The translations under genes and the position numbers were made by a program. The notes below the pieces were generated by a model. The model saw nothing but the letters and a program-made list of their open reading frames with translations, was not told where the DNA came from and did not search any database. A stretch of DNA of 64,000 nt from Dysosmobacter sp. Marseille-Q4140 (GTDB lineage: Bacteria; Bacillota; Clostridia; Oscillospirales; Oscillospiraceae), in contig CP073694.1 in the NCBI GenBank assembly GCA_018228705.1, positions 1,240,001 to 1,304,000 of the forward strand, given 5' to 3'. This document shows positions 1-64,000 of the stretch, piece after piece (the first letter of the stretch is position 1; each line of letters starts with the position of its first letter).

Positions 1-1368
1 AAAGGCCACCAGGGGCCAGCGCATCCAAGGCCCCACTTCCCTGCGCTCGGCGATATAGTCCTTTCCAGGAAAAAAACCGTCCGTCACGATGGGCAGCAGG
101 TATCCCGCCGTCAGCAGGGCCGACACCACCAGCACCGCCATTCCCGCCGCGCTGAACAGCCCCACCGGCGCCTCCAGTCCTGCGGAGACCAGATACCACT
201 TGCTGACAAAGCCCGCCATGGGGGGAATCCCGATCAGGGACAGCGCCGCCAGGGTAAAGCACCACATGCTCACCGGCATCCGCTTGCCGATGCCCCGCAG
301 CTGGTCCACCCGTGTGTAGTTGGTGGAAAAGATGATGGCGCCCGCCGCCAGGAACAGCGCGTCCTTGGCCACGGCGTGGAAGATCATCTGGGTCATGGCC
401 GCCTGGACTCCGGCCGGGGTCAGCAGCAGCAGTCCGAACAGCACATAGGACACCTGGCTCACGGTGGAGTAGGCCAGCCGCCGCTTGAGCTGCTTTTCCC
501 GGTAGGCCAGCATGGACCCCACGAACACCGTAGTCAGCGCCAGGGTCAGCAGCACATACTGAGGCCAGCTGCCCCGGAGAAACTCCGGCCCGAACATGTA
601 GTAGGTGACCCGGATCACCGCCAGCACGCCGCCCTTGGTGATGACGCCGGAGAGCACGGCGGAAGCCGGTGCCGGAGCCACCGGGTGGGCGGAGGGGAGC
701 CAGGCCTGCATGGGCACCATGCCCGCCTTGGCGCCGAAGCCCACAATCATCAGGCAGTATGCCGCCAGCAGCAGCTCCCGGTGCTGGGCGGACCGGGCCG
801 GATCCATGACGCCGCCGGCAGCGAAGTCCGGCGCCGCCAGATAGTAGGCCACGAAGAAATACCCGATCAGAGCCATACCGGCGCCGAACACCGAATAGCC
901 CAGGTACTTGAACCCCGCCCGCCGGGCAGCGGCGGTGGATGTGTGCAGCACCAGCGGCACGGTGATCAGGGACATGACCTCAAAGAACATGTACAGCGTC
1001 ACGAAGTTAGCCGCCATGGCAAGGCCCATCAGCACACCCAGGGTCATGGTGTAGAACCCCAGGAACTGCCGCTCCCGGCCGGCGTGGCGGATATAGGGGA
1101 AGGCGAACAGCAGCACCGGCACCCAGATGCAGACGCAAAGCAGCATGAAAAACCGGGCCAGGCCGTCGGTCCGCAGCGCCAGGTGCAGCGCCCCCTGGAT
1201 GGTCAGCAGCACCAGCCGCCGCTCCGGCAGCAGGCACGCCACCGCTGCCAGGACCGCCGTAGCCAGGATCACCGTCAGGGCCAGCCGGTCACGGAGCTGT
1301 TCACTTTTTTGCCGGAACACAAAGATCCCGCCTATCAGAGGCACCAGGATCGGCAGCAGCAGCACCAT
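1..1368 (-). CDS. NuoM/MrpD-like proton-translocating subunit (partial)
   Basis: The reading frame starts at an ATG complementary to 1366-1368 and is still open at the left edge, so at least 456 residues are coded and the C-terminus is missing. The protein is very hydrophobic, with successive membrane helices. It belongs by appearance to the NuoL/M/N-MrpA/D family of proton channels that couple redox or sodium gradients to proton movement. It is the last visible gene of the antiporter operon, 34 bases after the previous one. Whether it is a second MrpD/MrpA-type subunit of an antiporter or part of a membrane hydrogenase depends on genes outside the window. Confidence 0.85.
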   Translation of the reverse strand, partial: MVLLLPILVPLIGGIFVFRQKSEQLRDRLALTVILATAVLAAVACLLPERRLVLLTIQGALHLALRTDGLARFFMLLCVCIWVPVLLFAFPYIRHAGRERQFLGFYTMTLGVLMGLAMAANFVTLYMFFEVMSLITVPLVLHTSTAAARRAGFKYLGYSVFGAGMALIGYFFVAYYLAAPDFAAGGVMDPARSAQHRELLLAAYCLMIVGFGAKAGMVPMQAWLPSAHPVAPAPASAVLSGVITKGGVLAVIRVTYYMFGPEFLRGSWPQYVLLTLALTTVFVGSMLAYREKQLKRRLAYSTVSQVSYVLFGLLLLTPAGVQAAMTQMIFHAVAKDALFLAAGAIIFSTNYTRVDQLRGIGKRMPVSMWCFTLAALSLIGIPPMAGFVSKWYLVSAGLEAPVGLFSAAGMAVLVVSALLTAGYLLPIVTDGFFPGKDYIAERREVGPWMRWPLVAF

Positions 1369-1402
1369 GGGCGCAGTCCTCTCACATTCTCAAAATTTCT
1401 CA

Positions 1403-2917
1403 TCAGGTCAGCCGGAGCCCGGCCTCGATCACATTCAAAACAGGGTGATAAAAGATGCCCAGCGCGAAGATCCCCGCCGTCAGCACTGCCGCAGCGGCGG
1501 TAAAGGAGCGATCGGCAACCAGATCCCCCGGCGCCACATCTGCCAGCAGGGCCTTTTCCTCCTCGGCGGGAGGCCGCACCCAGATGGCCAGCAGAGCCGG
1601 CACGTAATACAGGGCATTGAGCACTGTGGACAGAGCGATGGTCAGCAGGGTCAGCGCCGTCTTGTTGGTGGGCAGGGATGCGCTGGCAAAGTAGAGCTTG
1701 GAGACGAACCCGCCGAAGAGCGGAATACCGATCATGGACAGTGCGCCCACTGTGAACCCAAGTCCCGCCACGATGTCCCGGAAGGCGCTGCCGCGGAGGT
1801 TCCGCAGGCTCTTGTGGTGCCCGCTGACGGCGCTGAGCCGTCCAGCGCAGGCAAATAGCAGCGGCTTGCAGCAGGCGTGGACCAGAATGTGGAAGCAGGA
1901 GGCAGTGAGCCCCGCCATGGTTCCCAAACCCATGCCCATAAAGATGTAGCCGATCTGCGCCACAGAGGAGTAGGCCAGCATCCGCTTGATGTGCCGCTCC
2001 CGCATGGCGCCCAGAGACCCGAAGATCATCCCCAGCAGACCGAAGGCCAAAATCACGTTCATGACACCCATCTCCGCCATCAGCTCCAAGCTGAACACCC
2101 GGACAATGAGCGTCAGAAGCAGCACGATGTAGCCCTTGAGCACCAGCCCCGACAGCATGGCGGAGGAGGCGGTGGTGGCGCCGCCGTGGGCGTCCGGCAG
2201 CCACAGGTGGAAGGGGAACATGGCGCTCTTGATGCCAAGGCCCCCCACGATCAGGCCAATGGACACGGTCAGGGGCAGGTGATACCGTCCGGTCTGCGCC
2301 AGCTCTGCCACGGCCTCTGCCAAAGAGGGCATCAGCAGATAGCCGGTGATGCTGTTGAGCAGGGCCAGGCCGATGAGGAACAGCCCTGATCCCAGCAGGC
2401 TCATGAAGAGATAGCGAATGGTGGCGATAAGGTTTGGCCCGTTGTCCTTGGCCATGACCAGGGCGCAGGAGGCAATGGTGCAGATCTCAATGAACACATA
2501 GCCGGTGAACACATCGTTGGTGTAGGTCAGGGCCAGCAGCGCCGCCGTCAGCAGGTTCACCATGACGAAGTAGAACCGCTGCTTTTCCGGCAGGACATCG
2601 TGGAACAGGTCCCGCCGTCCCCCCACCAGGGACATGGCTAGCACCACGCAGAAGGCGGCGGCCAACAGCGCCTGGAGCGGCCCGCACTTGATGGCGTTGC
2701 CGTAGGGTGCCACGAACCGGCCCATGGTGTAGGTGAAGCTGAGATCCCCCAGGTAGGTATACTCCAGCACCGCGGCGTTCAGCAGCGCCGCGGTCAGAGC
2801 CACCGCCAGGGTCAACCGGTAGGCCAGGGCTCCCCGGCGCAGCGTGGCGCACAGGATCCCCGCCACGATAGCCAGGAAGATGGACAGAAAGGGAAAATTC
2901 TCCACAAGCGGCCGCAT
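1403..2917 (-). CDS. mrpD: Mrp/Mbh antiporter subunit D (proton-conducting membrane transporter)
   Basis: This 504-residue polytopic protein has the NuoM/MrpD core, with a conserved glutamate in a TM helix (VFIEICT, near residue 145) and the stretch LWLPDAHGGATTASSAMLSG around 238-257, where lysine and histidine residues line the proton path in this family. Length is typical of MrpD (about 490-510). Its start overlaps the stop of mrpC by one base, so it is translationally coupled. It acts in the cytoplasmic membrane as a Na+(or K+)/H+ antiport or energy-coupling module. Family assignment is secure; the ion is not. Confidence 0.92.
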   Translation of the reverse strand: MRPLVENFPFLSIFLAIVAGILCATLRRGALAYRLTLAVALTAALLNAAVLEYTYLGDLSFTYTMGRFVAPYGNAIKCGPLQALLAAAFCVVLAMSLVGGRRDLFHDVLPEKQRFYFVMVNLLTAALLALTYTNDVFTGYVFIEICTIASCALVMAKDNGPNLIATIRYLFMSLLGSGLFLIGLALLNSITGYLLMPSLAEAVAELAQTGRYHLPLTVSIGLIVGGLGIKSAMFPFHLWLPDAHGGATTASSAMLSGLVLKGYIVLLLTLIVRVFSLELMAEMGVMNVILAFGLLGMIFGSLGAMRERHIKRMLAYSSVAQIGYIFMGMGLGTMAGLTASCFHILVHACCKPLLFACAGRLSAVSGHHKSLRNLRGSAFRDIVAGLGFTVGALSMIGIPLFGGFVSKLYFASASLPTNKTALTLLTIALSTVLNALYYVPALLAIWVRPPAEEEKALLADVAPGDLVADRSFTAAAAVLTAGIFALGIFYHPVLNVIEAGLRLT

Positions 2918-3288
2918 CAGTCGTCCTCCTTCCGGGCCCGCTCCAGCAGCTCCCGCAGCTCGATGGTACCGTAGCGGCGGTAAATCCGCTGGATCAGGGC
3001 CAGGGAAAAGGCGGTGATGGACACGGAAACCACGATGCCCGTCAGCACCAATCCGCTGGGGATGGGGTTGATGTACAGGGGATCGAAGCCCTGATCCCCC
3101 ACGATGGGCGCGGTGCCCCCGTCAATGTAGCCCAGGGAGGCCAGCAGCAAAAACACAGCGGAATCCATGATGTTGAAGCCCACGACCTTCCGCAGCAGGT
3201 TCTGCTGGAGCAGCATGTTCATCAGCCCCACACCGAACAGGATCACCGCGGTCACGGCAAAGCGGTTCTGCAAAACCATCTCCAGCAC
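2917..3288 (-). CDS. mrpC: Mrp/Mbh antiporter subunit C (NuoK-like)
   Basis: A 123-residue protein with three predicted membrane helices and the MrpC/NuoK pattern, including the segment LYINPIPSGLVLTGIVVS near residues 70-87. Small NuoK-like subunits contribute carboxylates to the proton route next to MrpD. Its stop codon overlaps the mrpD start, and mrpB-like precedes it, the usual B-C-D order. Confidence 0.93.
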   Translation of the reverse strand: MLEMVLQNRFAVTAVILFGVGLMNMLLQQNLLRKVVGFNIMDSAVFLLLASLGYIDGGTAPIVGDQGFDPLYINPIPSGLVLTGIVVSVSITAFSLALIQRIYRRYGTIELRELLERARKEDD

Positions 3289-3324
3289 AGGCGTCCCCCC
3301 CTCTCTCTCGTCATAGCCGCCCCG

Positions 3325-4221
3325 TCACAGCTCCCCCCGGGAGAACAGGGCGTAAAATCCGTATACCGTGCAGGCCACCACCAGCCCCACCGCCAGGTCG
3401 ATCAGCAAAACCATGCCGGTGAGGTAGTTGGGCAGTCCGTTGGCGCCGATGAAGATATACGCGCCGTACAGCAGGGCGTACAGCAGCAGTCCGCAGGTCC
3501 GAACCGCCGCATAGGTCCGCCGGTCCATGAAGGCCCGGATGTTCTGGTGGCCGAAGGCGGCGGAGAACAGGATCAGTCCCGCCCCCAGCACCGTCCCGCC
3601 GGAGAAGCCGCCGCCCGGCGACTCCTCACCGTGGAGCAGCACATAGATGGCGAACAGGAAGATGAAGGGCACCAGCAGCCAGGACACCTGCCGTAAAATG
3701 GGGTCCCGATGCCCCGCGGCGATGGCGTCCTCCCGGGCCTGCTTGGCCGCATCCATCTCCGAGGTGTTGTTCCGGTCCCGCAGCAGCAGGATCATCACCG
3801 CCGTCACCGCCAAAAACAGCACGCAGCTCTCCCCCAGGGTGTCGAAGCCCCGGTAGCTGAGGATCATGGCCGTCACGGCGTTGGCCGAGCCGGTCTCCTC
3901 CCTGCCGTACTCCAGATAGTGCTCGGCGACCTCGTTGTTGGTGGGGTTGTCCTCATCGCCGAACACCGGCATGGTCAGCACCGCCGCCATCATGATCCCC
4001 ACCAGCACCAGACACAGCGCCCCGGCGGCCAGGGGATACCAGTTGAAAAACCGATGGAGCCGATGCTTCTCCCGGCGCTCGTGCTCCTCATCGCTGGGCC
4101 GGAAGGAGCGGGGCGGCCGCTGCTCCATGACGAACAGCGACTGGTCCTTCGGCTCCCGGTCCCCGTCCACCCAGGCGGTCAGCTTTTCTCTCCAATTCTC
4201 TTGTTCCTTCCGATCAGCCAT
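3325..4221 (-). CDS. Fused MbhE/MrpB-type antiporter subunit
   Basis: The 298-residue protein has three parts. A charged soluble N-terminus covers roughly residues 1-70. A middle region contains AVTAMILSYRGFDTLGESCV followed by a hydrophobic helix, which matches the MbhE (MrpA C-terminal) segment. A C-terminal MnhB domain (about 180-298) contains HGEESPGGGFSGGTVLGAG. In Mrp operons the first segment is part of MrpA, while in Mbh-type operons it is separate or fused to the B subunit, as here. It overlaps the preceding DUF4040 gene by 8 bases. The long acidic/basic cytosolic N-terminus is unusual and its role is unknown. Confidence 0.85.
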   Translation of the reverse strand: MADRKEQENWREKLTAWVDGDREPKDQSLFVMEQRPPRSFRPSDEEHERREKHRLHRFFNWYPLAAGALCLVLVGIMMAAVLTMPVFGDEDNPTNNEVAEHYLEYGREETGSANAVTAMILSYRGFDTLGESCVLFLAVTAVMILLLRDRNNTSEMDAAKQAREDAIAAGHRDPILRQVSWLLVPFIFLFAIYVLLHGEESPGGGFSGGTVLGAGLILFSAAFGHQNIRAFMDRRTYAAVRTCGLLLYALLYGAYIFIGANGLPNYLTGMVLLIDLAVGLVVACTVYGFYALFSRGEL

Positions 4222-4465
4222 CCTTCGTTCCTTTCAGCGCGTGGATCCGTTTAAGGGTCAGGAAAAACAGAATACTGGTGACACCCGCACCCACCGCCGC
4301 CTCGGTGATGGCCAGGTCGGGGCTCTGCAGCAGGCTCCACAGCACCGCCATCAAAAGAGACATGGCCATGTACACGATCACCATAGCCAGCAGGCGGCGG
4401 CACAGGGGCGCCGCCACGGCGCAGGCGATAACGCCGATCAGCAGGATGTACTCCAGCAGGATCAT
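4214..4465 (-). CDS. DUF4040 / MbhD-like antiporter subunit
   Basis: An 83-residue membrane protein with about three helices, ending in a basic tail. The motif SPDLAITEAAVGAGVTSILF (46-65) is the DUF4040/MbhD signature, equivalent to a piece of the MrpA C-terminus. It overlaps both neighbours by a few bases. Presence as a stand-alone gene supports the Mbh-like gene order of this operon. Confidence 0.9.
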   Translation of the reverse strand: MILLEYILLIGVIACAVAAPLCRRLLAMVIVYMAMSLLMAVLWSLLQSPDLAITEAAVGAGVTSILFFLTLKRIHALKGTKDG

Positions 4466-4785
4466 CGCACCTCCACCTCACATTCCTTTTCGATCTCCGC
4501 CACCGTCATGACCTCCATCTCCGCGATGAGGTGGCTGGACACGGGGCTGGTCAGCCACAAGAACAAAAATACCAGCAGCGTCTTGGCCCCGGACAGCGAC
4601 CAGCCGTGGAGCACCATCAGCCCCGCCAGGATGCAGAAGATCCCCAGGGCGTCGCCCACGGCGGCAGCGTGCATCCGGCTCAGGGCGTCGCCGAAGCGGT
4701 AGAGCCCCAGCACCGCCGAGAAAAACACGAACAGCCCGAACAGCAGCAGTCCCAGGCCGATCACCGTCGCAATGTTATGCACCAT
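4462..4785 (-). CDS. mrpG: Mrp/Mbh antiporter subunit G
   Basis: A 107-residue protein with three membrane helices and the MrpG (PhaG/MnhG) motif GLYRFGDALSRMHAAAVGDALG near residues 27-48. It overlaps the DUF4040 gene (ATGA) and the mrpF stop. MrpG is a small structural subunit of the multisubunit antiporter. Confidence 0.92.
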   Translation of the reverse strand: MVHNIATVIGLGLLLFGLFVFFSAVLGLYRFGDALSRMHAAAVGDALGIFCILAGLMVLHGWSLSGAKTLLVFLFLWLTSPVSSHLIAEMEVMTVAEIEKECEVEVR

Positions 4786-5101
4786 GGACGCCGCCTCCCA
4801 TTCTCTCCCGCTTTTCCTTCTCCAGCTGTTTCCTCCGCCGGGTCAGCACCAGCCGGGAGACCACCACCACAGTCAGAAAGCTCAGCAGCGCGTACAGCAG
4901 TGCCACATCCACCAGAAAGTCCTCTTCCATCCACACCGACAGCAGCACGATCTCCGCCACCACCAGCGTGTTGATGACGTTGACGGCGATGATCCGGTCG
5001 GTGAACCGGGGCCCCAGGATGGCGCGGACCAGCGTGGCCAGCATCAGCGCCGCCAAAACGATGGCGCTGAAGATCAAAAGCGCACCTCTCACCTGCTCCA
5101 T
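4775..5101 (-). CDS. mrpF: Mrp/Mbh antiporter subunit F
   Basis: I place the start at the ATG complementary to 5099-5101, giving 108 residues beginning MEQVRGALL. The open frame extends much further upstream but that part is out-of-frame shadow of mrpE. Three helices and the motif RAILGPRFTDRIIAVNVINT (27-46) are diagnostic of MrpF/MnhF, whose conserved Asp is implicated in ion handling. It begins two bases after the mrpE stop. Confidence 0.92.
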   Translation of the reverse strand: MEQVRGALLIFSAIVLAALMLATLVRAILGPRFTDRIIAVNVINTLVVAEIVLLSVWMEEDFLVDVALLYALLSFLTVVVVSRLVLTRRRKQLEKEKRERMGGGVHGA

Positions 5102-5103
5102 GC

Positions 5104-5556
5104 TCACGCCTCCATCTTTTCCAGCCGCCGCTGGAAGTCGCAGTCCTCGATCCCCTTCGCCAGCGACGCGTCCAGGGCGTGGACGCAGAAGCGTCCGCCC
5201 TCCGCAGTCACGGTGATGGTTCCCGCGGTGAGGGTGATGGAGTTGGCCAGGATCACCCGCTCCCGGTCGGCTTTCAGCGGCGTGTTGTACCACACCAGCA
5301 GCGGCCGCATGTTCCGGCCCCGGGTGTACACCAGGCGCATCACCACAAAGCCGGCCTTCAGCATCTCCGCCAGCAGGCGGACCAGATACCGCGCCCAGCC
5401 CCACAGCCGCCCCGGCCGGGGCAGGAACATCCGGTAGTCCAGAAACTTCCAGCAAAACCAGGTCATGGCCGCGGACACCGCCAGCCCCCACAGACAGGCG
5501 TGGACCGTCACTTCCCCGGTCATCAGCAGCCACAGCAGGAAAAACAGCACGAACAC
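5104..5556 (-). CDS. mrpE: Mrp/Mbh antiporter subunit E
   Basis: I choose the GTG complementary to 5554-5556 because an AGGAGG lies 8 bases upstream. The longer ATG at 5667 has no comparable ribosome binding site. The resulting 150-residue protein starts with a hydrophobic segment and carries the MrpE/MnhE pattern: NMRPLLVWYNTPLKADRERVILANSITLTAGTITV in its second half. It is the first gene of the E-F-G-DUF4040-B-C-D operon. The order matches MbhA-H of membrane-bound hydrogenases as well as Mrp antiporters. Confidence 0.88.
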   Translation of the reverse strand: MFVLFFLLWLLMTGEVTVHACLWGLAVSAAMTWFCWKFLDYRMFLPRPGRLWGWARYLVRLLAEMLKAGFVVMRLVYTRGRNMRPLLVWYNTPLKADRERVILANSITLTAGTITVTAEGGRFCVHALDASLAKGIEDCDFQRRLEKMEA

Positions 5557-5892
5557 GCCGCGTCCCTCCTCTCCATTTCCAGTCAAAAAAACAACGCCCG
5601 CCCCGTCCCGCCGCGCGCATCCAAGCAGCAGCGGCCACATACGGGGGGCGTCGTCTGTCATCTCCAACTCGTTAAAAAACTAACAATGCCGGTCCCGCTC
5701 CGCCATCGCTCCGGCAGAAGCGTCCCGGCGGAAGTATCATCTGCATTTATGGTACAGGATGGGCCGGCAAAACGCAAGAAAAAATTCTGCCGCCTGCGTT
5801 TTTTTCCCGGCTCTCCCGGCATCTCCCCGGTCCGTTCTCCTCATATCTGCCGCCGGGACCGCATAGGCTTGCAAAAAAGGGGTGATGTGCAA

Positions 5893-7170
5893 ATGAACAT
5901 CCATGTGGTCCGGCCCGGCGACACCGTGACCTCCATTGCCGCGCAGTACGGCGTGGACGCCCGCCGTCTGGCGGCCGACAACGACGTAGGCGCCGACGGC
6001 GCCCTGGCGGTGGGACAGACCCTGGTGGTTCGCTTTCCCGAGACCGTCCATGTGATCCGTCCAGGGGAGACTCTCTTCTCCCTGGCAGCAGCCTACGGCA
6101 CCACGGTCCGGCGGCTGTGGCAGAACAACTGGCCCCTGGGCGGCGGCACGGACCTGCGGCCCGGGGAGACCCTGGTGATCTCCTACTTCGGCCAGCCGTT
6201 TCGATCGGCCCTCTTCAGCGGTTATGCCTATCCCACCATTGACCCTCCTCTCCTGGCCTCGGAGCTGCCCTATCTCAGCTATCTGGCTCCCTTCACCTAC
6301 GGCATCACCGCCTCCGGCGGCCTGCTGCCCCTGGCGGACGACGCTCTGCTCGCCGCCGCCCGACAGCGGGGCGTCCGGCCGGTGATGCACCTGTCCACCC
6401 TGACAGAGGACGGCCAGTTCGACACGGAGCGGGGCGCTCTGATGCTGACGGACCAGGCGGTCCAGACCCAGCTGATCTCGGAGGTCCTGCAAACCCTCCG
6501 CCGCCGGGGTTACGCCGGGCTGGATGTGGACTTTGAGTATCTGCCCGGCACCCTGGCCGCCGCCTACGCGGAATTCCTGGCCCGGCTGCGGCGGCTGCTC
6601 CATTCCCAGGGCTTTTTCCTGTGGGCGGCCCTGGCCCCCAAAACCTCCGCCCGGCAGGCAGGCCTGCTGTACGAGGGCCACGACTACGCCGCCGTGGGCG
6701 AGGCGGTGGACGGCGTTCTGCTGATGACCTACGAGTGGGGCTACACCGCGGGCCCTCCCATGGCGGTGGCACCCCTGCCCAACGTCCGGCAGGTGCTGGA
6801 CTATGCGGTCACCGCCATCTCGCCGTCCAAGATCCTGCTGGGCATCCCCAACTACGGCTACGACTGGCCCCTGCCCTTCGTCCGGGGGGAGACCCGGGCC
6901 CAGTCCATCTCCAACCAGCGGGCCATTGAACTGGCCATCGCCCACCGCATCGACATCCAGTACGATGAGACCGCCCAATCCCCCTTCTTCCACTACACCG
7001 GGGACTCCGGCGCCGTCCACGAGGTCTGGTTCGAGGACGCCCGGAGCCTTGCGGCCAAGCTGGAACTGATTGCGGAGTACGGACTTCTGGGCGGCGGCTT
7101 CTGGAACCTGATGCGCCCCTTCTCCCAGACCTGGCTGACCACGGCCTCCCTCTACGACATCGCGGACTAA
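5893..7170 (+). CDS. LysM-GH18 peptidoglycan hydrolase (SleL/YaaH-like)
   Basis: The protein is 425 residues from the ATG at 5893, preceded by AAAAGGGGTGAT. Two LysM domains at about 2-47 and 51-98 should bind peptidoglycan (HVVRPGDTVTSIAAQYGVD; HVIRPGETLFSLAAAYG). A GH18 catalytic barrel follows, with the active-site strand GLDVDFEY at 209-216, in which Asp211, Asp213 and the proton donor Glu215 are intact. The layout matches spore-cortex glucosaminidases such as Bacillus SleL/YaaH, which act during germination. There is no signal peptide, also normal for that group. It is divergent from the antiporter operon and stands alone. Confidence 0.88.
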   Translation: MNIHVVRPGDTVTSIAAQYGVDARRLAADNDVGADGALAVGQTLVVRFPETVHVIRPGETLFSLAAAYGTTVRRLWQNNWPLGGGTDLRPGETLVISYFGQPFRSALFSGYAYPTIDPPLLASELPYLSYLAPFTYGITASGGLLPLADDALLAAARQRGVRPVMHLSTLTEDGQFDTERGALMLTDQAVQTQLISEVLQTLRRRGYAGLDVDFEYLPGTLAAAYAEFLARLRRLLHSQGFFLWAALAPKTSARQAGLLYEGHDYAAVGEAVDGVLLMTYEWGYTAGPPMAVAPLPNVRQVLDYAVTAISPSKILLGIPNYGYDWPLPFVRGETRAQSISNQRAIELAIAHRIDIQYDETAQSPFFHYTGDSGAVHEVWFEDARSLAAKLELIAEYGLLGGGFWNLMRPFSQTWLTTASLYDIAD

Positions 7171-7176
7171 AGGAAA

Positions 7177-7277
7177 CGGGGAGGCGCCCCAAAAGGGCGC
7201 CTCCCCGCTTCCGCACCGGCGGGCAGCTCCCGCCAACACACAGGTGCCGGAGCGGAAAACATCCGCCCCGGCGCCTG
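7177..7277. terminator. Convergent terminator region
   Basis: Two GC-rich hairpins lie between converging genes: arms at 7177-7190/7195-7208 with an AAAA loop, for the hydrolase, and arms at 7241-7256/7262-7277, for the dehydrogenase on the other strand. Neither has a long T tract. Confidence 0.6.
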
Positions 7278-7284
7278 GTTGTTC

Positions 7285-8274
7285 TCACAGTCCGTTGACC
7301 ACCCGGTCGGGCCGGCGGCCCGCCCGAAGCGTCTCCAGGTTCTCAAAGATCATCTGCACCACCCGGCGGTAAGCCGACTGGTTGACGCCGCCCTGATGAG
7401 GGCACAGGATCATCCGGTCCGGGAACTCCGCCGCCAGATGCACCAGGGGGTGGTCCGCCCCGGCGGGCTCCGGCTCATAGGCGTCCAGCGCCGCCCCGGC
7501 CAGCCGTCCCGACCGCATGGCGGCGCACAGGGCCTCGTCGTCGATGACGGCGCCCCGGGCGGTGTTCACCAAAAATGCCCCGGGCTTGAGATGGGCAAAA
7601 AAGGTCTCGTCCAGCAGGTGGCGGCTCTCCGCCGTGGCCGGCAGGTGCAGGCTGATGATGTCGCACCGCTCCGCCAGCTCCAGAAGGGGCAGATAGCCGG
7701 CCCCCAGGGCCGCCTCCGTCTCCGGATCACGCCGGTGCCGGGCGTAGTAAAACACCCGGCTGCCGTTGACCCGGAGCCGCCGGGCCGTGGCCTGGGCGAT
7801 GTTGCCGAATCCCACCAGCCCCACCGTGGACACGCTCAGATCCGGCGGGATATCCCCCTCCAGGGTCCGGATGGCCTCGGCGTGGCGGCCCTGGCGCATC
7901 ATCCGGTCGCCCCACAGCGTCCGGTGCAGCAGCATGCTCATCAGCGTCACCGCCAGCTCCGCCACGGCGTCGGCGTTGCACCCGGCGTTGTTGCACACCC
8001 AGATGCCCCGCTTCCGGGCCGCCTCCAGGTCGATCCGGTCGTAGCCCACGCCCTCGCTGTGGATCATCCGCAGCTTCGGCATCCGGGCGATCAGCTGCTC
8101 CGTCACCGCCGTCACCGGCGTCACCACCAGCACCTCGGCGTCGGCGCCGGCGGCCAGCCACTCCGCCTCCGTGCCGGTGCGGTCCCGAAAGACCAGCTCC
8201 AGGCCCTCCCGCGCCTCCGGCGCCGGGCCGTACTGGTCATACCGCGCCTGGGGCGCCAGGATCAACACCTTCAT
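7285..8274 (-). CDS. D-2-hydroxyacid dehydrogenase, NAD-dependent
   Basis: A 329-residue protein of the D-isomer 2-hydroxyacid dehydrogenase family (phosphoglycerate/lactate/glycerate dehydrogenases). The Rossmann nucleotide loop is GFGNIA at 155-160. The catalytic set is present: Arg240 (NTARGAVID), Glu267 (DAYEPEP) and His293 (CPHQGG). The start is the ATG at 8274, which overlaps the stop of the upstream AAA+ gene by four bases; the longer open frame is excluded by this coupling. It should reversibly reduce a 2-keto acid in the cytosol. The substrate cannot be told from sequence. Confidence 0.88.
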   Translation of the reverse strand: MKVLILAPQARYDQYGPAPEAREGLELVFRDRTGTEAEWLAAGADAEVLVVTPVTAVTEQLIARMPKLRMIHSEGVGYDRIDLEAARKRGIWVCNNAGCNADAVAELAVTLMSMLLHRTLWGDRMMRQGRHAEAIRTLEGDIPPDLSVSTVGLVGFGNIAQATARRLRVNGSRVFYYARHRRDPETEAALGAGYLPLLELAERCDIISLHLPATAESRHLLDETFFAHLKPGAFLVNTARGAVIDDEALCAAMRSGRLAGAALDAYEPEPAGADHPLVHLAAEFPDRMILCPHQGGVNQSAYRRVVQMIFENLETLRAGRRPDRVVNGL

Positions 8275-9341
8275 TGCGCATCCTCCCTCTCCGTCTCGCC
8301 CGCCCGGCGCACGTCCTCCGCCGTCAGGCGCATCAGGTCCTCCCGGTTCACGCTCTCCTGCCGGGCCAGCCGGTCGGCCTGGCACACCAGCACCCGCTCA
8401 AAGAGGTTCCGCACGCCCCGGGCGTTGCCGAAGGACACCGGGTCCGTGTTCTCCCGGGCGATCAGCTCCTGCACCGCCCCCGCGGCGTCCTCATCCAGTT
8501 CATAGCAGCCCTTCCGGCACTGCATCCGGAAGATCTCCAGCATCTCCTGGGGCGTGTAGTCATCAAAGTGCAAAAAGCGGTTGAACCGGGACTCCAGGCC
8601 GGGGTTGGAGCGGATGAACTGGTCCATGAGCCCGTCGTACCCGGCGGCGATCACCACCAGATCGTCCCGGTGGTCCTCCATATACTTGAGCACCGTGTCG
8701 ATGGCCTCCTGGCCGAAGTCGTTGTCCCCGCCGCCGTTTAGCGCGTAAGCCTCGTCGATGAACAGCACGCCCCCCAGGGCCTTTTCCAGTACCTTGCGGG
8801 TCTTGATGGCGGTCTGGCCCACGTAGCCCGCCACCAGGCCGCTGCGGTCCGTCTCCACCAGCTGCCCCTTGGACAGGATGCCCAGAGAGTGGTAGATCCG
8901 GGCCATGATCCGGGCAACGGTGGTCTTGCCGGTGCCGGGATTGCCGGAGAACACCATGTGCAGGCTCATCTCCGTCTCCGGCAGGCCGTTCTCCTTCCGC
9001 ATCTGGTGGACCTTCACCAGATTGACCAGGGTCTTTACCTCCCGCTTCACCCGCGCCAGGCCGATGTAGCCGTCCAGCTCCGCCTGCAGGTCCTCCAGCT
9101 TCTCCGGAGGCGGCACCGCCTGGTCGGTCCCGTCCGCCGCAGCCTCTGCGGCCTTCTCCGTCCCGCCGTCCGCTTTCGCCTCCGGCGCGGCAGCCTTTCT
9201 CTCCGGTGCGCCGCTCCCCGGCGCCGGGGCCGGTGCGCCCCAGAAGTCCGATCCCATGCGGCTGAGGTTGTGCTCCGTCATGGTGCGGATCACCTCCAGC
9301 TGCTGCAGAATGATCTCGTCCTTTTTGTGGTTGTCCGCCAT
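8271..9341 (-). CDS. AAA+ ATPase, CbbX/SpoVK-like
   Basis: This 356-residue protein has a low-complexity Ala/Pro/Glu-rich N-terminal linker (about 35-80) followed by a CbxX/CfqX-type AAA+ module. Walker A is GNPGTGKT (133-140), Walker B GVLFIDEAYAL (191-201), and an arginine-finger/sensor region SNPGLESRFNRFLHF follows. CbbX relatives include the Rubisco activase CbbX and the sporulation ATPase SpoVK. With no Rubisco genes nearby, a stress, sporulation or remodelling role is more likely, but this is inference. It is translationally coupled to the downstream dehydrogenase. Confidence 0.85.
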   Translation of the reverse strand: MADNHKKDEIILQQLEVIRTMTEHNLSRMGSDFWGAPAPAPGSGAPERKAAAPEAKADGGTEKAAEAAADGTDQAVPPPEKLEDLQAELDGYIGLARVKREVKTLVNLVKVHQMRKENGLPETEMSLHMVFSGNPGTGKTTVARIMARIYHSLGILSKGQLVETDRSGLVAGYVGQTAIKTRKVLEKALGGVLFIDEAYALNGGGDNDFGQEAIDTVLKYMEDHRDDLVVIAAGYDGLMDQFIRSNPGLESRFNRFLHFDDYTPQEMLEIFRMQCRKGCYELDEDAAGAVQELIARENTDPVSFGNARGVRNLFERVLVCQADRLARQESVNREDLMRLTAEDVRRAGETEREDAQ

Positions 9342-9345
9342 GTGT

Positions 9346-9861
9346 TCACCCTCTCATCAGATCCGTATGGGCCAGTGCCCGGAACAAGCAGGCGCTGACC
9401 AGCCCCGTCAGGGCTCCGGTCAGCAGGGATACCCCCAGCAGCACCGGCAGATAATACAGCGGCGCCGTATTGCCCAGGGTCAGCACCGCCGCGGCCACCT
9501 GGCCGCAGTTGTGGGCCGCCGCGCCGCCCACGGACACGCCGTACACGCTCAGCCGCCCCAGGCGGCTCAGCCCCGCCATGACCGCCATAGCGGCCACGCC
9601 GCCCAGCAGGGAGAAGATCAGCGCGCTCATATTCCCGGCGAACATGGCCCCCAGCAGGCACCGGGCGATCAGGATCAAAAAGGCCGGCGCCGTCCCCAGG
9701 GCATACAGGGCGAACACCGTCACGATGTTGGCCAGGCCCAGCTTCACCCCCGGCAGGGGGATGGCCAGGGTCAGGGGGAAGAGGTTTTCCATATAGCTCA
9801 GGGCCAGGGCCAGGGCCGTCAGCACCCCGCACAGCGTCAGCTGCTTTGTGGTCCACTTCAT
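9346..9861 (-). CDS. Gx transporter family membrane protein (EetB-like)
   Basis: A 171-residue protein with five or six membrane helices, of the Gx transporter / heptaprenyl diphosphate synthase component I family (PF07456). Typical features are GVLTALALALSYMEN at the N-terminus and the motif PLPGVKLGLANIVTVFAL. In Listeria the homologous gene pair eetA/eetB lies beside ApbE-type flavin transferases and supports extracellular electron transfer. Here the same three gene types are adjacent, so a role in membrane redox or flavinylation is likely. The old name, isoprenoid synthase component, is probably misleading. Confidence 0.8.
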   Translation of the reverse strand: MKWTTKQLTLCGVLTALALALSYMENLFPLTLAIPLPGVKLGLANIVTVFALYALGTAPAFLILIARCLLGAMFAGNMSALIFSLLGGVAAMAVMAGLSRLGRLSVYGVSVGGAAAHNCGQVAAAVLTLGNTAPLYYLPVLLGVSLLTGALTGLVSACLFRALAHTDLMRG

Positions 9862-9871
9862 GGCGCCCCTC

Positions 9872-10285
9872 CTATCCGATCACGGCATCCACGCCGCTCT
9901 CCGCCGGCTCTCCGCCCTCCAAGGACACGATCACCCGGGCCGGCAGGCACACGATGCTCTGCCCGCCCCGGGAGATATGGCCGGTGCGGACGCAGTCCTG
10001 GGTGGGACAGTCGGAGGACTCTACCCATACCGCTGTCTCCGTCAAGTGGACGTGCAGGGTATAGCCCCTGCTCTCCACCACCCGCTCCGTCTCCGGCAGG
10101 CCCGCCAGGGCGATCCGCTCCGTCTCCGTTCCGTCCACGGAGATCACCGCCGTCAGAGCGCTGCCGCCTCCCCGGCCCCACAGCGCCAGGGCGCAGGCCG
10201 CCGCCAGCAGCACCACCGCCAGCACCACCGCCCCGTCCCACAGGCCGGGCCGCAGCTCAGGAGACCGTCTCATAGGTGTACCCAT
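9872..10285 (-). CDS. NusG domain II-containing membrane-anchored protein (EetA-like)
   Basis: A 137-residue protein with one N-terminal membrane anchor (about 17-37) and an extracytoplasmic NusG-II domain (PF07009). The domain holds two cysteines in SSDCPTQDCVRTG and a later one in GGQSIVCLPARVIV, the usual pattern of the family. It overlaps the end of the ApbE gene. The ATG at 10285 has GGAGGGGA just upstream; an alternative ATG at 10273 is possible. Homologues (EetA) accompany flavin-based electron transfer genes; the biochemical role is unknown. Confidence 0.82.
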   Translation of the reverse strand: MGTPMRRSPELRPGLWDGAVVLAVVLLAAACALALWGRGGGSALTAVISVDGTETERIALAGLPETERVVESRGYTLHVHLTETAVWVESSDCPTQDCVRTGHISRGGQSIVCLPARVIVSLEGGEPAESGVDAVIG

Positions 10286-11315
10286 TCCCCTCCACCTTTG
10301 TCAGTTCGTCCGTCAGCCCGTCGGTGACGACCACCCGGCCGTCCTCCGTCACCAGCACCAGCTGGAAGTTGTACACGCCGCTGCGCCAGAAGTCCAGGGC
10401 CTGTTCCTCCCCCATGACGAACAATGCGGTGGACAGGGCGTCGCACAGGGTGCCGTTTCCCTGGGTACCATCTGTCACCACCGTCACGGAAGTGAGGCCG
10501 CTGTCCGCCGGGTAGCCGGTGGCGGGGTCAATGATATGGTGATAGCGTTTCCCGTCCTGCTCAAAATACCGCTGGTAGCTGCCGGAGGTGACGGCGTAGG
10601 CGTCGGTCAGGTTCAGCACGGCGGCAAAGGCCTCGGCGTTGTCGGGGTCCCGGGGATCCTGGATGCCCACCCGCCAGGCCTCCCCGTCGGGCCGGTCGCC
10701 GATGGCCAGCACGCTGCCGCCCAGGCGGATCAGCCCCCGGGGGACCTCATACTCTTCAAAAATGGCCGCCACCCGGTCGGAGGCGTAGCCCTTGCCGATA
10801 GCGCCCAGATCGATCTGGGTGCCCGGGTCCAGTGCCACGGTGACGGTGCCGTCGGTATTCTCCCCCAGGCAGCGGATATGCTCCGCCCCCACCGCAGGCA
10901 GCAGCACCTCCAGTTCCGCCTGGGAGGGCACCTGGTATTCGTCCGTTGTAAAACCCCAGGCCAGCAGCACCGGCGCGACAGTGATGTCAAAGGCGCCGCC
11001 GGTGGCCTCGCTGTACGCCATGGCGGTCTCGATCAGGCCCCACAGCTCGGCGTCGATGTCGGCGGTGCCCTGGCTGTTCAGCCGGGCCACCTGGCTCTCC
11101 TCATCCGTGCGGGAGAGCATGGCCTCCAGCCGGTAGACCTCCTCCTCGGCGGCATAGTCGGCCTTGGTGCTGTTGACGCCGTAGGCGGTGAAGATCATGG
11201 CGGTGTCCATGGCAATCACCTGGATGCTCTCCTGGGCCTCGTCCGGGTCTATGGTGCCGCATCCGGCGCTCAGGCTCAGCAGAAGCGCCATCAGCAGCGC
11301 ACAAATTTTTTTCAT
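10257..11315 (-). CDS. apbE: FAD:protein FMN transferase, ApbE family lipoprotein
   Basis: From the ATG at 11315 (GAGGAG eight bases upstream) the protein has 352 residues. It opens with a lipoprotein signal ending LSLSAGC, with Cys19 as the lipidated residue. ApbE motifs are present: GGAFDITVAPVLLAWGF, DLGAIGKGYASDRVA, RLGGSVLAIGDRPDG and the C-terminal HHIIDPATGYPADSGL metal/FAD-binding region. The enzyme moves FMN from FAD onto threonines of extracytoplasmic target proteins. No target protein (RnfG-like or FMN-bind domain) is visible in the window. It heads a three-gene unit with the NusG-II and Gx-transporter genes. Confidence 0.92.
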   Translation of the reverse strand: MKKICALLMALLLSLSAGCGTIDPDEAQESIQVIAMDTAMIFTAYGVNSTKADYAAEEEVYRLEAMLSRTDEESQVARLNSQGTADIDAELWGLIETAMAYSEATGGAFDITVAPVLLAWGFTTDEYQVPSQAELEVLLPAVGAEHIRCLGENTDGTVTVALDPGTQIDLGAIGKGYASDRVAAIFEEYEVPRGLIRLGGSVLAIGDRPDGEAWRVGIQDPRDPDNAEAFAAVLNLTDAYAVTSGSYQRYFEQDGKRYHHIIDPATGYPADSGLTSVTVVTDGTQGNGTLCDALSTALFVMGEEQALDFWRSGVYNFQLVLVTEDGRVVVTDGLTDELTKVEGNGYTYETVS

Positions 11316-11367
11316 GAGCGTTCTCCTCAGTCTGTCCGCCTCCGGGCGGAAATTTTCATAATGAAAT

Positions 11368-11396
11368 AGTATAGCACCTTCCGCCCCACTTCTCAA
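11368..11396 (-). promoter_or_regulatory. Sigma-A-type promoter of the apbE unit
   Basis: On the minus strand TTGAGA (complement of 11391-11396) and TATACT (complement of 11368-11373) are separated by 17 bases, about 50 bases before the apbE start. Confidence 0.65.
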
Positions 11397-11543
11397 CCGT
11401 CAATCCCCATTTCCGCCGTCCGGTGCCCCACCATGGTCCCGTTTTTCCAGCCGGTGGTGCCAACATGCATAAACTGCCCGCCACCGGTGCAGGGTAATAC
11501 CGGCGGACCTCCCGTAAAAAACAAAAAAGCCTTTCGGTTTTCC

Positions 11544-11572
11544 TTGCAAAAGCAGGCGAAGTCTGCTATACT
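11544..11572 (+). promoter_or_regulatory. Sigma-A-type promoter of the 11.65-kb membrane gene
   Basis: TTGCAA at 11544-11549 and TATACT at 11567-11572 with a 17-base spacer, about 75 bases before the start codon. Confidence 0.7.
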
Positions 11573-11648
11573 ATCACAGTATGTCGGCGGCGAACGGCTT
11601 TTTTCACTGCGGGCATTTCCGAAACAAAAGCCCTGGAGGTTACCATAT

Positions 11649-12416
11649 ATGTCAAAAAATCCCAACCGTAATTCCAAGTCTGTCAAGCGTGACGAACCCA
11701 TGAACGGCGCTATGAAGCTGTTTCTGGCGGGCTGCGTTGCGGAACTGTATTTGCTGGTGATCCGCCGTTTCTATGTCTCCGGTACCATCTATCAGCTGCT
11801 GGCCTGCCACACCGCTCTGCTGTATGTGATGATCGCGGGCGTCGTGGTGCTGGCTGCGGGACTGATCCTGGCTCTGGCTGCCCGGAAGCAGCCGAAAAAG
11901 GCCCGCCTGGGCTGGGCGATCTTCGCCGCCGGCGTGTTTCTGGCCCTTTCTGCCCTGCTGGTCCGGACTCTGGGCGGCTCCGCTTTGACCGTGCTGTGCG
12001 TAGTGGTCCCCGCGGCCATGCTGCTGGGCATCCTGTGGCAGCTCTACGATCGGGAGTGTGCCTGGGCACTGACCATTCTGGCCCTGTCCCTGATGGTGCT
12101 GTGGGTCTGCCGTCACCTGCTGGGCGGCGCCGGACTGCTCAGCAAGCTGGCTCTGGCCGGTTCTGTGGTTTACCTGGTGGTCCTGGTGCTGGCGGCACTG
12201 CTGATCCGCAAGGCCGACCGCAGCCACGGTATGCTGGGCAAGCTTCAGATCCTGCCCGCCAATGCCGACGCGCTTCCCATTTACGCCGCCTGTGGCCTGT
12301 CCTTCGTGGCGGTGGCCGTGGCTCTGTTCAATACCACCGTAGCCTATTACGCCATGTGGGCCCTGGCCCTGGTGGTGTTCATCCTTGCGGTGTACTACAC
12401 GGTCAAGCAGCTGTAA
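11649..12416 (+). CDS. Hypothetical polytopic membrane protein
   Basis: I place the start at the ATG at 11649, with GGAGG nine bases upstream; the open frame upstream of it lies in promoter sequence. The 255-residue protein has a short basic cytosolic N-terminus (MSKNPNRNSKSVKRDE) followed by about eight hydrophobic helices with few charged residues. I do not recognise a family. It is monocistronic, with its own promoter and a strong terminator. A role in the envelope is all that can be suggested. Confidence 0.75.
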   Translation: MSKNPNRNSKSVKRDEPMNGAMKLFLAGCVAELYLLVIRRFYVSGTIYQLLACHTALLYVMIAGVVVLAAGLILALAARKQPKKARLGWAIFAAGVFLALSALLVRTLGGSALTVLCVVVPAAMLLGILWQLYDRECAWALTILALSLMVLWVCRHLLGGAGLLSKLALAGSVVYLVVLVLAALLIRKADRSHGMLGKLQILPANADALPIYAACGLSFVAVAVALFNTTVAYYAMWALALVVFILAVYYTVKQL

Positions 12417-12435
12417 GACTTCTCTCGAAACCATC

Positions 12436-12475
12436 AGCGGAGGTCTGTGGATATCCACAGACCTCCGCTTTTTAT
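12436..12475 (+). terminator. Rho-independent terminator
   Basis: A perfect inverted repeat, arms of 16-17 bases around the centre of 12436-12469, is followed by a T tract. Confidence 0.9.
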
Positions 12476-12486
12476 ACGCTGTTTGA

Positions 12487-14271
12487 TTATTGGTAGTAGA
12501 TGCCCAGGACCTGCTTGTGGGGCTCCGTGAAGTCTCCCAGCCGGATGTCCATGCCGATCTCGAAGGCCCGGTCCCAGGGAAAGCGGTAGTTGGTCAGCTC
12601 CACGCCGCCCCAGCCCCGCTCGGCGTACTCCCCGGCGGAGGGCAGGGCGGAGATAAAGTTGCTCCGCTCCAGATTGGCGATCACGTCCGCGGTGGCGGCG
12701 GCCATGCCGCTCTCCAGCCGCTCCAGCACGGCGTCCCGGTCGATATCCGGGGTCCAGAAGTTGTCGGCATTGCCGCTCAGATCGCTTCGGACAAAATTCA
12801 AAATGTCGTTGCGCACCACGTTTTTGTAGCAGAAGTCCTTGAGAACACTGTCCGCCACGGTCCGCAGGAAGGCCCGTTCCGTGGCGTCGGTCTGCTCCCC
12901 GTGGCGCAGGAAGGCGTACCGGGCCACTCCGTGGCTCAGAGCCGTGCCGGTGACGATGGCCATGTCCAGGAAGCCCGCATAGCTCAGCAGGCGCCCCAGC
13001 TGCACCTTCTCAGTCAACGCCTCGTGGAAAGCGGTGCCGTAGGTGCCGTTGCCGGCGTCGATCAGGACCGTGGGCGTCTGAGCGGAGTCTCCCTCCAGCT
13101 CCCGGACCACCGCCTGGATATAGTCGTCCTTCTTCGTCTCGTCAGCAGGCTGGGTCAGCACCAGGATCCGCAGTTCCGCCGCTCCCGGCTCCGCCGGCCG
13201 CAGGTCAAAAAAGTCAAAGTGCTCATCCATGATGGCGGTCAGGGGCTGATAGTCGTAGGCACAGGCAGGCTGGTCCTCGGTGCCGCCGAAATACTCCACG
13301 CTGACATCCGCCCCCTCCCAGCCGCACTCGTCCAAATACAGCCGGGCCACGGCCTTGAAGGCCAGATCGTCCACGCCGGAGAGCAGCGCGTCTCCCTCCC
13401 GGAGGCGGCTGCGCAGATAGGCGATCTCATTTTTCTGGATGCTGTCCTCCTCGGAGGAGTCGTCGATGCCCACCAGCACGTGGAACCGCCCCTCCGTGCC
13501 CGGCAGGGCATCGAAGAGCGTCTGGCTCAGCCGCAGCTTCCGCTCCCGGGCCGCCAGGTATCCCTCCACGGCGCCCTCCGGCAGCGGCTCCTCCGCCTCG
13601 GCCCGGATGACCTGCCCGTCGGCGCCCAGGGGATAGTCCGCCACGATGTTCTCCACCGTCAGCTCCGCCCCGGTCAGATGAGGCCGGGCGGCCATGCCGT
13701 AGGTCCGCAGGGCGTTGTACTCATTGAGGCCGAAGCCGCCGTACCCGGTGGTGGCCGCCAGGCGCATCACCGTGTCCAGCAGCCACACCTGATTGTTCTC
13801 ATCGGCGGCCAGCAGGCCCAGCAGCTCTGTCAGCAGCTCCGCCTCGCTCAGCGTCCGGCCGTCGGACAGCGTCACCGGGTTTTCCCCGGCCATGCTTCGG
13901 GAACTGACCAGCCCGCCGGAGAGCAGCTGGTCCACCGACAGGATGTAGCGGTCGCAGCCCTCCGCCTCCCGGGCCAGGACCCACTCATACAGGTCCGCCC
14001 GGTCGCCGTACTGGGTGCCGTTTTCATTGAGCGGCTGGCCGTCCAGCCGGGTCTGGTAGTCGTCCCGCTCCGGCAGCAGCAGCTCGTAGCCCAGGGAGTC
14101 CGCCAGGTACACCACCCGCTCCTCGTTGTCGGGCCGGTCGTCCAGGGGCACGTAGGCGATCACCGGCTCATCCGCCGGGGCGCTCTCCTGGTCCACCGGC
14201 TCCGTGCTGACGGGACCGCAGCCCGCCAGCAGGGCGACCGCCAGGACCGCCGTCAAAAATCGTCTGTTCAT
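12487..14271 (-). CDS. DUF4127 family lipoprotein
   Basis: The start at 14271 is chosen because GGAGA lies six bases upstream. The 594-residue protein begins with a lipoprotein signal (VALLAGCGPV). The mature part carries the DUF4127 hallmark PLDDRPDNEERVVYLADSLG and, further on, DQLLSGGLVSSR and DAGNGTYGTAFHEAL. The family is common in Firmicutes and has no established activity; its residues resemble those of metal-dependent hydrolases or deacetylases, but I cannot confirm this. It is probably anchored to the outer face of the membrane. It stands behind ybaB on the same strand with a terminator between them. Confidence 0.85.
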   Translation of the reverse strand: MNRRFLTAVLAVALLAGCGPVSTEPVDQESAPADEPVIAYVPLDDRPDNEERVVYLADSLGYELLLPERDDYQTRLDGQPLNENGTQYGDRADLYEWVLAREAEGCDRYILSVDQLLSGGLVSSRSMAGENPVTLSDGRTLSEAELLTELLGLLAADENNQVWLLDTVMRLAATTGYGGFGLNEYNALRTYGMAARPHLTGAELTVENIVADYPLGADGQVIRAEAEEPLPEGAVEGYLAARERKLRLSQTLFDALPGTEGRFHVLVGIDDSSEEDSIQKNEIAYLRSRLREGDALLSGVDDLAFKAVARLYLDECGWEGADVSVEYFGGTEDQPACAYDYQPLTAIMDEHFDFFDLRPAEPGAAELRILVLTQPADETKKDDYIQAVVRELEGDSAQTPTVLIDAGNGTYGTAFHEALTEKVQLGRLLSYAGFLDMAIVTGTALSHGVARYAFLRHGEQTDATERAFLRTVADSVLKDFCYKNVVRNDILNFVRSDLSGNADNFWTPDIDRDAVLERLESGMAAATADVIANLERSNFISALPSAGEYAERGWGGVELTNYRFPWDRAFEIGMDIRLGDFTEPHKQVLGIYYQ

Positions 14272-14293
14272 ACGTCTCTCCATATTTGAAAGA

Positions 14294-14316
14294 AGCGGGG
14301 CCCACGGCCCCGCTGT
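14294..14316 (-). terminator. Terminator after ybaB
   Basis: Nine-base GC arms at 14294-14302 and 14306-14314; in the minus direction a T-rich stretch (TTCTTTC) follows. Confidence 0.65.
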
Positions 14317-14337
14317 CTGATTTCCGCTGCCGGCAGC

Positions 14338-14706
14338 TCAGAGGCCGAAAGCCCCCAGGTCCAGTCCACCGGTGACGCCGCTCATGCTCTTCTCCATGGC
14401 CTCGCCTGCCTGGCGCAGGGCCTCGTTGACGGCGGAGACCACCAGGTCCTGGAGCATCTCCACATCCTCCGGATCCACGGCCTCGGGCTTGATGGTGACG
14501 GAGAGGACCTCCTTCTTGCCGTTGACCTTGGCCTCCACCACGCCGCCGCCCACGCTGGCGGTGAACTCCTGGGCCTCCACGGCCTCCTGTGCGGCGTTCA
14601 TCTGCTCCTGCATCTGCTGGATCTTGGCCTGCATCTCGGCCTGACGCTGGGCGCCGGACACCTTTCCGTTGGTAAAGCCCCGTCTTGCACTGTATCCCAT
14701 GGTCAT
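14338..14706 (-). CDS. YbaB/EbfC family nucleoid-associated protein
   Basis: A 122-residue protein with a long amphipathic helix (about 20-47, rich in Gln/Met) and the YbaB core EFTASVGGGVVEAKVNGKKEV, ending in a Gly-rich tail. YbaB binds DNA as a dimer. It follows dnaX by ten bases, the same order as Bacillus scr-dnaX-yaaK. The recR gene that normally comes next is missing here; DUF4127 follows instead. An internal ATG at 14700 is an alternative start. Confidence 0.93.
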   Translation of the reverse strand: MTMGYSARRGFTNGKVSGAQRQAEMQAKIQQMQEQMNAAQEAVEAQEFTASVGGGVVEAKVNGKKEVLSVTIKPEAVDPEDVEMLQDLVVSAVNEALRQAGEAMEKSMSGVTGGLDLGAFGL

Positions 14707-14716
14707 TTGCTCCTTT

Positions 14717-16432
14717 TTACTTGATTTCGATGTTGTCGAACTGACTGCCGAATTTCAGCAGATTTTTCAAATTCTCCTGAGGCGCGGCCTTGGGGGCCTC
14801 CCCCACCTTGAGCACCAGCCGCACCGGCGTTCCCGCGCTCCGGGCCGCCTCCTCCAAAAGGGCGGTGCGGACCCGGTCGTTGTCCAGCCGGCCGTAGGTG
14901 ATCTCATCGGGAGCCCACACGGTGAGCACGTCTCCCTCCAGCTGGCCGGCGCACATGTCCAGAAACGCCCGGTACATCACCGGCAGCCTTCCCTTGCAGG
15001 TCTCCGCCAGGGTCCGCCACCAGGCGCCGTCCCCGGCGGCCGGGGCTGCCTTTTTGCCGGGCTCCTCCGGCGGGGCCGCCGGAGCGCTGGCCGCAGGCAC
15101 GGCAGGCGCCATCCGGTCCTCCGCTACGTCGAACACCCGGGCGCCGGGCTCCTCCGGCATGGGCGGCTCGTCCCAGGGAGGCGCCTCCTCCGGTGCCCCG
15201 GGCCCCGCGGGGGCAACCTTGGGGGCAGCCGTCTCCGCCTGCACCGCAGGCGCGGCCTTCTGCACTGCCGTCTCAGGGGCGATCCCACCCCGGGCGGCGC
15301 GGTCCTCCAGCCGGCGGATCCGGGCCTCCAGGGCCGTCAGATCTCCAGAGAGGCTCTCGTCGCACAGCCGCAGGAGGCACAGCTCCGCGTCGGTGCGGCG
15401 GTTGGCGCTGTAATAGAGGTCGGCCCCCGCCTTTTGCAGCATGGTGGCGAGATAAATCAGCCGGGCGGCGGAGGTCTCCTTCCCCAGCCGGTCCAGCGTG
15501 GCGTCGTCATAGCCGCCGGACAGCAGCGCCGCGCCGCCCTCCGGCGCGGTTCGCCGCAGCAGCAGGTCCCGTACCAGGGTGCTGAGTTCACCCAGCACCG
15601 CACCCACGTCCTTGCCGCCGGCGTAGAGCTGGTTCAGCAGCAGCAGCGCCGCCTTGGCATCCCGGGCCAGGACGCGCTCCAGCAGCTGGGCGGTCTGGAG
15701 ATTGCCCGCCAGGCCCAGGGCATCCAGCACGGACCGGCTGTCCACAGTGCCGCCTGCGGCGGCGCACTGGTCCAGCAGGCTCAGTCCGTCCCGCAGGGCG
15801 CCGTCGGCCAGGCGGCTCAATAGCTCGGCGCCGTCGGCGGTGAGACCGATGCCCTCCTGCTTCGCCACGTATTCCAGCCGTCCGGCGATGTCCCGGGGCA
15901 TGATGCGCTTGAAGGAGAACCGCTGGCACCGGGAGAGGATGGTGGCGGGCACCTTGTGCAGCTCCGTGGTAGCCAGAATGAACATCAGGTGCTCCGGCGG
16001 CTCCTCCAGGATCTTCAGCAGGGCGTTGAAGGCCGGGGTGGACAGCATGTGGACCTCGTCCACGATGTAGACCCGCTTTTTCACGTTGGCGGGGGCGTAG
16101 ACCGCCTCATCCCGCAGGGCCCGGACCTGGTCCACGCCGTTGTTGGAGGCGGCGTCCAGCTCCAGCACATCCAGGAAGTTGCCGTTTTCAATGCCCAGGC
16201 ACGCCGGGCAGCGGCAGCAGGGGTCGCCGTTCACCGGCGCCTCGCAGTTGACGGCCTTGGCTAGGATCTTGGCGCAGGTGGTCTTGCCGGTGCCTCGGGT
16301 GCCGGTGAAGAGGTAGGCGTGGGAGGTGCGGCCCTCCGCCACCTGCTTTTGCAGGGTCTCGGTGATATGGGACTGGCCGATCACGTCGGAAAACGTCCTG
16401 GGCCGCCATTTTCGATACAACGCCTGGTACAC
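14717..16432 (-). CDS. dnaX: DNA polymerase III subunit gamma/tau
   Basis: A 571-residue clamp-loader ATPase from a GTG with GGAGG seven bases upstream. Walker A is GTRGTGKT (44-51), the four-cysteine zinc module is at Cys64/72/75/78, Walker B/DEVH at 125-128, and the arginine-finger motif SRC in ILSRCQRFSFKR. The region from about 390 to 460 is an Ala/Pro-rich linker, and the last 110 residues are the tau-type C-terminal domain. It loads the sliding clamp during replication. It is preceded by the SRP RNA and followed by ybaB. Confidence 0.97.
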   Translation of the reverse strand: MYQALYRKWRPRTFSDVIGQSHITETLQKQVAEGRTSHAYLFTGTRGTGKTTCAKILAKAVNCEAPVNGDPCCRCPACLGIENGNFLDVLELDAASNNGVDQVRALRDEAVYAPANVKKRVYIVDEVHMLSTPAFNALLKILEEPPEHLMFILATTELHKVPATILSRCQRFSFKRIMPRDIAGRLEYVAKQEGIGLTADGAELLSRLADGALRDGLSLLDQCAAAGGTVDSRSVLDALGLAGNLQTAQLLERVLARDAKAALLLLNQLYAGGKDVGAVLGELSTLVRDLLLRRTAPEGGAALLSGGYDDATLDRLGKETSAARLIYLATMLQKAGADLYYSANRRTDAELCLLRLCDESLSGDLTALEARIRRLEDRAARGGIAPETAVQKAAPAVQAETAAPKVAPAGPGAPEEAPPWDEPPMPEEPGARVFDVAEDRMAPAVPAASAPAAPPEEPGKKAAPAAGDGAWWRTLAETCKGRLPVMYRAFLDMCAGQLEGDVLTVWAPDEITYGRLDNDRVRTALLEEAARSAGTPVRLVLKVGEAPKAAPQENLKNLLKFGSQFDNIEIK

Positions 16433-16454
16433 GCCAACACCTCCGGGTCAAAAA

Positions 16455-16603
16455 CACTCCTCCGCGGACAGCTGCGGAACCGGCACCCTCGCGGCACATG
16501 GGACATCCCGCTGAATGCTGCTCGGTTCCCCGCCTGACATGGTTCACGGGGCCCCATTGCGCGAGACCGGTTCCGCAGCTGTCTGCGGAGGAGCAATTCA
16601 TAG
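16455..16603 (-). ncRNA. ffs: Signal recognition particle RNA (SRP/4.5S-type)
   Basis: On the minus strand a long, nearly perfect stem is formed by 16567-16593 and 16457-16483. The apical part carries the SRP helix-8-like sequence AACCATGTCAGG, then GGAACCGAGCAGCA and a returning strand; this asymmetric loop is where Ffh binds. A sigma-A-type promoter lies just upstream. The position directly before dnaX matches the Bacillus scr-dnaX arrangement. The length of about 140 bases suggests a form without the full Alu domain. Ends are approximate. Confidence 0.82.
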
Positions 16604-16610
16604 CTTACCC

Positions 16611-16639
16611 ATTTTACTATACGAAAACAGAATTGGCAA
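16611..16639 (-). promoter_or_regulatory. Promoter of the SRP RNA
   Basis: Minus-strand TTGCCA (complement of 16634-16639) and TAAAAT (complement of 16611-16616), spacer 17 bases; predicted start near 16604. Confidence 0.7.
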
Positions 16640-16670
16640 CAGAAATTTTTTTGCTGAGAAAAAATCAGGC

Positions 16671-16698
16671 TTTACAACGGGAAAAATTATGGTATAAT
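16671..16698 (+). promoter_or_regulatory. Promoter of the tRNA region
   Basis: TTTACA at 16671-16676 and TATAAT at 16693-16698, spacer 16. It is divergent from the SRP RNA promoter and points toward the tRNA fragments and tRNA-Ala. Confidence 0.75.
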
Positions 16699-16738
16699 AT
16701 CATTTGCCGCTGAGCCAAAATCATGCGGCGTCATCTAT

Positions 16739-16785
16739 GGGCCTGTAGCTCAGCTGGGAGAACCAGCGCAACATAACACAGGCCC
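16739..16785 (+). other. tRNA-like 47-nt element (deleted tRNA)
   Basis: The sequence opens as a normal tRNA 5' end (GGGCCTGTAGCTCAGCTGGG) but has no anticodon or T arm. CAGGCCC at 16779-16785 is perfectly complementary to GGGCCTG at 16739-16745, so an acceptor-like 7-bp stem closes on a D-arm remnant. It is probably the scar of an internal deletion or recombination. Confidence 0.55.
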
Positions 16786-16844
16786 GGCCAAAACAGCAAA
16801 CTGCACAAGCAGATAAAGTTAAAATATACAAAACAACCAAATAT

Positions 16845-16870
16845 GGGCCTATAGCTCAGCTGGGAGCGCA
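16845..16870 (+). pseudogene. tRNA 5'-half remnant
   Basis: GGGCCTATAGCTCAGCTGGG is an acceptor/D-arm start of a tRNA (Ala/Ile type), after which the sequence departs with no anticodon or T arm. It lies 60 bases after the 47-nt element and 77 bases before the intact tRNA-Ala. Confidence 0.6.
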
Positions 16871-16946
16871 AAGGGTTCGGTTTTCTGCCACATCTATAAT
16901 TTCATATTGCTTTATTCTTCTGTTCCGCTTTTGGAACTGTTGATTT

Positions 16947-17023
16947 GGGCCCGTAGCTCAGTCTGGGAGAGCGTACGGTTCGCATCCGTAAGGTCGAGGG
17001 TTCGATCCCCTTCGGGTCCACCA
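16947..17023 (+). tRNA. tRNA-Ala (anticodon CGC)
   Basis: A complete cloverleaf with encoded CCA. The acceptor stem GGGCCCG/CGGGTCC contains the G3-U70 pair that specifies alanine. The anticodon loop TTCGCAT gives anticodon CGC, reading GCG. The T arm is GAGGGTTCGATCCCC. A strong hairpin follows at 17036. The gene lies at the edge of the accessory region and may have served as an integration site. Confidence 0.93.
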
Positions 17024-17035
17024 TAAAAGCAAAAC

Positions 17036-17076
17036 AGTATAGATGCCGTAGGCCAGAAGCCTACGGCATCTATACT
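17036..17076 (+). terminator. Terminator after tRNA-Ala
   Basis: Perfect 18-base arms at 17036-17053 and 17059-17076 with a 5-base loop. Confidence 0.8.
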
Positions 17077-17123
17077 GTTTCCGGGCTTTTTCAGCTCGAA
17101 AATTCGATGATGATTCCATAGAT

Positions 17124-17182
17124 GCCAACCACTGTTTTCCCCTAACTGGTGGGACTCGAACCCCCTCTTCTCAGTGGTTGGC
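17124..17182. repeat. 11-bp inverted repeat enclosing a tRNA T-arm-like sequence
   Basis: GCCAACCACTG (17124-17134) and CAGTGGTTGGC (17172-17182) form perfect arms. Between them, on the minus strand, GGGGGTTCGAGTCCCACC reads like a tRNA T arm and acceptor end without the rest of a tRNA. This could be an attachment-site remnant. Confidence 0.5.
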
Positions 17183-17199
17183 AAACCCGAAACCATGTG

Positions 17200-17343
17200 G
17201 CGCCCTTTTTGAAACAGCAACTTTCAAAAAGGGCGCTATTTTTCTACCAATAGAATACACAAAGTTTGGGGCGTCGATTTGTTGGTCGTGATGGGCCAAT
17301 GGGTTGGCGCCCTTTTTCGTTTTCAGATAATTTCAAAAAGGGC
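17200..17343 (+). repeat. Two related inverted repeats (GCCCTTTTT type)
   Basis: The first, 17200-17236, has 15-base arms (GCGCCCTTTTTGAAA) and a following T-run. The second, 17309-17343, has 9-base arms of the same sequence with a 17-base loop. The first can act as a terminator; the second lies 22 bases before the first accessory gene. With the tRNA fragments they fill the 340-base gap before 17366. Confidence 0.55.
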
Positions 17344-17365
17344 ACTAAATGTCAGGAGGTAGTAA

Positions 17366-18040
17366 ATGAATCGAGAACAGTTTTTTCAAGAACTTCGTAC
17401 CGCTCTTCACCGTGAGGGTTTTGTCCCGCAGCCGGAACAGGATGAATTGCTTCCTGTGGAGTGGGATGGTCTCCCCCTTTGCCGGATCACAGCGGACGGA
17501 GGCGTTCGCTACTGGCAGGAGGATGTAGCGACGCCGGAACGGGAACGAGCCTGTGAGCGAGCCACCGATCTGGCCTGTACTGTGCGGGAGTACACGACTC
17601 TGCTGGAACAGGCTCCGCCCCTGCAAGCCCAAAGCCTGACCGGTGACTACCGCCTGCTGGCTGACTTCAATGGAGCCGTCCTGGCTGCCCATCCCACCCG
17701 GCTTGGCGTCCAATTCGTCACATGGGACTGGAGCTTCGACCGCACAGGTCTCAACCAGGGCAATTACTTTCAGGAAAACTATATAGGTGCCAAGCAGGAC
17801 TTCGCCATCCGCGCTGGCCTCATTTCCAAACAGCAAATTTTCAATCAGGAGCAGCTTGTTGAAATCTACCGGTGCTGCTCTGACACCTTGGATACTGGTT
17901 TTGACTTGACTGCCGAGCAGGAAAAGTGCATCCGGGGAGTTCAAGAGCAGATTGCTACTGCAGCTCCCGATGCCCTGGAGCGCATAAGGGAGCAGGAGCA
18001 GCACCCCATGGAACCCTACAACCAGGAACCGATCATGTAA
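17366..18040 (+). CDS. Hypothetical accessory-element protein
   Basis: A 224-residue soluble protein with an SD-like GGAGG at 17354-17358, eight bases before the ATG. It has no membrane segment or recognised catalytic motif. The C-terminus is acidic and Gln/Glu-rich. I recognise it only as a type found beside ArdA-like genes in Clostridia mobile elements. A terminator hairpin follows at 18047. Confidence 0.6.
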   Translation: MNREQFFQELRTALHREGFVPQPEQDELLPVEWDGLPLCRITADGGVRYWQEDVATPERERACERATDLACTVREYTTLLEQAPPLQAQSLTGDYRLLADFNGAVLAAHPTRLGVQFVTWDWSFDRTGLNQGNYFQENYIGAKQDFAIRAGLISKQQIFNQEQLVEIYRCCSDTLDTGFDLTAEQEKCIRGVQEQIATAAPDALERIREQEQHPMEPYNQEPIM

Positions 18041-18046
18041 TATTCA

Positions 18047-18085
18047 AGCGCCGGAGTTTTAGAAATAAGACTCCGGCGCTTTTTT
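18047..18085 (+). terminator. Rho-independent terminator
   Basis: Arms at 18047-18057 and 18070-18080 (AGCGCCGGAGT) followed by TTTTTT. Confidence 0.85.
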
Positions 18086-18111
18086 GCTTTACTGAAAGGA
18101 GCACACCGCCA

Positions 18112-18792
18112 ATGACACGCTACTTCATGTGGGATACACCGCTGTGCCAGATGGAACAGCAGATGATGACCCCGCCCTATTTCAAGCCCAGAGGCCATGG
18201 CCGATACTATCCCGGTTTCCAATATAGCAGAGATGACATGGAGTGCCCATACTGCATGAACTTCAGACGCAATCATCCCTGCCCTTTGGAGCAGTGCGTC
18301 TGTCTGGATGAACGGATTGTAGCCGGTGCAATTGACCTCAACGAGTTTGTCAGGGATTGCTTCTTCCCTGAAGCGGGAGTGCAGCTTCAGGCCCGCTTAG
18401 AGAGGAGTTTCAATGGCTGCTCCATTGGATTTTTCCTGAGCGACAGTCATCGGGAGCGTTGGCAGCACTGGCGTGAGCGCTGTTTTCGAATGCCGAACCG
18501 TAACCTGGCCGCACTGTTTCTTCTCACGGCGTATGGGGACATCTGGCGCAGGATGATCTGGAAATTTGATGCCAGTGGGTTTGACTTCCAATCTGTCCAG
18601 CTCGCCGGCATCCAACCGGAGCTGTACAGTGTTTATCAGGCGGCCAAAGCCATCTCCACCGGCAGCCCCAATATCACTCTTGCCGATCTCGCATCCCCCG
18701 AATTGGTCACAGATGAGGCGTTCCACCTGATTGTCTGCGCTCTGCTTCTGGCCAAGTACGGAGATGCGATTTTGAATTTTGAAGGAAAGTAA
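18112..18792 (+). CDS. Hypothetical accessory protein with Cys-rich N-terminus
   Basis: From the ATG at 18112 (AAAGGAG ten bases upstream) the protein has 226 residues. Its N-terminal third has a cysteine cluster CPYCMNFRRNHPCPLEQCVC (about 44-63) that could bind zinc or iron; the rest is predicted helical and soluble. I do not recognise the family. It is followed closely by the split ArdA-like gene and probably shares its transcript. Confidence 0.65.
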   Translation: MTRYFMWDTPLCQMEQQMMTPPYFKPRGHGRYYPGFQYSRDDMECPYCMNFRRNHPCPLEQCVCLDERIVAGAIDLNEFVRDCFFPEAGVQLQARLERSFNGCSIGFFLSDSHRERWQHWRERCFRMPNRNLAALFLLTAYGDIWRRMIWKFDASGFDFQSVQLAGIQPELYSVYQAAKAISTGSPNITLADLASPELVTDEAFHLIVCALLLAKYGDAILNFEGK

Positions 18793-18806
18793 GGTGATGC
18801 AATGTG

Positions 18807-19021
18807 ATGATGGAAGCAGTTCTGAGCAACGCCGACCACCCGGAATACGGTGTTGCGACGATTCCTCTTCCTATTCCCAGAAATCAATACGACCACTGCG
18901 TTGCGCTGTTGGAGGCACTGGAGATCGGCGATGCCTCTGAAGCCGACTGCCGCTTGGACTCCCTCGACAGTGCCTGGCCCGTGCTGAATCGGCTGGTATG
19001 CACCAAGGTCAACCTTGATGA
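18807..19021 (+). pseudogene. ArdA-like gene, 5' fragment (interrupted by IS66)
   Basis: About 71 residues (MEAVLSNADHPEYGVATIPLPIP...) end at a TAG/TAA created inside the IS66 end, after V-N-L-D-E. The reading frame resumes exactly at 22475 after the insertion sequence, as L-D-E-L-D-Y. The N-terminal pattern resembles ArdA-type antirestriction proteins of Clostridia elements, which mimic DNA to block type I restriction. The fragment alone is unlikely to work. Confidence 0.8.
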
Positions 19022-19083
19022 GTAAGCGTCAAATAAAAAACACAGGAACGGAGGATTATCCTCCGCTCCTGCGTTTTAATGAA

Positions 19084-19383
19084 TCAGGTATGTAGGATGT
19101 TACGCTGGCCAGGATATACGATTCTGGCTTTTTTGTAGCCCTTCCAATCCAAGTGCTGGCCACACCGGTCACAGAAGTTCATAAACTCCCGTTCCATAGT
19201 TATATGGCATCTGGGACAAACATAGTAACTGTTACCATCGGGAAAGAGCATGACCTCCGTTACGGGCATCTTCATACGGTAGCCAGCAAGGATGAGGAGA
19301 AGGTTGGTAAAGATCGCCGGGGGAAGGGATGTTTGCGTCTGAGTTTTAGATCTCCCCCGTTCTTTTCTGCCCGTTCCCATCAT
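19084..19383 (-). CDS. Zinc-ribbon protein, IS66 passenger
   Basis: A 99-residue protein with CPRC and CDRC pairs (about 56-59 and 71-74) that should form one zinc ribbon. Its start overlaps the stop of the HTH gene by four bases, so the two are coupled. It lies inside the IS66 ends. A part in controlling transposition or host transcription is possible; no specific function can be given. Confidence 0.6.
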   Translation of the reverse strand: MMGTGRKERGRSKTQTQTSLPPAIFTNLLLILAGYRMKMPVTEVMLFPDGNSYYVCPRCHITMEREFMNFCDRCGQHLDWKGYKKARIVYPGQRNILHT

Positions 19384-19620
19384 TGTTCTTCCCCCGGGAA
19401 CAGGTCAGCAAATCCGCAGGAATAACGAGCCCTCATTTTTAACAGTTCGTTCCAGTCTGGGAATCGCTCTCCAGCTTCGTACCGCTGGATTGTGCGTATG
19501 TCGCAGGCGAGTTCTTCCGCAATTTCCTCTTGGGAGACGCCGGCCTTTATACGCGCCTGCTGAAGTGGATTCTCAGGATGACCTCCGCCCACTCTTGTCG
19601 GAATCTGCTTTTTTTTTCAT
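19380..19620 (-). CDS. XRE-type HTH protein with A9 frameshift, IS66 passenger
   Basis: The clear domain is GVSQEEIAEELACDIRTIQRYEAGERFPDW, a helix-turn-helix of the Cro/C1 type. The best start is the ATG at 19620, with AAGGAGG upstream, but it is followed by nine A residues that put it out of frame with the domain. With eight A the two join as MKKKQIPTRVGGGHPENPL. A shorter GTG start at 19592 keeps the domain intact (70 residues) but has a poorer ribosome site. Slippage on the A-run, a real mutation or a sequencing error are all possible. Confidence 0.6.
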
Positions 19621-19750
19621 AGTAGCTCCTCCTTACAAAATTTTTAACGGGATACTTCCCGTTGTCATTTTAGAGGAAATACTGCCCAAACAACACGGCA
19701 CCTGTGTCGGGTTGCAAAAAAAGCAGAATTTTGTCATCCAATATAATAAG

Positions 19751-19777
19751 ATGGGCCAGTAAGAAACCGGCCCATCC
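19751..19777 (-). terminator. Hairpin after tnpC
   Basis: GATGGGCC and GGCCCATC arms lie just past the tnpC stop. On the minus strand the following sequence is T-rich (TTATTATATT). Confidence 0.5.
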
Positions 19778-19779
19778 CA

Positions 19780-21396
19780 TCAAATATCCTTTTGGTTTTG
19801 TATGGAATAAGTCCGGCACTCATCCGGTGCGTATTCCGGCAGCAATTTTTCTGCCCACTCCTTACCCTTATCTTCCAGCACCGGCGCATTGGTCATGATA
19901 TAGACCAAATAGCGGTATGGATCAAGCCCATTCTCTTTTGCCGTTTCAATCAAGCTGAAAATGATTGCGCTGCCCTGTGCCCCGTTGGGTGTATTGGCAA
20001 ACAGAAAGTTCTTCCGGTCCATTACGAAAGGCTTTATGCTGCGTTCAGCCCGGTTGTTGCTCACTTCCAGCCGCCCGTCCTCCAGATAGCGGATCAGATA
20101 CGGCCACTGTTCTTTCAGATAATACACTGCCTTCCCCAAAGCGGACTTTGGCGGCGCCTTACTGCGTTCTGCCCATGACAACAGAGCGTTCAGGACCGGC
20201 TTTGCCCGGCTCTGCCGCTGGATACATCGTTCTTCAAATGGAAGGCCGGCAATTTCCCGCTCTATGGAGAACAGCTGGTTACAGAACCGCTGTCCCTCCA
20301 GGGCTGCACATCCCGCCTGTTCCCCCTTGGGCAGAGCGTTCACCGCCTCGTCAAATTTCCGCCGTGCGTGGGCCCAGCATCCAACTACCCGGATGCTTCC
20401 GGGCAGCTTGTGGTACCCTGAGTAGCCGTCCGCATGCAGATACCCGGTAAACCCCTGTAGGAATGCCGCCGCATTCTCCGCCTTCCGGTTCGGCCGGTAT
20501 TCATACAGTACAATGGGATGCTCCGCATCGCACCCCGTCCGGTAAAGCCACATATAGCTCTTGGACTGGGCAGATCTCCCCGGCTCCCGCAGCACCTGCA
20601 GGGTGGTCTCATCCGCGTGCAGCACATCCCGCCCCACCAATTCCCGGTGGAGCTGGTCATATACTGGCCGGAGCCAGTCCTCCGCTGCCCGCAGGATCCA
20701 GTTGCTCATCGTCTGCCGGGACAATTTTACCCCGGCCCGGTTCCACTCCTGCTCCTGCCGGTACAGCGGGGACCCCATTACAAACTTCTGCACCATGATG
20801 TGGGCTATCGCCTCCGGGGACGCATAGCTGCCGGGGATCACGGCCGGAACCCTTTTTGCCTTTACGACCGGAGTTTCTGTACTCTCCTTTTTGCATCGCT
20901 GGCAGGAATAAGTATAGTATACATCTTCCCGGATCTTTACCTGGGCAGGGATCATCACCAGGCTCCGCCGCACCTCTTTGCCAATCATGGACATCTGGCT
21001 GCCGCACTCCGGGCAGACCTGGGCCGCCTCATCCGGATAGTGCTCCACCACTTCAACCGGCACATCCTCCGGAAGCACTTCCTCCACCCGGGACGAGCGT
21101 TTTTTCCGGGTATGCTCTGCCACTGTGGTTGTTTCCCGCGCTTTTTCCTCCGCGGCCTGCCAAGCCTCCGCCTCGTTAAAGACAAAGCTCAACTGGTCCA
21201 TCAGCTCCTCTCGGGTATGTTCAGAGGAGGAACCGTAGGTCTTTTTCTTCACCAGCCGCAGCTGTTCCATCAGCCACTCCAGCTTCTGGTTCAGCTCCGC
21301 ATACCCCTCGCTCTTCTGGAGCAGCGCGTCATATTCCGCACGCGAAATGGTCACCATTTCCGTGTTGCTTGTCGCTGTTTTCAAATCGTTTTTCAT
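19780..21396 (-). CDS. tnpC: IS66 family transposase TnpC
   Basis: A 538-residue DDE transposase. An N-terminal coiled-coil (about 17-50) is followed by a basic segment, a zinc-finger region with CPECGSQM and CQRC, and the catalytic domain with LHADETTLQV, HADGYSGYHKL and the late acidic residue in NNRAERSIKPFV. It appears complete for the family. It inserts the element with an 8-bp target duplication. Confidence 0.95.
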   Translation of the reverse strand: MKNDLKTATSNTEMVTISRAEYDALLQKSEGYAELNQKLEWLMEQLRLVKKKTYGSSSEHTREELMDQLSFVFNEAEAWQAAEEKARETTTVAEHTRKKRSSRVEEVLPEDVPVEVVEHYPDEAAQVCPECGSQMSMIGKEVRRSLVMIPAQVKIREDVYYTYSCQRCKKESTETPVVKAKRVPAVIPGSYASPEAIAHIMVQKFVMGSPLYRQEQEWNRAGVKLSRQTMSNWILRAAEDWLRPVYDQLHRELVGRDVLHADETTLQVLREPGRSAQSKSYMWLYRTGCDAEHPIVLYEYRPNRKAENAAAFLQGFTGYLHADGYSGYHKLPGSIRVVGCWAHARRKFDEAVNALPKGEQAGCAALEGQRFCNQLFSIEREIAGLPFEERCIQRQSRAKPVLNALLSWAERSKAPPKSALGKAVYYLKEQWPYLIRYLEDGRLEVSNNRAERSIKPFVMDRKNFLFANTPNGAQGSAIIFSLIETAKENGLDPYRYLVYIMTNAPVLEDKGKEWAEKLLPEYAPDECRTYSIQNQKDI

Positions 21397-21475
21397 GGAT
21401 CAATTATACCATGAAACGCCTTGAAATACCAGTGTTTTCAAGGCGTTTCGGATATTTTACTTTCAATTTTTGCCC

Positions 21476-21832
21476 CTAAACCGCACTCAGGCCAACCACC
21501 TCTTTCAGCGCCTTTGGCTGGTCTATCTGCAGCCCTTCCATCAACCACCGGTACTGCTGCCAGGTCAGCTGCCGCACCTCATCTCCGCTGCGCGGCCAAT
21601 GGAAGTTCCCGCCCTCCAGCCGTTTATATAGCAGCACAAATCCATCTTTTTCCCAGTAAAGTGCTTTCAGCCTGTCTCTCCGCCGCCCGCAGAACAAAAA
21701 CAGGGTGTTCGTGAATGGATCCAGCTCAAACTGCCGCTGTACCAGGGATGCAAGCCCGTCTATCCCCTTCCGCAGATCTGTGTACCCCACCGCCAAGTAT
21801 ACCCGGTCTGCGCCTGTGAAGTCACTCAGCAT
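21476..21832 (-). CDS. tnpB: IS66 accessory protein TnpB
   Basis: From the ATG at 21832 the protein has 118 residues and carries the IS66 Orf2 signature (PF05717): VYLAVGYTDLRKGIDGLASLV and FCGRRRDRLKALYWEKDGFVLLYKRLE. The longer open frame upstream is tnpA shadow. It overlaps the end of tnpA by 11 bases. It is required for transposition in studied IS66 members. Confidence 0.93.
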   Translation of the reverse strand: MLSDFTGADRVYLAVGYTDLRKGIDGLASLVQRQFELDPFTNTLFLFCGRRRDRLKALYWEKDGFVLLYKRLEGGNFHWPRSGDEVRQLTWQQYRWLMEGLQIDQPKALKEVVGLSAV

Positions 21833-22241
21833 GGCGCACCGCCTTGCACAGCGCCTCCACGACTGCGGCATTGGCCCCTTCGTAGATATCGATTTCAGCG
21901 CCGCCCACACGCAGCGTGGCAATGACTGCTGCCCGGCGTACCGCTTCTGTGGGCCTCTCCGCCAAACAATCCGGGGCAGTCCCGTCTTCTTCCGGAGGCG
22001 GCAGCTCTGCAAACTGTACTTTCGGTTCCTGGAGCCCTGTGCTCTGAATTTGGGCCTCCTGCTGCTCCATCAGCGCGTCAAATACCTTCCGCTGCCATTT
22101 ATAAAACTGATTTGTCGTGATCCCTTTCTGCTCACACCAGGTCATGACATTCAGCCCGCTGTGCCGGCACTCCCGGACCAGGCCCGCCCATTCGGCAAGC
22201 CGATACTCTCCTTTTACTTCTCGGATGCTCTTTTTCTCCAT
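21822..22241 (-). CDS. tnpA: IS66 TnpA (HTH DNA-binding)
   Basis: A 139-residue protein with an N-terminal helix-turn-helix (LAEWAGLVRECRHSGLNVMTWCEQKGITTNQFYKWQRKV split over about 16-53) and a C-terminal LRVGGAEIDIYEGANAAVVEAL domain, typical of IS66 TnpA. It is the first gene of the transposase operon. The 230 bases between it and the right end hold short repeats of GGCAAGTTG. Confidence 0.9.
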   Translation of the reverse strand: MEKKSIREVKGEYRLAEWAGLVRECRHSGLNVMTWCEQKGITTNQFYKWQRKVFDALMEQQEAQIQSTGLQEPKVQFAELPPPEEDGTAPDCLAERPTEAVRRAAVIATLRVGGAEIDIYEGANAAVVEALCKAVRHAE

Positions 22242-22474
22242 CTTGCCACCTTCCCTTCTGCGGAGGGGACGAGGGCTGTGCCTCTTTCTTCCGGGAAGTC
22301 AGGGCACTATCCGAAACTGCCGGCAAGTTGGGGCAAGTACATGGCTTTCAGGAAAGTTGCAGCACTACCCGGCACTTCCGGCAAGTTGACGCTACCTTCG
22401 CCTGCTCCGCGCTATGGTGGTATTTTCCCATATCCCTTTTCCTTCTTCAATCCGGCGCTTTTTTTGACGCTTAC

Positions 22475-23467
22475 CTTGATGAGTTGGACTATCTGGTCAA
22501 GCGGCTGGACAGCTTTACTGTGGGCGAGTTTTCGCAATTTCAGGCAATGGCTGAAAAACTGCATCTCACCAGCATGAAGGATCTCATCAACCTGACCTTC
22601 TGCTGCCAGCAGGCGACGGTGATCACGGGCTTCACAAATTTGAAAGAGGTTGGCCGTGATCACTACATGAACATCCATGGCGGGTGTGCCAGCATGGAAG
22701 AACTGGAACAGCTGGACGGAGTGGAAACCGCTGTCCTGTTGATTGAGGACAATGAGGGGACTATCACCCGCTACGGAGTGGTCTATGACAACGGCATGCA
22801 GCTTTCACAGCTCTATGATGGGAAGCACCTGCCCTGCTATCACTATGAGGCCGATATGACCGCTGTCGGGATATCCTCCCGGTGGGAGCCGGAGAACAGC
22901 AGGAATGTGACCTGGATCTATCTCCCTGCCTCAAAAGGACAAATTGAGCGCGCCATGCAGCGTTCCGGCATTGCTGACCCAAAGGATATGCGCCTTTTTA
23001 TGGCAGACAGTTCATTCCCGGAGGAAGTGGATGTAGCACTGGACTTCCGGTGCGACAACATCCACGAACTCAATGAGCTGGCGCTGGTCGCAGATAAACT
23101 CTCGTATGACGACCGCAGAAAGCTGGGAGCAGCAGTAAGTATGGCTAAACCGGAATGCGCCAGCCAGATCCGCCGCTTGGCGGAAAACCTGGATCTGTTT
23201 GAATTCGCCCCCGGCGCCCACACCCCCGAGGAATATGGGAAATACGTGATTCAGAGATCCGGCCATTTTGAGTATGACCCCAATCTGGACGAGTTTTATG
23301 ACTACGAGCGGTATGGCCTGCAGCACATGGACTATCAGTCGGGCGTGTTTACCGACCGCGGCTACATCGCCTATGTCGGTACAGTAAGTCTGGAGGAACT
23401 GATGGCAGACGACCCGGCAGAGTCCTATCAGCGGGAGCAGGACTTTCAGATGGGAGGGATGACATGA
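22475..23467 (+). pseudogene. ArdA-like gene, 3' fragment (interrupted by IS66)
   Basis: About 330 residues continue the 5' fragment at 18807 in the same frame through the duplicated CTTGATGA. The region contains the recurring pattern LNELALVADKLSYDDRRKLGAAVS ... LAENLDLFEF ... EEYGKYVI, seen also in the proteins at 25559 and 26734. It ends FQMGGMT, a tail shared with its neighbours ([13 protein letters not shown]). The rejoined protein would be about 400 residues and acidic. The downstream gene start overlaps its stop. Confidence 0.8.
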
Positions 23468-24579
23468 TCCAACTCTTTATGAGCCGCAGCGGGAGTTCTG
23501 TCATTGTCCCGCTCAATTTGCCCGCATCTCATGGCGCTATGACAGAAGCGTACAGCCAGCTTGAACAAGCTAACAGAACAGGAAAAACAGAGATCGTTGA
23601 GATCAAAAGTGTGATTGCCAACCTGCCGTCATATCTCGGCGGACTCGACCCTGATTCCAGAACGCAGCTTGCACAGCTGAATCTGCTTTCGAGCATCATT
23701 GCCAAAATGGACTCTCGTGAACGGAGCATCTATGCCGGCGCCTTGGATGGCAACAGCATCAATGATCTGAACGATATGATTCGTGTGGCGGAACAGGTGT
23801 CGGACTATAGGATGGGACATCCTGACTGGCAAATTTACCATCTCTGTACGGATACGGAGGCAAATACCATGAAGCAGAATGAAAAAGTAAATACACCGAT
23901 TCACATCAGGCCCGCTTCCCATGAGGAGGCGGGCCTTTTCTATTCCCAGATGAAGGAGACCGAGGATGCGGCGCTGGGCACGGTCGGCCATGTCCGGATG
24001 GACTTTGGATCTTCCGGAAAAGGATTCTACCACACATGGTGGCCCCACAACGATGACCAGTTCAACACCAAGGAATTCAAGGGTGAACTTCAGGAAGTCG
24101 TGGATGCGCTTCGGGCAGATGGGCCGCTCAAGGATCTGGCTTCGATGAGAAGCTACTGCTACCGGAACGGGGGTGAGCTTACCGAGGATGGCCGGTGCTA
24201 TGGCTATGTCGTGGACACCGAGCATTACCGCTACTGCCTCCGCTGCACCCCTTCCCCTGGCGACTACCAGGGGTATCTCTACTGCTACAACCTGCGCCAG
24301 CAACAGATGGCCCAGCAGGCAAAGCCTGTGGGCCGGGTCACCTTCGCCGATGGAAGCCGGATGGACTACACCGACACGCAGGAATATCTCCGGTGCATCC
24401 AGGAGGAACTGCCTCAGCATTCGGTCACGGGCTTCCGCTATGAGACGCTGACGGATGACCCGGTTGTTCGCAAGCAGGTGGACGATATCCTTTTCGACCT
24501 GTATGGCGAGGAGAATCCGCAGTCCCTGGCGGACTATGAAAACGGCTCCGACCGAGATATGAAGATGGGAGGAATGTAA
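23464..24579 (+). CDS. ArdA-associated accessory protein
   Basis: A 371-residue protein. Residues 1-120 resemble the linking helical repeats of the neighbouring ArdA-like proteins (LNLLSSIIAKMDSRERSIYAGAL). The second half (about 140-310) is a separate domain starting IHIRPASHEEAGLFYSQMKE, containing GFYHTWWPHNDDQFNTKEFK and HYRYCLRCTPSPGDYQGYLY. It may be a fusion of two accessory-element domains. It overlaps the upstream gene by four bases (ATGA). Its biochemical role is unknown. Confidence 0.65.
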   Translation: MIQLFMSRSGSSVIVPLNLPASHGAMTEAYSQLEQANRTGKTEIVEIKSVIANLPSYLGGLDPDSRTQLAQLNLLSSIIAKMDSRERSIYAGALDGNSINDLNDMIRVAEQVSDYRMGHPDWQIYHLCTDTEANTMKQNEKVNTPIHIRPASHEEAGLFYSQMKETEDAALGTVGHVRMDFGSSGKGFYHTWWPHNDDQFNTKEFKGELQEVVDALRADGPLKDLASMRSYCYRNGGELTEDGRCYGYVVDTEHYRYCLRCTPSPGDYQGYLYCYNLRQQQMAQQAKPVGRVTFADGSRMDYTDTQEYLRCIQEELPQHSVTGFRYETLTDDPVVRKQVDDILFDLYGEENPQSLADYENGSDRDMKMGGM

Positions 24580-25566
24580 ATGTCAGTACCCAAAGAATGG
24601 CTGAGCTTCCTGCGGGAACAGTTTCCCGCAGGCTCAAGGATCAAGCTCAGAGAGATGAAAGACCCCTATGCCCCGCTGGAGCCGGGCAGTACGGGGACTC
24701 TGGACTACATCGACGACGCCGGGCAGTTCCACATGAAGTGGGACAATGGCAGAACCCTGGCGCTGACCATCGGAGAGGACAGCTTCTCTGTCCTGCCGCC
24801 CGAGCCCACCACGCTGAAGCTGTATATGCCTCTGACGGCGGATCTCTACACCCGCAACGAGTATGGGGAGATGGAGGATGACTACACTCAGTTGGACGGC
24901 AGATCGCTTCGTGCCTATGAGGGCGAGATCCTCAGAGCTCTGATCAACAACCGGATGCCGGAAGAATCCGAGAGCGGCATCATGCACTGGTATGGCGAGG
25001 ATGACAGCGTCAACCAGAAGGTCAAATCTGTCGTGTTCACCGTCGAGGATCGGAACGGCCAGCTTTGGGGTGTTGCCGAGTGCCGCGTGGTTGGCACCCT
25101 CACCCCGGAGGAACTGACCACCCTGAAAGAGTATATCTCCGGACAGGCGTCGGATGGCTGGGGCGAGGGCTTCGAACAGCGGGAGATCTGCGCCGGTGAT
25201 GACGAGCTGTATGTCCATCTGTGGAGCGTGGAGGATGATTGGGATATCCAGACCGAGGCGGAACGCTTCGCCCCCAAAGTGGCGGAGGGGCTGCCGGAGA
25301 TGTGCTTCTCCACCCTCAAGTCTACCGGCGACCTCATCTGCATCCGCCGGGGCGAGTACGGCTACTACCCCTCCAATTGGGACACCGGCGACAAGGAACA
25401 GAATGTGGAACTGGCCGACCAGCTGAACGAACAGCTTGGCGTCAATATGTGGCAGCGCCAGGCCATGGAGGTGGGCAGTATGTGCGGCTGGGATGTCCCC
25501 GGCGCTGATCCCGCCAAATACGAGGAGGACTACAGGCCCCAGATGGGAGGGATGACCCTTGAATGA
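24580..25566 (+). CDS. DUF4314 domain protein
   Basis: A 328-residue acidic protein beginning immediately after the upstream stop. The N-terminal 65 residues ([31 protein letters not shown]) match the DUF4314 barrel. The middle (about 95-210) and C-terminal region ([26 protein letters not shown]) are a further domain found in large accessory-element proteins. It ends PQMGGMTLE. The strong negative charge fits a DNA-mimic or restriction-modulating role, but this is inference. Confidence 0.7.
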
Positions 25567-26737
25567 AGTGTTCCGTGTGGAGCTGTTCGGCGGAAAAACG
25601 GATCGGTGGTGCGAGCTGGAGCTTCCGGCCAGCTACTATGGTCTCCAGGATGCGCTGGACAAGCTCCAGATGCCCTTGGGCGACAAGCCGAGGTGGGAAT
25701 TTCTTGAACACCACGGCTTTCAGTTCCTCCATGTCCATCTGACCCATGAATGCGATCTCTATCAGCTCAATGCGCTGGCAACCTGCCTGGGACAGATGAA
25801 CGGCAGAGAAAAAACTGCCTTCGAAGGGCTGTTCAACATGGAGGTGTCCAAGAAATACGGCCCCATCAGCGTTGCCACCATGATCAACCTGGCCTACAGC
25901 ACAGACTGCTGCCATGTGATCAACGCCACAACGGACGAGCAGCTCGGCAGGTTCTATGCGGAGAACGATTTCATCCCTGCCCTGGAAAAAGTTCCGGATT
26001 CCATCTTTGAGTATCTTGACTTTGAGATGCTCGGAAGAAAAGCCAGATTTGAAGAAGGCGGCGTTTTCGCAAGCGGCGGTTATGTTACGCAGCACACCGA
26101 GCTGAAGCAGGTATATGGCAGCCTGGCCTTGGTTCCCAAAGCGCCGGAATATGGCATCCGCCTGATGGTCGGCAGGTATCCCTTCCACTCCAATGAGCAG
26201 CCGGAGAACATGATGTGCCTGGATCTGCCCGCCACGCAGGAACGGCTGGACGCCGTGCTGGAGGCTTGCGGAGGCGCCTCCTGGTCGGAAATGGTCTTCC
26301 GGGTGGAGGACAGCGCGATGCCTGCGCTTCTGGAAAACATGGACTGCGACGATATCCATGGACTGAACGAGTTGGCTAAATGCTTCAAGGAGCTGAGCAC
26401 ACAAGGAGAACTTTCCAAATTCAAGGCAGTTATCCTTGCGGCAGATTGTCACGATATCGCTGCCGCTGTCCAGATTGCGAAAAATCTGGATGACTATCTG
26501 CTCGAGCCTGATCAGCGAAACCCCGAGGAGGTGGCCATAGAGGAGCTTCGCTTCATTGTGGACGAGCATTCCCGGTCCATTCTGCAGAAGCACGTCGTCC
26601 TCTACAACTACGGTCAGGATGTCATGGCAGCACACAACGCTCTGCTGACCCCCTACGGGCTGGTTCAGCGCAGAGATGGCGAGCCGATCCGCAATGAAGA
26701 AACACAGGCAGAAAATGCCGGAATGGAGATGATGTGA
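25559..26737 (+). CDS. ArdA-like repeat protein
   Basis: A TTG start at 25559 is supported by GGGAGG eight bases upstream and overlap with the previous stop. The 392-residue acidic protein has repeated helical modules: [23 protein letters not shown] and [23 protein letters not shown], each followed by an N-L-x-Y-type segment. These modules recur in the split gene and in the next gene. The similarity to ArdA antirestriction proteins is by pattern only. Confidence 0.65.
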
Positions 26738-27774
26738 TGGCGAGTCGGCAAACCAGGCAACTCCTGGATCTTCTGGACGGTTTTGAAATGACCAAATCCC
26801 AACACGACTGGCTGGAACGGCGATTCGAGAACATGACGGTAAAAGAAAGCCTTCTGTTCCGCGGAGCAATGCAGATCGAGCAGCCGAGGATGACCTGCGA
26901 TGTGATGCTGATTGCCAATCAGCTGGATCACTACGACCTGTTCTACGGTGCAGGAGACGATGCCCGACTTGGCAAATTCGTCATGGAGCAGATCCAGCGC
27001 CCCTCCTCCCAGGCACGTGCATTCCTTGACCCGGAGAAAGTGGGGGCAGCTTACCGTCAGAAAGGTGGGAACACCTTCTGCAATGGGCACTTCATCAAGG
27101 TCGCCTCTCTGATCGATCCGTTCCTGGACGGCGACCCGACGCTGAACCCCGACAAAGGTGACTACGGCATCCGGGTCAAGCTGGCAAGCCGCTCCAATAC
27201 GGAAGGCGTGTGGGTTGGATTCCCGGACACCGGCGAGTATATGGATACCGCACACCCGGACGAACTTCTCTTGGCGCTGGATGCACTGGAGGTAGACTCT
27301 TTGACTGAGTGTATCGCCGTGGATGTGGACTGCTGCCTCCCGCAGCTGGAGAACATCCTCTCCCAGTATGCCTCCGCAGCGGAACTTGTCCGTCATGCCA
27401 TCGACTTCGGCTATGCGTGGGGTGAGCAGGGTCAGGGCGAACCCCGGTGGCTGGATAAATGGCAGGCTGTTATGGAGCTGGAGGACTGCCACCGTCTGGA
27501 TTACGCCCTGGATCTGGCACAGAACCTCCACTGCTATCACTTCATGCCCCGCGATATGGAGCTGGAGGACTACGGCAAAACACTGGCGAAACACGACGGT
27601 GTCTACCCCAAGGATGAACTGCTCGCCTCCTGCTTCGATGCGGAGGGTTATGCCAATCAGCGGATGAAGAACATGGGTTTATCCGCCGCTGAGCATGGTT
27701 TCGTATCCTGGAACGGCATAGAGCTGGTCTATGAGTACAGTCAGCCGGATATGGAGCCGACCATGTCCATGTGA
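26734..27774 (+). CDS. ArdA-like repeat protein
   Basis: A 346-residue acidic protein overlapping the upstream gene by four bases. It contains LDLLDGFEMTKSQHDWLERRFENM, LAQNLHCYHFMPRDMELEDYGKTL and the EDYGK motif of the family, followed by a C-terminal segment with an ELLAS-FDAEGYAN pattern. It is the last gene of the coupled run and precedes a terminator at 27846. Likely part of the same antirestriction or anti-defence set. Confidence 0.65.
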   Translation: MMASRQTRQLLDLLDGFEMTKSQHDWLERRFENMTVKESLLFRGAMQIEQPRMTCDVMLIANQLDHYDLFYGAGDDARLGKFVMEQIQRPSSQARAFLDPEKVGAAYRQKGGNTFCNGHFIKVASLIDPFLDGDPTLNPDKGDYGIRVKLASRSNTEGVWVGFPDTGEYMDTAHPDELLLALDALEVDSLTECIAVDVDCCLPQLENILSQYASAAELVRHAIDFGYAWGEQGQGEPRWLDKWQAVMELEDCHRLDYALDLAQNLHCYHFMPRDMELEDYGKTLAKHDGVYPKDELLASCFDAEGYANQRMKNMGLSAAEHGFVSWNGIELVYEYSQPDMEPTMSM

Positions 27775-27845
27775 GAAGCCCCCACAGAACAGTTGCCGCC
27801 GGGACGGAGGTGATGAAATAAAAAATGAAATAGCCTGAACGCCAC

Positions 27846-27888
27846 AGGGGCCGTTACCCGAATCGGGACAAACGGCCCCTGATTTTTT
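27846..27888 (+). terminator. Rho-independent terminator
   Basis: AGGGGCCGTT (27846-27855) pairs with AACGGCCCCT (27871-27880) and TTTTTT follows. Confidence 0.85.
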
Positions 27889-27926
27889 GCGCTCTTTTCG
27901 GGTAACAGCCCCGGAAAGGAGCCCGT

Positions 27927-28271
27927 ATGACCACGACAACGGATAACCCCATCGCCGAGTACCTGAAGACCTATCACAAGGGAGCGCAAAGCGTCATATC
28001 CAGCCGGGAGCTGGAGGCAGCTTTCCATATCCGCGGCCCCGACCTGCGCCGGTTGATCAACAGCCTGCGTGGAGATGGCATCCCCATCTGCAGTTCTGAT
28101 TCCGGCTATTACTACGCCGGTACTGAGGAAGAACTGCAGAGAACCATCCGACAGCTCCGGAGCCGGATCAAGAAGATCGCCCATGCGGAACGCGGTCTCA
28201 CCAAGGCGCTGGAGCAATCCACCGACAGCGGACAGATATCCCTTCCGCTGGAGGGCGGTGATACCGCTTGA
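27927..28271 (+). CDS. Small winged-helix-like accessory protein
   Basis: A 114-residue protein with AAAGGAG eight bases upstream. The N-terminal 75 residues (ISSRELEAAFHIRGPDLRRLINSLRGDGIPICSSDSGYYYA) look like a winged-helix DNA-binding fold. The C-terminus is a coiled helix. It is translationally coupled to the methylase gene through overlapping TGA/TTG, suggesting both are made together. Confidence 0.65.
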   Translation: MTTTTDNPIAEYLKTYHKGAQSVISSRELEAAFHIRGPDLRRLINSLRGDGIPICSSDSGYYYAGTEEELQRTIRQLRSRIKKIAHAERGLTKALEQSTDSGQISLPLEGGDTA

Positions 28272-29203
28272 AAAGCTTCATCCCCTGGGTGGGCGGTAAA
28301 AGCAAGCTGCTGTGGCTGATCCGAAAGCTGTCTCCCTCGCGGTATTCCCGTTTTATTGATGTGTTCGGCGGCAGCGGCACAGTAACCCTGAGCCGCCCCA
28401 TCCAGCCGGGATGTATGGAGGTCTACAACGACTTCAACAGCGACCTGACCAACCTGTTCTGTTGTGTCAAAAACAGGACCATGGCACTCCTGCTGGAGTT
28501 GGGGTTTCTGCCGCTGAATACACGCGACGATTTCAATGTGCTGTATAAGTTCTTCTCCAAAGAGGAATTCACCGATGACTATCTGAAAGAGGAGCTGGAG
28601 CTGACGGAGCGGTATCTGGAGCTTCCGGACGCTGAGACCATCCAGAGAATGATGCTGGAACGAGCGCCTCGCGGTGATGTACGGCGCGCTGCCGACTTTT
28701 TCAAGCTGATTCGATACAGCTTCAGCGGCGGCGCCAAGTCCTTTGCCGGAAAATCCTGCGATATCCGCCGTTTCTTCTATCTGATTTGGGAGTGCTCCCG
28801 CAGGCTGGCAAATGTCGTCATCGAAAACAAGGACTGCGTAGAAATCGTCCACCAGTACGACCGGCCAGACGCATTTCTTTATTTTGATCCGCCCTACTAC
28901 GATGCAGAGGACTGTTATGCGGCGGTGTTTCCCAAGGAAGATCATCAGCGTCTCCACGACGCTCTGCTGGAGTGTAAGGGATATGTCATGGTGTCCTATA
29001 ACTACTGCCCATTCATCGTGGAGCTGTACAAGGAGTTTTATATCTTCTACACCACTCGCCCCAACAGTATGTCTCAGAAGGCCGGAAGCGAATATGAGGA
29101 GATCGTCATCACCAACTACGACCCCCGCCGCCACGATTCCGCAAGGCATTGCCTTTACCATGGGCGCCAGAGGGCCGCTTCTGGAAAAGGCGGATCGCTA
29201 TAA
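28268..29203 (+). CDS. DNA adenine methylase (D12 class)
   Basis: A 311-residue N6-adenine methyltransferase of the Dam/D12 family, starting at TTG 28268. The SAM-binding motif is DVFGGSGT (31-38) and the catalytic motif DPPY (207-210); FIPWVGGKSKLL near the start is the usual entry motif. No restriction endonuclease is adjacent, so it is an orphan methylase likely protecting the element from host restriction or regulating it. The last 20 residues (RAASGKGGSL) do not look family-like, so the 3' end may have been altered. Confidence 0.9.
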   Translation: MKSFIPWVGGKSKLLWLIRKLSPSRYSRFIDVFGGSGTVTLSRPIQPGCMEVYNDFNSDLTNLFCCVKNRTMALLLELGFLPLNTRDDFNVLYKFFSKEEFTDDYLKEELELTERYLELPDAETIQRMMLERAPRGDVRRAADFFKLIRYSFSGGAKSFAGKSCDIRRFFYLIWECSRRLANVVIENKDCVEIVHQYDRPDAFLYFDPPYYDAEDCYAAVFPKEDHQRLHDALLECKGYVMVSYNYCPFIVELYKEFYIFYTTRPNSMSQKAGSEYEEIVITNYDPRRHDSARHCLYHGRQRAASGKGGSL

Positions 29204-29237
29204 TGGCGTGATTCCGGAATTCTGAATTATGACAAAA

Positions 29238-29273
29238 AGCGGCCGTTGACAGGATATTCTGTCGGCGGCCGCT
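29238..29273 (+). terminator. Hairpin after the methylase
   Basis: Paired arms AGCGGCCG and CGGCCGCT, extended inward with GACAG/CTGTC; no T-run follows. The other bases from 29204 to 29399 hold no gene that I can support. Confidence 0.4.
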
Positions 29274-29399
29274 TCTCTGTCTGCAGCCATGAACATTCTG
29301 GAAAGGGAATCAACTGGGCAGCAGTTTGCAGTCCATTTGACTTCTTTATTGGGATAGGAGGAGAAGGGATCGTTGTCAGTGCCGGGAAAGCATCTCCGT

Positions 29400-31109
29400 T
29401 TAATTGGACAGTCTTTGCTCAGCGGCCCACATAGAGGCATATTTTCCGCCTTTGGCCAGCAGCTCCTCATGAGTGCCGGACTCCGCAATGTTCCCGTCTG
29501 CTACCACCAGGATCTGATCCGCATTTCGGACGATAGACAGGGTATGTGCAATCATGACTACTGTCTTCCGCTCTGACAAAAGCCCCAGGATCGCCCGCTT
29601 GACCGCCAGCTCGTTTTCAATGTCCAGTGAGGCAGTGGCCTCATCCAGCAGCAGGATGGGGCTGTTTTTCAAAATAGCCCGGGCGATGGACAGACGCTGA
29701 CGCTCCCCGCCGGAGAGAAAGGCTCCGTTTTCCCCAATAGGGGTGTCATAGCCATGCTCCAGCTTCTGTATGAAGCCGTCACATCCAGCCGCACGGCAGG
29801 CGGCCTCCACCTCACGGTCTGTGGCCGAGGGGCGGGCATGGCGGATATTCTCCCGAACGGTATCGTCAAAGAGGAACACCTGCTGATCCACCATGGAGAT
29901 CTGCTCCAGCACCCGTTCTGCCGCCACGGTCTCAATGGACTGCCCTCCGATGGAGATCTCGCCGCTCTGCGGTTCGTAGTATTTGGCGATCAGATTGAGA
30001 ATGGTGGATTTGCCGGAACCGGAGTCTCCTACAATGGCAGTGAGCTTTCCTGCCGGCGCCGTAAAGGACAGCTCCTTCAGCACCGGCTCTCCCGGCACAT
30101 AGGAGAAGGAGACCGAGCGGAAGGTGATGTTCTGTTCAGCAGGATGGAAGGGCGCCACGGAACCTCTCTCCTCCGGTTCCGCCATCACCTGGAGGATATT
30201 GTTCTTGGAGACCATCAGGTGCTTCCATTCAAAGAGATCGATGGAAATGGCAGTGGTAAGCTTGGTCAGCAGAATGGGCAGCATGGAGACCATGAGATAA
30301 TCCACATTGCTCAGCGTACCGGCTGCCCAGGGACCGGCTGCCAGCGCCATGATGGCCGGCACACTGCACCAGCTGAGAATGTTATACCCGAAGCCAATAG
30401 GGATGCCCTTTGCCTCGTACAGATAACACACCCGGCTGAACCTCCGCATCGCCTCGGTCGTGGCCTGATTCTGGACGCCACCCATATGATAGGCACGGAA
30501 GGTCTGGATGCCGTCGATGTACTCCACGATGCTGCTGACCGTCTCGGCACTGACCTCATGCTTGGCCACGCCGTATTTGGCAACAACACGGAAGGACAGC
30601 CACAGATTGGGGATCAGCCCCGCTACCACCAAGAAAAGAATCAGCCCCGCCGGCAGATACACCTTGCATACAAAGCCTACCAGCATGGCGGCCAGCACAG
30701 CGTTTTTGGTGATGTTGCCGCTGGAGTGGGTCAGGATCTTCTCGTAGCTGCCCACATCGCTGGTCATGGTATTCACATACTCTCCCACCTGTCCCTGGGT
30801 GAAGCGGGAAAGAGGGATCTGTTTGAGTTTGTCACCCAGCCGAAGCCGCAGTCCTTTGGAAACAGCAGCTCCGCCCAGCTGAACCTGCGTGTAACCGGCG
30901 GCGTAGATGACCAGTCGAATCAGGAAGATGACCGCAAGAAATGCAGTCAGCAGCCCAAGCCGCTGCGCGCTCAGGCTGCCCTCAGACAGCCCGGACAGAA
31001 CCATATAAATGGACAAGTAGCTGCACCCGGACAGCAGCCCTTCCACTACCGTGAGGATCACACCGGAATAGAAGGCCCGATTTTTACGGAACACATTTGC
31101 CTCACGCAT
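29400..31109 (-). CDS. ABC transporter, exporter fold (pair 1, second subunit)
   Basis: A 569-residue fused membrane/ATPase half-transporter. Six membrane helices cover about 15-290. The ATPase has Walker A GDSGSGKST (361-369), Q-loop near 410, signature LSGGERQR (465-472), Walker B ILLLDEATASLD and the switch histidine in MIAHTL. The ATG at 31109 with a G-rich site upstream is preferred over the GTG at 31118; it overlaps the partner gene by 8 bases. Together they form a heterodimer. Context suggests import of chelated metal, as with YbtPQ/IrtAB, but export cannot be excluded. Confidence 0.85.
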   Translation of the reverse strand: MREANVFRKNRAFYSGVILTVVEGLLSGCSYLSIYMVLSGLSEGSLSAQRLGLLTAFLAVIFLIRLVIYAAGYTQVQLGGAAVSKGLRLRLGDKLKQIPLSRFTQGQVGEYVNTMTSDVGSYEKILTHSSGNITKNAVLAAMLVGFVCKVYLPAGLILFLVVAGLIPNLWLSFRVVAKYGVAKHEVSAETVSSIVEYIDGIQTFRAYHMGGVQNQATTEAMRRFSRVCYLYEAKGIPIGFGYNILSWCSVPAIMALAAGPWAAGTLSNVDYLMVSMLPILLTKLTTAISIDLFEWKHLMVSKNNILQVMAEPEERGSVAPFHPAEQNITFRSVSFSYVPGEPVLKELSFTAPAGKLTAIVGDSGSGKSTILNLIAKYYEPQSGEISIGGQSIETVAAERVLEQISMVDQQVFLFDDTVRENIRHARPSATDREVEAACRAAGCDGFIQKLEHGYDTPIGENGAFLSGGERQRLSIARAILKNSPILLLDEATASLDIENELAVKRAILGLLSERKTVVMIAHTLSIVRNADQILVVADGNIAESGTHEELLAKGGKYASMWAAEQRLSN

Positions 31110-32865
31110 GCTGCACACCCCCTTCTACGGAATAGGCAATGGCACGAGCAGCCCGGTAATCCGCCCAAGCCCTGCGGTAGTATTCATTTTTCTCCAGCAC
31201 CTCTTCATGGGTACCACAGCAGGTAATGGTGTTGTTCTCCACCACTGCCACCTTGTCGCACAGCTTGATGGCGCCCAGCCGGTGGGCCACGATCACGACT
31301 GTCTTGCCCCGGCACAGGTTTTCAATGGCCCGGTCGATCTCCACCTGGTTTTCCGGATCAGCCGCTGAGGTGGCTTCATCCAGGATCAGAATGGGGGCGT
31401 TTTTCAAAATGGCCCGGGCGATGGCAATGCGCTGCCGCTCCCCACCGGAGAAACGGGAGCCGAAAGTGCCCACCTTGGTTTCATAACCCTGGGGCAGCGA
31501 TTGGATGAAATCATCGATTTGCGCCAGCCTGGCAGCCTCGCGCACCTGCTCCAGTGTTGCTCCCGAGTTCATGCGGATATTTTCCAGCACGCTTCCCCGG
31601 GTCAGAAAGGTCTTCTGGAACACCAGAGAGATATGGTCCAACAGGTCCTCGTAGTCCAGCTCCCGCACATCTCTGCCGCCGATGCGGACCGTTCCCTGGG
31701 TCACATCGTAAGAGCGGGCCATCAGCTGGATCACGGTGCTTTTGCCTGCACCGGACACCCCCACCAGCGCAACCTTTTCCCCCGGCGCCACAGTGAGGGA
31801 GCAATCCCTGAGCACATCGGTCTTTCCATCGTAGGAAAAGGAGACATGATCCAGGGTAATGCCGCAGGTCTCCGGAAAGGCCGCGCCACTGGAAAAGGTG
31901 GGCAGTTCCAGAATCTCCTCCACCTTTTTCACGCCGGAAAGCGCCTGGGCAAAGGTAGTGGCCAGTTTTTGCAGGGGCAGGATCTCGGTGAGATACATCC
32001 CGCCCACATAGGCAAAGAGCAGAAATACGCTGCCGGTGACGCTTCCCCGGAGGAAAAGCAGGCCGCCTACTGGAACCATCAGCACCATCCCGCACTCCAC
32101 CAGCAACAAAAAGGCGGCATAGGGCGGAGCCGTCTTGTGTGTGACCAGGTTCCAGATCCGGTTCTCCTCCTCAATGGCATGGGAAAACTTCTGGAAGGAG
32201 CGGCTGCCCATGTTATACGCTTTGATCAGCCGCATACCAGAGATGTACTCAATCGTCACGGAATTAAAGCCTACCAGGGAGCGGTTGACATCGGACAAGA
32301 CCCCCTTCATTCTTTGGAAGATGACCGCCATCACAATGCCGGCCAGGGGCAGCGGGATCAGGGAAACCAGGGCCAGAGGTGCATTGACGGAGAGCAGATA
32401 CAGGAAAATCACAACCGGTCCTGTGAGATAGGCCACAAATTCCGGCAGGTTGTGGGCCAGAAACAGTTCCAACTTCTCGATGTCCTCATTGAGAACGGTC
32501 TTGACCGCGCCGGTGCTCCGCTCGTCCAAGGCTCCAAGAGACACTTTGGCAAGATGCTCCGTTACCATACACCGTACTCGAAACAGTGCCCCATAGGCTC
32601 CCTTGTGAGACAGCACACCTGAAGTACCCAGCAACACCAGCCTTCCCACGGTGCCCGCCGTGACCAGCAAAGCGCAATCGGCGATAACTGCTTTGGTACA
32701 GGTGCCGGAGAGCACCGCATCCATCAGCCGGTAAATGCCGATATACGATGTGATGACCAGAATACCGCTGCCAAAGGCACACAAAACGGACAGGATCAGC
32801 CATTTCCGCTCCGGCCCGGCCCACTGCAGCAGCCGCATCACCGGTGATGGCCGTTTTTCTTTCAT
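31102..32865 (-). CDS. ABC transporter, exporter fold (pair 1, first subunit)
   Basis: A 587-residue half-transporter with six membrane helices (about 20-300) and a complete ATPase: Walker A GVSGAGKST, a slightly unusual signature FSGGERQR, Walker B ILILDEATSAADPE and switch His in VIVAHRL. Both subunits of the pair keep the catalytic Glu after Walker B, unlike many heterodimeric drug exporters with one degenerate site. It is the first gene of its unit; the GTTAGC-type box 1 lies 54 bases upstream. Confidence 0.85.
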   Translation of the reverse strand: MKEKRPSPVMRLLQWAGPERKWLILSVLCAFGSGILVITSYIGIYRLMDAVLSGTCTKAVIADCALLVTAGTVGRLVLLGTSGVLSHKGAYGALFRVRCMVTEHLAKVSLGALDERSTGAVKTVLNEDIEKLELFLAHNLPEFVAYLTGPVVIFLYLLSVNAPLALVSLIPLPLAGIVMAVIFQRMKGVLSDVNRSLVGFNSVTIEYISGMRLIKAYNMGSRSFQKFSHAIEEENRIWNLVTHKTAPPYAAFLLLVECGMVLMVPVGGLLFLRGSVTGSVFLLFAYVGGMYLTEILPLQKLATTFAQALSGVKKVEEILELPTFSSGAAFPETCGITLDHVSFSYDGKTDVLRDCSLTVAPGEKVALVGVSGAGKSTVIQLMARSYDVTQGTVRIGGRDVRELDYEDLLDHISLVFQKTFLTRGSVLENIRMNSGATLEQVREAARLAQIDDFIQSLPQGYETKVGTFGSRFSGGERQRIAIARAILKNAPILILDEATSAADPENQVEIDRAIENLCRGKTVVIVAHRLGAIKLCDKVAVVENNTITCCGTHEEVLEKNEYYRRAWADYRAARAIAYSVEGGVQHA

Positions 32866-32918
32866 CGTCTGTTCCTCCTTCCCCCGGCTTGACGAGAGCG
32901 CCGGGAAGTGATATTTTA

Positions 32919-32934
32919 GTTAGCGGATACTAAC
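32919..32934. promoter_or_regulatory. GTTAGC-type operator, box 1
   Basis: GTTAGC-GGAT-ACTAAC (11 of 12 arm positions match the perfect palindrome). It lies between the divergent ABC pair 1 and an AraC gene and may serve both. On the minus strand a TAAAAT lies right after it. Confidence 0.75.
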
Positions 32935-33034
32935 CAACATCCATCCTACCGGCAAAACAGCAGTATCGCAAGGCTTTGGGCGCGGTTCCGGCTGATTGGG
33001 GTGGAGATGTGGCTGATCGAGGTGGTGACAGGTT

Positions 33035-34042
33035 ATGGCGGCAAACAAAGACTTGGAGCAGCAATATGGCCGGGCGATGGAGGAACACGGGTTTCTTCCA
33101 GATCCGGAGAACCGGCGTTACGGCTCCATGGGGCTGTGCTGGCGGCACACCTCCCAGCAGGGCGGCGGTTTTTTCTGGACCTACGGGCAGCAGGATCTCT
33201 ATACCATCAAGATCCATGATTTCTTTTTCCATGAGGATCAGCTGCTGGAGTTCCATTGGCCGGAGAGTCTCAGTGTCACCTGGTATGAATCCATTTCCGG
33301 GGAGGAGTTCTCCCCCTGCCGCCGTCTTGTTCCAGGCTGTGTCAAAAGTTTTATCGGAGGTCGGGAACCATACCGGGCGCTCATCCACAGGCAGATCCCC
33401 ATCGTTTCCATTGGCGTGGAGATCACCCCGGCTTACTACCGGGATTATCTGCGCCGCCAGTTTCCCCAGGAGTATCAAAGCCTGCTGGAGTCTTTTCAAA
33501 CGCTGGATCAGACAGAACACTTCCCAGAAATGGTGCAGCTCTTGAAACAGGTGCGCGACTACCGGTGGGAGGGGCTTCCCGCCCGTTTGTTTTATGATGG
33601 GAAGGTGGCGGAGGCGGTGGCGCTGGTGGCAGAGCGGCACCTGAAGCGCAAGAACCGCCGTTCTGTCAGTGCGGAGGATATGGTACGGCTGGCTGATGTG
33701 GCAGCCTTCATCACGGCCCACTGTGCGGGTGAACTGCCGCTGGAACGGCTCAGCCGTATTGGCTGCATGAGCATTTCCAAGCTGAAGGATGCCTTCCATG
33801 TCCGGTATGGCTGCACGATTACCCAGTACATTCAGGGGCAGCGCACGGAGCAGGCTGGGCGGCTACTGCGGGAAACTGACCTGCCGGTGAGTCAGGTGGC
33901 GGCCATTGTTGGGTATCAGAATCCCAGCCGTTTCGCGGAGATCTTCCGGCGAAACACCGGACGCTCCCCTGCGGAATACCGCAGAGCATGCTGGAATTCC
34001 TTCACGGAGGTAAACGATATGGAAAGGAAAGATTCTTTATGA
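33035..34042 (+). CDS. AraC family regulator
   Basis: A 335-residue protein. Residues 1-190 form a sensor domain (YGSMGLCWRHTSQQGGGFFWTYGQQDLYTIKIHDFFF), and two helix-turn-helices lie at about 240-330 (LERLSRIGCMSISKLKDAF; VSQVAAIVGYQNPSRFAEIFRRNTGRSPAEYR). It is a paralogue of the gene at 37885, sharing the sensor domain. By analogy with YbtA-like regulators it may sense the ligand carried by the neighbouring transporter. It is divergent from ABC pair 1 and coupled to the hydrolase. Confidence 0.88.
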   Translation: MAANKDLEQQYGRAMEEHGFLPDPENRRYGSMGLCWRHTSQQGGGFFWTYGQQDLYTIKIHDFFFHEDQLLEFHWPESLSVTWYESISGEEFSPCRRLVPGCVKSFIGGREPYRALIHRQIPIVSIGVEITPAYYRDYLRRQFPQEYQSLLESFQTLDQTEHFPEMVQLLKQVRDYRWEGLPARLFYDGKVAEAVALVAERHLKRKNRRSVSAEDMVRLADVAAFITAHCAGELPLERLSRIGCMSISKLKDAFHVRYGCTITQYIQGQRTEQAGRLLRETDLPVSQVAAIVGYQNPSRFAEIFRRNTGRSPAEYRRACWNSFTEVNDMERKDSL

Positions 34043-34791
34043 AAATACAGTATTTTGGAGATCCATCTAATCCCAAAATCGTTGTTCTGCACCCCATGCT
34101 TCTGGACGGGAAAAGTATGCTGCCTCTGCTGGGCGAACTGCGGAACAGTCATTGTGTGATCGCGCCGGATCTGACAGGCCATGGAACAGATACTGGGATC
34201 TTTCAAAGTGCCCAACAAGAGGCAGCAACGCTGGCCGGCTGGCTGACAACGCAGGGATGGATTGATCTGAAGTTAGTGTTTGGTGCATCCATCGGTGCCG
34301 TGGTGGCGATGCAGTTGATTGCCATGCCCACATTCAAAGTTCATACCGCAGTCTTAGAGGGGTGCCCCCTCCATTCCAATGCTGCTTTTCTACGGATGAT
34401 AGCGACCCGTATGTTTCTGTCAAAACATCGGAAAGCACAGCAACATCCCGGTTTGTCTGCACAGCGGATGACGAAAATCTATGGGGAGACGCTCGGCCTT
34501 ATCATGGGGCACACCTTTGAACAAATTCGTCCGGAAACTTTGCAAGCCATCGCTGCCGCCTGTTCGGACTGCACCTTTCCCAACTATCCAAAGGAGTTGG
34601 AAGCTCACCTGTTTTTTGAGTATGGCAGTGAGGACATCAGCGCCAAGACCGCGCGCAGGGTTGTCTCAAAGCACTATCCGTCTGCTTCCTTTACAATCCG
34701 GGAAGGCTATGTTCACTGCCAATATCCCGCCGTTCTGGGAGAGCAGTATTCCAAGGTATTGGAGGAATACCTCGCCAGGGAACTTCACTAA
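34039..34791 (+). CDS. Alpha/beta hydrolase
   Basis: A 250-residue protein starting at an ATG overlapping the AraC stop. The nucleophile elbow is GASIGAVVA (about residues 90-98, G-x-S-x-G), an early LHPMLLDGKSM loop could be the oxyanion region, and a late His in GYVHCQYPA is a candidate for the triad. In a metallophore setting such enzymes can open ester-linked siderophores to release iron, which would fit here, but the substrate is not shown by the sequence. Confidence 0.75.
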   Translation: MKIQYFGDPSNPKIVVLHPMLLDGKSMLPLLGELRNSHCVIAPDLTGHGTDTGIFQSAQQEAATLAGWLTTQGWIDLKLVFGASIGAVVAMQLIAMPTFKVHTAVLEGCPLHSNAAFLRMIATRMFLSKHRKAQQHPGLSAQRMTKIYGETLGLIMGHTFEQIRPETLQAIAAACSDCTFPNYPKELEAHLFFEYGSEDISAKTARRVVSKHYPSASFTIREGYVHCQYPAVLGEQYSKVLEEYLARELH

Positions 34792-34804
34792 TAGAACCCA
34801 AGAG

Positions 34805-34838
34805 GCCGCATGGGGAACATTCCACCATGCGGCTTTTT
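34805..34838 (+). terminator. Rho-independent terminator
   Basis: GCCGCATGG (34805-34813) and CCATGCGGC (34825-34833) followed by TTTTT; it ends the AraC-hydrolase unit. Confidence 0.85.
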
Positions 34839-34844
34839 CAATCG

Positions 34845-36365
34845 TCAGCAATCGGCAGAACAGAATCGGCTTTTCCGGTGTTCTATCCGTCCCGGCCTGC
34901 TTTCTGAAATGGAGAACAATTCTCTCAATGTAGGGAGAGCGTCCATGGTAACAGGCACATCGTCGGGCATTTCTCCTTCATCAAAGTGGAGGATGCGGGA
35001 ACAGGTACGACTGACAAATTCAAAATCATGAGTGACAATAAAGATGACTTTTCCCATATCAGACAGCCGCCGGATCAGACCCGCAACCTGTGTCATGCTA
35101 TCAAAATCCAGCCCGCTGGTCGGCTCGTCAAACACCAGCAGGTCTTTCCCACAAATCATGCTGACCGCTACCGCCACCCGCTGCTTTTGACCTCCGGACA
35201 GGGTATTGGGGTGGCGGTCTCTGAATGGGGCCAGGGCCAACTCTTCCAGTGTTGCGTCAACGAGCGTCTGTTTCGGATTGCGGATACCGAATGTACATTC
35301 TGACTCCACACTATCCGCAAAAAGCTCGTAGTTCACATCCTGCATGACCATATAGGAATGCCGCAGGCGATCTTTGTGATCCATGGACAGACCGTTCCAA
35401 AAGAATTGACCATCACAGGCCTTGTGAAGCCCGCACAAAGCACGGGAAAAGGTCGTTTTTCCGGCCCCATTGTGGCCAACGACGCCAATTACCTCTCCCT
35501 TTGCTGCTGTAAGGTTGATGTCGTGCAAAATGGTCCTCTTCTTATAGTGAAGGGCTACATTGTTAAGTTCCAAGATAGGATCTGAGACAGGCGCAAGGGA
35601 ATGATTCCGTGGTGGGAGAACACGATGCAAATCAATCGCTCGAAGGCCCATTTGTTCCCGGGTATCCTCCGACAGCTGCCGAAATGCTTCCGGCGTAAAG
35701 ACCTGTGTGATTTTCCCATGTTCCAAATACACAATCCGGTCCACCAGATCCATCAAATAGTACAACCTATGTTCTGCAATCAATATGGTTTTTCCCTGCG
35801 ATTTGATCAGCCTGAGATGTTCTCCCAATTCTTGAATGGAACGCATATCCAAATTGGAGGACGGTTCATCCAAAAGATATATTTGAGGATTCATCGCATA
35901 GACCGAGGCAAATGCTATCTTTTGCTTTTCTCCACCGGATAACTCGAAGATGTTGCGATTACGGAGGTTTTCAATGTGCAGTTCTGCCGATGTACGATCC
36001 ACGCGTTCTCTCAGCTGGCAAACTGGAAGTGCTTGATTTTCAATACCAAAAGCGATCTCGCTGTCTATATCCACATTGAAAAACTGTGTCCTTGGGTTCT
36101 GAAACACCGATCCAACCTTTGCGGCAAGCTGATGCATGGGAAGATCACTGACTTCCTGACCATCCACCAGTACGCTGCCCGCCAGTTCTCCTGCGTAGAA
36201 TTGCGGGATCAAACCGTTTACAAGCCTCGTGATGGTGGTCTTCCCGCAGCCGCTCCGGCCACAGAACAGCACACATTCTCCGTCCTCTATGGTCAGGTTG
36301 ATGTCTTGCAGCCCGTCTCCTTTTTGTCCTTGATAAGTAAATGACACACGCTTTAACTCAATCAT
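34845..36365 (-). CDS. ECF transporter double ATPase (module 1)
   Basis: The start is the ATG at 36365, overlapping the EcfT stop; the protein has 506 residues and two complete ABC ATPase domains in one chain. Domain 1: Walker A GRSGCGKT (36-43), LSGGEKQK, IYLLDEPSSN. Domain 2: GHNGAGKT, LSGGQKQR, LLVFDEPTSG. Fused EcfA-A' ATPases power group-specific ECF importers. The substrate is set by the S component at 37084. The last gene of the S-T-A operon. Confidence 0.92.
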   Translation of the reverse strand: MIELKRVSFTYQGQKGDGLQDINLTIEDGECVLFCGRSGCGKTTITRLVNGLIPQFYAGELAGSVLVDGQEVSDLPMHQLAAKVGSVFQNPRTQFFNVDIDSEIAFGIENQALPVCQLRERVDRTSAELHIENLRNRNIFELSGGEKQKIAFASVYAMNPQIYLLDEPSSNLDMRSIQELGEHLRLIKSQGKTILIAEHRLYYLMDLVDRIVYLEHGKITQVFTPEAFRQLSEDTREQMGLRAIDLHRVLPPRNHSLAPVSDPILELNNVALHYKKRTILHDINLTAAKGEVIGVVGHNGAGKTTFSRALCGLHKACDGQFFWNGLSMDHKDRLRHSYMVMQDVNYELFADSVESECTFGIRNPKQTLVDATLEELALAPFRDRHPNTLSGGQKQRVAVAVSMICGKDLLVFDEPTSGLDFDSMTQVAGLIRRLSDMGKVIFIVTHDFEFVSRTCSRILHFDEGEMPDDVPVTMDALPTLRELFSISESRPGRIEHRKSRFCSADC

Positions 36366-37087
36366 CCCAGCAGCCCCTTTCCATAAAGCCCGACAACCAA
36401 CGCGCCTGCAAAGCAAAAGACTGCCGCAATGTCCATCAAACCAATATGGATCTGCACCAGACAAGTTCGAGGCTTTGGGTTTTCAATGCCGCGGGTGATG
36501 GAAGCGATGGACAGTTCATCCGCCGCTTTGGATGCCGCCATCATCAACGGAACATAGATACACTCCACCGTTATTCCGGGATGTGTCAGGAGCCCCTTAA
36601 GCGAAGGTGAGACGTCCCGCATCCGCATCGCATCCTTGATAAACCGCCAATCCTCCTGAATGGTAGGGATATAACGCAGCATGACGGCCAAGGGGATTAC
36701 CAGCTTTTGGGGTGCATGGATGCGATTCATCGCCGAGAGGAATTCGCTAACCTTTGTAGTGGAGACGACAATGCCGGACAGCATCCCGCAGGGGTAGACC
36801 TTATGGAACAACCCTAAAAAAGCGATAAACATGGTGCGCCAAGTTCCGGTCATGGTATCCAAAATCCAGAAGGTGAGCAGAACGATCAGCGCGTAGAACA
36901 GCACTCCTTTCCAGGCATACTTCCACTTTCCAAAGCAAATGCCGAGCAGCCCGATCAGCACCACAAGACCCAGTTCATAGAATAAGGATGGAGCCATCAT
37001 GGCAGAAAGGATACACAACAGGAGCAATAATATCTTCGTTCTGGGGTCCAGCCACAGTCCACGCCTGGATAACGCTCCGCCAATCAT
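36362..37087 (-). CDS. ECF transporter T component (module 1)
   Basis: A 241-residue membrane protein with about five to six helices and the two coupling motifs of EcfT that bind the ATPases: AMRMRDV (near 150) and ASITRGIEN (near 203). It links the S component to the ATPase. Overlaps both neighbours by four bases, so the three subunits are co-translated. Confidence 0.9.
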   Translation of the reverse strand: MIGGALSRRGLWLDPRTKILLLLLCILSAMMAPSLFYELGLVVLIGLLGICFGKWKYAWKGVLFYALIVLLTFWILDTMTGTWRTMFIAFLGLFHKVYPCGMLSGIVVSTTKVSEFLSAMNRIHAPQKLVIPLAVMLRYIPTIQEDWRFIKDAMRMRDVSPSLKGLLTHPGITVECIYVPLMMAASKAADELSIASITRGIENPKPRTCLVQIHIGLMDIAAVFCFAGALVVGLYGKGLLG

Positions 37088-37695
37088 GCGGTGATCCCAG
37101 CCTTTTCAAACTGCTTTTTCAGCAACTTTCCACCGATCCAACCACTGAACGCAGCAATCGCCAGCGTTCCGATAATGATGACAGCCAATAGCCAGGAAGG
37201 AGCAGACGCGCTCATTGTGTCAATATAGGACTGTTCCGTGCCGTTTTCCAGCATCGTGCTGGCCCAGCCTTGCGGATCAATAAAAAACACCACATAGGTA
37301 TAAACGCTGCCCAGCGACATCAGCATATAGGACAGCAGATTGACTACCTTGTTGCGGTAATGTCCCGCACCAGCCACCAGATCCGCAATGATTCCCATCC
37401 CGATATAGCCTAAAGAAAAGGCCCAGTGCATTCCGGTAACAAACCAGATGATTCCCATAACGATGCCAAGAATGGTGACACTCCACCGCTTCTGCACCTT
37501 AGCGATCATCAGAAGATACACGGGACCACACAGCAGGGCTGCGCCTATCGGCATATAGAATGTCAAAACTGGGTTTGGTGCAAAGAAAATACCGCCGATC
37601 ATGGTAAACACCAAGAAAATTGCGCTGAAAATGCCGGTTGTCACAAGATCCTTGATAGTGAGACTCTTTTTTGCGGGATTGATTTGATTGCTCAT
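37084..37695 (-). CDS. ECF transporter S component, MptD/Trep_Strep family (module 1)
   Basis: A 203-residue membrane protein with five or six helices of the MptD/Trep_Strep family of putative ECF S components: LTIKDLVTTGIFSAIFLVFTM at the start and GAGHYRNKVVNLLSYMLMSLG in the middle. The family is found with metal, haem or siderophore uptake loci in streptococci and Clostridia; its ligand has not been defined generally. The gene is preceded by box 2. Confidence 0.85.
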   Translation of the reverse strand: MSNQINPAKKSLTIKDLVTTGIFSAIFLVFTMIGGIFFAPNPVLTFYMPIGAALLCGPVYLLMIAKVQKRWSVTILGIVMGIIWFVTGMHWAFSLGYIGMGIIADLVAGAGHYRNKVVNLLSYMLMSLGSVYTYVVFFIDPQGWASTMLENGTEQSYIDTMSASAPSWLLAVIIIGTLAIAAFSGWIGGKLLKKQFEKAGITA

Positions 37696-37752
37696 GTTGA
37701 TCCTCCTATTTTGTAATGCGTTGACTTTATGGGATAGGTATGCTATCCTTTG

Positions 37753-37768
37753 GTTAGATATGGCTAAC
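37753..37768. promoter_or_regulatory. GTTAGC-type operator, box 2
   Basis: GTTAGA-TATG-GCTAAC, in the divergent region between the ECF module 1 and an AraC gene. On the minus strand a TATAAT (complement of 37770-37775) ends two bases before the box, so the box covers the expected start site. Confidence 0.8.
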
Positions 37769-37884
37769 CATTATATATAATTACACCATGCACAACCTAC
37801 TTTCAATCGTTTGGAGCGAGGTTCGTCCTATCATTTCAAAAATTCGTCTAATCATTGCAAAACAAGGGAGGCGTATCTATTGTA

Positions 37885-38850
37885 ATGACCGGTATCATCG
37901 AGCAATACTATGCCCCATTACTGAAAAAGCACGGTTTTGTACCGGAACCAGATAATGATCAGTATGGTCCTCTGGGGCTTTGCTGGAAGCTATCTCCGGA
38001 AGTTGGCGAAGGTTCCTATTGGACCTACGGACAAAGGGATCTGTTCGACATCAAGATACACAACTTCTCTTTCAATAAGGATTTTATGCTGGAATTTGAT
38101 CTCCCGGAATGTCTCAGTATTACCCGTTACGATTCCATCTCCGGTGAAGAGTTGTCGCCGTATCGCCGGTTGTCAGCCGGATGTATCAAGACCTATGTGG
38201 GCGGATACAAGCCATATCAAGTAATCGTCCACAAAAATATACCGGTTCGATCCATAGGCATCGAGATCACCCCTGCATATTATGAGGATTATCTGAAAAA
38301 ACAATATCCAGAAGTATATCGGAATCCTGTCGAGGCTTTTCGGGAAATCGACCAAACAACAGATTTCCCGGAAATGTACCGGCTTCTATCAGAACTACAG
38401 AGCTACCGTGGAACCGGAATTGCAGCTAAACTCTATTATGAGAGCAAGGTAGCCGAGGCGCTCTCTCTGGTGGTTGAATATCAAAAAAAGCGTTCAGTTT
38501 CTGATCATAAACTGGTTCCTCAGGATTTGGAACGGATTCAAACCGTCGCGGCCTATCTGAGTGATCATTACGCTGGTGAAGTGCCCATAGAACGCCTGGC
38601 ACAAATTGCCTGCATGGGTACGACAAAGCTCAAAAGCAGCTTCAAGAAGGTCTATGGCTGCACGATCACAGAGTATATACAGCAGCGCCGCATGAGTCAG
38701 GCAGAATATCTGCTGGCTCATACCGATCTGCAAATTGGTCAGATTGCTCAAACGATAGGATATTCTACATCCAGCCGGTTTGCGGAACTGTTTCGAAGAA
38801 GCACCGGCCTGCTCCCGCTGGAGTACAGGAAAATGGCAAATCGGAAATGA
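37885..38850 (+). CDS. AraC family regulator
   Basis: About 321 residues from the ATG at 37885 (GGGAGG fourteen bases upstream; an in-frame TTG at 37855 is possible). The sensor domain (YGPLGLCWKLSPEVGEGSYWTYGQRDLFDIKIHNFSFN) is clearly homologous to that of the regulator at 33035. The C-terminal double HTH contains IERLAQIACMGTTKLKSSFKKVYG and IGQIAQTIGYSTSSRFAELFRR. It is divergent from ECF module 1, sharing box 2, and likely controls it. Confidence 0.88.
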   Translation: MTGIIEQYYAPLLKKHGFVPEPDNDQYGPLGLCWKLSPEVGEGSYWTYGQRDLFDIKIHNFSFNKDFMLEFDLPECLSITRYDSISGEELSPYRRLSAGCIKTYVGGYKPYQVIVHKNIPVRSIGIEITPAYYEDYLKKQYPEVYRNPVEAFREIDQTTDFPEMYRLLSELQSYRGTGIAAKLYYESKVAEALSLVVEYQKKRSVSDHKLVPQDLERIQTVAAYLSDHYAGEVPIERLAQIACMGTTKLKSSFKKVYGCTITEYIQQRRMSQAEYLLAHTDLQIGQIAQTIGYSTSSRFAELFRRSTGLLPLEYRKMANRK

Positions 38851-38885
38851 TACCAATGCAAAAATTCAAAGAATCATCCCAAAAT

Positions 38886-38927
38886 AGTATGTGGAGAGGC
38901 AAATCTGCCTCCCCACATACTGTTTTT
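38886..38927. terminator. Bidirectional terminator
   Basis: AGTATGTGG and CCACATACT arms with an inner AGGCA/TGCCT stem; T-runs occur on the plus side. It separates converging AraC and ABC genes. Confidence 0.8.
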
Positions 38928-40671
38928 ATATCCGCCAGCCCTCGGCCCGCTGTCGGATCTCGATAAAGTTCCGGTAAGTTCCCTCCTGGCTCATCAGCTC
39001 CTGATGGGTGCCCTGCTGAGCAATGCGGCCATCCTCCACCACTAAAATCCGGTCAGCATTCTGGATCGTAGCCAGACGGTGGGCGATGGTGATGATGGTC
39101 TTCCCCCGCACCAAAGCAGAGAGCGCCTCCTGGATCTCATGCTCATTCTCCGGGTCCACGCTGGCGGTGGCCTCGTCCAGAATGACAATGGGGGCATCCT
39201 TCAGCAGACATCGGGCAATGGAAATCCGCTGCTTTTCTCCGCCGGAGAGGTTGGAGCCGCCTTCTCCCACCATGGTGTCGTACCCTTGGGGCAGTGCCAT
39301 GATAAAGTCATGGCAGCGGGCCGCTTTGGCCGCGGCGATCACTTCCTCCTCAGCGGCATCCGGACGGCCAAAACGGATGTTATTGCGGATGGTGTCGTGG
39401 AACAGATACACATTCTGAAATACCATAGCAATGTTGCGCAAAAGGCTGTCGCAGGTCATCTTCCGGATGTCATGGCCGCCCACGGTGATGCGTCCCTGAT
39501 CCACGTCATAAAACCGGGCCAGCAGCGCGCAGAGGGTGCTCTTCCCGCTGCCGGACGGCCCTACAATGGCGGTGGCGCTGTTTTGCGGCAGCTGGAAGGA
39601 AACATCGTGGATCACCTCCCGTGTTCCGTAACCGAAGGAGACATGGTCGAAGCAGATGTCGTAATGCTCCAAAGAGATGTCTTTCCCATCCTGATCCGGC
39701 AGTTCCGTTCCCTCCAGTTCTTCCAGACGGTCCAGCTCCGAGTCCGTGACAGAAAGGATGTGGGCGGCGTCGTTGATGGACTCCACACTGCCGAAGATCG
39801 TGAAGGAAAACATGGCAGCCATCAGGAGCACCGGCAGCTCCAAGGTTCCGTTCATAGTCTGCCAGCCGGCGGTGAGCACCAGGCCAACAGCTGCGGCCTT
39901 CAGAGAAAACAGGTGCAGGCAGTTCCAAGGCACAAAGCCAAACTCGTTTTTGATACGGATGTCCTTATTGGCCCGGCACGCCTCAAAAAACCGCTGGGAG
40001 GACACCCCCTCCTGGCCAAAGGATTTGACCACGGGCAGGCCGTGGATGTACTCAATGGCCGCCCCGGACAATGCCTCCTGGGCCCGATGTCCCACCGGAG
40101 CGGTGCGGGCACTCTGCCGCCCGATGCCGCGGAGGGCAAAGGCGGACAGCAGCACGCCCACCACTGCCACCAGCGCCGCCTCCGGGCAGAAGAACGCCAT
40201 GCACAAAACGATGACCAGTACCTGCAGATAGCCGTTGATGACTGCATCCACCATCTTCATGCTCTGCAGCTCCAGGGTACTCAGTTCCGTAGTCAGAGCA
40301 GCCAGAATGTCGCCCAGGTTATTCTTGGAGAAATACCCCAAGGAAACCCGTTTGAGCAGGTCACCAAGTTCCAGTCTCTGCTGCGCCGCCCGCTCTGTTC
40401 CGATACTCTCCTGGAGCCGGTTTTTCCAGTAAGCACACACGAAGCGCAAAACGATCAGCAGGATGATCCCGCCCAGGCACAGCCAGGGGAGCCTGGCGTC
40501 CAGCGCCGTCCCCTCCTGGGCACTCTCGATGACCAGCCCAAGGGCCCAGGCCGCCAGCATCACCGGCCCGGCGGCGGCCCAGGTGGCAAGAAACGAACAG
40601 AGGCTTCCGAGATACAGCCGTCTGTGGTACCCCTTTGTCCAACGCAGAATCCGATTCATACTCCGAAACAT
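38926..40671 (-). CDS. ABC transporter, exporter fold (pair 2, second subunit)
   Basis: A 581-residue half-transporter from the ATG at 40671, with GGAGG seven bases upstream. Six helices span about 15-290. Walker A is GPSGSGKST, signature LSGGEKQR, Walker B IVILDEATASVDPE, switch His in ITIAHRL. It is the last gene of a six-gene unit that begins with ECF module 2. Its relatives at 50800 and 57582 share the DEATA[SN]VD variant, so the second subunits of pairs 2-4 form one subfamily. Confidence 0.87.
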   Translation of the reverse strand: MFRSMNRILRWTKGYHRRLYLGSLCSFLATWAAAGPVMLAAWALGLVIESAQEGTALDARLPWLCLGGIILLIVLRFVCAYWKNRLQESIGTERAAQQRLELGDLLKRVSLGYFSKNNLGDILAALTTELSTLELQSMKMVDAVINGYLQVLVIVLCMAFFCPEAALVAVVGVLLSAFALRGIGRQSARTAPVGHRAQEALSGAAIEYIHGLPVVKSFGQEGVSSQRFFEACRANKDIRIKNEFGFVPWNCLHLFSLKAAAVGLVLTAGWQTMNGTLELPVLLMAAMFSFTIFGSVESINDAAHILSVTDSELDRLEELEGTELPDQDGKDISLEHYDICFDHVSFGYGTREVIHDVSFQLPQNSATAIVGPSGSGKSTLCALLARFYDVDQGRITVGGHDIRKMTCDSLLRNIAMVFQNVYLFHDTIRNNIRFGRPDAAEEEVIAAAKAARCHDFIMALPQGYDTMVGEGGSNLSGGEKQRISIARCLLKDAPIVILDEATASVDPENEHEIQEALSALVRGKTIITIAHRLATIQNADRILVVEDGRIAQQGTHQELMSQEGTYRNFIEIRQRAEGWRI

Positions 40672-40673
40672 CG

Positions 40674-42431
40674 TCAAGCCTCCTTTCCAACCGCCCAGTT
40701 CTGGGCACCCACATGGGCCTGCCATAGCTTTTGATATAGCGGGCATCGGCTGAGCAGCTCCGGCTGTGTGCCTTTGTCCACAATACGGCCCTTCTCCAGC
40801 ACCACGATCTGGTCGGCGTTCTGAATCGTGCTCAGCCGGTGGGCAATAACCAGCAGCGTTTTCCCCCGGGAGAGCGCCATCAGGGAACGCTGGATCTTGT
40901 CCTCATTCTCTGGATCGGTAAAGGCGGTGGCCTCGTCCAGAATGACAATGGGGGCGTCCTTCAGAATCGCGCGGGCGATGGCGATCCTCTGCCGCTCCCC
41001 ACCGGAGAGCTGCTTGCCCGCTTCACCCGCTGGGGTATCCCATCCATGCTCCAGCCGCCCTAAAAACTCCTCACACTGAGCAGCCCGGGCAGCCGCCCAA
41101 ACTTCCTCCTCCGTGGCGTCCGGCTTCCCCAATCGAATGTTTTCTTTCAGAGAGCAGTCAAAGAGGAAATTGTCCTGTGTCACGAAACTGACCTGATCCG
41201 CCAGCTGCTTCAGTGTGAGATTCCGAATATCCACACCGCCTATGGCAATGCAGCCATCCGTCACATCCCAGAACCGAGCGATAAGCCGGGCTGCCGTAGA
41301 TTTGCCGCCACCGGAGGGACCCACCAGAGCGGTGAAGGTGCCAGCGGGAAGTTCCAGATCAATGTGACGCAGCACAGTGTCCTCTTCTTTCCCGCTATAC
41401 GAGAAGGACACATCCCGCAAAGTGATACCGCTGCCGGAGAGGCGGGCGGGCTCGGACGCCTCGGGCAGCTCCTCCAGATCCAGCAGCTGCCGGGTGTCCC
41501 GGACGGCAAATTCCATGCTCTTCATGGAATTGAGAAAGGCTGCAGCCTGCACCAGCGGGGACACGATACCCAGCACCAGCATCAAGCACAGAGCCAGCCG
41601 GGCCGGGTCCAGGACGCCGGTCTGATACAGGGCGATCCCAACTGGCAGGGTGGCCAGCAGCGTGGTAGGCAGGATAGACAGGCACAGGTTCATGGACTTC
41701 CAGGTGCAGCGGAACCAATCCAGCGTGAAGTCACGAAAACTGGTCACTGCCCGGACGAATTTCTCATAGGAGGCACCGCTCTGGTTGAAAGCCTTTACCA
41801 CCTCGATGCCCTCTACATACTCCACGATGATACTGTTGACCTGAGCATTGGCTGCCATATAGGCGGCATACTTTTCGTTGTAGGTCCGCAGGCTCGCCGC
41901 CATGGGGATCAGCGCGGCCGGGATCGTAGCAAGGGAGGCAAGGCCCATCCGCCAATCCATGGCAAAGAGGGCGATCACCACCACGATAGGCAGCAGCACA
42001 TTGGAACTCAATTCCGGTATCATGTGGGCCAGCGGCGGCTCAATGTCCTCGATCCGATCCACGATGGTGCTTTTGAGGGAACCGACGGGCTTCGACAGCA
42101 CACTCCCCAAGGGGGCGTGCATCAGCTTATGGGCCACTTGACGGCGCAGTCCCTCCAAAATGGTGTAGGCAGACACATGGGCCAGCATAGTCGAAAAGGC
42201 GTAAAAAGCCACCTTGACCGTATATCCCGCCAGACACACTCCAGCCCATCGGAGAAGCTCCGTTCCGGAGGCCGACTGATGGATAAACAGGCGAAGGATC
42301 TCATAGACCCCCAGATACGGCACAAAGCCCCCCACCACGCTGATAATTGCGCATATAACAGACAAGACCAGCTTTCCCCGGCAGGGACCGGCAAAGGAGA
42401 GCAGGATGGCCAGCCAGCTGCGTTGTTTCAC
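40674..42431 (-). CDS. ABC transporter, exporter fold (pair 2, first subunit)
   Basis: I choose the GTG at 42431, with AAAGGAG seven bases upstream, giving 585 residues. Six helices, Walker A GPSGGGKST, signature LSGGERQR, Walker B IVILDEATAFTDPE. The first subunits of pairs 2-4 share the DEATA[FY] variant. The start lies only 20 bases after a perfect terminator-type hairpin (42451-42488), so expression depends on read-through from the AraC gene or on a control at the hairpin. Confidence 0.87.
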   Translation of the reverse strand: MKQRSWLAILLSFAGPCRGKLVLSVICAIISVVGGFVPYLGVYEILRLFIHQSASGTELLRWAGVCLAGYTVKVAFYAFSTMLAHVSAYTILEGLRRQVAHKLMHAPLGSVLSKPVGSLKSTIVDRIEDIEPPLAHMIPELSSNVLLPIVVVIALFAMDWRMGLASLATIPAALIPMAASLRTYNEKYAAYMAANAQVNSIIVEYVEGIEVVKAFNQSGASYEKFVRAVTSFRDFTLDWFRCTWKSMNLCLSILPTTLLATLPVGIALYQTGVLDPARLALCLMLVLGIVSPLVQAAAFLNSMKSMEFAVRDTRQLLDLEELPEASEPARLSGSGITLRDVSFSYSGKEEDTVLRHIDLELPAGTFTALVGPSGGGKSTAARLIARFWDVTDGCIAIGGVDIRNLTLKQLADQVSFVTQDNFLFDCSLKENIRLGKPDATEEEVWAAARAAQCEEFLGRLEHGWDTPAGEAGKQLSGGERQRIAIARAILKDAPIVILDEATAFTDPENEDKIQRSLMALSRGKTLLVIAHRLSTIQNADQIVVLEKGRIVDKGTQPELLSRCPLYQKLWQAHVGAQNWAVGKEA

Positions 42432-42450
42432 AAAACCACTCCTTTCAAAA

Positions 42451-42488
42451 AATAGGGCATGGTGAGACATCTCTCACCATGCCCTATT
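42451..42488 (-). terminator. Intra-operon terminator/attenuator
   Basis: Perfect 17-base arms 42451-42467 and 42472-42488; in the minus direction TTTTTT follows at once. It lies between the AraC gene and the ABC pair 2. Confidence 0.85.
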
Positions 42489-42530
42489 GTATCGGTTCTT
42501 ACCCGTGCTTGCCGCTCCGCACAGCCAGCG

Positions 42531-43511
42531 TCACTCCGTTTCGTCAGGAAAAGAGAGAACGGGATTCCCACCGCCTCGCCGGTATTCCAGCGGAGTTTGT
42601 CCCTTCACCGCCCGAAAAGCCGCGGCAAATTTGCTGGAGCTGTCATAGCCCACCGCTCCGGCGATCTCTGTAACGCTGGTCTCCGGTTCTTTCCGAAGCA
42701 GCAGAGCCGCCCGATCCATCCGCAGTGCCCGCATATAGGTGTTCACCGGACTGCCATATACACTTTTGAAGCAGGCCTTCAGAGTGGTTAAAGGGATCTG
42801 GTACTGTCTGGACAGAGCCTCCAATGTGATATGCTGATCCAGATGCTCTGCCAGGTAGGAGCGGATAGCCTTGACTGTCTCCACCTGAGAACGGTAAAAA
42901 TATGGCTTTTCCGTTCCACTTCCCAATTCCAGGGCGTCGAGATACAGCAACAACTCCAGAATCTTTACCCGAAAGTAGGGCATTTTGATCCGCTCCGGTA
43001 CGGTACACAACTCCTGAAAAATGTGATCCACCGAGGGTGCTCCGTGAATGACCCGCGGCCGGGCATCCGGGCAGAATTTCTGCTGGATGGCGGCCAGATC
43101 CAAAGGATAGTCTCCCGCCAGACGAGCCAGCTCCATGGGTATCATGGACAGGTCAAAGCACATGGAGATGCCATGATAGTGGGACAACGGGAGAGAAAAG
43201 TATCCTTTGTGCTTCAGGCGGCGATCCACTTTCAGGTCACCTGCCTCCACATAGGAGAACGCATCGTTGCCCACAGCGTATTCCATCCGGCCCTCCCGGC
43301 AATAGTCGATGCAGAGGAGATCCTGTCGGGTTTCAAAAGAGGAGTCGCAATAGGCCATGTGGAAATCGTTATACAGGATGGTAGCGCCGTGGAACGCCTC
43401 GTAGACGGTCATGGTTCCCTCGCCGCTCTCATTTCGCAGCTGATAAACGCTGCACCCACCGCTCTTGGCCAGGAGGCGCAGATCCGGTTGGCTGTCCTGT
43501 AAAAATGCCAC
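42531..43511 (-). CDS. AraC family regulator
   Basis: A 326-residue protein with an N-terminal cupin-like sensor (about 20-160, YNDFHMAYCDSSFETRQDLLCIDYCREGRMEYAV) different from those at 33035 and 37885, and a C-terminal double HTH (LEALSRQYQIPLTTLKACFKSVYG; VTEIAGAVGYDSSSKFAAAFRAVKG). It sits between ECF module 2 and ABC pair 2 in the same direction and probably regulates both. Confidence 0.88.
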   Translation of the reverse strand: MAFLQDSQPDLRLLAKSGGCSVYQLRNESGEGTMTVYEAFHGATILYNDFHMAYCDSSFETRQDLLCIDYCREGRMEYAVGNDAFSYVEAGDLKVDRRLKHKGYFSLPLSHYHGISMCFDLSMIPMELARLAGDYPLDLAAIQQKFCPDARPRVIHGAPSVDHIFQELCTVPERIKMPYFRVKILELLLYLDALELGSGTEKPYFYRSQVETVKAIRSYLAEHLDQHITLEALSRQYQIPLTTLKACFKSVYGSPVNTYMRALRMDRAALLLRKEPETSVTEIAGAVGYDSSSKFAAAFRAVKGQTPLEYRRGGGNPVLSFPDETE

Positions 43512-43529
43512 TGCGGCTCAGCTCCTTTC

Positions 43530-44912
43530 TCAAAGTTCCAGGACTCGATCACAGGCGCACTGGAGAAATTCGCGGTCATGTGTCACCACCAGAACCACCC
43601 GGCCCTCGTCCGCCAGTTCCCGTGCGCAACAGGCCACTTCCTGCATCCTTGCATAGTCCAGGCCACTGGTGGGCTCGTCGAATACCAGCAGCGGCTTTTG
43701 GGACAGCATGGCGGTAGCCACCGCCAAACGCTGTTTCTGGCCGCCGGAGAGAGACATAGGGTGCTTTTCCCGGAACGCAAGCAAATGGAGCCGCTCCAAC
43801 ACCTCCTGGATGCGCTGGTCAGAGAGTCCTTCCATAGCCAACTGACACTCTCCCCATACGCTGTCGGAAAAGAGCTGATGGTTCACATCCTGCATGACGC
43901 AGTAGGCAATCCGCTGCCGCTGCTTCGCACCAAGGATGCGGCCGTTGAGGCGGATCGTTCCGGCACTCTCCCGCATCAGGCCGCACAGGCAGCGGGAAAG
44001 GGTGCTTTTTCCCACGCCATTGTCACCCGTGACGGCCAGCACCTCCCCCGGGCGGGCGGAGAAGGAAAGGTTTTGAAATACCGGCGGCTCCCGCTTGTAC
44101 CGGCAGTACAGGCCCTCCACAGACAGTCCATCCTGTTCCCCTGCAGCGCGGGAGGTCGGCAGAGTCACCTGAGTAGGCGTGAGCGTGCGAAGGCCCAGAG
44201 CGATCCGTTCTGTCTCAGTCAGCCGCCGGAACTCTGCTCCGCTCCAGATCCGCTCCACGATCCCGTCCCGCAGATAGACGGCCCGATCTATGAGATCCGC
44301 CAGAAAGTATAGCCGATGCTCCGCAATGAGAATGGTGTGTCCCTGACGTTTCAGGTATGCGATTTGATCATGGAGTCTTTCGATGGTTTCCCGATCCAAA
44401 TTAGCCGTAGGTTCATCCAGAATATAGAGTTCCGGCCTCATGACATAGACCGAGGCAAAGGCCAGCAGCTGCTTTTCTCCTCCTGACATAGTGAAGATAT
44501 TCCGGCCCCTCAGCCGCTTCAGGTGCAGGCGGTTGGTGGTGTCGTCCAGACTGCGGAGGATTTCACCCCGGGCCACGCCCTGGTTTTCCAGGCCAAAAGC
44601 CAGCTCGCTGTCGGAATCCAGATTAAAAAACTGACTTTTGGGGTTCTGGAAAACAGACCCCACCTGCCGGGCCAGCTGGTAAAGAGGCTGTTCCCGCACC
44701 GGTGCGCCGTTGAGCAGAACCTGTCCGGTCAGCGTGCAGTCCTCTGTAAATGCCGGGATCAAGCCGTTGACCAGCTTGGTGATGGTGGTTTTTCCGCAGC
44801 CGGAAGCGCCGCAGAGCAGGACACACTCGCCCGGTTTGATGGTCAGATCCACATGGGTGAGGGTGCCCGCATCTTTTGTATAGGAAAAGGATACATCCTG
44901 CAGCTTTACCAT
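43530..44912 (-). CDS. ECF transporter double ATPase (module 2)
   Basis: A 460-residue protein with two ABC domains: GASGCGKT, MSGGEKQL, LYILDEPTAN in the first; GDNGVGKS, LSGGQKQR, LLVFDEPTSG in the second. It overlaps the T-component gene by 7 bases. It is a paralogue of the ATPase at 34845, shorter at the C-terminus. It powers the S component at 45603. Confidence 0.92.
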   Translation of the reverse strand: MVKLQDVSFSYTKDAGTLTHVDLTIKPGECVLLCGASGCGKTTITKLVNGLIPAFTEDCTLTGQVLLNGAPVREQPLYQLARQVGSVFQNPKSQFFNLDSDSELAFGLENQGVARGEILRSLDDTTNRLHLKRLRGRNIFTMSGGEKQLLAFASVYVMRPELYILDEPTANLDRETIERLHDQIAYLKRQGHTILIAEHRLYFLADLIDRAVYLRDGIVERIWSGAEFRRLTETERIALGLRTLTPTQVTLPTSRAAGEQDGLSVEGLYCRYKREPPVFQNLSFSARPGEVLAVTGDNGVGKSTLSRCLCGLMRESAGTIRLNGRILGAKQRQRIAYCVMQDVNHQLFSDSVWGECQLAMEGLSDQRIQEVLERLHLLAFREKHPMSLSGGQKQRLAVATAMLSQKPLLVFDEPTSGLDYARMQEVACCARELADEGRVVLVVTHDREFLQCACDRVLEL

Positions 44913-45601
44913 GGAAACACCCCCAATTTGACCGCCAGGAGGGCAGCAGTCAACCCCACGCCCACAAGGAACGCGGCGCCGTCCACCGGCGAGGCCCGCA
45001 GCTCCACCAAACTGGTCTTAGGCGCCGGGTCCTCGATCCCTCGTGTCGCTGCCGCTGCGGACAGCTCCTCCGCAGTGCCGGTAGCGGAGACCATCAGGGG
45101 AACCATGATCCCCTCCAGTTTTGCCAATCCCCGGATGCCCCGCAATCGCATCGCATCCCGGATATAGCCTGTCTCTTCCCGAATGGCGGGAAAGTACCGC
45201 AGTGTCACCGAGACGGCCACAATCAGCCGCTGAGGGAAGTGGATCTTCCGCATTCCAGCCACCAGATAGGGCATAGGCGTCCGGCGAAGCATAAGGAAGC
45301 CGATCATCAGGCAGGGCATCATCCGGCGGGCATAGTTAGCGAAAATGGAAAAGCTGGTAGCAGCCCATCCCGGCGCGGCCGGCAGAATCCAGTATTGCAG
45401 GCACAGAATTCCTCCAAAAATCAAGAGGCTTTTCCCCGCCATGGTAAAGCAGTGATGGAGCAACATCAGGAACAGGAGAAAACCGATCCGTGTCATTTCC
45501 ATCCAAAAAGGTTGCTCACTAAAGGCTGCCAGATTGGCGAAGACCAGCAGAGCAAGACCCACCCTGGGGTCGAACACCAAACAGCGCCGCGCCTCATCCA
45601 T
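44906..45601 (-). CDS. ECF transporter T component (module 2)
   Basis: 231 residues from the ATG at 45601, one base after the S component stop; an in-frame start at 45625 would overlap that gene. The protein has about five helices and the coupling motifs AMRLRGI and AAATRGIED. It links the two other subunits in the membrane. Confidence 0.88.
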   Translation of the reverse strand: MDEARRCLVFDPRVGLALLVFANLAAFSEQPFWMEMTRIGFLLFLMLLHHCFTMAGKSLLIFGGILCLQYWILPAAPGWAATSFSIFANYARRMMPCLMIGFLMLRRTPMPYLVAGMRKIHFPQRLIVAVSVTLRYFPAIREETGYIRDAMRLRGIRGLAKLEGIMVPLMVSATGTAEELSAAAATRGIEDPAPKTSLVELRASPVDGAAFLVGVGLTAALLAVKLGVFPW

Positions 45602-45602
45602 G

Positions 45603-46202
45603 TTACAGAATCCCCGCCTTCTCAAAGTGCTTGCGGAACATTCCTTTGGCCAGCAGGATACCCAGAATAGCTCCCACGATAGGCGCCCCCACCAGAACCA
45701 CGATCATACCCGGGGAAGTCAATGCCGCCAAGGTGGAGACATAGGCTTCCGGCATTCCCTGCTGGCTGATCTGCGCCAGAAAACTGTCCCGCATGATCCA
45801 GACAGGCAGCGGGGAGCCGATCATCCCCAGCGAGAAAAACACGTAGGCCAGAGCATTACCACGGAAAGACCGGTAATGGCTACAGATCCGGCAAAGCTCC
45901 GCCAGGATGCAGCTCACCGCAAAAGCAATGAGAATCACCACCGTAAATTGGCCAGTAACAAAGTAGATCAAGGCCGTAATAAAGCCCATCAGGACCACTG
46001 CGCCGGTCTTTGGCACCTTAGTACACATCATCAGGAATGGGATACCCGCAAATACGGCGATCAGGCCAGGCATCAAGATCCAAAGCAGGGGATGCAGACC
46101 GCTGAGAAGCATAAAAGCAAAGTTGATGACAAAGTAGATGGCGGAGAAAATTCCCACCGTAATGATGTCCTTTCCCGTCATCCCTTTTTTCTGCGTGTTC
46201 AT
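45603..46202 (-). CDS. ECF transporter S component, MptD family (module 2)
   Basis: A 199-residue membrane protein, paralogue of the one at 37084: MTGKDIITVGIFSAIYFVINF at the start, CSHYRSFRGNALAYVFFSLGM in the middle, and a basic C-terminus KHFEKAGIL (compare KQFEKAGITA in module 1). It is the first gene of the S-T-A-AraC-ABC-ABC unit and has box 3 just upstream. It should bind the transported ligand. Confidence 0.85.
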   Translation of the reverse strand: MNTQKKGMTGKDIITVGIFSAIYFVINFAFMLLSGLHPLLWILMPGLIAVFAGIPFLMMCTKVPKTGAVVLMGFITALIYFVTGQFTVVILIAFAVSCILAELCRICSHYRSFRGNALAYVFFSLGMIGSPLPVWIMRDSFLAQISQQGMPEAYVSTLAALTSPGMIVVLVGAPIVGAILGILLAKGMFRKHFEKAGIL

Positions 46203-46226
46203 GATGTACCGCTCTCCTTCAACATA

Positions 46227-46242
46227 GTTAGATTATGCTAAC
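46227..46242. promoter_or_regulatory. GTTAGC-type operator, box 3
   Basis: GTTAGA-TTAT-GCTAAC, 25 bases before the module 2 S component. It lies after the terminator (46260) of the upstream operon. Confidence 0.78.
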
Positions 46243-46259
46243 CGTTATTTCTGAGAAAA

Positions 46260-46274
46260 GGCGCTCAGCGCGCC
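46260..46274 (-). terminator. Terminator of the ZIP-methyltransferase unit
   Basis: GGCGC...GCGCC short stem; in the minus direction TTTTCTC follows. Confidence 0.5.
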
Positions 46275-46339
46275 CCTCCTTACTGAGTATAGCGACACAT
46301 CGCCGTTCTTTCTGCTCCGATTGGACGACTTTATCCCGT

Positions 46340-47164
46340 TTAGTCATGGAATTTAGCGCTGTGACAGAGATGTACCATCTTCACCATACAGAATCGGTCC
46401 GAAACTGCCATGCTGATCTTGGCGGACAGCTTCAATCCGGTTCGGGGGATATGGCGGTAATAAGACTCCTCAGCCAGCACCCTGACCCCACTGCCGATTT
46501 TTCCGGCCAGCACCGATGCGGAATCCACATAGAAAAACATCTGCGCATCTCCGTGGCCCACTTGCTTCATGTACTTTTTCCGCATCATGGCCATACCGCT
46601 TTTACTCACGGAGTCAAAGACGATTTCAATCTCTCCAAACCCCGTGAGCATCCGCAGGAGTCCCACAACCTTGCTTTCCTCAAAATAGTGGAACAGGCCG
46701 CCAGCGGTGACCAGAATAGGAGCATCCGGCACATCAGCGCGGATCTGCTTGATCCAGTCCTCGGCAAAGGCGTCTCCGGCGAGATAGGTCTCCCGCTCCG
46801 GCTCCGGCAGCAGCTCTCGCCGGTATTCCACCACATGGGGCAGATCCACGGCATACCAGTGCGACCTTCCATTGTCGCAGCGGTAATAGACCGTCTCCAG
46901 GCCACAGCCGAGCTGGACGATCACACCGTCCGGCCTGCGCTCCGGAAAGGCCCGGATGATCCGGTCCAGATTGGCAGACCGAGCGGCGGAAGCCAGCAGG
47001 GTATACTGACTCAGGCGGCCCTGCGACAGCAGCTCGGGCGGCAGCTTCTCCTTCAGCTCCAGCGCCTTCCCATCGTATAAGATCTGCGGGCAGTGCTCGC
47101 TGGCATAGAGCCTGCCCAGCATGGGGACAAACAATGTGTCCTCCACAACGCCCAACTTGGACAT
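46340..47164 (-). CDS. SAM-dependent methyltransferase, LCM-type
   Basis: A 274-residue protein resembling leucine carboxyl methyltransferase/polyketide O-methyltransferase enzymes (PF04072). The SAM motif is VIVQLGCGLETVYYRC (about 80-95), followed by WYAVDLPHVVEYRRELLP, in which the Asp binds the SAM ribose, and a later FHYFEESKVVGLL segment. It is the last gene of the ZIP-MT-MT-MT unit under box 4. It may methylate a small carboxylate metabolite; the substrate is unknown. Confidence 0.8.
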   Translation of the reverse strand: MSKLGVVEDTLFVPMLGRLYASEHCPQILYDGKALELKEKLPPELLSQGRLSQYTLLASAARSANLDRIIRAFPERRPDGVIVQLGCGLETVYYRCDNGRSHWYAVDLPHVVEYRRELLPEPERETYLAGDAFAEDWIKQIRADVPDAPILVTAGGLFHYFEESKVVGLLRMLTGFGEIEIVFDSVSKSGMAMMRKKYMKQVGHGDAQMFFYVDSASVLAGKIGSGVRVLAEESYYRHIPRTGLKLSAKISMAVSDRFCMVKMVHLCHSAKFHD

Positions 47165-47188
47165 GGTCAGCCCTCCCGTTTTGACGAA

Positions 47189-48004
47189 TTACTTTCTGCC
47201 GACAAGCAGCTGGGAAGATCCCAGCATCATCATGGCAGCCCGGCGGTGGGAGCCGAAGGCTTCTTCTGCGGTATCAATGAGCCGGACATCCTGATAGCCC
47301 ATCTCCCGCAGCTTTTGCGCAAAGGCATCCATATCGCCGTACAGCTTGGGCTTCATATCATCGTTCAGAGCAAAGACGCCTCCTTTTTTCAGCACCCGCA
47401 GGCTCTCCAGCAGCAGCTTGTGCATATCGGCTCCCATGACATTATGGTAGACATAGTTGCTGATGACCGCATCAAAACTCTCATCGGGGAAATCCAGATG
47501 ATTGGCGTCGCCATGCTGGAATACACACCGGGAGGCCACACCTTCACTTGCGGCGTTTTTCTCACAGAGGGCCTTGCTGTAATTGTAAACAGCTCCCCAG
47601 TAGTCCATGCCAGTGACCTTTGTCTCCGGCCAGGTTAGGGCCGCACGGATCGACAGGGCCCCGGAACCGCATCCGACCTCCAAGAGACTGCCCTGTCCGT
47701 CATAGTCCAGGTGAGAGAGAACGACCCGGTGAACCTGTTCCATGATCCCGCCACCGCCAAAGGCATACTGACGCCTGATCCATGTGATCCAGACCAGCAG
47801 GGCCACCAGCGCCGCCGCAACAACAGAGAACAGAACACCGAGAACCGTGATGTGGAACACCGAAAAGGAGAGTACGGCCAAAACTACGGCCAGAGCCGTG
47901 ATACCGCCAATAATATAGAACACGGGATTGGACATCCAGCTTCCGTAGTCTTCGCCATGGCTACCGAGACGAATTTCTGCTTGTTGATTACGCTTTTGCT
48001 GCAT
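47189..48004 (-). CDS. Membrane-anchored SAM-dependent methyltransferase
   Basis: From the ATG at 48004 (AGGAGG eight bases upstream) the protein has 271 residues. Two membrane helices lie at about 27-73, then a class I methyltransferase domain: LLEVGCGSGALSIRA, VTGMDYWGAVYNYSK, FQHGDANHLDFPDESFDAVISNYVYHN. A hydrophobic anchor ahead of a methyltransferase places the activity at the inner membrane face. Third gene of the box 4 unit. Confidence 0.83.
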   Translation of the reverse strand: MQQKRNQQAEIRLGSHGEDYGSWMSNPVFYIIGGITALAVVLAVLSFSVFHITVLGVLFSVVAAALVALLVWITWIRRQYAFGGGGIMEQVHRVVLSHLDYDGQGSLLEVGCGSGALSIRAALTWPETKVTGMDYWGAVYNYSKALCEKNAASEGVASRCVFQHGDANHLDFPDESFDAVISNYVYHNVMGADMHKLLLESLRVLKKGGVFALNDDMKPKLYGDMDAFAQKLREMGYQDVRLIDTAEEAFGSHRRAAMMMLGSSQLLVGRK

Positions 48005-48045
48005 TTGATTTTCCTCCTGTTGTTCAATATTTGTGTACAATTCGT

Positions 48046-48738
48046 TTACGGGTGTTTCTCCTTCGCCTTCCGGCAGACAAAAGAGGCTATGCCCTGAACG
48101 GTGCGAACCTTTGCCGGCCCGAATGTTTCCTCCAGACGATGCCACAGGCTCTCCGCCGTCTCAAAGGGCGGGGTGAAATAGCCCTTTGGCACATACAGCC
48201 TGCGGATTATCCAGTCGGTGCGGCGGTTTTGCCCCCTCACATAGAAGCAGCCGCAGAAGATCCCGCCTGGCCGCAGTACACGAAAGATCTCACGCCAGGC
48301 GGCCTCCTTATCCGGAAACGCATGAAACCCGTTGAGCGAGAGCACGATGTCGAAACTGCCATCCCCAAAAGGCAGCGCCCCAACATCCCCCTGCTGAAAG
48401 CACACATGGACAAGTCCCTCGCCCCGGGATTTTGCCCGCTCCAGCATCTCCGGCGAGTAATCCAGGCAGGTGACCTCCGCCTCCGGCATTTCCCGATAGA
48501 GGGGCATGGTCAGTATGCCGGTACCCACGGGGACTTCCAGCAGTCTTCCGGAAAACCCCTCCGGTATTCCGGAAAGGGCGGCGGAAAGGTAGTCCTGGGT
48601 TTCCGCCCGATCCATTCCCCATATCAGGCGGCATACCGCTCGGCCTGACAGGGTGGAACAGGTGATCATGCCATCATAAAATGTCCGTTTGCCTCCCAAT
48701 CCCCGGTAGGCGTTTTGAATCCGCTCTTCTTGTCCCAT
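48046..48738 (-). CDS. SAM-dependent methyltransferase
   Basis: 230 residues from the ATG at 48738, with AAGGTG five bases upstream; a GTG at 48756 is an alternative. The SAM loop is variant (LLEVPVGTGILTMPL in place of E-x-G-x-G), with VTCLDYSPEMLERAK, VCFQQGDVGALPFGDGSFDIVLSLNGFHAF and VLRPGGIFCG following. Related to UbiE-type methyltransferases. Second gene after the ZIP permease, in the same unit. Confidence 0.83.
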   Translation of the reverse strand: MGQEERIQNAYRGLGGKRTFYDGMITCSTLSGRAVCRLIWGMDRAETQDYLSAALSGIPEGFSGRLLEVPVGTGILTMPLYREMPEAEVTCLDYSPEMLERAKSRGEGLVHVCFQQGDVGALPFGDGSFDIVLSLNGFHAFPDKEAAWREIFRVLRPGGIFCGCFYVRGQNRRTDWIIRRLYVPKGYFTPPFETAESLWHRLEETFGPAKVRTVQGIASFVCRKAKEKHP

Positions 48739-48756
48739 TTTTTCACCTTCACTCAC

Positions 48757-49542
48757 TCAAGCACCCAGCGCCACATCCAGCGTCATCATGAGGGTAAAAC
48801 CGACTGCAAACAGAATAGTCCCTATATTGGAGTGCTTTCCCACTGACATCTCCGGGATCAATTCCTCCACTACCACATAGACCATCGCTCCGGCGGCAAA
48901 GCTCAGCGCATAGGGCAGCACCGGAACCAAAATCCCCGCCAGCAGGATGGTCAGGATGGCGCCTATTGGCTCCACTGCGCCGGACAGCGTCCCATACAGG
49001 AAGGAGCGGGATTTGGAGAACCCCTCCGCTTTCAGGGGCATGGAAATGATCGCGCCCTCCGGGAAGTTTTGAATGGCAATCCCCAGAGAAAGAGCCAGCG
49101 CCCCCGCCAGCGTGATACCGCTGTCTCCGTAGAGCCACCCGGCATAGACCGCCCCTACCGCCATTCCCTCCGGAATATTGTGCAGCGCCACAGCCAAGGT
49201 CAGCATGGTCGTCTTTCCAAGACTGCTTTTGATGCCCTCGGCCTCCGCGTTGCCGCGGTGCAGATGCGGAATCAGCCGATCCAGGCCCAGCAGGAACAGG
49301 ATGCCGAGCCAGAACCCCGCAACGGCGGGGACAAAGGACCACCGCCCCATGTCCGCTGCCTGCTCCATTGCGGGCAGCAGCAGGCTCCAGATGGAAGCCG
49401 CCACCATGACTCCTGCCGCAAAGCCGGTGAGCGCACGCTGTACCATCTCACCCAAATTGTTCCGCATAAAAAAGACGCAGGCCGCCCCCAGCGTCGTCCC
49501 GGCAAAAGGGATCAGCAGCCCTTGCCATAGTTCAATCGGCAT
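48757..49542 (-). CDS. ZIP family metal permease
   Basis: 261 residues from the ATG at 49542, with GGAGGAG five bases upstream. About eight membrane helices, with the metal-site motifs HNIPEGMAVGA in helix 4 and NFPEGAIISMPL in helix 5, and a cytosolic histidine pair (PHLHRGN). ZIP proteins bring Zn2+, Fe2+ or Mn2+ into the cytosol. It leads the three methyltransferase genes under box 4, tying that set to metal supply. Confidence 0.92.
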   Translation of the reverse strand: MPIELWQGLLIPFAGTTLGAACVFFMRNNLGEMVQRALTGFAAGVMVAASIWSLLLPAMEQAADMGRWSFVPAVAGFWLGILFLLGLDRLIPHLHRGNAEAEGIKSSLGKTTMLTLAVALHNIPEGMAVGAVYAGWLYGDSGITLAGALALSLGIAIQNFPEGAIISMPLKAEGFSKSRSFLYGTLSGAVEPIGAILTILLAGILVPVLPYALSFAAGAMVYVVVEELIPEMSVGKHSNIGTILFAVGFTLMMTLDVALGA

Positions 49543-49555
49543 ATTCTCCTCCAAT

Positions 49556-49704
49556 CTAACCGTGACTGTATTCCGCAAAGTCGATCCGGACGATTTGCAG
49601 GTGCATCGGTCCGTCGGCCAGCTTCGCCAGCAGCTGACGGACGCAACCAAGAACCGTATAAGAATCTCCGGCACGGAGTTTTTCTCAATCTTGTATTTCT
49701 CCAT
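49556..49704 (-). pseudogene. Small gene ahead of the ZIP permease, apparently frameshifted
   Basis: An ATG at 49704 with GAGGA upstream opens MEKYKIEK, but the plausible rest (AGDSYTVLGCVRQLLAKLADGP, ending at a TAG at 49556-49558 just before the ZIP ribosome site) is in another frame. One extra A in the AAAAA run after codon 7 would give a 49-residue protein. As read, the frame runs on into the ZIP gene. I do not recognise the family. Confidence 0.45.
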
Positions 49705-49739
49705 AGATCCTCAGCAAAAGGCGTAGCGTCCTATGATTG

Positions 49740-49768
49740 ATTATAGTTAGCTATCGCTAACCCGTCAA
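49740..49768 (-). promoter_or_regulatory. Promoter of the ZIP-methyltransferase unit, spacer filled by box 4
   Basis: Minus-strand TTGACG (complement of 49763-49768) and TATAAT (complement of 49740-49745) with 17-base spacing. The spacer is box 4 itself. Confidence 0.85.
49746..49761. promoter_or_regulatory. GTTAGC-type operator, box 4 (perfect arms)
   Basis: GTTAGC-TATC-GCTAAC, both arms exact, lying between the -35 and -10 of the ZIP promoter. A bound repressor would block RNA polymerase directly. Confidence 0.88.
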
Positions 49769-49830
49769 GTCATTTCCCATCTGGTCGATAAATTTCCCTC
49801 ACAGCTGCAATGAAACATCCCACATAGGAA

Positions 49831-50322
49831 TCAGGTGGATGCTCTTTTTAGATCCCGAAAATATGCAAGATTCAGAATCTCTTTGTCCTTTCTCTGGGCG
49901 TAGCGCAGTGTTTGATATGCTCCGCCGCTGGAATGATCCACATAAAATACCACAAGGTCGCTTCGATCCACCATCTGCCTGTTGCGGATCTGAATTGCAC
50001 CCTTCGGATGGCTACCAGCGGCGGCGCTGCACAGTTCGATTTCATCATAATATGCTTCAAAGCTCTCCAGATTGTCCCGCAGTTCTGCCGTCGGATAGGG
50101 AAGCACCCAAATCAGGGCGCTGTTATCGTCCCGCACACAGCGCTGTTGGCGCTTGACGGCAGAGGAAACAATCTGATCAAAGTCTCCATTACGGCCAACC
50201 AGAAACTCCACATATTCCTTTTCCAAAAGCAATGTGTGGATCAGCGGCTCCACACGCTCTTCCGCTTCCCGAAATTCCGGAATGATCCGATGCCCAAAGA
50301 AACTGACGGTAAATAGGTTCAT
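49831..50322 (-). CDS. SLOG-like nucleotide-binding protein
   Basis: A 163-residue soluble protein beginning TVSFFGHRIIPEFREAEERVEPLI, the opening strand and loop of SLOG/DUF1273-type Rossmann folds, with a later DRSDLVVFYVDHSSGGAYQTLRYAQ acidic/glycine segment. SLOG proteins sense or process nucleotide-like ligands. It is divergent from the XRE gene at 50479; such pairs occur on mobile elements. Not under a GTTAGC-type box. Confidence 0.65.
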   Translation of the reverse strand: MNLFTVSFFGHRIIPEFREAEERVEPLIHTLLLEKEYVEFLVGRNGDFDQIVSSAVKRQQRCVRDDNSALIWVLPYPTAELRDNLESFEAYYDEIELCSAAAGSHPKGAIQIRNRQMVDRSDLVVFYVDHSSGGAYQTLRYAQRKDKEILNLAYFRDLKRAST

Positions 50323-50360
50323 GGCGTTTTCGTTGGCATTTTGGGGCCAACAGCTCCTTT

Positions 50361-50410
50361 AAGTAAATAATTCACCTCTCATTATATATAAACATTTACT
50401 TAAAGTAAAT
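50361..50410. promoter_or_regulatory. Palindromic operator between SLOG and XRE genes
   Basis: ATTTACTTAAAGTAAAT at 50394-50410 is a perfect odd palindrome, and AAGTAAATAAT recurs at 50361-50371. It lies in the AT-rich divergent promoter region, a likely target of the XRE protein. Confidence 0.6.
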
Positions 50411-50478
50411 AATCCTCTAATTGGTTTCAATTATATTTTGCTTGCTCTGTTGGTAGCATAATGTCGGGAGGTGGCATG

Positions 50479-50709
50479 ATGCAGACAGAGTTTCCTGAAC
50501 GATATATTACTCTGGGCTTAAAAATCGCCTATTACAGAAAAAAGGCAGGATTGACACAGGAGGTTCTTGCTGAACGGATCGGAAAAAGTGTTAATTTTGT
50601 CGGCCAGGTAGAAGGAACAGGAACAATTCGGGGTGTATCCTTGGAGACCCTGTTCAAAATTGCCCAAGTATTGAAGATTCAGCCCTCCAAACTGTTGGAG
50701 GACGACTGA
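50479..50709 (+). CDS. XRE family transcriptional regulator
   Basis: From the ATG at 50479 (GGGAGG seven bases upstream) the protein has 76 residues, almost all one Cro/C1 helix-turn-helix: LGLKIAYYRKKAGLTQEVLAERIGKSVNFVGQVEG. The second half ends SLETLFKIAQVLKIQPSKLLEDD. Probably autoregulatory through the upstream palindrome and controlling the divergent SLOG gene. Confidence 0.85.
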   Translation: MQTEFPERYITLGLKIAYYRKKAGLTQEVLAERIGKSVNFVGQVEGTGTIRGVSLETLFKIAQVLKIQPSKLLEDD

Positions 50710-50729
50710 TTAACATTGTAAAAAGAAAG

Positions 50730-50768
50730 GGAGTGCCGCCACCGGAATGTATCCGGTGGCGGCACTCC
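50730..50768. terminator. Bidirectional terminator
   Basis: 17-base arms GGAGTGCCGCCACCGGA and its complement with a 5-base loop; T-rich on the plus side (TCTTTTC) and on the minus side (CTTTCTTTTT). Confidence 0.88.
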
Positions 50769-50799
50769 TCTTTTCATGATGGTTTAGGCGTTCCTCCTC

Positions 50800-52530
50800 T
50801 TAGAGCTTCCACTGACCGGACTCTTTACGGCCAGATACGAACGCTTGATACAGGCCCTCCTGGGCCATGAGCTGGCTGTGTGTGCCTCGCTGAACGATCT
50901 GTCCGCCGTCCAGCACCAGGATCTGATCCGCATTGCGGACCGTCTTCAGCCGGTGAGCGATCATCAGGATAGTCTTGTCCCGGGTCAGGGCTTCGATGGC
51001 CTTTTGCAGTCGGTCCTCATTCTCCGGGTCTACATTGGCGGTGGCTTCATCCAGAATCACGATGGGAGCATCCTTCAGGATAGCCCGAGCAATGGAGATG
51101 CGCTGCTTCTCGCCGCCGGAAAGACTGGAACCACCCTCGCCGATGACGGTGTCATAGCCTTGGGGCAGGGTGAGAATGAAGTCGTGGCAACAGGCTTTCT
51201 TCGCCGCAGCCACCACTTCCTCGTGGGTGGCATTGGGGCATCCAAACTTGATGTTGTTTTCCACCGTGTCGGCAAAGAGATAGACCTTCTGGAATACCAT
51301 GGAGATCTGATCCATCAGGCCCTCCAGGGTATAGTCCTTCACATTCTGACCGCCCACCAGGACGGCGCCGCTCTCCACATCCCAGAACCGGGCGATGAGA
51401 TTGCACAGCGTGGTTTTCCCGGAGCCGCTGGGACCCACGATGGCGGTGGTGGTTCTATCCGGGATGGAGAAGGATACATCCCGCAGGATAGGCCGCTGGT
51501 CATAAGAGAACGAAACATGGTCGAAGGTAATGCCGTGATCCCTGGGCGTGCCGGCCCGACCGGTCTCTGCCAGCTGAGGCATGGCGTCCGTCTCATCAGC
51601 ATGGGCCATGCAGCTGCTGACGATACGCAGCAGGGACATACCGCTGCCCGCCGAGGAGATCTGAGCAAAGACCAGGAAGGACATGATGACCACCATCAGG
51701 GCGTTGGCCAGGATCATGGTCCCGGAGAGATAGAACCATACCGCTGAGAGCATCATGGCCACGCTTCCCAGCTGGAGCGCGATCCCCTGCGCCATGATAT
51801 AAGGGGTAAACATCTTTTCGATGTTCAGATTGCTGCGGCAATTGTATTCCAGTGCTTCCTGCAAGGTGCGGTCACCCCGTCCGGTGAGGTTGAAGGACTT
51901 CACCACGCTCATGCCCTGCACATACTCCAGTACCGCCTCCACCAGCTTGGCCTCGGATTTCTGACGGTGCGGGGCGAGCGAGGCGGATCTTTGCTCCATG
52001 GCAGAGGTGATAAACAGATAAACCGCGGTGGCCACCACCACAATAAGACCGATCCGCCAGTCAAAAATCAGGATCATCACCGTAAAGACCAGAGCGTTGA
52101 GCAGCCCACCCAACATGGTCACCAGTACCATAGGAGCCACAGACTCCACATTGTCCAGCACGGTGGTGCAGACCCCGGTGAGCTCTCCCAGGCTGTTGTC
52201 GTTGAAGTAGCCCATAGGGACGGATTTCATCCGCTGCCCGATGACAACGCGCTTATTTGCCGCCATGAAGTACCCTGCGTGGGTCTGCTCAAGCTGGGAG
52301 AAATATCTGGTCACGGCGCTGCCCAGAATACTGACTGCCAACAGGCCCAGCGCCTGCCACGCCGTGGCAGGGCCGGTTTTTCCATCCAGCAGAGCCAGGA
52401 TGGTGTAGTAGATGGCGGCGATCTCAAACATATGGAACACCGCATTGAAAAAGCAGGCGATCACCGAACGCCGGACGTTGCGCTGTTCCTCACCGGCAAA
52501 CCGCCAGATGCTTCTGAATGTCTCAATCAT
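50800..52530 (-). CDS. ABC transporter, exporter fold (pair 3, second subunit)
   Basis: A 576-residue half-transporter with six helices (about 20-285). Walker A GPSGSGKTT, signature LSGGEKQR, Walker B IVILDEATANVDPE, switch His in MIAHRL. Its start overlaps the partner stop by four bases. The membrane segments resemble pair 2 and pair 4 second subunits. The substrate is unknown; location under box 5 suggests metal-responsive expression. Confidence 0.87.
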   Translation of the reverse strand: MIETFRSIWRFAGEEQRNVRRSVIACFFNAVFHMFEIAAIYYTILALLDGKTGPATAWQALGLLAVSILGSAVTRYFSQLEQTHAGYFMAANKRVVIGQRMKSVPMGYFNDNSLGELTGVCTTVLDNVESVAPMVLVTMLGGLLNALVFTVMILIFDWRIGLIVVVATAVYLFITSAMEQRSASLAPHRQKSEAKLVEAVLEYVQGMSVVKSFNLTGRGDRTLQEALEYNCRSNLNIEKMFTPYIMAQGIALQLGSVAMMLSAVWFYLSGTMILANALMVVIMSFLVFAQISSAGSGMSLLRIVSSCMAHADETDAMPQLAETGRAGTPRDHGITFDHVSFSYDQRPILRDVSFSIPDRTTTAIVGPSGSGKTTLCNLIARFWDVESGAVLVGGQNVKDYTLEGLMDQISMVFQKVYLFADTVENNIKFGCPNATHEEVVAAAKKACCHDFILTLPQGYDTVIGEGGSSLSGGEKQRISIARAILKDAPIVILDEATANVDPENEDRLQKAIEALTRDKTILMIAHRLKTVRNADQILVLDGGQIVQRGTHSQLMAQEGLYQAFVSGRKESGQWKL

Positions 52531-54272
52531 ACCGTTTCACCCTCCTTTACGCCCATGTGAGCCTGCCATAGATCGGCGTACAACTGGCACTGCTGCAGCA
52601 GTTCTTCATGTGTTCCCTGCGTCTCGATGCTTCCGTCCTTCACCACCACGATCTGATCCGCGCCGGTAATGGTGGACAGGCGGTGGGCAATGATGATGAC
52701 TGTCTTGCCTTCCACCAGTTTTGCCACCGCCCGCTGAACCACCGCTTCATTCTCCGGATCAATATAGGCGGTGGCCTCGTCCAGAATCACCACGGGGGCG
52801 TTTTTCAGCATAGCCCGGGCGATGGCGATACGCTGCCGCTCTCCTCCGGAGAGATGGGCGCCTCCGCCGCCCACCCGGGTGTCATAGCCATGCTCCAACT
52901 GGCGGATGAAACCGTCGCATCCGGCGGCTTTGGCGACTTGTTCCACTTCTTGATCCGTGGCATTTACCCGGCCCATGCGGATATTTTCCCGGATGGTATC
53001 GTCAAAGAGGTAATTGTCCTGAGAAACAAAGGCCACCTGGTCATAGAGTTGTTCCAGCGGGATACGGCTTTCTTCCACGCCGCCCAGGGTAATGCGGCCC
53101 TCGGTCACATCCCAGAAACCGGCGATGAGCTTGGCAATGGTGGACTTGCCCGAACCGGAGGGACCAACCAAAGCGGTGAGGCTGCCGGCCGGAATGGTGA
53201 GGGAGATGTTGTGGAGGATCTCCTTGTCCTGGGCATACCCAAAGGAGACATGATCCAAGGCGATATCCGGTCTTCCCAGCTGTGCCGGCTGTGTTCCGTG
53301 ATCCTGCTCCGGCTTCAGGAGGATCTCGTCCACCGAGCCTACGATGGTACCTACCTTGGCAAGATTATCCACAAAGCCCATGGCAGCAATGAGAGGTCCC
53401 ACAATGCTCATGGACAGGATGATGGTGGTGAGAAATACCTCTGCGGACAAGCTGCCGTCCGTGTAGAAGATCCAGCCCACAGGCAGCACCGTAATAAGCG
53501 TGGTGGGAGCGATGGCATAGGCCAGCGCCATTCCGAACTGGCATTTCTTCATCCAGTTGTAGTAGTAGGCAGCATTGGCCCGTACCCGGGAGGAGAACTT
53601 CTCATAGGAGTTCTTTCCCTGATTGAAAGCCTTGATGACCTCAATGCCGCCGATGTACTCCACAATGGTCTCGTTCATGGCCTGGGTCGTCTCCACCGCA
53701 CCCTGATAGTCCTTGCCATAGCTGCCCATGATGGCCATCATAAAAGCCATGCCCACAGGAATGGACACCAGACTCAGCAATGCCATGCGCCAGTCCAGCG
53801 TAAACAGATACACGAGAACGCATACCGGCGCCAGCAGATTGGAGGTCATCTCTGGCAGCAGGTGGGCCAGTGTCGTCTCCATACTCTCCACCTGATCTAC
53901 CACGATCTGTTTGAGCCGTCCGCTGGAGGTGTCCAGAATGTCTCCCAAGGGTAAGCGGGGCATTTTGGACAGAACCATCTTCCGGATGTCCCGCAGGATC
54001 TGGAAGGTGGCCTTGTGGGAGAGGGAGAGCGCCAGATTGTAAAGCAGAGTTTTGGCCAGATAGCCACCAAGGGCCACCATGCACCACAGAAGATAGAAGT
54101 TCCAGTCCCGCTGCCCGGTGAGAAGCGCTACCAGGATACGCCCTGCCGAGAGATACGGCAGCAGACCCAGCAGGACACCCGCCACCGCGCAGAAGATGGC
54201 GGCAATCAGGCCACCGTGATGATCCTTGCCCAGCTGCCACAACCGCAGCAGCGGGCTTTGTGTTTGCTGCAT
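52527..54272 (-). CDS. ABC transporter, exporter fold (pair 3, first subunit)
   Basis: A 581-residue half-transporter from an ATG with AAAGGAGG seven bases upstream. Walker A GPSGSGKST, LSGGERQR, VVILDEATAYIDPE and IIIAHRL are complete. The membrane domain includes MNETIVEYIGGIEVIKAFNQGK, closely like the same region of the first subunits in pairs 2 and 4 (NSIIVEYVEGIEVVKAFN; NNTIVEYINGMEVVKVFN). Box 5 lies 17 bases upstream. Confidence 0.87.
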   Translation of the reverse strand: MQQTQSPLLRLWQLGKDHHGGLIAAIFCAVAGVLLGLLPYLSAGRILVALLTGQRDWNFYLLWCMVALGGYLAKTLLYNLALSLSHKATFQILRDIRKMVLSKMPRLPLGDILDTSSGRLKQIVVDQVESMETTLAHLLPEMTSNLLAPVCVLVYLFTLDWRMALLSLVSIPVGMAFMMAIMGSYGKDYQGAVETTQAMNETIVEYIGGIEVIKAFNQGKNSYEKFSSRVRANAAYYYNWMKKCQFGMALAYAIAPTTLITVLPVGWIFYTDGSLSAEVFLTTIILSMSIVGPLIAAMGFVDNLAKVGTIVGSVDEILLKPEQDHGTQPAQLGRPDIALDHVSFGYAQDKEILHNISLTIPAGSLTALVGPSGSGKSTIAKLIAGFWDVTEGRITLGGVEESRIPLEQLYDQVAFVSQDNYLFDDTIRENIRMGRVNATDQEVEQVAKAAGCDGFIRQLEHGYDTRVGGGGAHLSGGERQRIAIARAMLKNAPVVILDEATAYIDPENEAVVQRAVAKLVEGKTVIIIAHRLSTITGADQIVVVKDGSIETQGTHEELLQQCQLYADLWQAHMGVKEGETV

Positions 54273-54288
54273 AAATAAGCCTCCTTTG

Positions 54289-54304
54289 GTTAGTTATTGC
54301 TAAC
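54289..54304. promoter_or_regulatory. GTTAGC-type operator, box 5
   Basis: GTTAGT-TATT-GCTAAC, immediately before ABC pair 3 and after the terminator of the TetR gene. Confidence 0.8.
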
Positions 54305-54317
54305 CTTTGGTTCTATG

Positions 54318-54344
54318 AAAAGGCCGCCGGAAAAGCGGCCTTTT
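54318..54344 (-). terminator. Terminator after the TetR gene
   Basis: AAAAGGCCGC and GCGGCCTTTT arms; in the minus direction the stem itself ends in TTTT. Confidence 0.7.
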
Positions 54345-54347
54345 GCA

Positions 54348-54977
54348 CTACCGGAAGTTTTCAGGATGAAAAATCGTTTCAAATCCTGCCATGTGATAGC
54401 GGTTGAGCTGGCGGACATAGTGGAGCGCCCGGGCCTTATCCATGCGGTGCCGCACCGGCTCAAACATTCCGTTGAAGTAGGCGGTGGTAACGATATGGAT
54501 CAAGTCCTCGGTGACCTGACCGGAGCGGACGCTCTCACAGCCGATGACCTCCATGTATTTGTAGGTGTAACTGACTTCGATCTCCACCAACTCGTCAATA
54601 TAGTGGGCATATTCCGTCCCGGCGGCCCGGCGGAGCAGCAGTTCAAACTCCGGCAGGTGCTCATAGATGTAGTCAAACAGTCCCTCCTGGGCATGGGCGG
54701 TGTAACGCCCCATCTCCTTCTGCTGGGTTGGGCCGTCAAACTGGTGAAAAGACTCCTGAATCTCCAAAAAACGGCGCTTCAGCTCTCCCGCGGCAGGCTC
54801 CACCAGGGCCCGGAACAATCCCGCCTTGTCAGTAAAGCGGGTATAGATGGAGCCGGTGCTGGTTCCCGCCGCCTTGGCGATATCCCGCAGGGATGCCAGA
54901 GCAAAACCTTTTTCCAAAAATTCCTGACGGGCGCAGCGAAGCACATTTTCATAGACCCCTTCAATCTGCTTTGCCAT
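54348..54977 (-). CDS. TetR/AcrR family regulator
   Basis: A 209-residue protein with the TetR DNA-binding domain at 7-55 (VLRCARQEFLEKGFALASLRDIAKAAGTSTGSIYTRFTDKAGLF) and an all-helical ligand domain. It is upstream of ABC pair 3 and divergent from a second TetR gene. A likely local, ligand-specific control layer above metal repression. Confidence 0.88.
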   Translation of the reverse strand: MAKQIEGVYENVLRCARQEFLEKGFALASLRDIAKAAGTSTGSIYTRFTDKAGLFRALVEPAAGELKRRFLEIQESFHQFDGPTQQKEMGRYTAHAQEGLFDYIYEHLPEFELLLRRAAGTEYAHYIDELVEIEVSYTYKYMEVIGCESVRSGQVTEDLIHIVTTAYFNGMFEPVRHRMDKARALHYVRQLNRYHMAGFETIFHPENFR

Positions 54978-55094
54978 GGTATCGCCTCACAATTCAAAAC
55001 GGTGTTTCGTAACGGTGTTTTGAATATACACCAGCACAACGCGTTTGTCAAGCGATGATTTTCTATTGACAAAGGTGGAACGAACTGCTATATT

Positions 55095-55124
55095 GATAAT
55101 CAAATTATCGGTAATCAAATTATC
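55095..55124 (+). promoter_or_regulatory. Tandem TetR-type operators
   Basis: GATAATCAAATTATC (55095-55109, a palindrome around CAA) is followed directly by GGTAATCAAATTATC (55110-55124). The pair lies 20-50 bases before the TetR start at 55144, in the divergent intergenic region, fitting autoregulation. Confidence 0.6.
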
Positions 55125-55143
55125 ATGCGTTGGGAGGGATGTT

Positions 55144-55764
55144 ATGGCAAAACCGGATACTTCCATTGACCCTCGGATCATGGACAGCGCCAAAGAGGAG
55201 TTCCGGACGCTGGGCTTTGAGAAGGCTTCCCTGAAATCCATCTGCCAGCGGGCTGGGGTGACAACCGGGGCTCTTTATAAGCGTTACGCCGGAAAAGAGG
55301 AACTGTTTCGCGCTGTGGTGGCGGATACGGTGGCGGATTTGGATGCTGTTTATGAGGAGCGGACGGCGGTGCCGGCATCCGCCCTCTCCGACGAAGACCT
55401 GATCCGGGCGTGGTATATGGATGAGGAATACATGCTGTGGTGGTTCCGCTTTCTCAATGAGCGGCGGGATGGCTTTGTGCTGCTGCTCACCGGAGCGGAG
55501 GGCACCGCTTACGCCAACTTCCAGCACGACTGGGTGGAGAAAATGACGGAAGGCACCTGGACCTACTACGCCGAGGCCAGACGCCGAGGGTTATGTACGG
55601 TGGACATGACGCAAGAGGAACTCCATGTGGTCCTGTCCGCCTTCTGGACCACCATTTACGAGCCCTTTATCCACGCCTTCGCCTGGCCGGAGATCCAGCG
55701 CCACTGCACTTTGGTCTGCCGTCTCTTTGACTGGTACGCTGCCCTGGGATTCCCCAAGGGATGA
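55144..55764 (+). CDS. TetR/AcrR family regulator
   Basis: 206 residues from the ATG at 55144 with GGGAGG six bases upstream. DNA-binding domain at 8-52 (IMDSAKEEFRTLGFEKASLKSICQRAGVTTGALYKRYAGKEELF); the remaining part is Trp/Tyr-rich, as in ligand-binding pockets. It is followed by a terminator and then ABC pair 4. It is a distant relative of the divergent TetR. Confidence 0.88.
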   Translation: MAKPDTSIDPRIMDSAKEEFRTLGFEKASLKSICQRAGVTTGALYKRYAGKEELFRAVVADTVADLDAVYEERTAVPASALSDEDLIRAWYMDEEYMLWWFRFLNERRDGFVLLLTGAEGTAYANFQHDWVEKMTEGTWTYYAEARRRGLCTVDMTQEELHVVLSAFWTTIYEPFIHAFAWPEIQRHCTLVCRLFDWYAALGFPKG

Positions 55765-55769
55765 AAAAC

Positions 55770-55789
55770 GCCTCTGCGGAGGCTTTTTT
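55770..55789 (+). terminator. Short terminator after TetR
   Basis: GCCTC-tgcg-GAGGC followed by TTTTTT. Confidence 0.75.
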
Positions 55790-55800
55790 CTCGCTAATAA

Positions 55801-55816
55801 GTTAGCAATAACTAAC
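55801..55816. promoter_or_regulatory. GTTAGC-type operator, box 6
   Basis: GTTAGC-AATA-ACTAAC, directly preceded by TAATAA (a possible -10) and 18 bases before the start of ABC pair 4. Confidence 0.8.
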
Positions 55817-55833
55817 TAAAAAGGAGTGATACT

Positions 55834-57585
55834 GTGTTTCAAAAAGTCCTGCGCTACACTGGACGCCACCGGAAGACGACTTATGCCTCCATTCTGGTAC
55901 TGGTGGCCGGCGTGGCCATGAGCGTGCTGCCCTATTTCTTCCTCTACCGCCTGCTGCGGCCCCTGCTGACTGGGGGCAGTCTCACGTTGGAGGAAACCCT
56001 GTTCAACGCCGGGGCCATGGCTCTGTGCATGGTCCTCTACAGCCTTCTTTATGTGGAGGGGCTGGCTCTGTCTCATCGCTCCGCCTATCATACTTTGGAA
56101 AACCTCCGGCTCCATCTCCAGAGCAAGCTGGAAAAGCAGCCCCTGGGCGCGATCCAGGAGAAGGGCGTTGGAGTCTGGAAGAAGATGTTCATTGACGACA
56201 TTGAGAGCATGGAACTTCTGCTGGCCCACGCCCTGCCGGAAGGGCTGTCCAATCTGGCGGTGCCGGTGGTGGTATTTGCGGCCATGTTCCTCACGGACTG
56301 GAAGCTGGGTCTGCTTTCCCTCTGCTCCCTTCCGCTGGGCGTGCTGGCCATGGGCATGATGTACCGCTCCGGCATGAGCAAGATGGGAGACTACTACGCC
56401 GCCGGGCAGAAAATGAACAACACCATCGTGGAGTACATCAACGGCATGGAAGTCGTGAAAGTCTTCAACCGGGACGGAGAGTCCTATCACCGCTTTGAGA
56501 CCGATGTAAAAAACTACCGTGATTTTACGCTGGATTGGTTCCGGGCCTGCTGGCTGTGGATGGCCCTCTACACCAGCATTTTGCCCTGCGTGGCGCTGGT
56601 GCTGCTGCCAGCCGGCGGCTATCTGGTACTCACCGGCGCCTCCACCCTGCCGGATTACGCGCTGGTATTGTGCATGTCTTTTTCCGTGGGACCGCCTCTG
56701 ATCCGAGCCATGAACTTTATGTCGGTGCTGCCCCAGCTGAGCTACAAGATCGATCAAATGGAATCTCTGTTCAATATTCCGCCCCTGAAAGAAGGAAAAA
56801 CGGATTTCAACGGAAACGATTTGCAGATCCGCTTTGAGAATGTGCGGTTTTCTTATGAAAAGGACGAAGTCCTCCACGGCATCTCCTTCTCTGTCCCACA
56901 GGGGAGCCTTACCGCTTTGGTGGGAGAATCCGGCAGCGGGAAGTCGACCCTTACCAAGCTGCTGGTCCACTTTTACGATGTGACGGACGGACGCATCACG
57001 CTGGGGGGGCAAGACCTGCGAGAGATGTCCCTCGCCTCTCTGAATGAGCAGATCTCCTTCGTCGCGCAGGAGCAGTTCCTGTTCAACACCAGCCTGTTGG
57101 AGAACATCCGGCTGGGAAGACCCGGCGCCACCGACGAGGAGGTGCTGGCGGCGGCGGAACGGGCTCAATGCGGAGAGTTTCTGAAACGGCTGGAAAAAGG
57201 AATCTATACCATGGCCGGCGATGGCGGCAAAGGGCTTTCCGGCGGGGAGCGGCAGCGGATCGCCCTGGCCCGGGCGATTTTGAAGGACGCTCCCATCGTG
57301 GTGCTGGATGAGGCCACCGCTTTTTTGGACCCGGAGAATGAGGAGAAAATGAACGCCGCCATTGCCGAGGTGATCCGGGGCAAGACGGTCATCGTCATCG
57401 CCCACCGGCTTCAGTCCATTGCAGGTGCCGATCAGATCGTGGTGCTGGACCAGGGCAATGTGGCAGGGATCGGCCGCCACGATACATTGCGAAAGACTTG
57501 CCCCGCCTATGAAAAACTGTGGCGGGCTGCCGAGGGAGCCGCTGCCTGGCGTGTCTCTGCGGAGAAAGGAGGCGACGAGGCATGA
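55834..57585 (+). CDS. ABC transporter, exporter fold (pair 4, first subunit)
   Basis: A 583-residue half-transporter from a GTG with AAGGAG upstream. Six helices, Walker A GESGSGKST, signature LSGGERQR, Walker B IVVLDEATAFLDPE, IVIAHRL. The sequence and DEATAF variant place it with the first subunits of pairs 2 and 3. It overlaps its partner by four bases. Box 6 sits at the promoter. Confidence 0.87.
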   Translation: MFQKVLRYTGRHRKTTYASILVLVAGVAMSVLPYFFLYRLLRPLLTGGSLTLEETLFNAGAMALCMVLYSLLYVEGLALSHRSAYHTLENLRLHLQSKLEKQPLGAIQEKGVGVWKKMFIDDIESMELLLAHALPEGLSNLAVPVVVFAAMFLTDWKLGLLSLCSLPLGVLAMGMMYRSGMSKMGDYYAAGQKMNNTIVEYINGMEVVKVFNRDGESYHRFETDVKNYRDFTLDWFRACWLWMALYTSILPCVALVLLPAGGYLVLTGASTLPDYALVLCMSFSVGPPLIRAMNFMSVLPQLSYKIDQMESLFNIPPLKEGKTDFNGNDLQIRFENVRFSYEKDEVLHGISFSVPQGSLTALVGESGSGKSTLTKLLVHFYDVTDGRITLGGQDLREMSLASLNEQISFVAQEQFLFNTSLLENIRLGRPGATDEEVLAAAERAQCGEFLKRLEKGIYTMAGDGGKGLSGGERQRIALARAILKDAPIVVLDEATAFLDPENEEKMNAAIAEVIRGKTVIVIAHRLQSIAGADQIVVLDQGNVAGIGRHDTLRKTCPAYEKLWRAAEGAAAWRVSAEKGGDEA

Positions 57586-59321
57586 TCGCGCTGATGAAAC
57601 GAATCCTGTCCGTATCCGGCCCCTATCAGGGGCGGATCAAGCTGGCCTTTGTCTTTGCGTTCCTGAAGGCCATGCTGTCCAAGGCTCCCATCGGCTTGTC
57701 TTTCCTGGCCCTGGGTGCCTTTCTCCAGGGAACCATAACGGCACGGCTGTGCTTGTGGCTGGCGGTGGGCACGGTGGGCTGCGTGCTGCTGGAGTGCCTG
57801 TGCCAGAATATCGCTGACCGGCTCCAGGCCGCGGCGGGCTATATGGTATTCGCCGATCTGCGCATGGAGCTGGGGCGGCATCTGCGCCGCCTGCCCATGG
57901 GCTATTTCACAGAGGGCAACATCGGCAAAATCAGTTCCGTTCTGTCCACCGACATGGTGTTTATTGAGGAGAACTGTATGCACGACATTGCCAACATGAT
58001 GAGCTATACCTTTGCCCAGGCCATTCTGGTGCTGTGGCTGGCCTTCCTGAATTCCTGGCTGGGACTGGCCGCCTTGGTGGTGGTAGGGATCATCTGGCAG
58101 CTGGGCCGCGCTTCCCTGGGGAGCACCCTGGCTCACTCTGATGTCCGACAGGAGCAGAGCGAGGCTCTCACACGGGCGGTACTGGACTATGTGGAGGGCA
58201 TCGGCATCGCCAAGACCTTCAACCTGCTGGGAGAGCGTTCCGCGCAGCTCACCGAGAATTTCGCCCGGAGCCGCAAGGTCAGCATTGCGTTCGAGAAAAG
58301 CCAGGCCCCCTGGATGCGGGCCCTTTATCTGGTGTGCGGTCTGGGCTCGGTGCTGATAATTCCCCTGTCTCTCTGGCTCTATGGCCGGGGGCAACTCTCC
58401 ATCACCTTCCTGCTGGGTGTCCTGCTCTTCGTCTTTGACCTCTTCGGCCCCATTAAGGCACTCTACAGCCAAGCCACCCGCCTGACGGTGATGAACGCCT
58501 GCATGGACCGGATCGAGGCGGTACTGGCCCAACCAGAACTACCTGACCGGGGCCGGGAGACCTTACCCAAAGCCGGCGGTGCCCCGGAGGTAGAGTTCCG
58601 AAATGTCACCTTTGCCTACGGGGAGAAAGAGGTACTGCATGATGTCTCCTTCACGCTGGAGAGAAACCGGATGCTGGCCCTGGTGGGCCCCTCCGGCGGC
58701 GGCAAGAGTACGGTAGCCAACCTGCTCTCCCGGTTCTGGGATGTGAAACGGGGGCAGGTTCTGGTACGGGGCAGGGACATCCGCGATATTCCTCTTTCTG
58801 ATCTGATGGATCAGATCTCTATGGTGTTCCAGCGGGTCTACTTATTCCAGGATACCGTCTATAACAACATCGCCATGGGACGGACAGACGCCACACGGGA
58901 GGAGGTCTATGAGGCGGCCAGAAAAGCCCGATGCTATGACTTCATCATGGAGCTGCCCGACGGCTTTGACACGGTCATCGGCGAAGGTGGAGCCAGCCTA
59001 TCCGGCGGAGAGCGACAGCGAATCTCCATTGCTCGCTGCATTCTGAAGGATGCTCCCATCGTCATTCTGGATGAGGCCACTGCCAGCGTGGACGCCGACA
59101 ACGAGAGCTACATCCAGGAGGCCATCACCCAGCTGTGCCGGGGTAAGACCCTGCTGGTCATTGCCCACCGGCTCAATACCATTCGCCACGCCGATGAGAT
59201 CCTGGTCATCGACCAGGGGCGCATCGTCCAGGCCGGCGACCATGACAAACTTATGGCGGAGGAGGGCATTTACCGCCGCTTCATCACCGCCCGCTCCAAT
59301 CCCACCAGTTGGTGCCGGTAA
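57582..59321 (+). CDS. ABC transporter, exporter fold (pair 4, second subunit)
   Basis: 579 residues from the ATG at 57582, within an ATGA overlap. Walker A GPSGGGKST, signature LSGGERQR, Walker B IVILDEATASVDADN, LVIAHRL. The membrane domain includes MGYFTEGNIGKISSVLSTD and LDYVEGIGIAKTFNLLGE. Both ATP sites of the pair look intact. A hairpin follows at 59342. Confidence 0.87.
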   Translation: MIALMKRILSVSGPYQGRIKLAFVFAFLKAMLSKAPIGLSFLALGAFLQGTITARLCLWLAVGTVGCVLLECLCQNIADRLQAAAGYMVFADLRMELGRHLRRLPMGYFTEGNIGKISSVLSTDMVFIEENCMHDIANMMSYTFAQAILVLWLAFLNSWLGLAALVVVGIIWQLGRASLGSTLAHSDVRQEQSEALTRAVLDYVEGIGIAKTFNLLGERSAQLTENFARSRKVSIAFEKSQAPWMRALYLVCGLGSVLIIPLSLWLYGRGQLSITFLLGVLLFVFDLFGPIKALYSQATRLTVMNACMDRIEAVLAQPELPDRGRETLPKAGGAPEVEFRNVTFAYGEKEVLHDVSFTLERNRMLALVGPSGGGKSTVANLLSRFWDVKRGQVLVRGRDIRDIPLSDLMDQISMVFQRVYLFQDTVYNNIAMGRTDATREEVYEAARKARCYDFIMELPDGFDTVIGEGGASLSGGERQRISIARCILKDAPIVILDEATASVDADNESYIQEAITQLCRGKTLLVIAHRLNTIRHADEILVIDQGRIVQAGDHDKLMAEEGIYRRFITARSNPTSWCR

Positions 59322-59341
59322 AGGCAGAGGCGCAAAAGAAA

Positions 59342-59373
59342 AGAATGACCGGGATGCGTGTCCCGGTCATTCT
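59342..59373 (+). terminator. Terminator after ABC pair 4
   Basis: AGAATGACCGGGA and its complement with a small loop; the following TCGTTCC is only weakly T-rich. Confidence 0.6.
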
Positions 59374-59434
59374 TCGTTCCAGCTTCTTCCCTTGATTGAT
59401 CCCGGAGAACATGCAAAACCAATATGGCGGCATC

Positions 59435-59463
59435 TTGCAATTTCATGCAACAAAGAGTATGAT
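59435..59463 (+). promoter_or_regulatory. Promoter of the methyltransferase-HMA unit
   Basis: TTGCAA at 59435-59440 and TATGAT at 59458-59463, spacer 17; box 7 begins four bases later. Confidence 0.75.
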
Positions 59464-59466
59464 GTA

Positions 59467-59482
59467 GTTAGCAAATGCTAAC
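59467..59482. promoter_or_regulatory. GTTAGC-type operator, box 7 (perfect arms)
   Basis: GTTAGC-AAAT-GCTAAC, covering the predicted transcription start. Confidence 0.88.
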
Positions 59483-59504
59483 CATTGTTGAGGTGACCAT
59501 ATTG

Positions 59505-60191
59505 ATGGATGACAATAAGCAGTTTTGGGAGCGGTTTTCACGGCACTACTCTGGTTTCATGCGCCGCTCTCAGGCAACCTATCAACAGATATGCAAAGCA
59601 ATGCGTCCTTTTCTGAAACGGGATATGGATGTGCTGGAGTTGGCCTGCGGAACAGGTCAGCTGTCCGTGCCGCTGTCTCCATGTGTCCGGAGCTGGGAGG
59701 CAACCGACTTTTCATCTGAAATGATCCGCCAGGCCAAAAAGCAGGTGCATTCGTCCCGGCTTCATTTCTCCGTCCAGGACGCCACCAAGCTGCCCTACGG
59801 CCTGGAGAGCTTCGATGCGGTTGTGATCTCTAACGCTCTCCATGTCATGCCGCACCCGGAAAAGGCTCTGGCGGAGGCCTGGCGGGTTCTGAAGCCGGGG
59901 GGATGGCTGTTCGCCCCCACCTTTGTCTGGGGCAAAAGCCGAAGCGCCAGACTCCGGCTCTGGTTCATGAGGCTGTCAGGCTTTCGGGTGTACCATGTCT
60001 GGACTGCCGGGGAGCTGATGGCATACCTGTCCGAGTGCGGCTATTCCATCGTTCGCCATCAGCTTCTCGGAAGTTCGTTGGCGCCGCTGTGCTGTCTGAT
60101 AGCCAGGAAGATCCCGGATGAACGGACTGCGGCACGGCAGGCTACCGTCCGGTCCGCACAGCACGATGATCCAAAAGTCAAGAAGGAGTGA
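59505..60191 (+). CDS. SAM-dependent methyltransferase
   Basis: 228 residues from the ATG at 59505, with AGGTGA eight bases upstream; upstream in-frame starts lie inside box 7. The class I core is intact: VLELACGTGQLSVPL (about 42-56), WEATDFSSEMIRQAK, FSVQDATKLPYGLESFDAVVISNALHV and VLKPGGWLFAPTF. UbiE/ArsM-like in overall pattern, but without the cysteines needed for arsenite. First gene of a metal-regulated unit with an HMA protein. Confidence 0.85.
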   Translation: MDDNKQFWERFSRHYSGFMRRSQATYQQICKAMRPFLKRDMDVLELACGTGQLSVPLSPCVRSWEATDFSSEMIRQAKKQVHSSRLHFSVQDATKLPYGLESFDAVVISNALHVMPHPEKALAEAWRVLKPGGWLFAPTFVWGKSRSARLRLWFMRLSGFRVYHVWTAGELMAYLSECGYSIVRHQLLGSSLAPLCCLIARKIPDERTAARQATVRSAQHDDPKVKKE

Positions 60192-60197
60192 TAGAAC

Positions 60198-60443
60198 ATG
60201 TGGAAGTACACAGTGGAAGTCAACGGAATGATGTGCGGGATGTGCGAGGCTCATGTCAATGACGCCGTGCGCAAAGCCTGCCCGGTCAAAAAGGTGAGTT
60301 CTTCCCGGAGCAAAAACCAGACCGTGATCCTCTCTGAAACAGAGCTGGACACGGAGGCTGTTATGAACGCCATTCGCAGCACGGGGTATGAGGTCGGCAC
60401 GATCCAGAAGGAGCCGTACAAAAAGAGAGGATTGTTTGGTTGA
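60198..60443 (+). CDS. Heavy-metal-associated (HMA) domain protein
   Basis: An 81-residue protein made of one ferredoxin-like HMA domain. The metal loop is GMMCGMCEAHV (about 10-20), a variant of GMxCxxC, and LDTEAVMNAIRSTGYEV is the last strand-helix part. HMA domains bind Cu(I) or Zn(II) and act as chaperones or transporter domains. It follows the methyltransferase by six bases. Confidence 0.88.
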   Translation: MWKYTVEVNGMMCGMCEAHVNDAVRKACPVKKVSSSRSKNQTVILSETELDTEAVMNAIRSTGYEVGTIQKEPYKKRGLFG

Positions 60444-60480
60444 GTTCATTGGCGGCAGCGGCCAGAAAAGAGGCGTGAAT

Positions 60481-60624
60481 ATGAACATGGCAACGCAGTC
60501 GTTTGGATATGGATTAGCGGCCTTGCTGTTTTGCATCGCTATTCTTGGCGTGTGCCATAAAATCAAAAAAGCAGCCCGAAAGGTTTTGAAAAGCCAGCAG
60601 ACACATAAGGATGAGCTGCCGTAA
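60481..60624 (+). CDS. Small membrane protein
   Basis: 47 residues from the ATG at 60481, with GAGGCG upstream: one hydrophobic helix (FGYGLAALLFCIAILGVC) followed by a basic tail with several Lys/Arg. It overlaps no other gene and ends the methyltransferase-HMA unit. Small single-helix proteins of this kind often associate with metal transporters; function unknown. Confidence 0.6.
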   Translation: MNMATQSFGYGLAALLFCIAILGVCHKIKKAARKVLKSQQTHKDELP

Positions 60625-60707
60625 GCGTTTGGAGCTATGGAGCAGGTACACTTGGCGGTGAACTTACACAGCAGGCTGCTCCTGATTCAAAAGCGCAGAT
60701 CACATAA

Positions 60708-60745
60708 AAATGAGGTGGAAGCCATATCAAGGCTCCACCTCATTT
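60708..60745. terminator. Bidirectional terminator
   Basis: ATGAGGTGGA(A)GCC arms with a loop ATATCA and flanking A/T runs on both sides; it separates the HMA unit from the converging DtxR gene. Confidence 0.8.
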
Positions 60746-60822
60746 AATATTCCGTGCCAAATGGCAAGTATTCACTTATCGCATTGCTGCTCGATAGCAA
60801 AGTCCGCCAAATTTGCATAGGC

Positions 60823-61218
60823 TCATTGTCCGTGCGCATCTTCCCGCATTTTCGTTACCTGCTCCAAGTGCGCCTGCACCGCCGCGAAGGATTTTTCGCT
60901 GATCACATGCTCGATCCGGCAGGCATCCTCGGTCGCAGTCTCCTCGTCCACGCCCAATTCCATCAGCATCTGGCTCAACACCGTGTGGCGGGTATACATC
61001 GTCTTAGCAATGGCAAGCCCGGTCTCCGTCAGGGTGATCGCTCCGTCAGCATCCACATTCACATATCCGTCCTTTTTCAGAATGGACATGGCTCTGCTGA
61101 CGCTGGGCTTGGTAAAGCCCAACCGCTCTCCCACATCGATAGCCCGAACAAAGGTGCTGTTCTGTGAGAGAATATAGATGGTTTCCAGATACATCTGGCC
61201 AGACTCGTGAATCGCCAT
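60823..61218 (-). CDS. DtxR/MntR family metal-dependent repressor
   Basis: 131 residues from the ATG at 61218, with TGGAGG five bases upstream; the longer open frame has no ribosome site. The N-terminus is a winged helix (SGQMYLETIYILSQNSTFVRAIDVGERLGFTKPSVSRAMSILKKDGYV), and the dimer/metal domain follows with MYTRHTVLSQMLMELGVDEETATEDACRIEHVISEKSFAAV, which carries the His, Glu, Asp and Cys ligands of the family. No SH3 domain, as in MntR. It is the only such regulator in the window and the best candidate to bind the GTTAGC-type boxes. Confidence 0.92.
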   Translation of the reverse strand: MAIHESGQMYLETIYILSQNSTFVRAIDVGERLGFTKPSVSRAMSILKKDGYVNVDADGAITLTETGLAIAKTMYTRHTVLSQMLMELGVDEETATEDACRIEHVISEKSFAAVQAHLEQVTKMREDAHGQ

Positions 61219-61308
61219 AGGAACCTCCAAAAAACGGGCGTTTTGCTTATTATAACACAGGCGTCCGACAAGCGCCATTTTTTCTGTCAGCAAAATCCAT
61301 CCGTCCTC

Positions 61309-61337
61309 TTGACAAGCGAATTTGCCCTGTATATAAT
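61309..61337 (+). promoter_or_regulatory. Consensus promoter of the DUF3793-flavodoxin unit
   Basis: TTGACA at 61309-61314 and TATAAT at 61332-61337, spacer 17, both hexamers exact; box 8 begins eight bases after the -10. Confidence 0.85.
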
Positions 61338-61344
61338 TGCATTA

Positions 61345-61360
61345 GTTAGCTACCGCTAAC
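61345..61360. promoter_or_regulatory. GTTAGC-type operator, box 8 (perfect arms)
   Basis: GTTAGC-TACC-GCTAAC, starting at the predicted +1 of a fully consensus promoter. Confidence 0.88.
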
Positions 61361-61392
61361 CAAGAGGCGGCAGCTATATATTTGACACTTTA

Positions 61393-61408
61393 GTTAGCTA
61401 TTGCTAAC
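61393..61408. promoter_or_regulatory. GTTAGC-type operator, box 9 (perfect arms)
   Basis: GTTAGC-TATT-GCTAAC, 48 bases downstream of box 8, in the 5' leader of the DUF3793 gene. Two operators imply tight or cooperative repression. Confidence 0.88.
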
Positions 61409-61480
61409 CGTGTTTACTGTCCGTTTTTTCATTTTGCCGTACAGTCTTCGCATGGACATGATTTTGTGAGGGAAACGCCT

Positions 61481-62032
61481 ATGTCAGAGGATCTGCTGAT
61501 TCGTCACTGTTCTCCCACCCTGGCCGGAATCAAGACGGGAAATCTCTTTTCCTGCGCCTGCCCCAGCCGGAAGGATCTGACGCGAGACTTGTGCCGGCTG
61601 AACAAGAAACTGGTGCCCAAGGGCATTCGCATCCTGCCGCTTCGGGTTTGCAAAGGCCGAGCTTTGATTTACGCCTACCGGCCCCATGCGCTGGAGAGCG
61701 ATCTGACTGATCACCGCGCCAGAGCATTGCTTCTCAAATACGGCTATGTGCCGGAAAATCCCAATGGCTGTGTGGTTCACCTGATCCACCGGCTCCGGAG
61801 CGAGGGGGAATTTCCCCATGAGATCGGACTGTTTTTGAGCTATCCGCCGGAGGATGTGCTGGGCTTCATCTGCAATCGGGCATGCAATCACAAATGCGTG
61901 GGCTGCTGGAAGGTCTACGGCGACGAGCAGGCCGCCAGAAACCTCTTTGAGAAATACGAGATGTGCAGCAAAATCTACTCCCGGCAGTGGCAGCAAGGGA
62001 AATCCATCGAGCAGCTCACCGTGGCTGGTTGA
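61481..62032 (+). CDS. DUF3793 family protein
   Basis: 183 residues from the ATG at 61481 with GAGGG eight bases upstream. Matches DUF3793 in its features: LAGIKTGNLFSC near the start, GEFPHEIGLFLSYPPEDVLGFI and a Cys-rich C-terminal region (CNRACNHKCVGCWKVYGDE). The cysteines could bind iron or an Fe-S cluster. The family is often beside flavodoxin and metal-uptake genes in Clostridia. Activity is unknown; here it is under two metal-type operators. Confidence 0.85.
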   Translation: MSEDLLIRHCSPTLAGIKTGNLFSCACPSRKDLTRDLCRLNKKLVPKGIRILPLRVCKGRALIYAYRPHALESDLTDHRARALLLKYGYVPENPNGCVVHLIHRLRSEGEFPHEIGLFLSYPPEDVLGFICNRACNHKCVGCWKVYGDEQAARNLFEKYEMCSKIYSRQWQQGKSIEQLTVAG

Positions 62033-62076
62033 TGTTTCTACCATAACAAATCCAGAAAGAAAGGTCGTTGAGTCTT

Positions 62077-62499
62077 ATGAGTAAAGTTGCAGTTGTGTAT
62101 TGGAGCGGCACGGGAAACACCGAGGCCATGGCCATGGCGGTGGCCGAAGGAGCCAAGGGCAAGGGTGCCGAGGTGTCTGTGATCACCGCCGCAGAGTTCT
62201 CCCCGGAGCAGGTCAGCGAGTATTCCGCCATCGCTTTCGGCTGCCCCTCCATGGGGTCGGAGCAGCTGGAGGAGAGCGAGTTCGAGCCTATGTTCACCGC
62301 CTGTGAGGGCAGGCTGAGCGGGAAGAATATCGCCCTGTTCGGCTCCTACGGCTGGGGCGATGGCGAATGGATGCGCAGCTGGGAGTCCCGCTGCAACGAC
62401 GACGGCGCCAATCTGGCCTGTGACAGCGTGATCTGCAACGAGACTCCGGACGATGACGCTCTGGCGGCTTGCCGCGAGCTGGGCGCGTCGCTGGCCTGA
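62077..62499 (+). CDS. Flavodoxin
   Basis: 140 residues with the FMN phosphate loop SGTGNTEAMA (about 10-19) and the flavin-stacking loops around GCPSMGSEQLEE and GSYGWGDGEWM. It is a short-chain flavodoxin. Bacteria typically make flavodoxin in place of ferredoxin when iron is short, which fits control by boxes 8 and 9. It may also supply electrons for release of metal from chelates. Confidence 0.93.
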   Translation: MSKVAVVYWSGTGNTEAMAMAVAEGAKGKGAEVSVITAAEFSPEQVSEYSAIAFGCPSMGSEQLEESEFEPMFTACEGRLSGKNIALFGSYGWGDGEWMRSWESRCNDDGANLACDSVICNETPDDDALAACRELGASLA

Positions 62500-62609
62500 C
62501 AAAAACACCGCAGAAGGCAGGAGGCGCTCGTCTCCTGCCTTCTGCCTGTATCCCCAGTCAGCATAGGCAAAACCATTTCCGAACCCAGAGAAACAGGTCG
62601 TGAGAAATC

Positions 62610-63530
62610 ATGCTGAAAGAATATTTATCGAGCCAGGGCTCCGCCACAGGCCGTTGGAGCAGCAGTATGCCAGGGGTGCAGATCTGCCGGTTTTCCCTGC
62701 CGGAGCCGGAGCAGGAACCTCTGCGGTCTGTCCCGGTGTGCGGCGCACCGCTCCAGTTTGAGGTGCTGTTCTGCCTGACCGGCCGCCTTACTGTCCGAAC
62801 GTTACAAGGTACCTCCTGCACGGTGGAGGCGCCGGGGATTTTCCTGCTCTCCGACAGCTCTGCTCTCCGCTCGTGTCGGTACAGCGGAAACCTGAGCGGT
62901 GTTTTGATTGCCGTAGACGCAAAAGCCGCAAAGGAAAGCCTTGTGACGGTCTGCTCCACTTTGGGGATGAAGCTGGACACCAGGATCGTCAAGAAAAAGA
63001 TGACAGCAAGAAACGGCTGCACGGCCCTGCACGGCACACCTTGGACACAGGCTTTTTTTGAAACCGTTCGTCGTCTGTCAGAGCAGGAGCAGGAACGCTA
63101 CTGTGTTTTCAAGTCGGTGGAACTGCTGTATCTGCTCTGCACCGAGGTATCTGAATCGGATGAATCTCTCTCCGGCTCAGGCTGCCCAGTATCCCAAAGC
63201 CTCTTGGAAGTCAAGGTATACATACAGACGCATCTGTCTGATAAGCTCACCATTGCGCTCCTCTGCAAACAGTTTTCCGTTTCCCCGACCTTCTTGAAAG
63301 AAGGTTTTCGCCGCGCCTACGGCGTACCGATCCACACGTATTTGATCCAGCAGCGCCTCCGGCGAGCACAGGAGCTGATCTGCACCACCCGGATGTCCAT
63401 TCAGCAAATTGCGCAGTCTGTGGGGTATGAGGGTATGAGCCAGTTCAACGCAGCGTTCAAGCGGGAGTATGGCATGACTCCCGGCCAGTACAGAAAAATG
63501 TCGGAAACCGCAACTCTGCGTCCGTTTTGA
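62610..63530 (+). CDS. AraC family regulator
   Basis: A 306-residue protein with an N-terminal cupin-like sensor (about 20-150, FEVLFCLTGRLTVRTLQGTSCTVEAPGIFLL) and a C-terminal double HTH (IALLCKQFSVSPTFLKEGFRRAYG; IQQIAQSVGYEGMSQFNAAFKREYGMTPGQYRKM). It lies 110 bases after flavodoxin and has no GTTAGC-type box. Its target may be the genes continuing to the right edge. Confidence 0.88.
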   Translation: MLKEYLSSQGSATGRWSSSMPGVQICRFSLPEPEQEPLRSVPVCGAPLQFEVLFCLTGRLTVRTLQGTSCTVEAPGIFLLSDSSALRSCRYSGNLSGVLIAVDAKAAKESLVTVCSTLGMKLDTRIVKKKMTARNGCTALHGTPWTQAFFETVRRLSEQEQERYCVFKSVELLYLLCTEVSESDESLSGSGCPVSQSLLEVKVYIQTHLSDKLTIALLCKQFSVSPTFLKEGFRRAYGVPIHTYLIQQRLRRAQELICTTRMSIQQIAQSVGYEGMSQFNAAFKREYGMTPGQYRKMSETATLRPF

Positions 63531-63599
63531 CAGCGACAAACTCCCACAATTCCTGTTATAATAACCAGACATTCCAAAGTGATCAAAGGAGTGAGAGCG

Positions 63600-63680
63600 A
63601 TGAAACAGCATCGTTTTTGGGCCTGGGGCGCTGTGATTTGCATGATTATGGTCATGGTCACCGGCTACAAGCGGAAATAA
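63600..63680 (+). CDS. 26-residue membrane peptide
   Basis: A short gene with AAAGGAG eight bases before the ATG, coding MKQHRFWAWGAVICMIMVMV plus TGYKRK. One hydrophobic helix with basic ends. It resembles tiny conserved proteins found next to DUF6110 genes in Clostridia (possibly DUF6219, which I cannot verify). The good ribosome site and conserved-looking composition argue that it is real. Confidence 0.65.
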   Translation: MKQHRFWAWGAVICMIMVMVTGYKRK

Positions 63681-63698
63681 GGGAAAGGAAGTATTGCA

Positions 63699-63971
63699 AT
63701 GAGTGTTTATACGAAACTGGCCTGCTTTGCGGGCGGTGCGTTATTTGGCTCTTTTGGCGTTAAGCTGCTGTCCAGCAAGGACGCCAAAAAGGCCTATGTC
63801 CATATCACGGCCGCTGGCCTGCGGATGAAGGACTCGGTCATGGGAACCGTGACCACGGTGCAGGAGAACGCCGCGGACATTCTGGCCTCCGCCAAGGAGC
63901 TGAACGAGGACCGGGCTGCAAAGGAAGCGGAGGAAGCCGCCGCTGCCAATCTGGAAAGCGAAGAAGCCTGA
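63699..63971 (+). CDS. DUF6110 family protein
   Basis: A 90-residue protein with an N-terminal membrane helix (LACFAGGALFGSFGVKLLSS) and a charged helical tail rich in Ala/Glu. It matches the DUF6110 pattern (SSKDAKKAYVHITAAGLRMKDSVM...TVQENAADI). In Clostridia this family commonly stands immediately before a heavy-metal P-type ATPase gene, which would lie beyond the right edge. Function unknown. Confidence 0.75.
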   Translation: MSVYTKLACFAGGALFGSFGVKLLSSKDAKKAYVHITAAGLRMKDSVMGTVTTVQENAADILASAKELNEDRAAKEAEEAAAANLESEEA

Positions 63972-64000
63972 TTGACCCCGAGGGAGCCGCCAGCGGCTCC

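What the first reader, a model, noticed from the sequence alone, without database searches (positions are those of the whole stretch)
32919..61408. Nine copies of a GTTAGC-N4-GCTAAC palindrome define a local regulon
Boxes at 32919, 37753, 46227, 49746, 54289, 55801, 59467, 61345 and 61393 share two 6-base arms around a variable 4-base centre; four have exact arms (49746, 59467, 61345, 61393). All lie between genes, at the promoters of nearly every operon in the metal island, and I saw none in the first 29 kb. Three overlap clear promoters as repressor sites would. The shape resembles DtxR/IdeR operators (TTAGGTTAG-type half sites), and a DtxR/MntR-type gene sits inside the regulon at 60823. 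The binding protein is inferred.
Basis: partly seen in the sequence, partly recalled or inferred. Interest (0 to 1): 0.9.

Follow-up and report, generated by a model that had tools for sequence, protein, structure and literature searches.

The report
Iron-repressor operators on a mobile island
Nine copies of one short DNA palindrome are very probably switches that shut off a large set of iron-scavenging genes when iron is plentiful; many gut Clostridia use the same switch, and here it sits on a stretch of DNA that has spread between species.

Summary
In detail: GTTAG-N6-CTAAC occurs exactly nine times in the window, at the stated places, none in the first 29 kb; simulations gave a mean of 0.0. 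Across related copies the arms hardly change (4 of 660 positions) while centre (65 of 396) and flanks (538 of 5280) do. The boxes are very probably operators of the short DtxR-type repressor at 60823-61218, which keeps DtxR's primary-site residues M, C, E, H. The best-studied relative is EqbA of Streptococcus equi: its operator holds the same core and is bound with Fe2+ or Zn2+, less with Mn2+ (PMC3672683, passages). The regulon is not local: the box also sits by feoB, flavodoxin, FecCD, ZIP and dtxR genes in related genomes, and among 147 Clostridia it is in excess only in the group with a strong EqbA-type hit. Iron is the likely signal. The island carries EqbHIJ- and YbtPQ-like importers and is about 93-97% identical over long stretches in other genera and in a second family. 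Against: four genomes have the boxes but no DtxR that I could find.

The parts
32919..32934 (.). Box 1, between the ABC pair (32865 minus) and araC (33035 plus); starts 2 nt after a predicted -10
37753..37768 (.). Box 2, between the ECF operon (37695 minus) and araC (37855 plus); close to the -10 of a predicted promoter on each side
46227..46242 (.). Box 3, 24 nt before the second ECF operon (46202 minus); no scored promoter
49746..49761 (.). Box 4, fills the -35/-10 spacer of the predicted promoter of the ZIP/methyltransferase genes
54289..54304 (.). Box 5, 16 nt before an ABC pair (54272 minus); no scored promoter
55801..55816 (.). Box 6, 17 nt before an ABC pair (55834 plus); no scored promoter
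59467..59482 (.). Box 7, starts 4 nt after a predicted -10, 22 nt before a methyltransferase gene (59505 plus)
61345..61360 (.). Box 8, starts 8 nt after the -10 of a perfect TTGACA-17-TATAAT promoter (61309-61337 plus), between the regulator gene and DUF3793-flavodoxin
61393..61408 (.). Box 9, second box of the same divergent region, 48 bp from box 8
60823..61218 (-). Regulator gene: 131-aa DtxR-family protein without SH3 domain, EqbA-like
   Evidence: Pfam PF01325 and PF02742; start and length; ligand residues
61481..62032 (+). DUF3793 gene
   Evidence: start codon
62068..62499 (+). Flavodoxin gene
59505..60443 (+). Methyltransferase gene, then a small heavy-metal-associated (HMA) protein gene at 60198-60443
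55834..59321 (+). ABC pair with fused permease and ATPase
50800..54272 (-). ABC pair with fused permease and ATPase, YbtPQ/IrtA-like by the one member compared (52527-54272)
46340..49704 (-). ZIP transporter and three methyltransferase-type genes
42531..46202 (-). ECF transporter (Trep_Strep S, CbiQ-like T, duplicated ATPase) followed by araC
38926..42470 (-). ABC pair behind the ECF genes, no box of its own
34845..37695 (-). ECF transporter (Trep_Strep S, CbiQ-like T, duplicated ATPase)
37855..38850 (+). araC-type gene
33035..34791 (+). araC-type gene and alpha/beta hydrolase gene
29400..32865 (-). ABC pair with fused permease and ATPase, YbtPQ-like by the one member compared (29400-31118)
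16947..17023 (+). tRNA-Ala (CGC) whose 3' end marks the start of the DNA shared with CE91-St43

Best explanation
The nine palindromes are operators of an EqbA-type, iron-dependent DtxR-family repressor, the 131-aa product of 60823-61218 (probably together with chromosomal relatives in the host). With enough iron the Fe2+-loaded dimer binds GTTAGC-N4-GCTAAC in or next to the promoters and shuts off siderophore and metal importers (two EqbHIJ-like ECF systems, YbtPQ-like ABC pairs, a ZIP transporter), their companion genes, DUF3793-flavodoxin and its own gene; iron starvation releases them. Many Clostridia use the same operator, so this mobile island fits the iron control of its recipients. Shown here: the motif, its conservation and placement, its co-occurrence with this kind of regulator, the ligand residues. 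Shown by others for EqbA: metal-dependent binding and repression. Inferred: that this protein binds these boxes and that iron is the signal.
For: Nine exact boxes, 0.0 expected. Arms conserved against centre and flanks. Boxes upstream of the regulator's own gene: 50 of 84 dtxR-type genes, controls 0 of 84 for all 8 patterns; dereplicated 21 of 52, controls 0 of 52 for all 11. Box within 15 of 28 feoB loci, 9 control patterns 0 of 28. All 52 relatives with DtxR at E <= 1e-25 have the box, 3 of 8 others do. In 147 Clostridia the excess over control is confined to the 76 genomes with a strong EqbA-type hit (331 v 143; 49 v 98 and 26 v 68 in the other two groups). Residues C102, E105, H106, H79 in 52 of 52. 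EqbA precedent with the same core and the same transporter modules (PMC3672683, PMC8754150, passages). Flavodoxin and feoB as targets point to iron.
Against: No binding or expression data for this protein. G010, G044, G053 and G154 have boxes, at feoB, flavodoxin, AraC or ABC genes, but no DtxR was found in them. 13 of 28 feoB loci and 31 of 52 dereplicated dtxR upstream regions have no exact box, and only 48 of the 76 strong genomes have more boxes than controls. Allowing 2 mismatches the separation weakens (26 of 52 v 1 to 13 of 52). EqbA's 36-bp palindrome is longer than the 16 bp conserved here. Position 10 varies (Met 34, Asn 12, Asp 5, Thr 1 of 52), so metal choice may vary.
Confidence: 0.87

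Rival explanations
1. The boxes are DtxR-type operators but the sensed metal is manganese or zinc, an MntR-like regulon.
For: Best NCBIfam matches are MntR models; a ZIP transporter is in the regulon; EqbA also binds with Zn2+ and, less, Mn2+; 5 of 52 homologues have Asp at position 10.
Against: The MntR models score well below their cut-offs (85 v 153 bits). The Cys that PMC3672683 links to Fe2+ response is present in 52 of 52 homologues. Targets include feoB and flavodoxin.
Confidence: 0.09
2. Another regulator encoded in the island (TetR or AraC type) or elsewhere in the genome reads the boxes, not the DtxR protein.
For: Two TetR and several AraC-type genes lie in the island. Four genomes have boxes without a DtxR that I could find.
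Against: The class-wide excess follows the DtxR hit, and boxes lie before dtxR genes themselves in many genomes. The phyletic distribution of the TetR and AraC genes was not tested.
Confidence: 0.03
3. The palindromes act as RNA hairpins (terminators or attenuators) or are dispersed repeats without a regulatory role.
For: Three boxes overlap stems flagged as terminator-like (54288, 61393; 37751).
Against: Box 4 lies between -35 and -10, hence outside the predicted transcript; several boxes sit between divergent genes; the centre varies while the arms do not, and no longer repeat unit is shared between the boxes.
Confidence: 0.01

Closest known systems
EqbA and the eqb locus of ICESe2, Streptococcus equi (PMC3672683 and PMC8754150, passages)
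   Same: Short DtxR-type repressor without SH3 and with the Fe-type Cys; operator core GTTAG-N6-CTAAC; ECF S/T/duplicated-ATPase importer (EqbHIJ) and YbtPQ-like pair (EqbKL); carried on a mobile element.
   Different: One operator, a 36-bp palindrome, before a siderophore synthesis operon. Here there are nine shorter operators over several importer operons, and no synthetase domain in the genes scanned; the regulator has Met where EqbA has Asn.
IdeR/DtxR of Actinobacteria (PMC8464063, passages)
   Same: Fold, primary-site residues M, C, E, H; spacing equal to the one-dimer site TTAGG-N4-CCTAA.
   Different: No SH3 domain; ancillary-site residues E83 and H98 replaced; no TTAGG half sites in the boxes.
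023_CTn1 of Clostridioides difficile RT023 (PMC6814731, passages)
   Same: Mobile element of a gut clostridium carrying a DtxR/MntR-type gene and a cluster related to equibactin.
   Different: Carries siderophore synthesis genes; operators were not described in the passages seen and were not searched here.

Membership tests
EqbA-type iron repressor and operator | DtxR winged-helix plus metal/dimer domain, no SH3 domain | tested here: met
   131 aa, PF01325 and PF02742 only at high score
EqbA-type iron repressor and operator | Cys at the DtxR C102 position | tested here: met
   52 of 52 homologues including the window
EqbA-type iron repressor and operator | Operator core GTTAG-N6-CTAAC next to promoters | tested here: met
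   EqbA site as printed in PMC3672683
EqbA-type iron repressor and operator | Palindrome extended to 36 bp | tested here: not met
   Positions outside the 16 bp are weakly biased at most
EqbA-type iron repressor and operator | Sequence kinship with EqbA itself, shown by alignment or tree | not tested
   EqbA sequence was not fetched
EqbA-type iron repressor and operator | Fe2+-dependent DNA binding | not testable with these tools
   needs purified protein
Actinobacterial DtxR/IdeR | SH3-like third domain | tested here: not met
Actinobacterial DtxR/IdeR | TTAGG half sites (19-bp box or TTAGG-N4-CCTAA) | tested here: not met
MntR | Asp and Glu at the D8 and E99 positions (recalled; Glu also in PMC3672683 passage) | tested here: not met
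   Met and Cys in the window protein; NCBIfam MntR models below cut-off

The most novel reading that the evidence does not exclude
GTTAG-N6-CTAAC is a shared iron-control code of many Clostridia, read by short EqbA-type DtxR repressors, and a mobile 'siderophore piracy' island (importers without synthesis) exploits it: its operators fit both its own repressor and the native iron regulon of each recipient, so it is correctly controlled on arrival in distant genera and in another family. In a few lineages without a recognisable DtxR, another protein may have taken over the same operators.
Probability: 0.55. Interest if true: 0.65.

Novelty: new variant of a known kind. Interest (0 to 1): 0.55.

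Why it matters
It gives a concrete operator, a likely sensor and a target list for iron control in many gut Clostridia, searchable in any clostridial genome. The paper searches made here found no description of this operator outside S. equi (searches; an open-access library only). It also shows how horizontally moved uptake genes can arrive already wired to a recipient's own regulation, which can be tested directly.

Tried and rejected
Classic IdeR/DtxR box: absent. RNA hairpin: rejected on position and on the free centre. A hidden DtxR in the genomes with boxes but none found: for G010, G044 and G053 two Pfam models, a 19-row alignment of the whole genomes and a local HMM on fetched stretches gave only weak hits; G154 was tested with the alignment at E <= 1e-10 and the local HMM on its box loci only; ORFs near the boxes were listed but not annotated. 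Left unexplained. Printed E. coli MntR operator for comparison: two searches found no paper, so it is not used. Naming the window's host: not settled; the nearest held genome shares 25% of sampled 31-letter words, and a good part of that may be the island. Common element end in P. gallinarum: its tRNA-Ala is followed by different DNA. Papers: passages only of PMC3672683, PMC8754150, PMC6814731 and PMC8464063; only listings of all others.
Full report
Observation. The pattern search finds the nine boxes where reported, four with exact GTTAGC/GCTAAC arms and five with one mismatch. The invariant part is GTTAG-N6-CTAAC: nine in the window, none elsewhere in 64 kb, none at spacers 1, 4, 5, 7 or 8; 200 first-order simulations gave a mean of 0.0. 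At up to three mismatches there is no excess (18 v 15.4), so only near-exact sites count.

Conservation. Each box was compared with the distinct homologous segments found in 51 or so fetched loci: 1, 2, 4, 1, 10, 10, 16, 11 and 13 segments in the order of the boxes; two identical to the window were dropped, leaving 66. Arms differed at 4 of 660 compared positions (two of these are alignment gaps), the six centre positions at 65 of 396, the 40 nt on each side at 538 of 5280. The copies are related, so the printed p-values overstate certainty, and segments too diverged to align are not counted; but arms behaving unlike both centre and flanks is what a protein-bound palindrome looks like.

Placement. 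Box 49746 fills the spacer between TTGACG and TATAAT before the ZIP gene. Boxes 32919, 37753, 59467 and 61345 begin 2, 4, 4 and 8 nt after a predicted -10; the last follows the perfect TTGACA-17-TATAAT before DUF3793-flavodoxin. The promoter scans as a whole are only slightly above their shuffles (12 v 8.7 and 11 v 9.1), so promoters other than those two are tentative. Boxes 46227, 54289 and 55801 lie 24, 16 and 17 nt before gene starts, without a scored promoter.

Genes. The boxed operons encode two ECF transporters (Trep_Strep S component, CbiQ-like T, duplicated ATPase), ABC pairs with fused permease and ATPase, a ZIP transporter, AraC-type regulators, methyltransferases, a small HMA protein, DUF3793 and flavodoxin, and the regulator. 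A fourth ABC pair (38926-42470) lies behind the second ECF set without a box of its own. Two of the eight ABC genes were compared with PDB sequences: the best unfused matches were the siderophore importers YbtP/YbtQ (29400: YbtQ 273 bits, MsbA 232; 52527: YbtP 299, IrtA 280, Sav1866 249), although fused eukaryotic exporters scored higher in both. No siderophore synthetase domain appeared among the window genes scanned; not every ORF was scanned.

Regulator. The 60823 product has only the DtxR N-terminal and metal-binding domains at high score and starts best at ATG 61218 (131 aa, the length of many of its closest relatives). In an alignment of 52 homologues with DtxR, C102, E105, H106 and H79 are kept in 52 of 52; position 10 is Met in 34 (the window among them), Asn in 12, Asp in 5, Thr in 1; the ancillary-site residues E83 and H98 are Ser and Thr in the window.

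Who reads the box. (a) Of 84 dtxR-type genes, many near-identical, 50 have an exact box within 300 nt upstream and none of 8 control patterns occurs. After dereplication 21 of 52 do, controls 0 of 52 for all 11; with one mismatch 23, controls at most 1; with two mismatches 26, controls 1 to 13. (b) Of 28 feoB loci from nine genomes (30 loci given, 2 weak GTPase hits dropped) 15 hold a box, nine control patterns 0; 13 hold none. (c) Of 60 relatives 55 have the box. All 52 with a DtxR at E <= 1e-25 have it, 3 of the 8 others do; box totals against the reversed control are 255 v 49 and 16 v 7. (d) Of 147 Clostridia of at least 90% completeness, 76 have a hit at E <= 1e-40 (331 boxes v 143 control, 48 of 76 with more boxes than controls), 39 a weaker hit (49 v 98), 32 none at 1e-10 (26 v 68; one of them, G154, has 11 v 1). 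The excess follows the regulator.

What it controls elsewhere. Of 29 loci that one search gave (in the listed part one per genome), 15 have feoB within 1.5 kb, 2 flavodoxin/DUF3793, 1 ZIP, 1 ECF, 2 ABC, 1 dtxR alone, 2 AraC, 1 methyltransferase and 4 none of these; the 20 query proteins were of my choosing. Flavodoxin and feoB point to iron.

The known relative. EqbA of S. equi is a DtxR-like repressor without SH3 and with the Fe-type Cys (and Asn where DtxR has Met). Its operator, a 36-bp palindrome, contains GTTAG-ATGTAT-CTAAC. Binding needed the palindrome and was promoted by Fe2+ and Zn2+, less by Mn2+, not by Fe3+ or Cu2+; deletion raised eqbE transcript 13-fold and increased iron accumulation (PMC3672683, passages). 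EqbH, I and J are ECF S, T and duplicated ATPase (PMC8754150, passages) and EqbKL a YbtPQ-like pair (PMC3672683, passages): the same modules as here. The spacing also equals that of the one-dimer IdeR site TTAGG-N4-CCTAA (PMC8464063, passages).

The island. The regulator is 97-99% identical in 13 of 38 loci from genome contigs, in Flavonifractor, Fournierella, Gemmiger, Pseudoflavonifractor, Anaeromassilibacillus, Anaerofilum, Intestinimonas, Oscillibacter, an unnamed Oscillospiraceae isolate (CE91-St43) and [Clostridium] asparagiforme. Long DNA blocks of the window's 29-64 kb are about 93-97% identical in the four genomes compared over 116-120 kb (P. gallinarum, An112, CE91-St43, C. asparagiforme); each holds a different part. 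P. gallinarum is placed in Oscillospiraceae and C. asparagiforme in Lachnospiraceae. CE91-St43 also shares 17.0-19.0 and 22.5-23.8 kb (89-97%). In the window this shared DNA starts at the 3' end of a tRNA-Ala, in CE91-St43 at a tRNA-Leu. Two ArdA-type genes and an IS66 transposase lie at 19.8-26.7 kb. CE91-St43 has two large serine recombinases on the far side, 9-13 kb beyond the point matching the window's end, in DNA shared largely with P. gallinarum. I read this as a mosaic mobile element; its second end in the window's own genome is unknown, and transfer was not shown.

Fit with the recipient. In C. asparagiforme 12 of 18 boxes lie in 66 kb of 6.35 Mb around the island. Of the other six, one precedes a FecCD gene, one DUF3793-flavodoxin and one a further dtxR, 54% identical to this one, with both DtxR domains; the other three have none of my query iron genes right at the box. 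So this recipient uses the same code outside the island as well.

Against. G010, G044, G053 and G154 have boxes at feoB-, flavodoxin-, AraC- or ABC-type genes without a DtxR found. G010 is 81% complete, the others 97-99%, so missing contigs explain this poorly. There is no binding evidence for this protein, and the metal is inferred.

Verdict. New, as far as the searches made show, is the generality of the EqbA-type code and its use by a travelling island; the mechanism itself is of a known kind. Interest 0.55.

Noticed in passing
window 16947-23807: DNA shared with CE91-St43 begins exactly at a tRNA 3' end, tRNA-Ala here and tRNA-Leu there.
   Followed up: partly
window 19780-26737: IS66 transposase and two ArdA-type antirestriction genes, with a DUF4314 gene between them.
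   Followed up: no
L143:2889-6868 (CE91-St43): Two large serine recombinases side by side, possibly the mobility genes of the element.
   Followed up: partly
G010, G044, G053, G154 (L199-L211, L218-L238): Boxes at feoB, flavodoxin, AraC or ABC genes in genomes where no DtxR-family gene was found.
   Followed up: partly
window 61345 and 61393; L021, L023, L027, L030, L041, L119: Boxes upstream of dtxR genes often come in twos or threes 25-51 bp apart, perhaps for two dimers.
   Followed up: no
window 61481-62499; L068, L069, L126, L199, L236, L241: DUF3793 stands next to flavodoxin behind a box in several genomes; its function is unknown and it may belong to the iron-starvation response.
   Followed up: partly
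window 54348-54977 and 55045-55764: Two divergent TetR-type genes inside the island without boxes of their own.
   Followed up: no
window 46340-48756 and 59505-60191: Four methyltransferase-type genes under the iron boxes; their substrate is unknown.
   Followed up: no
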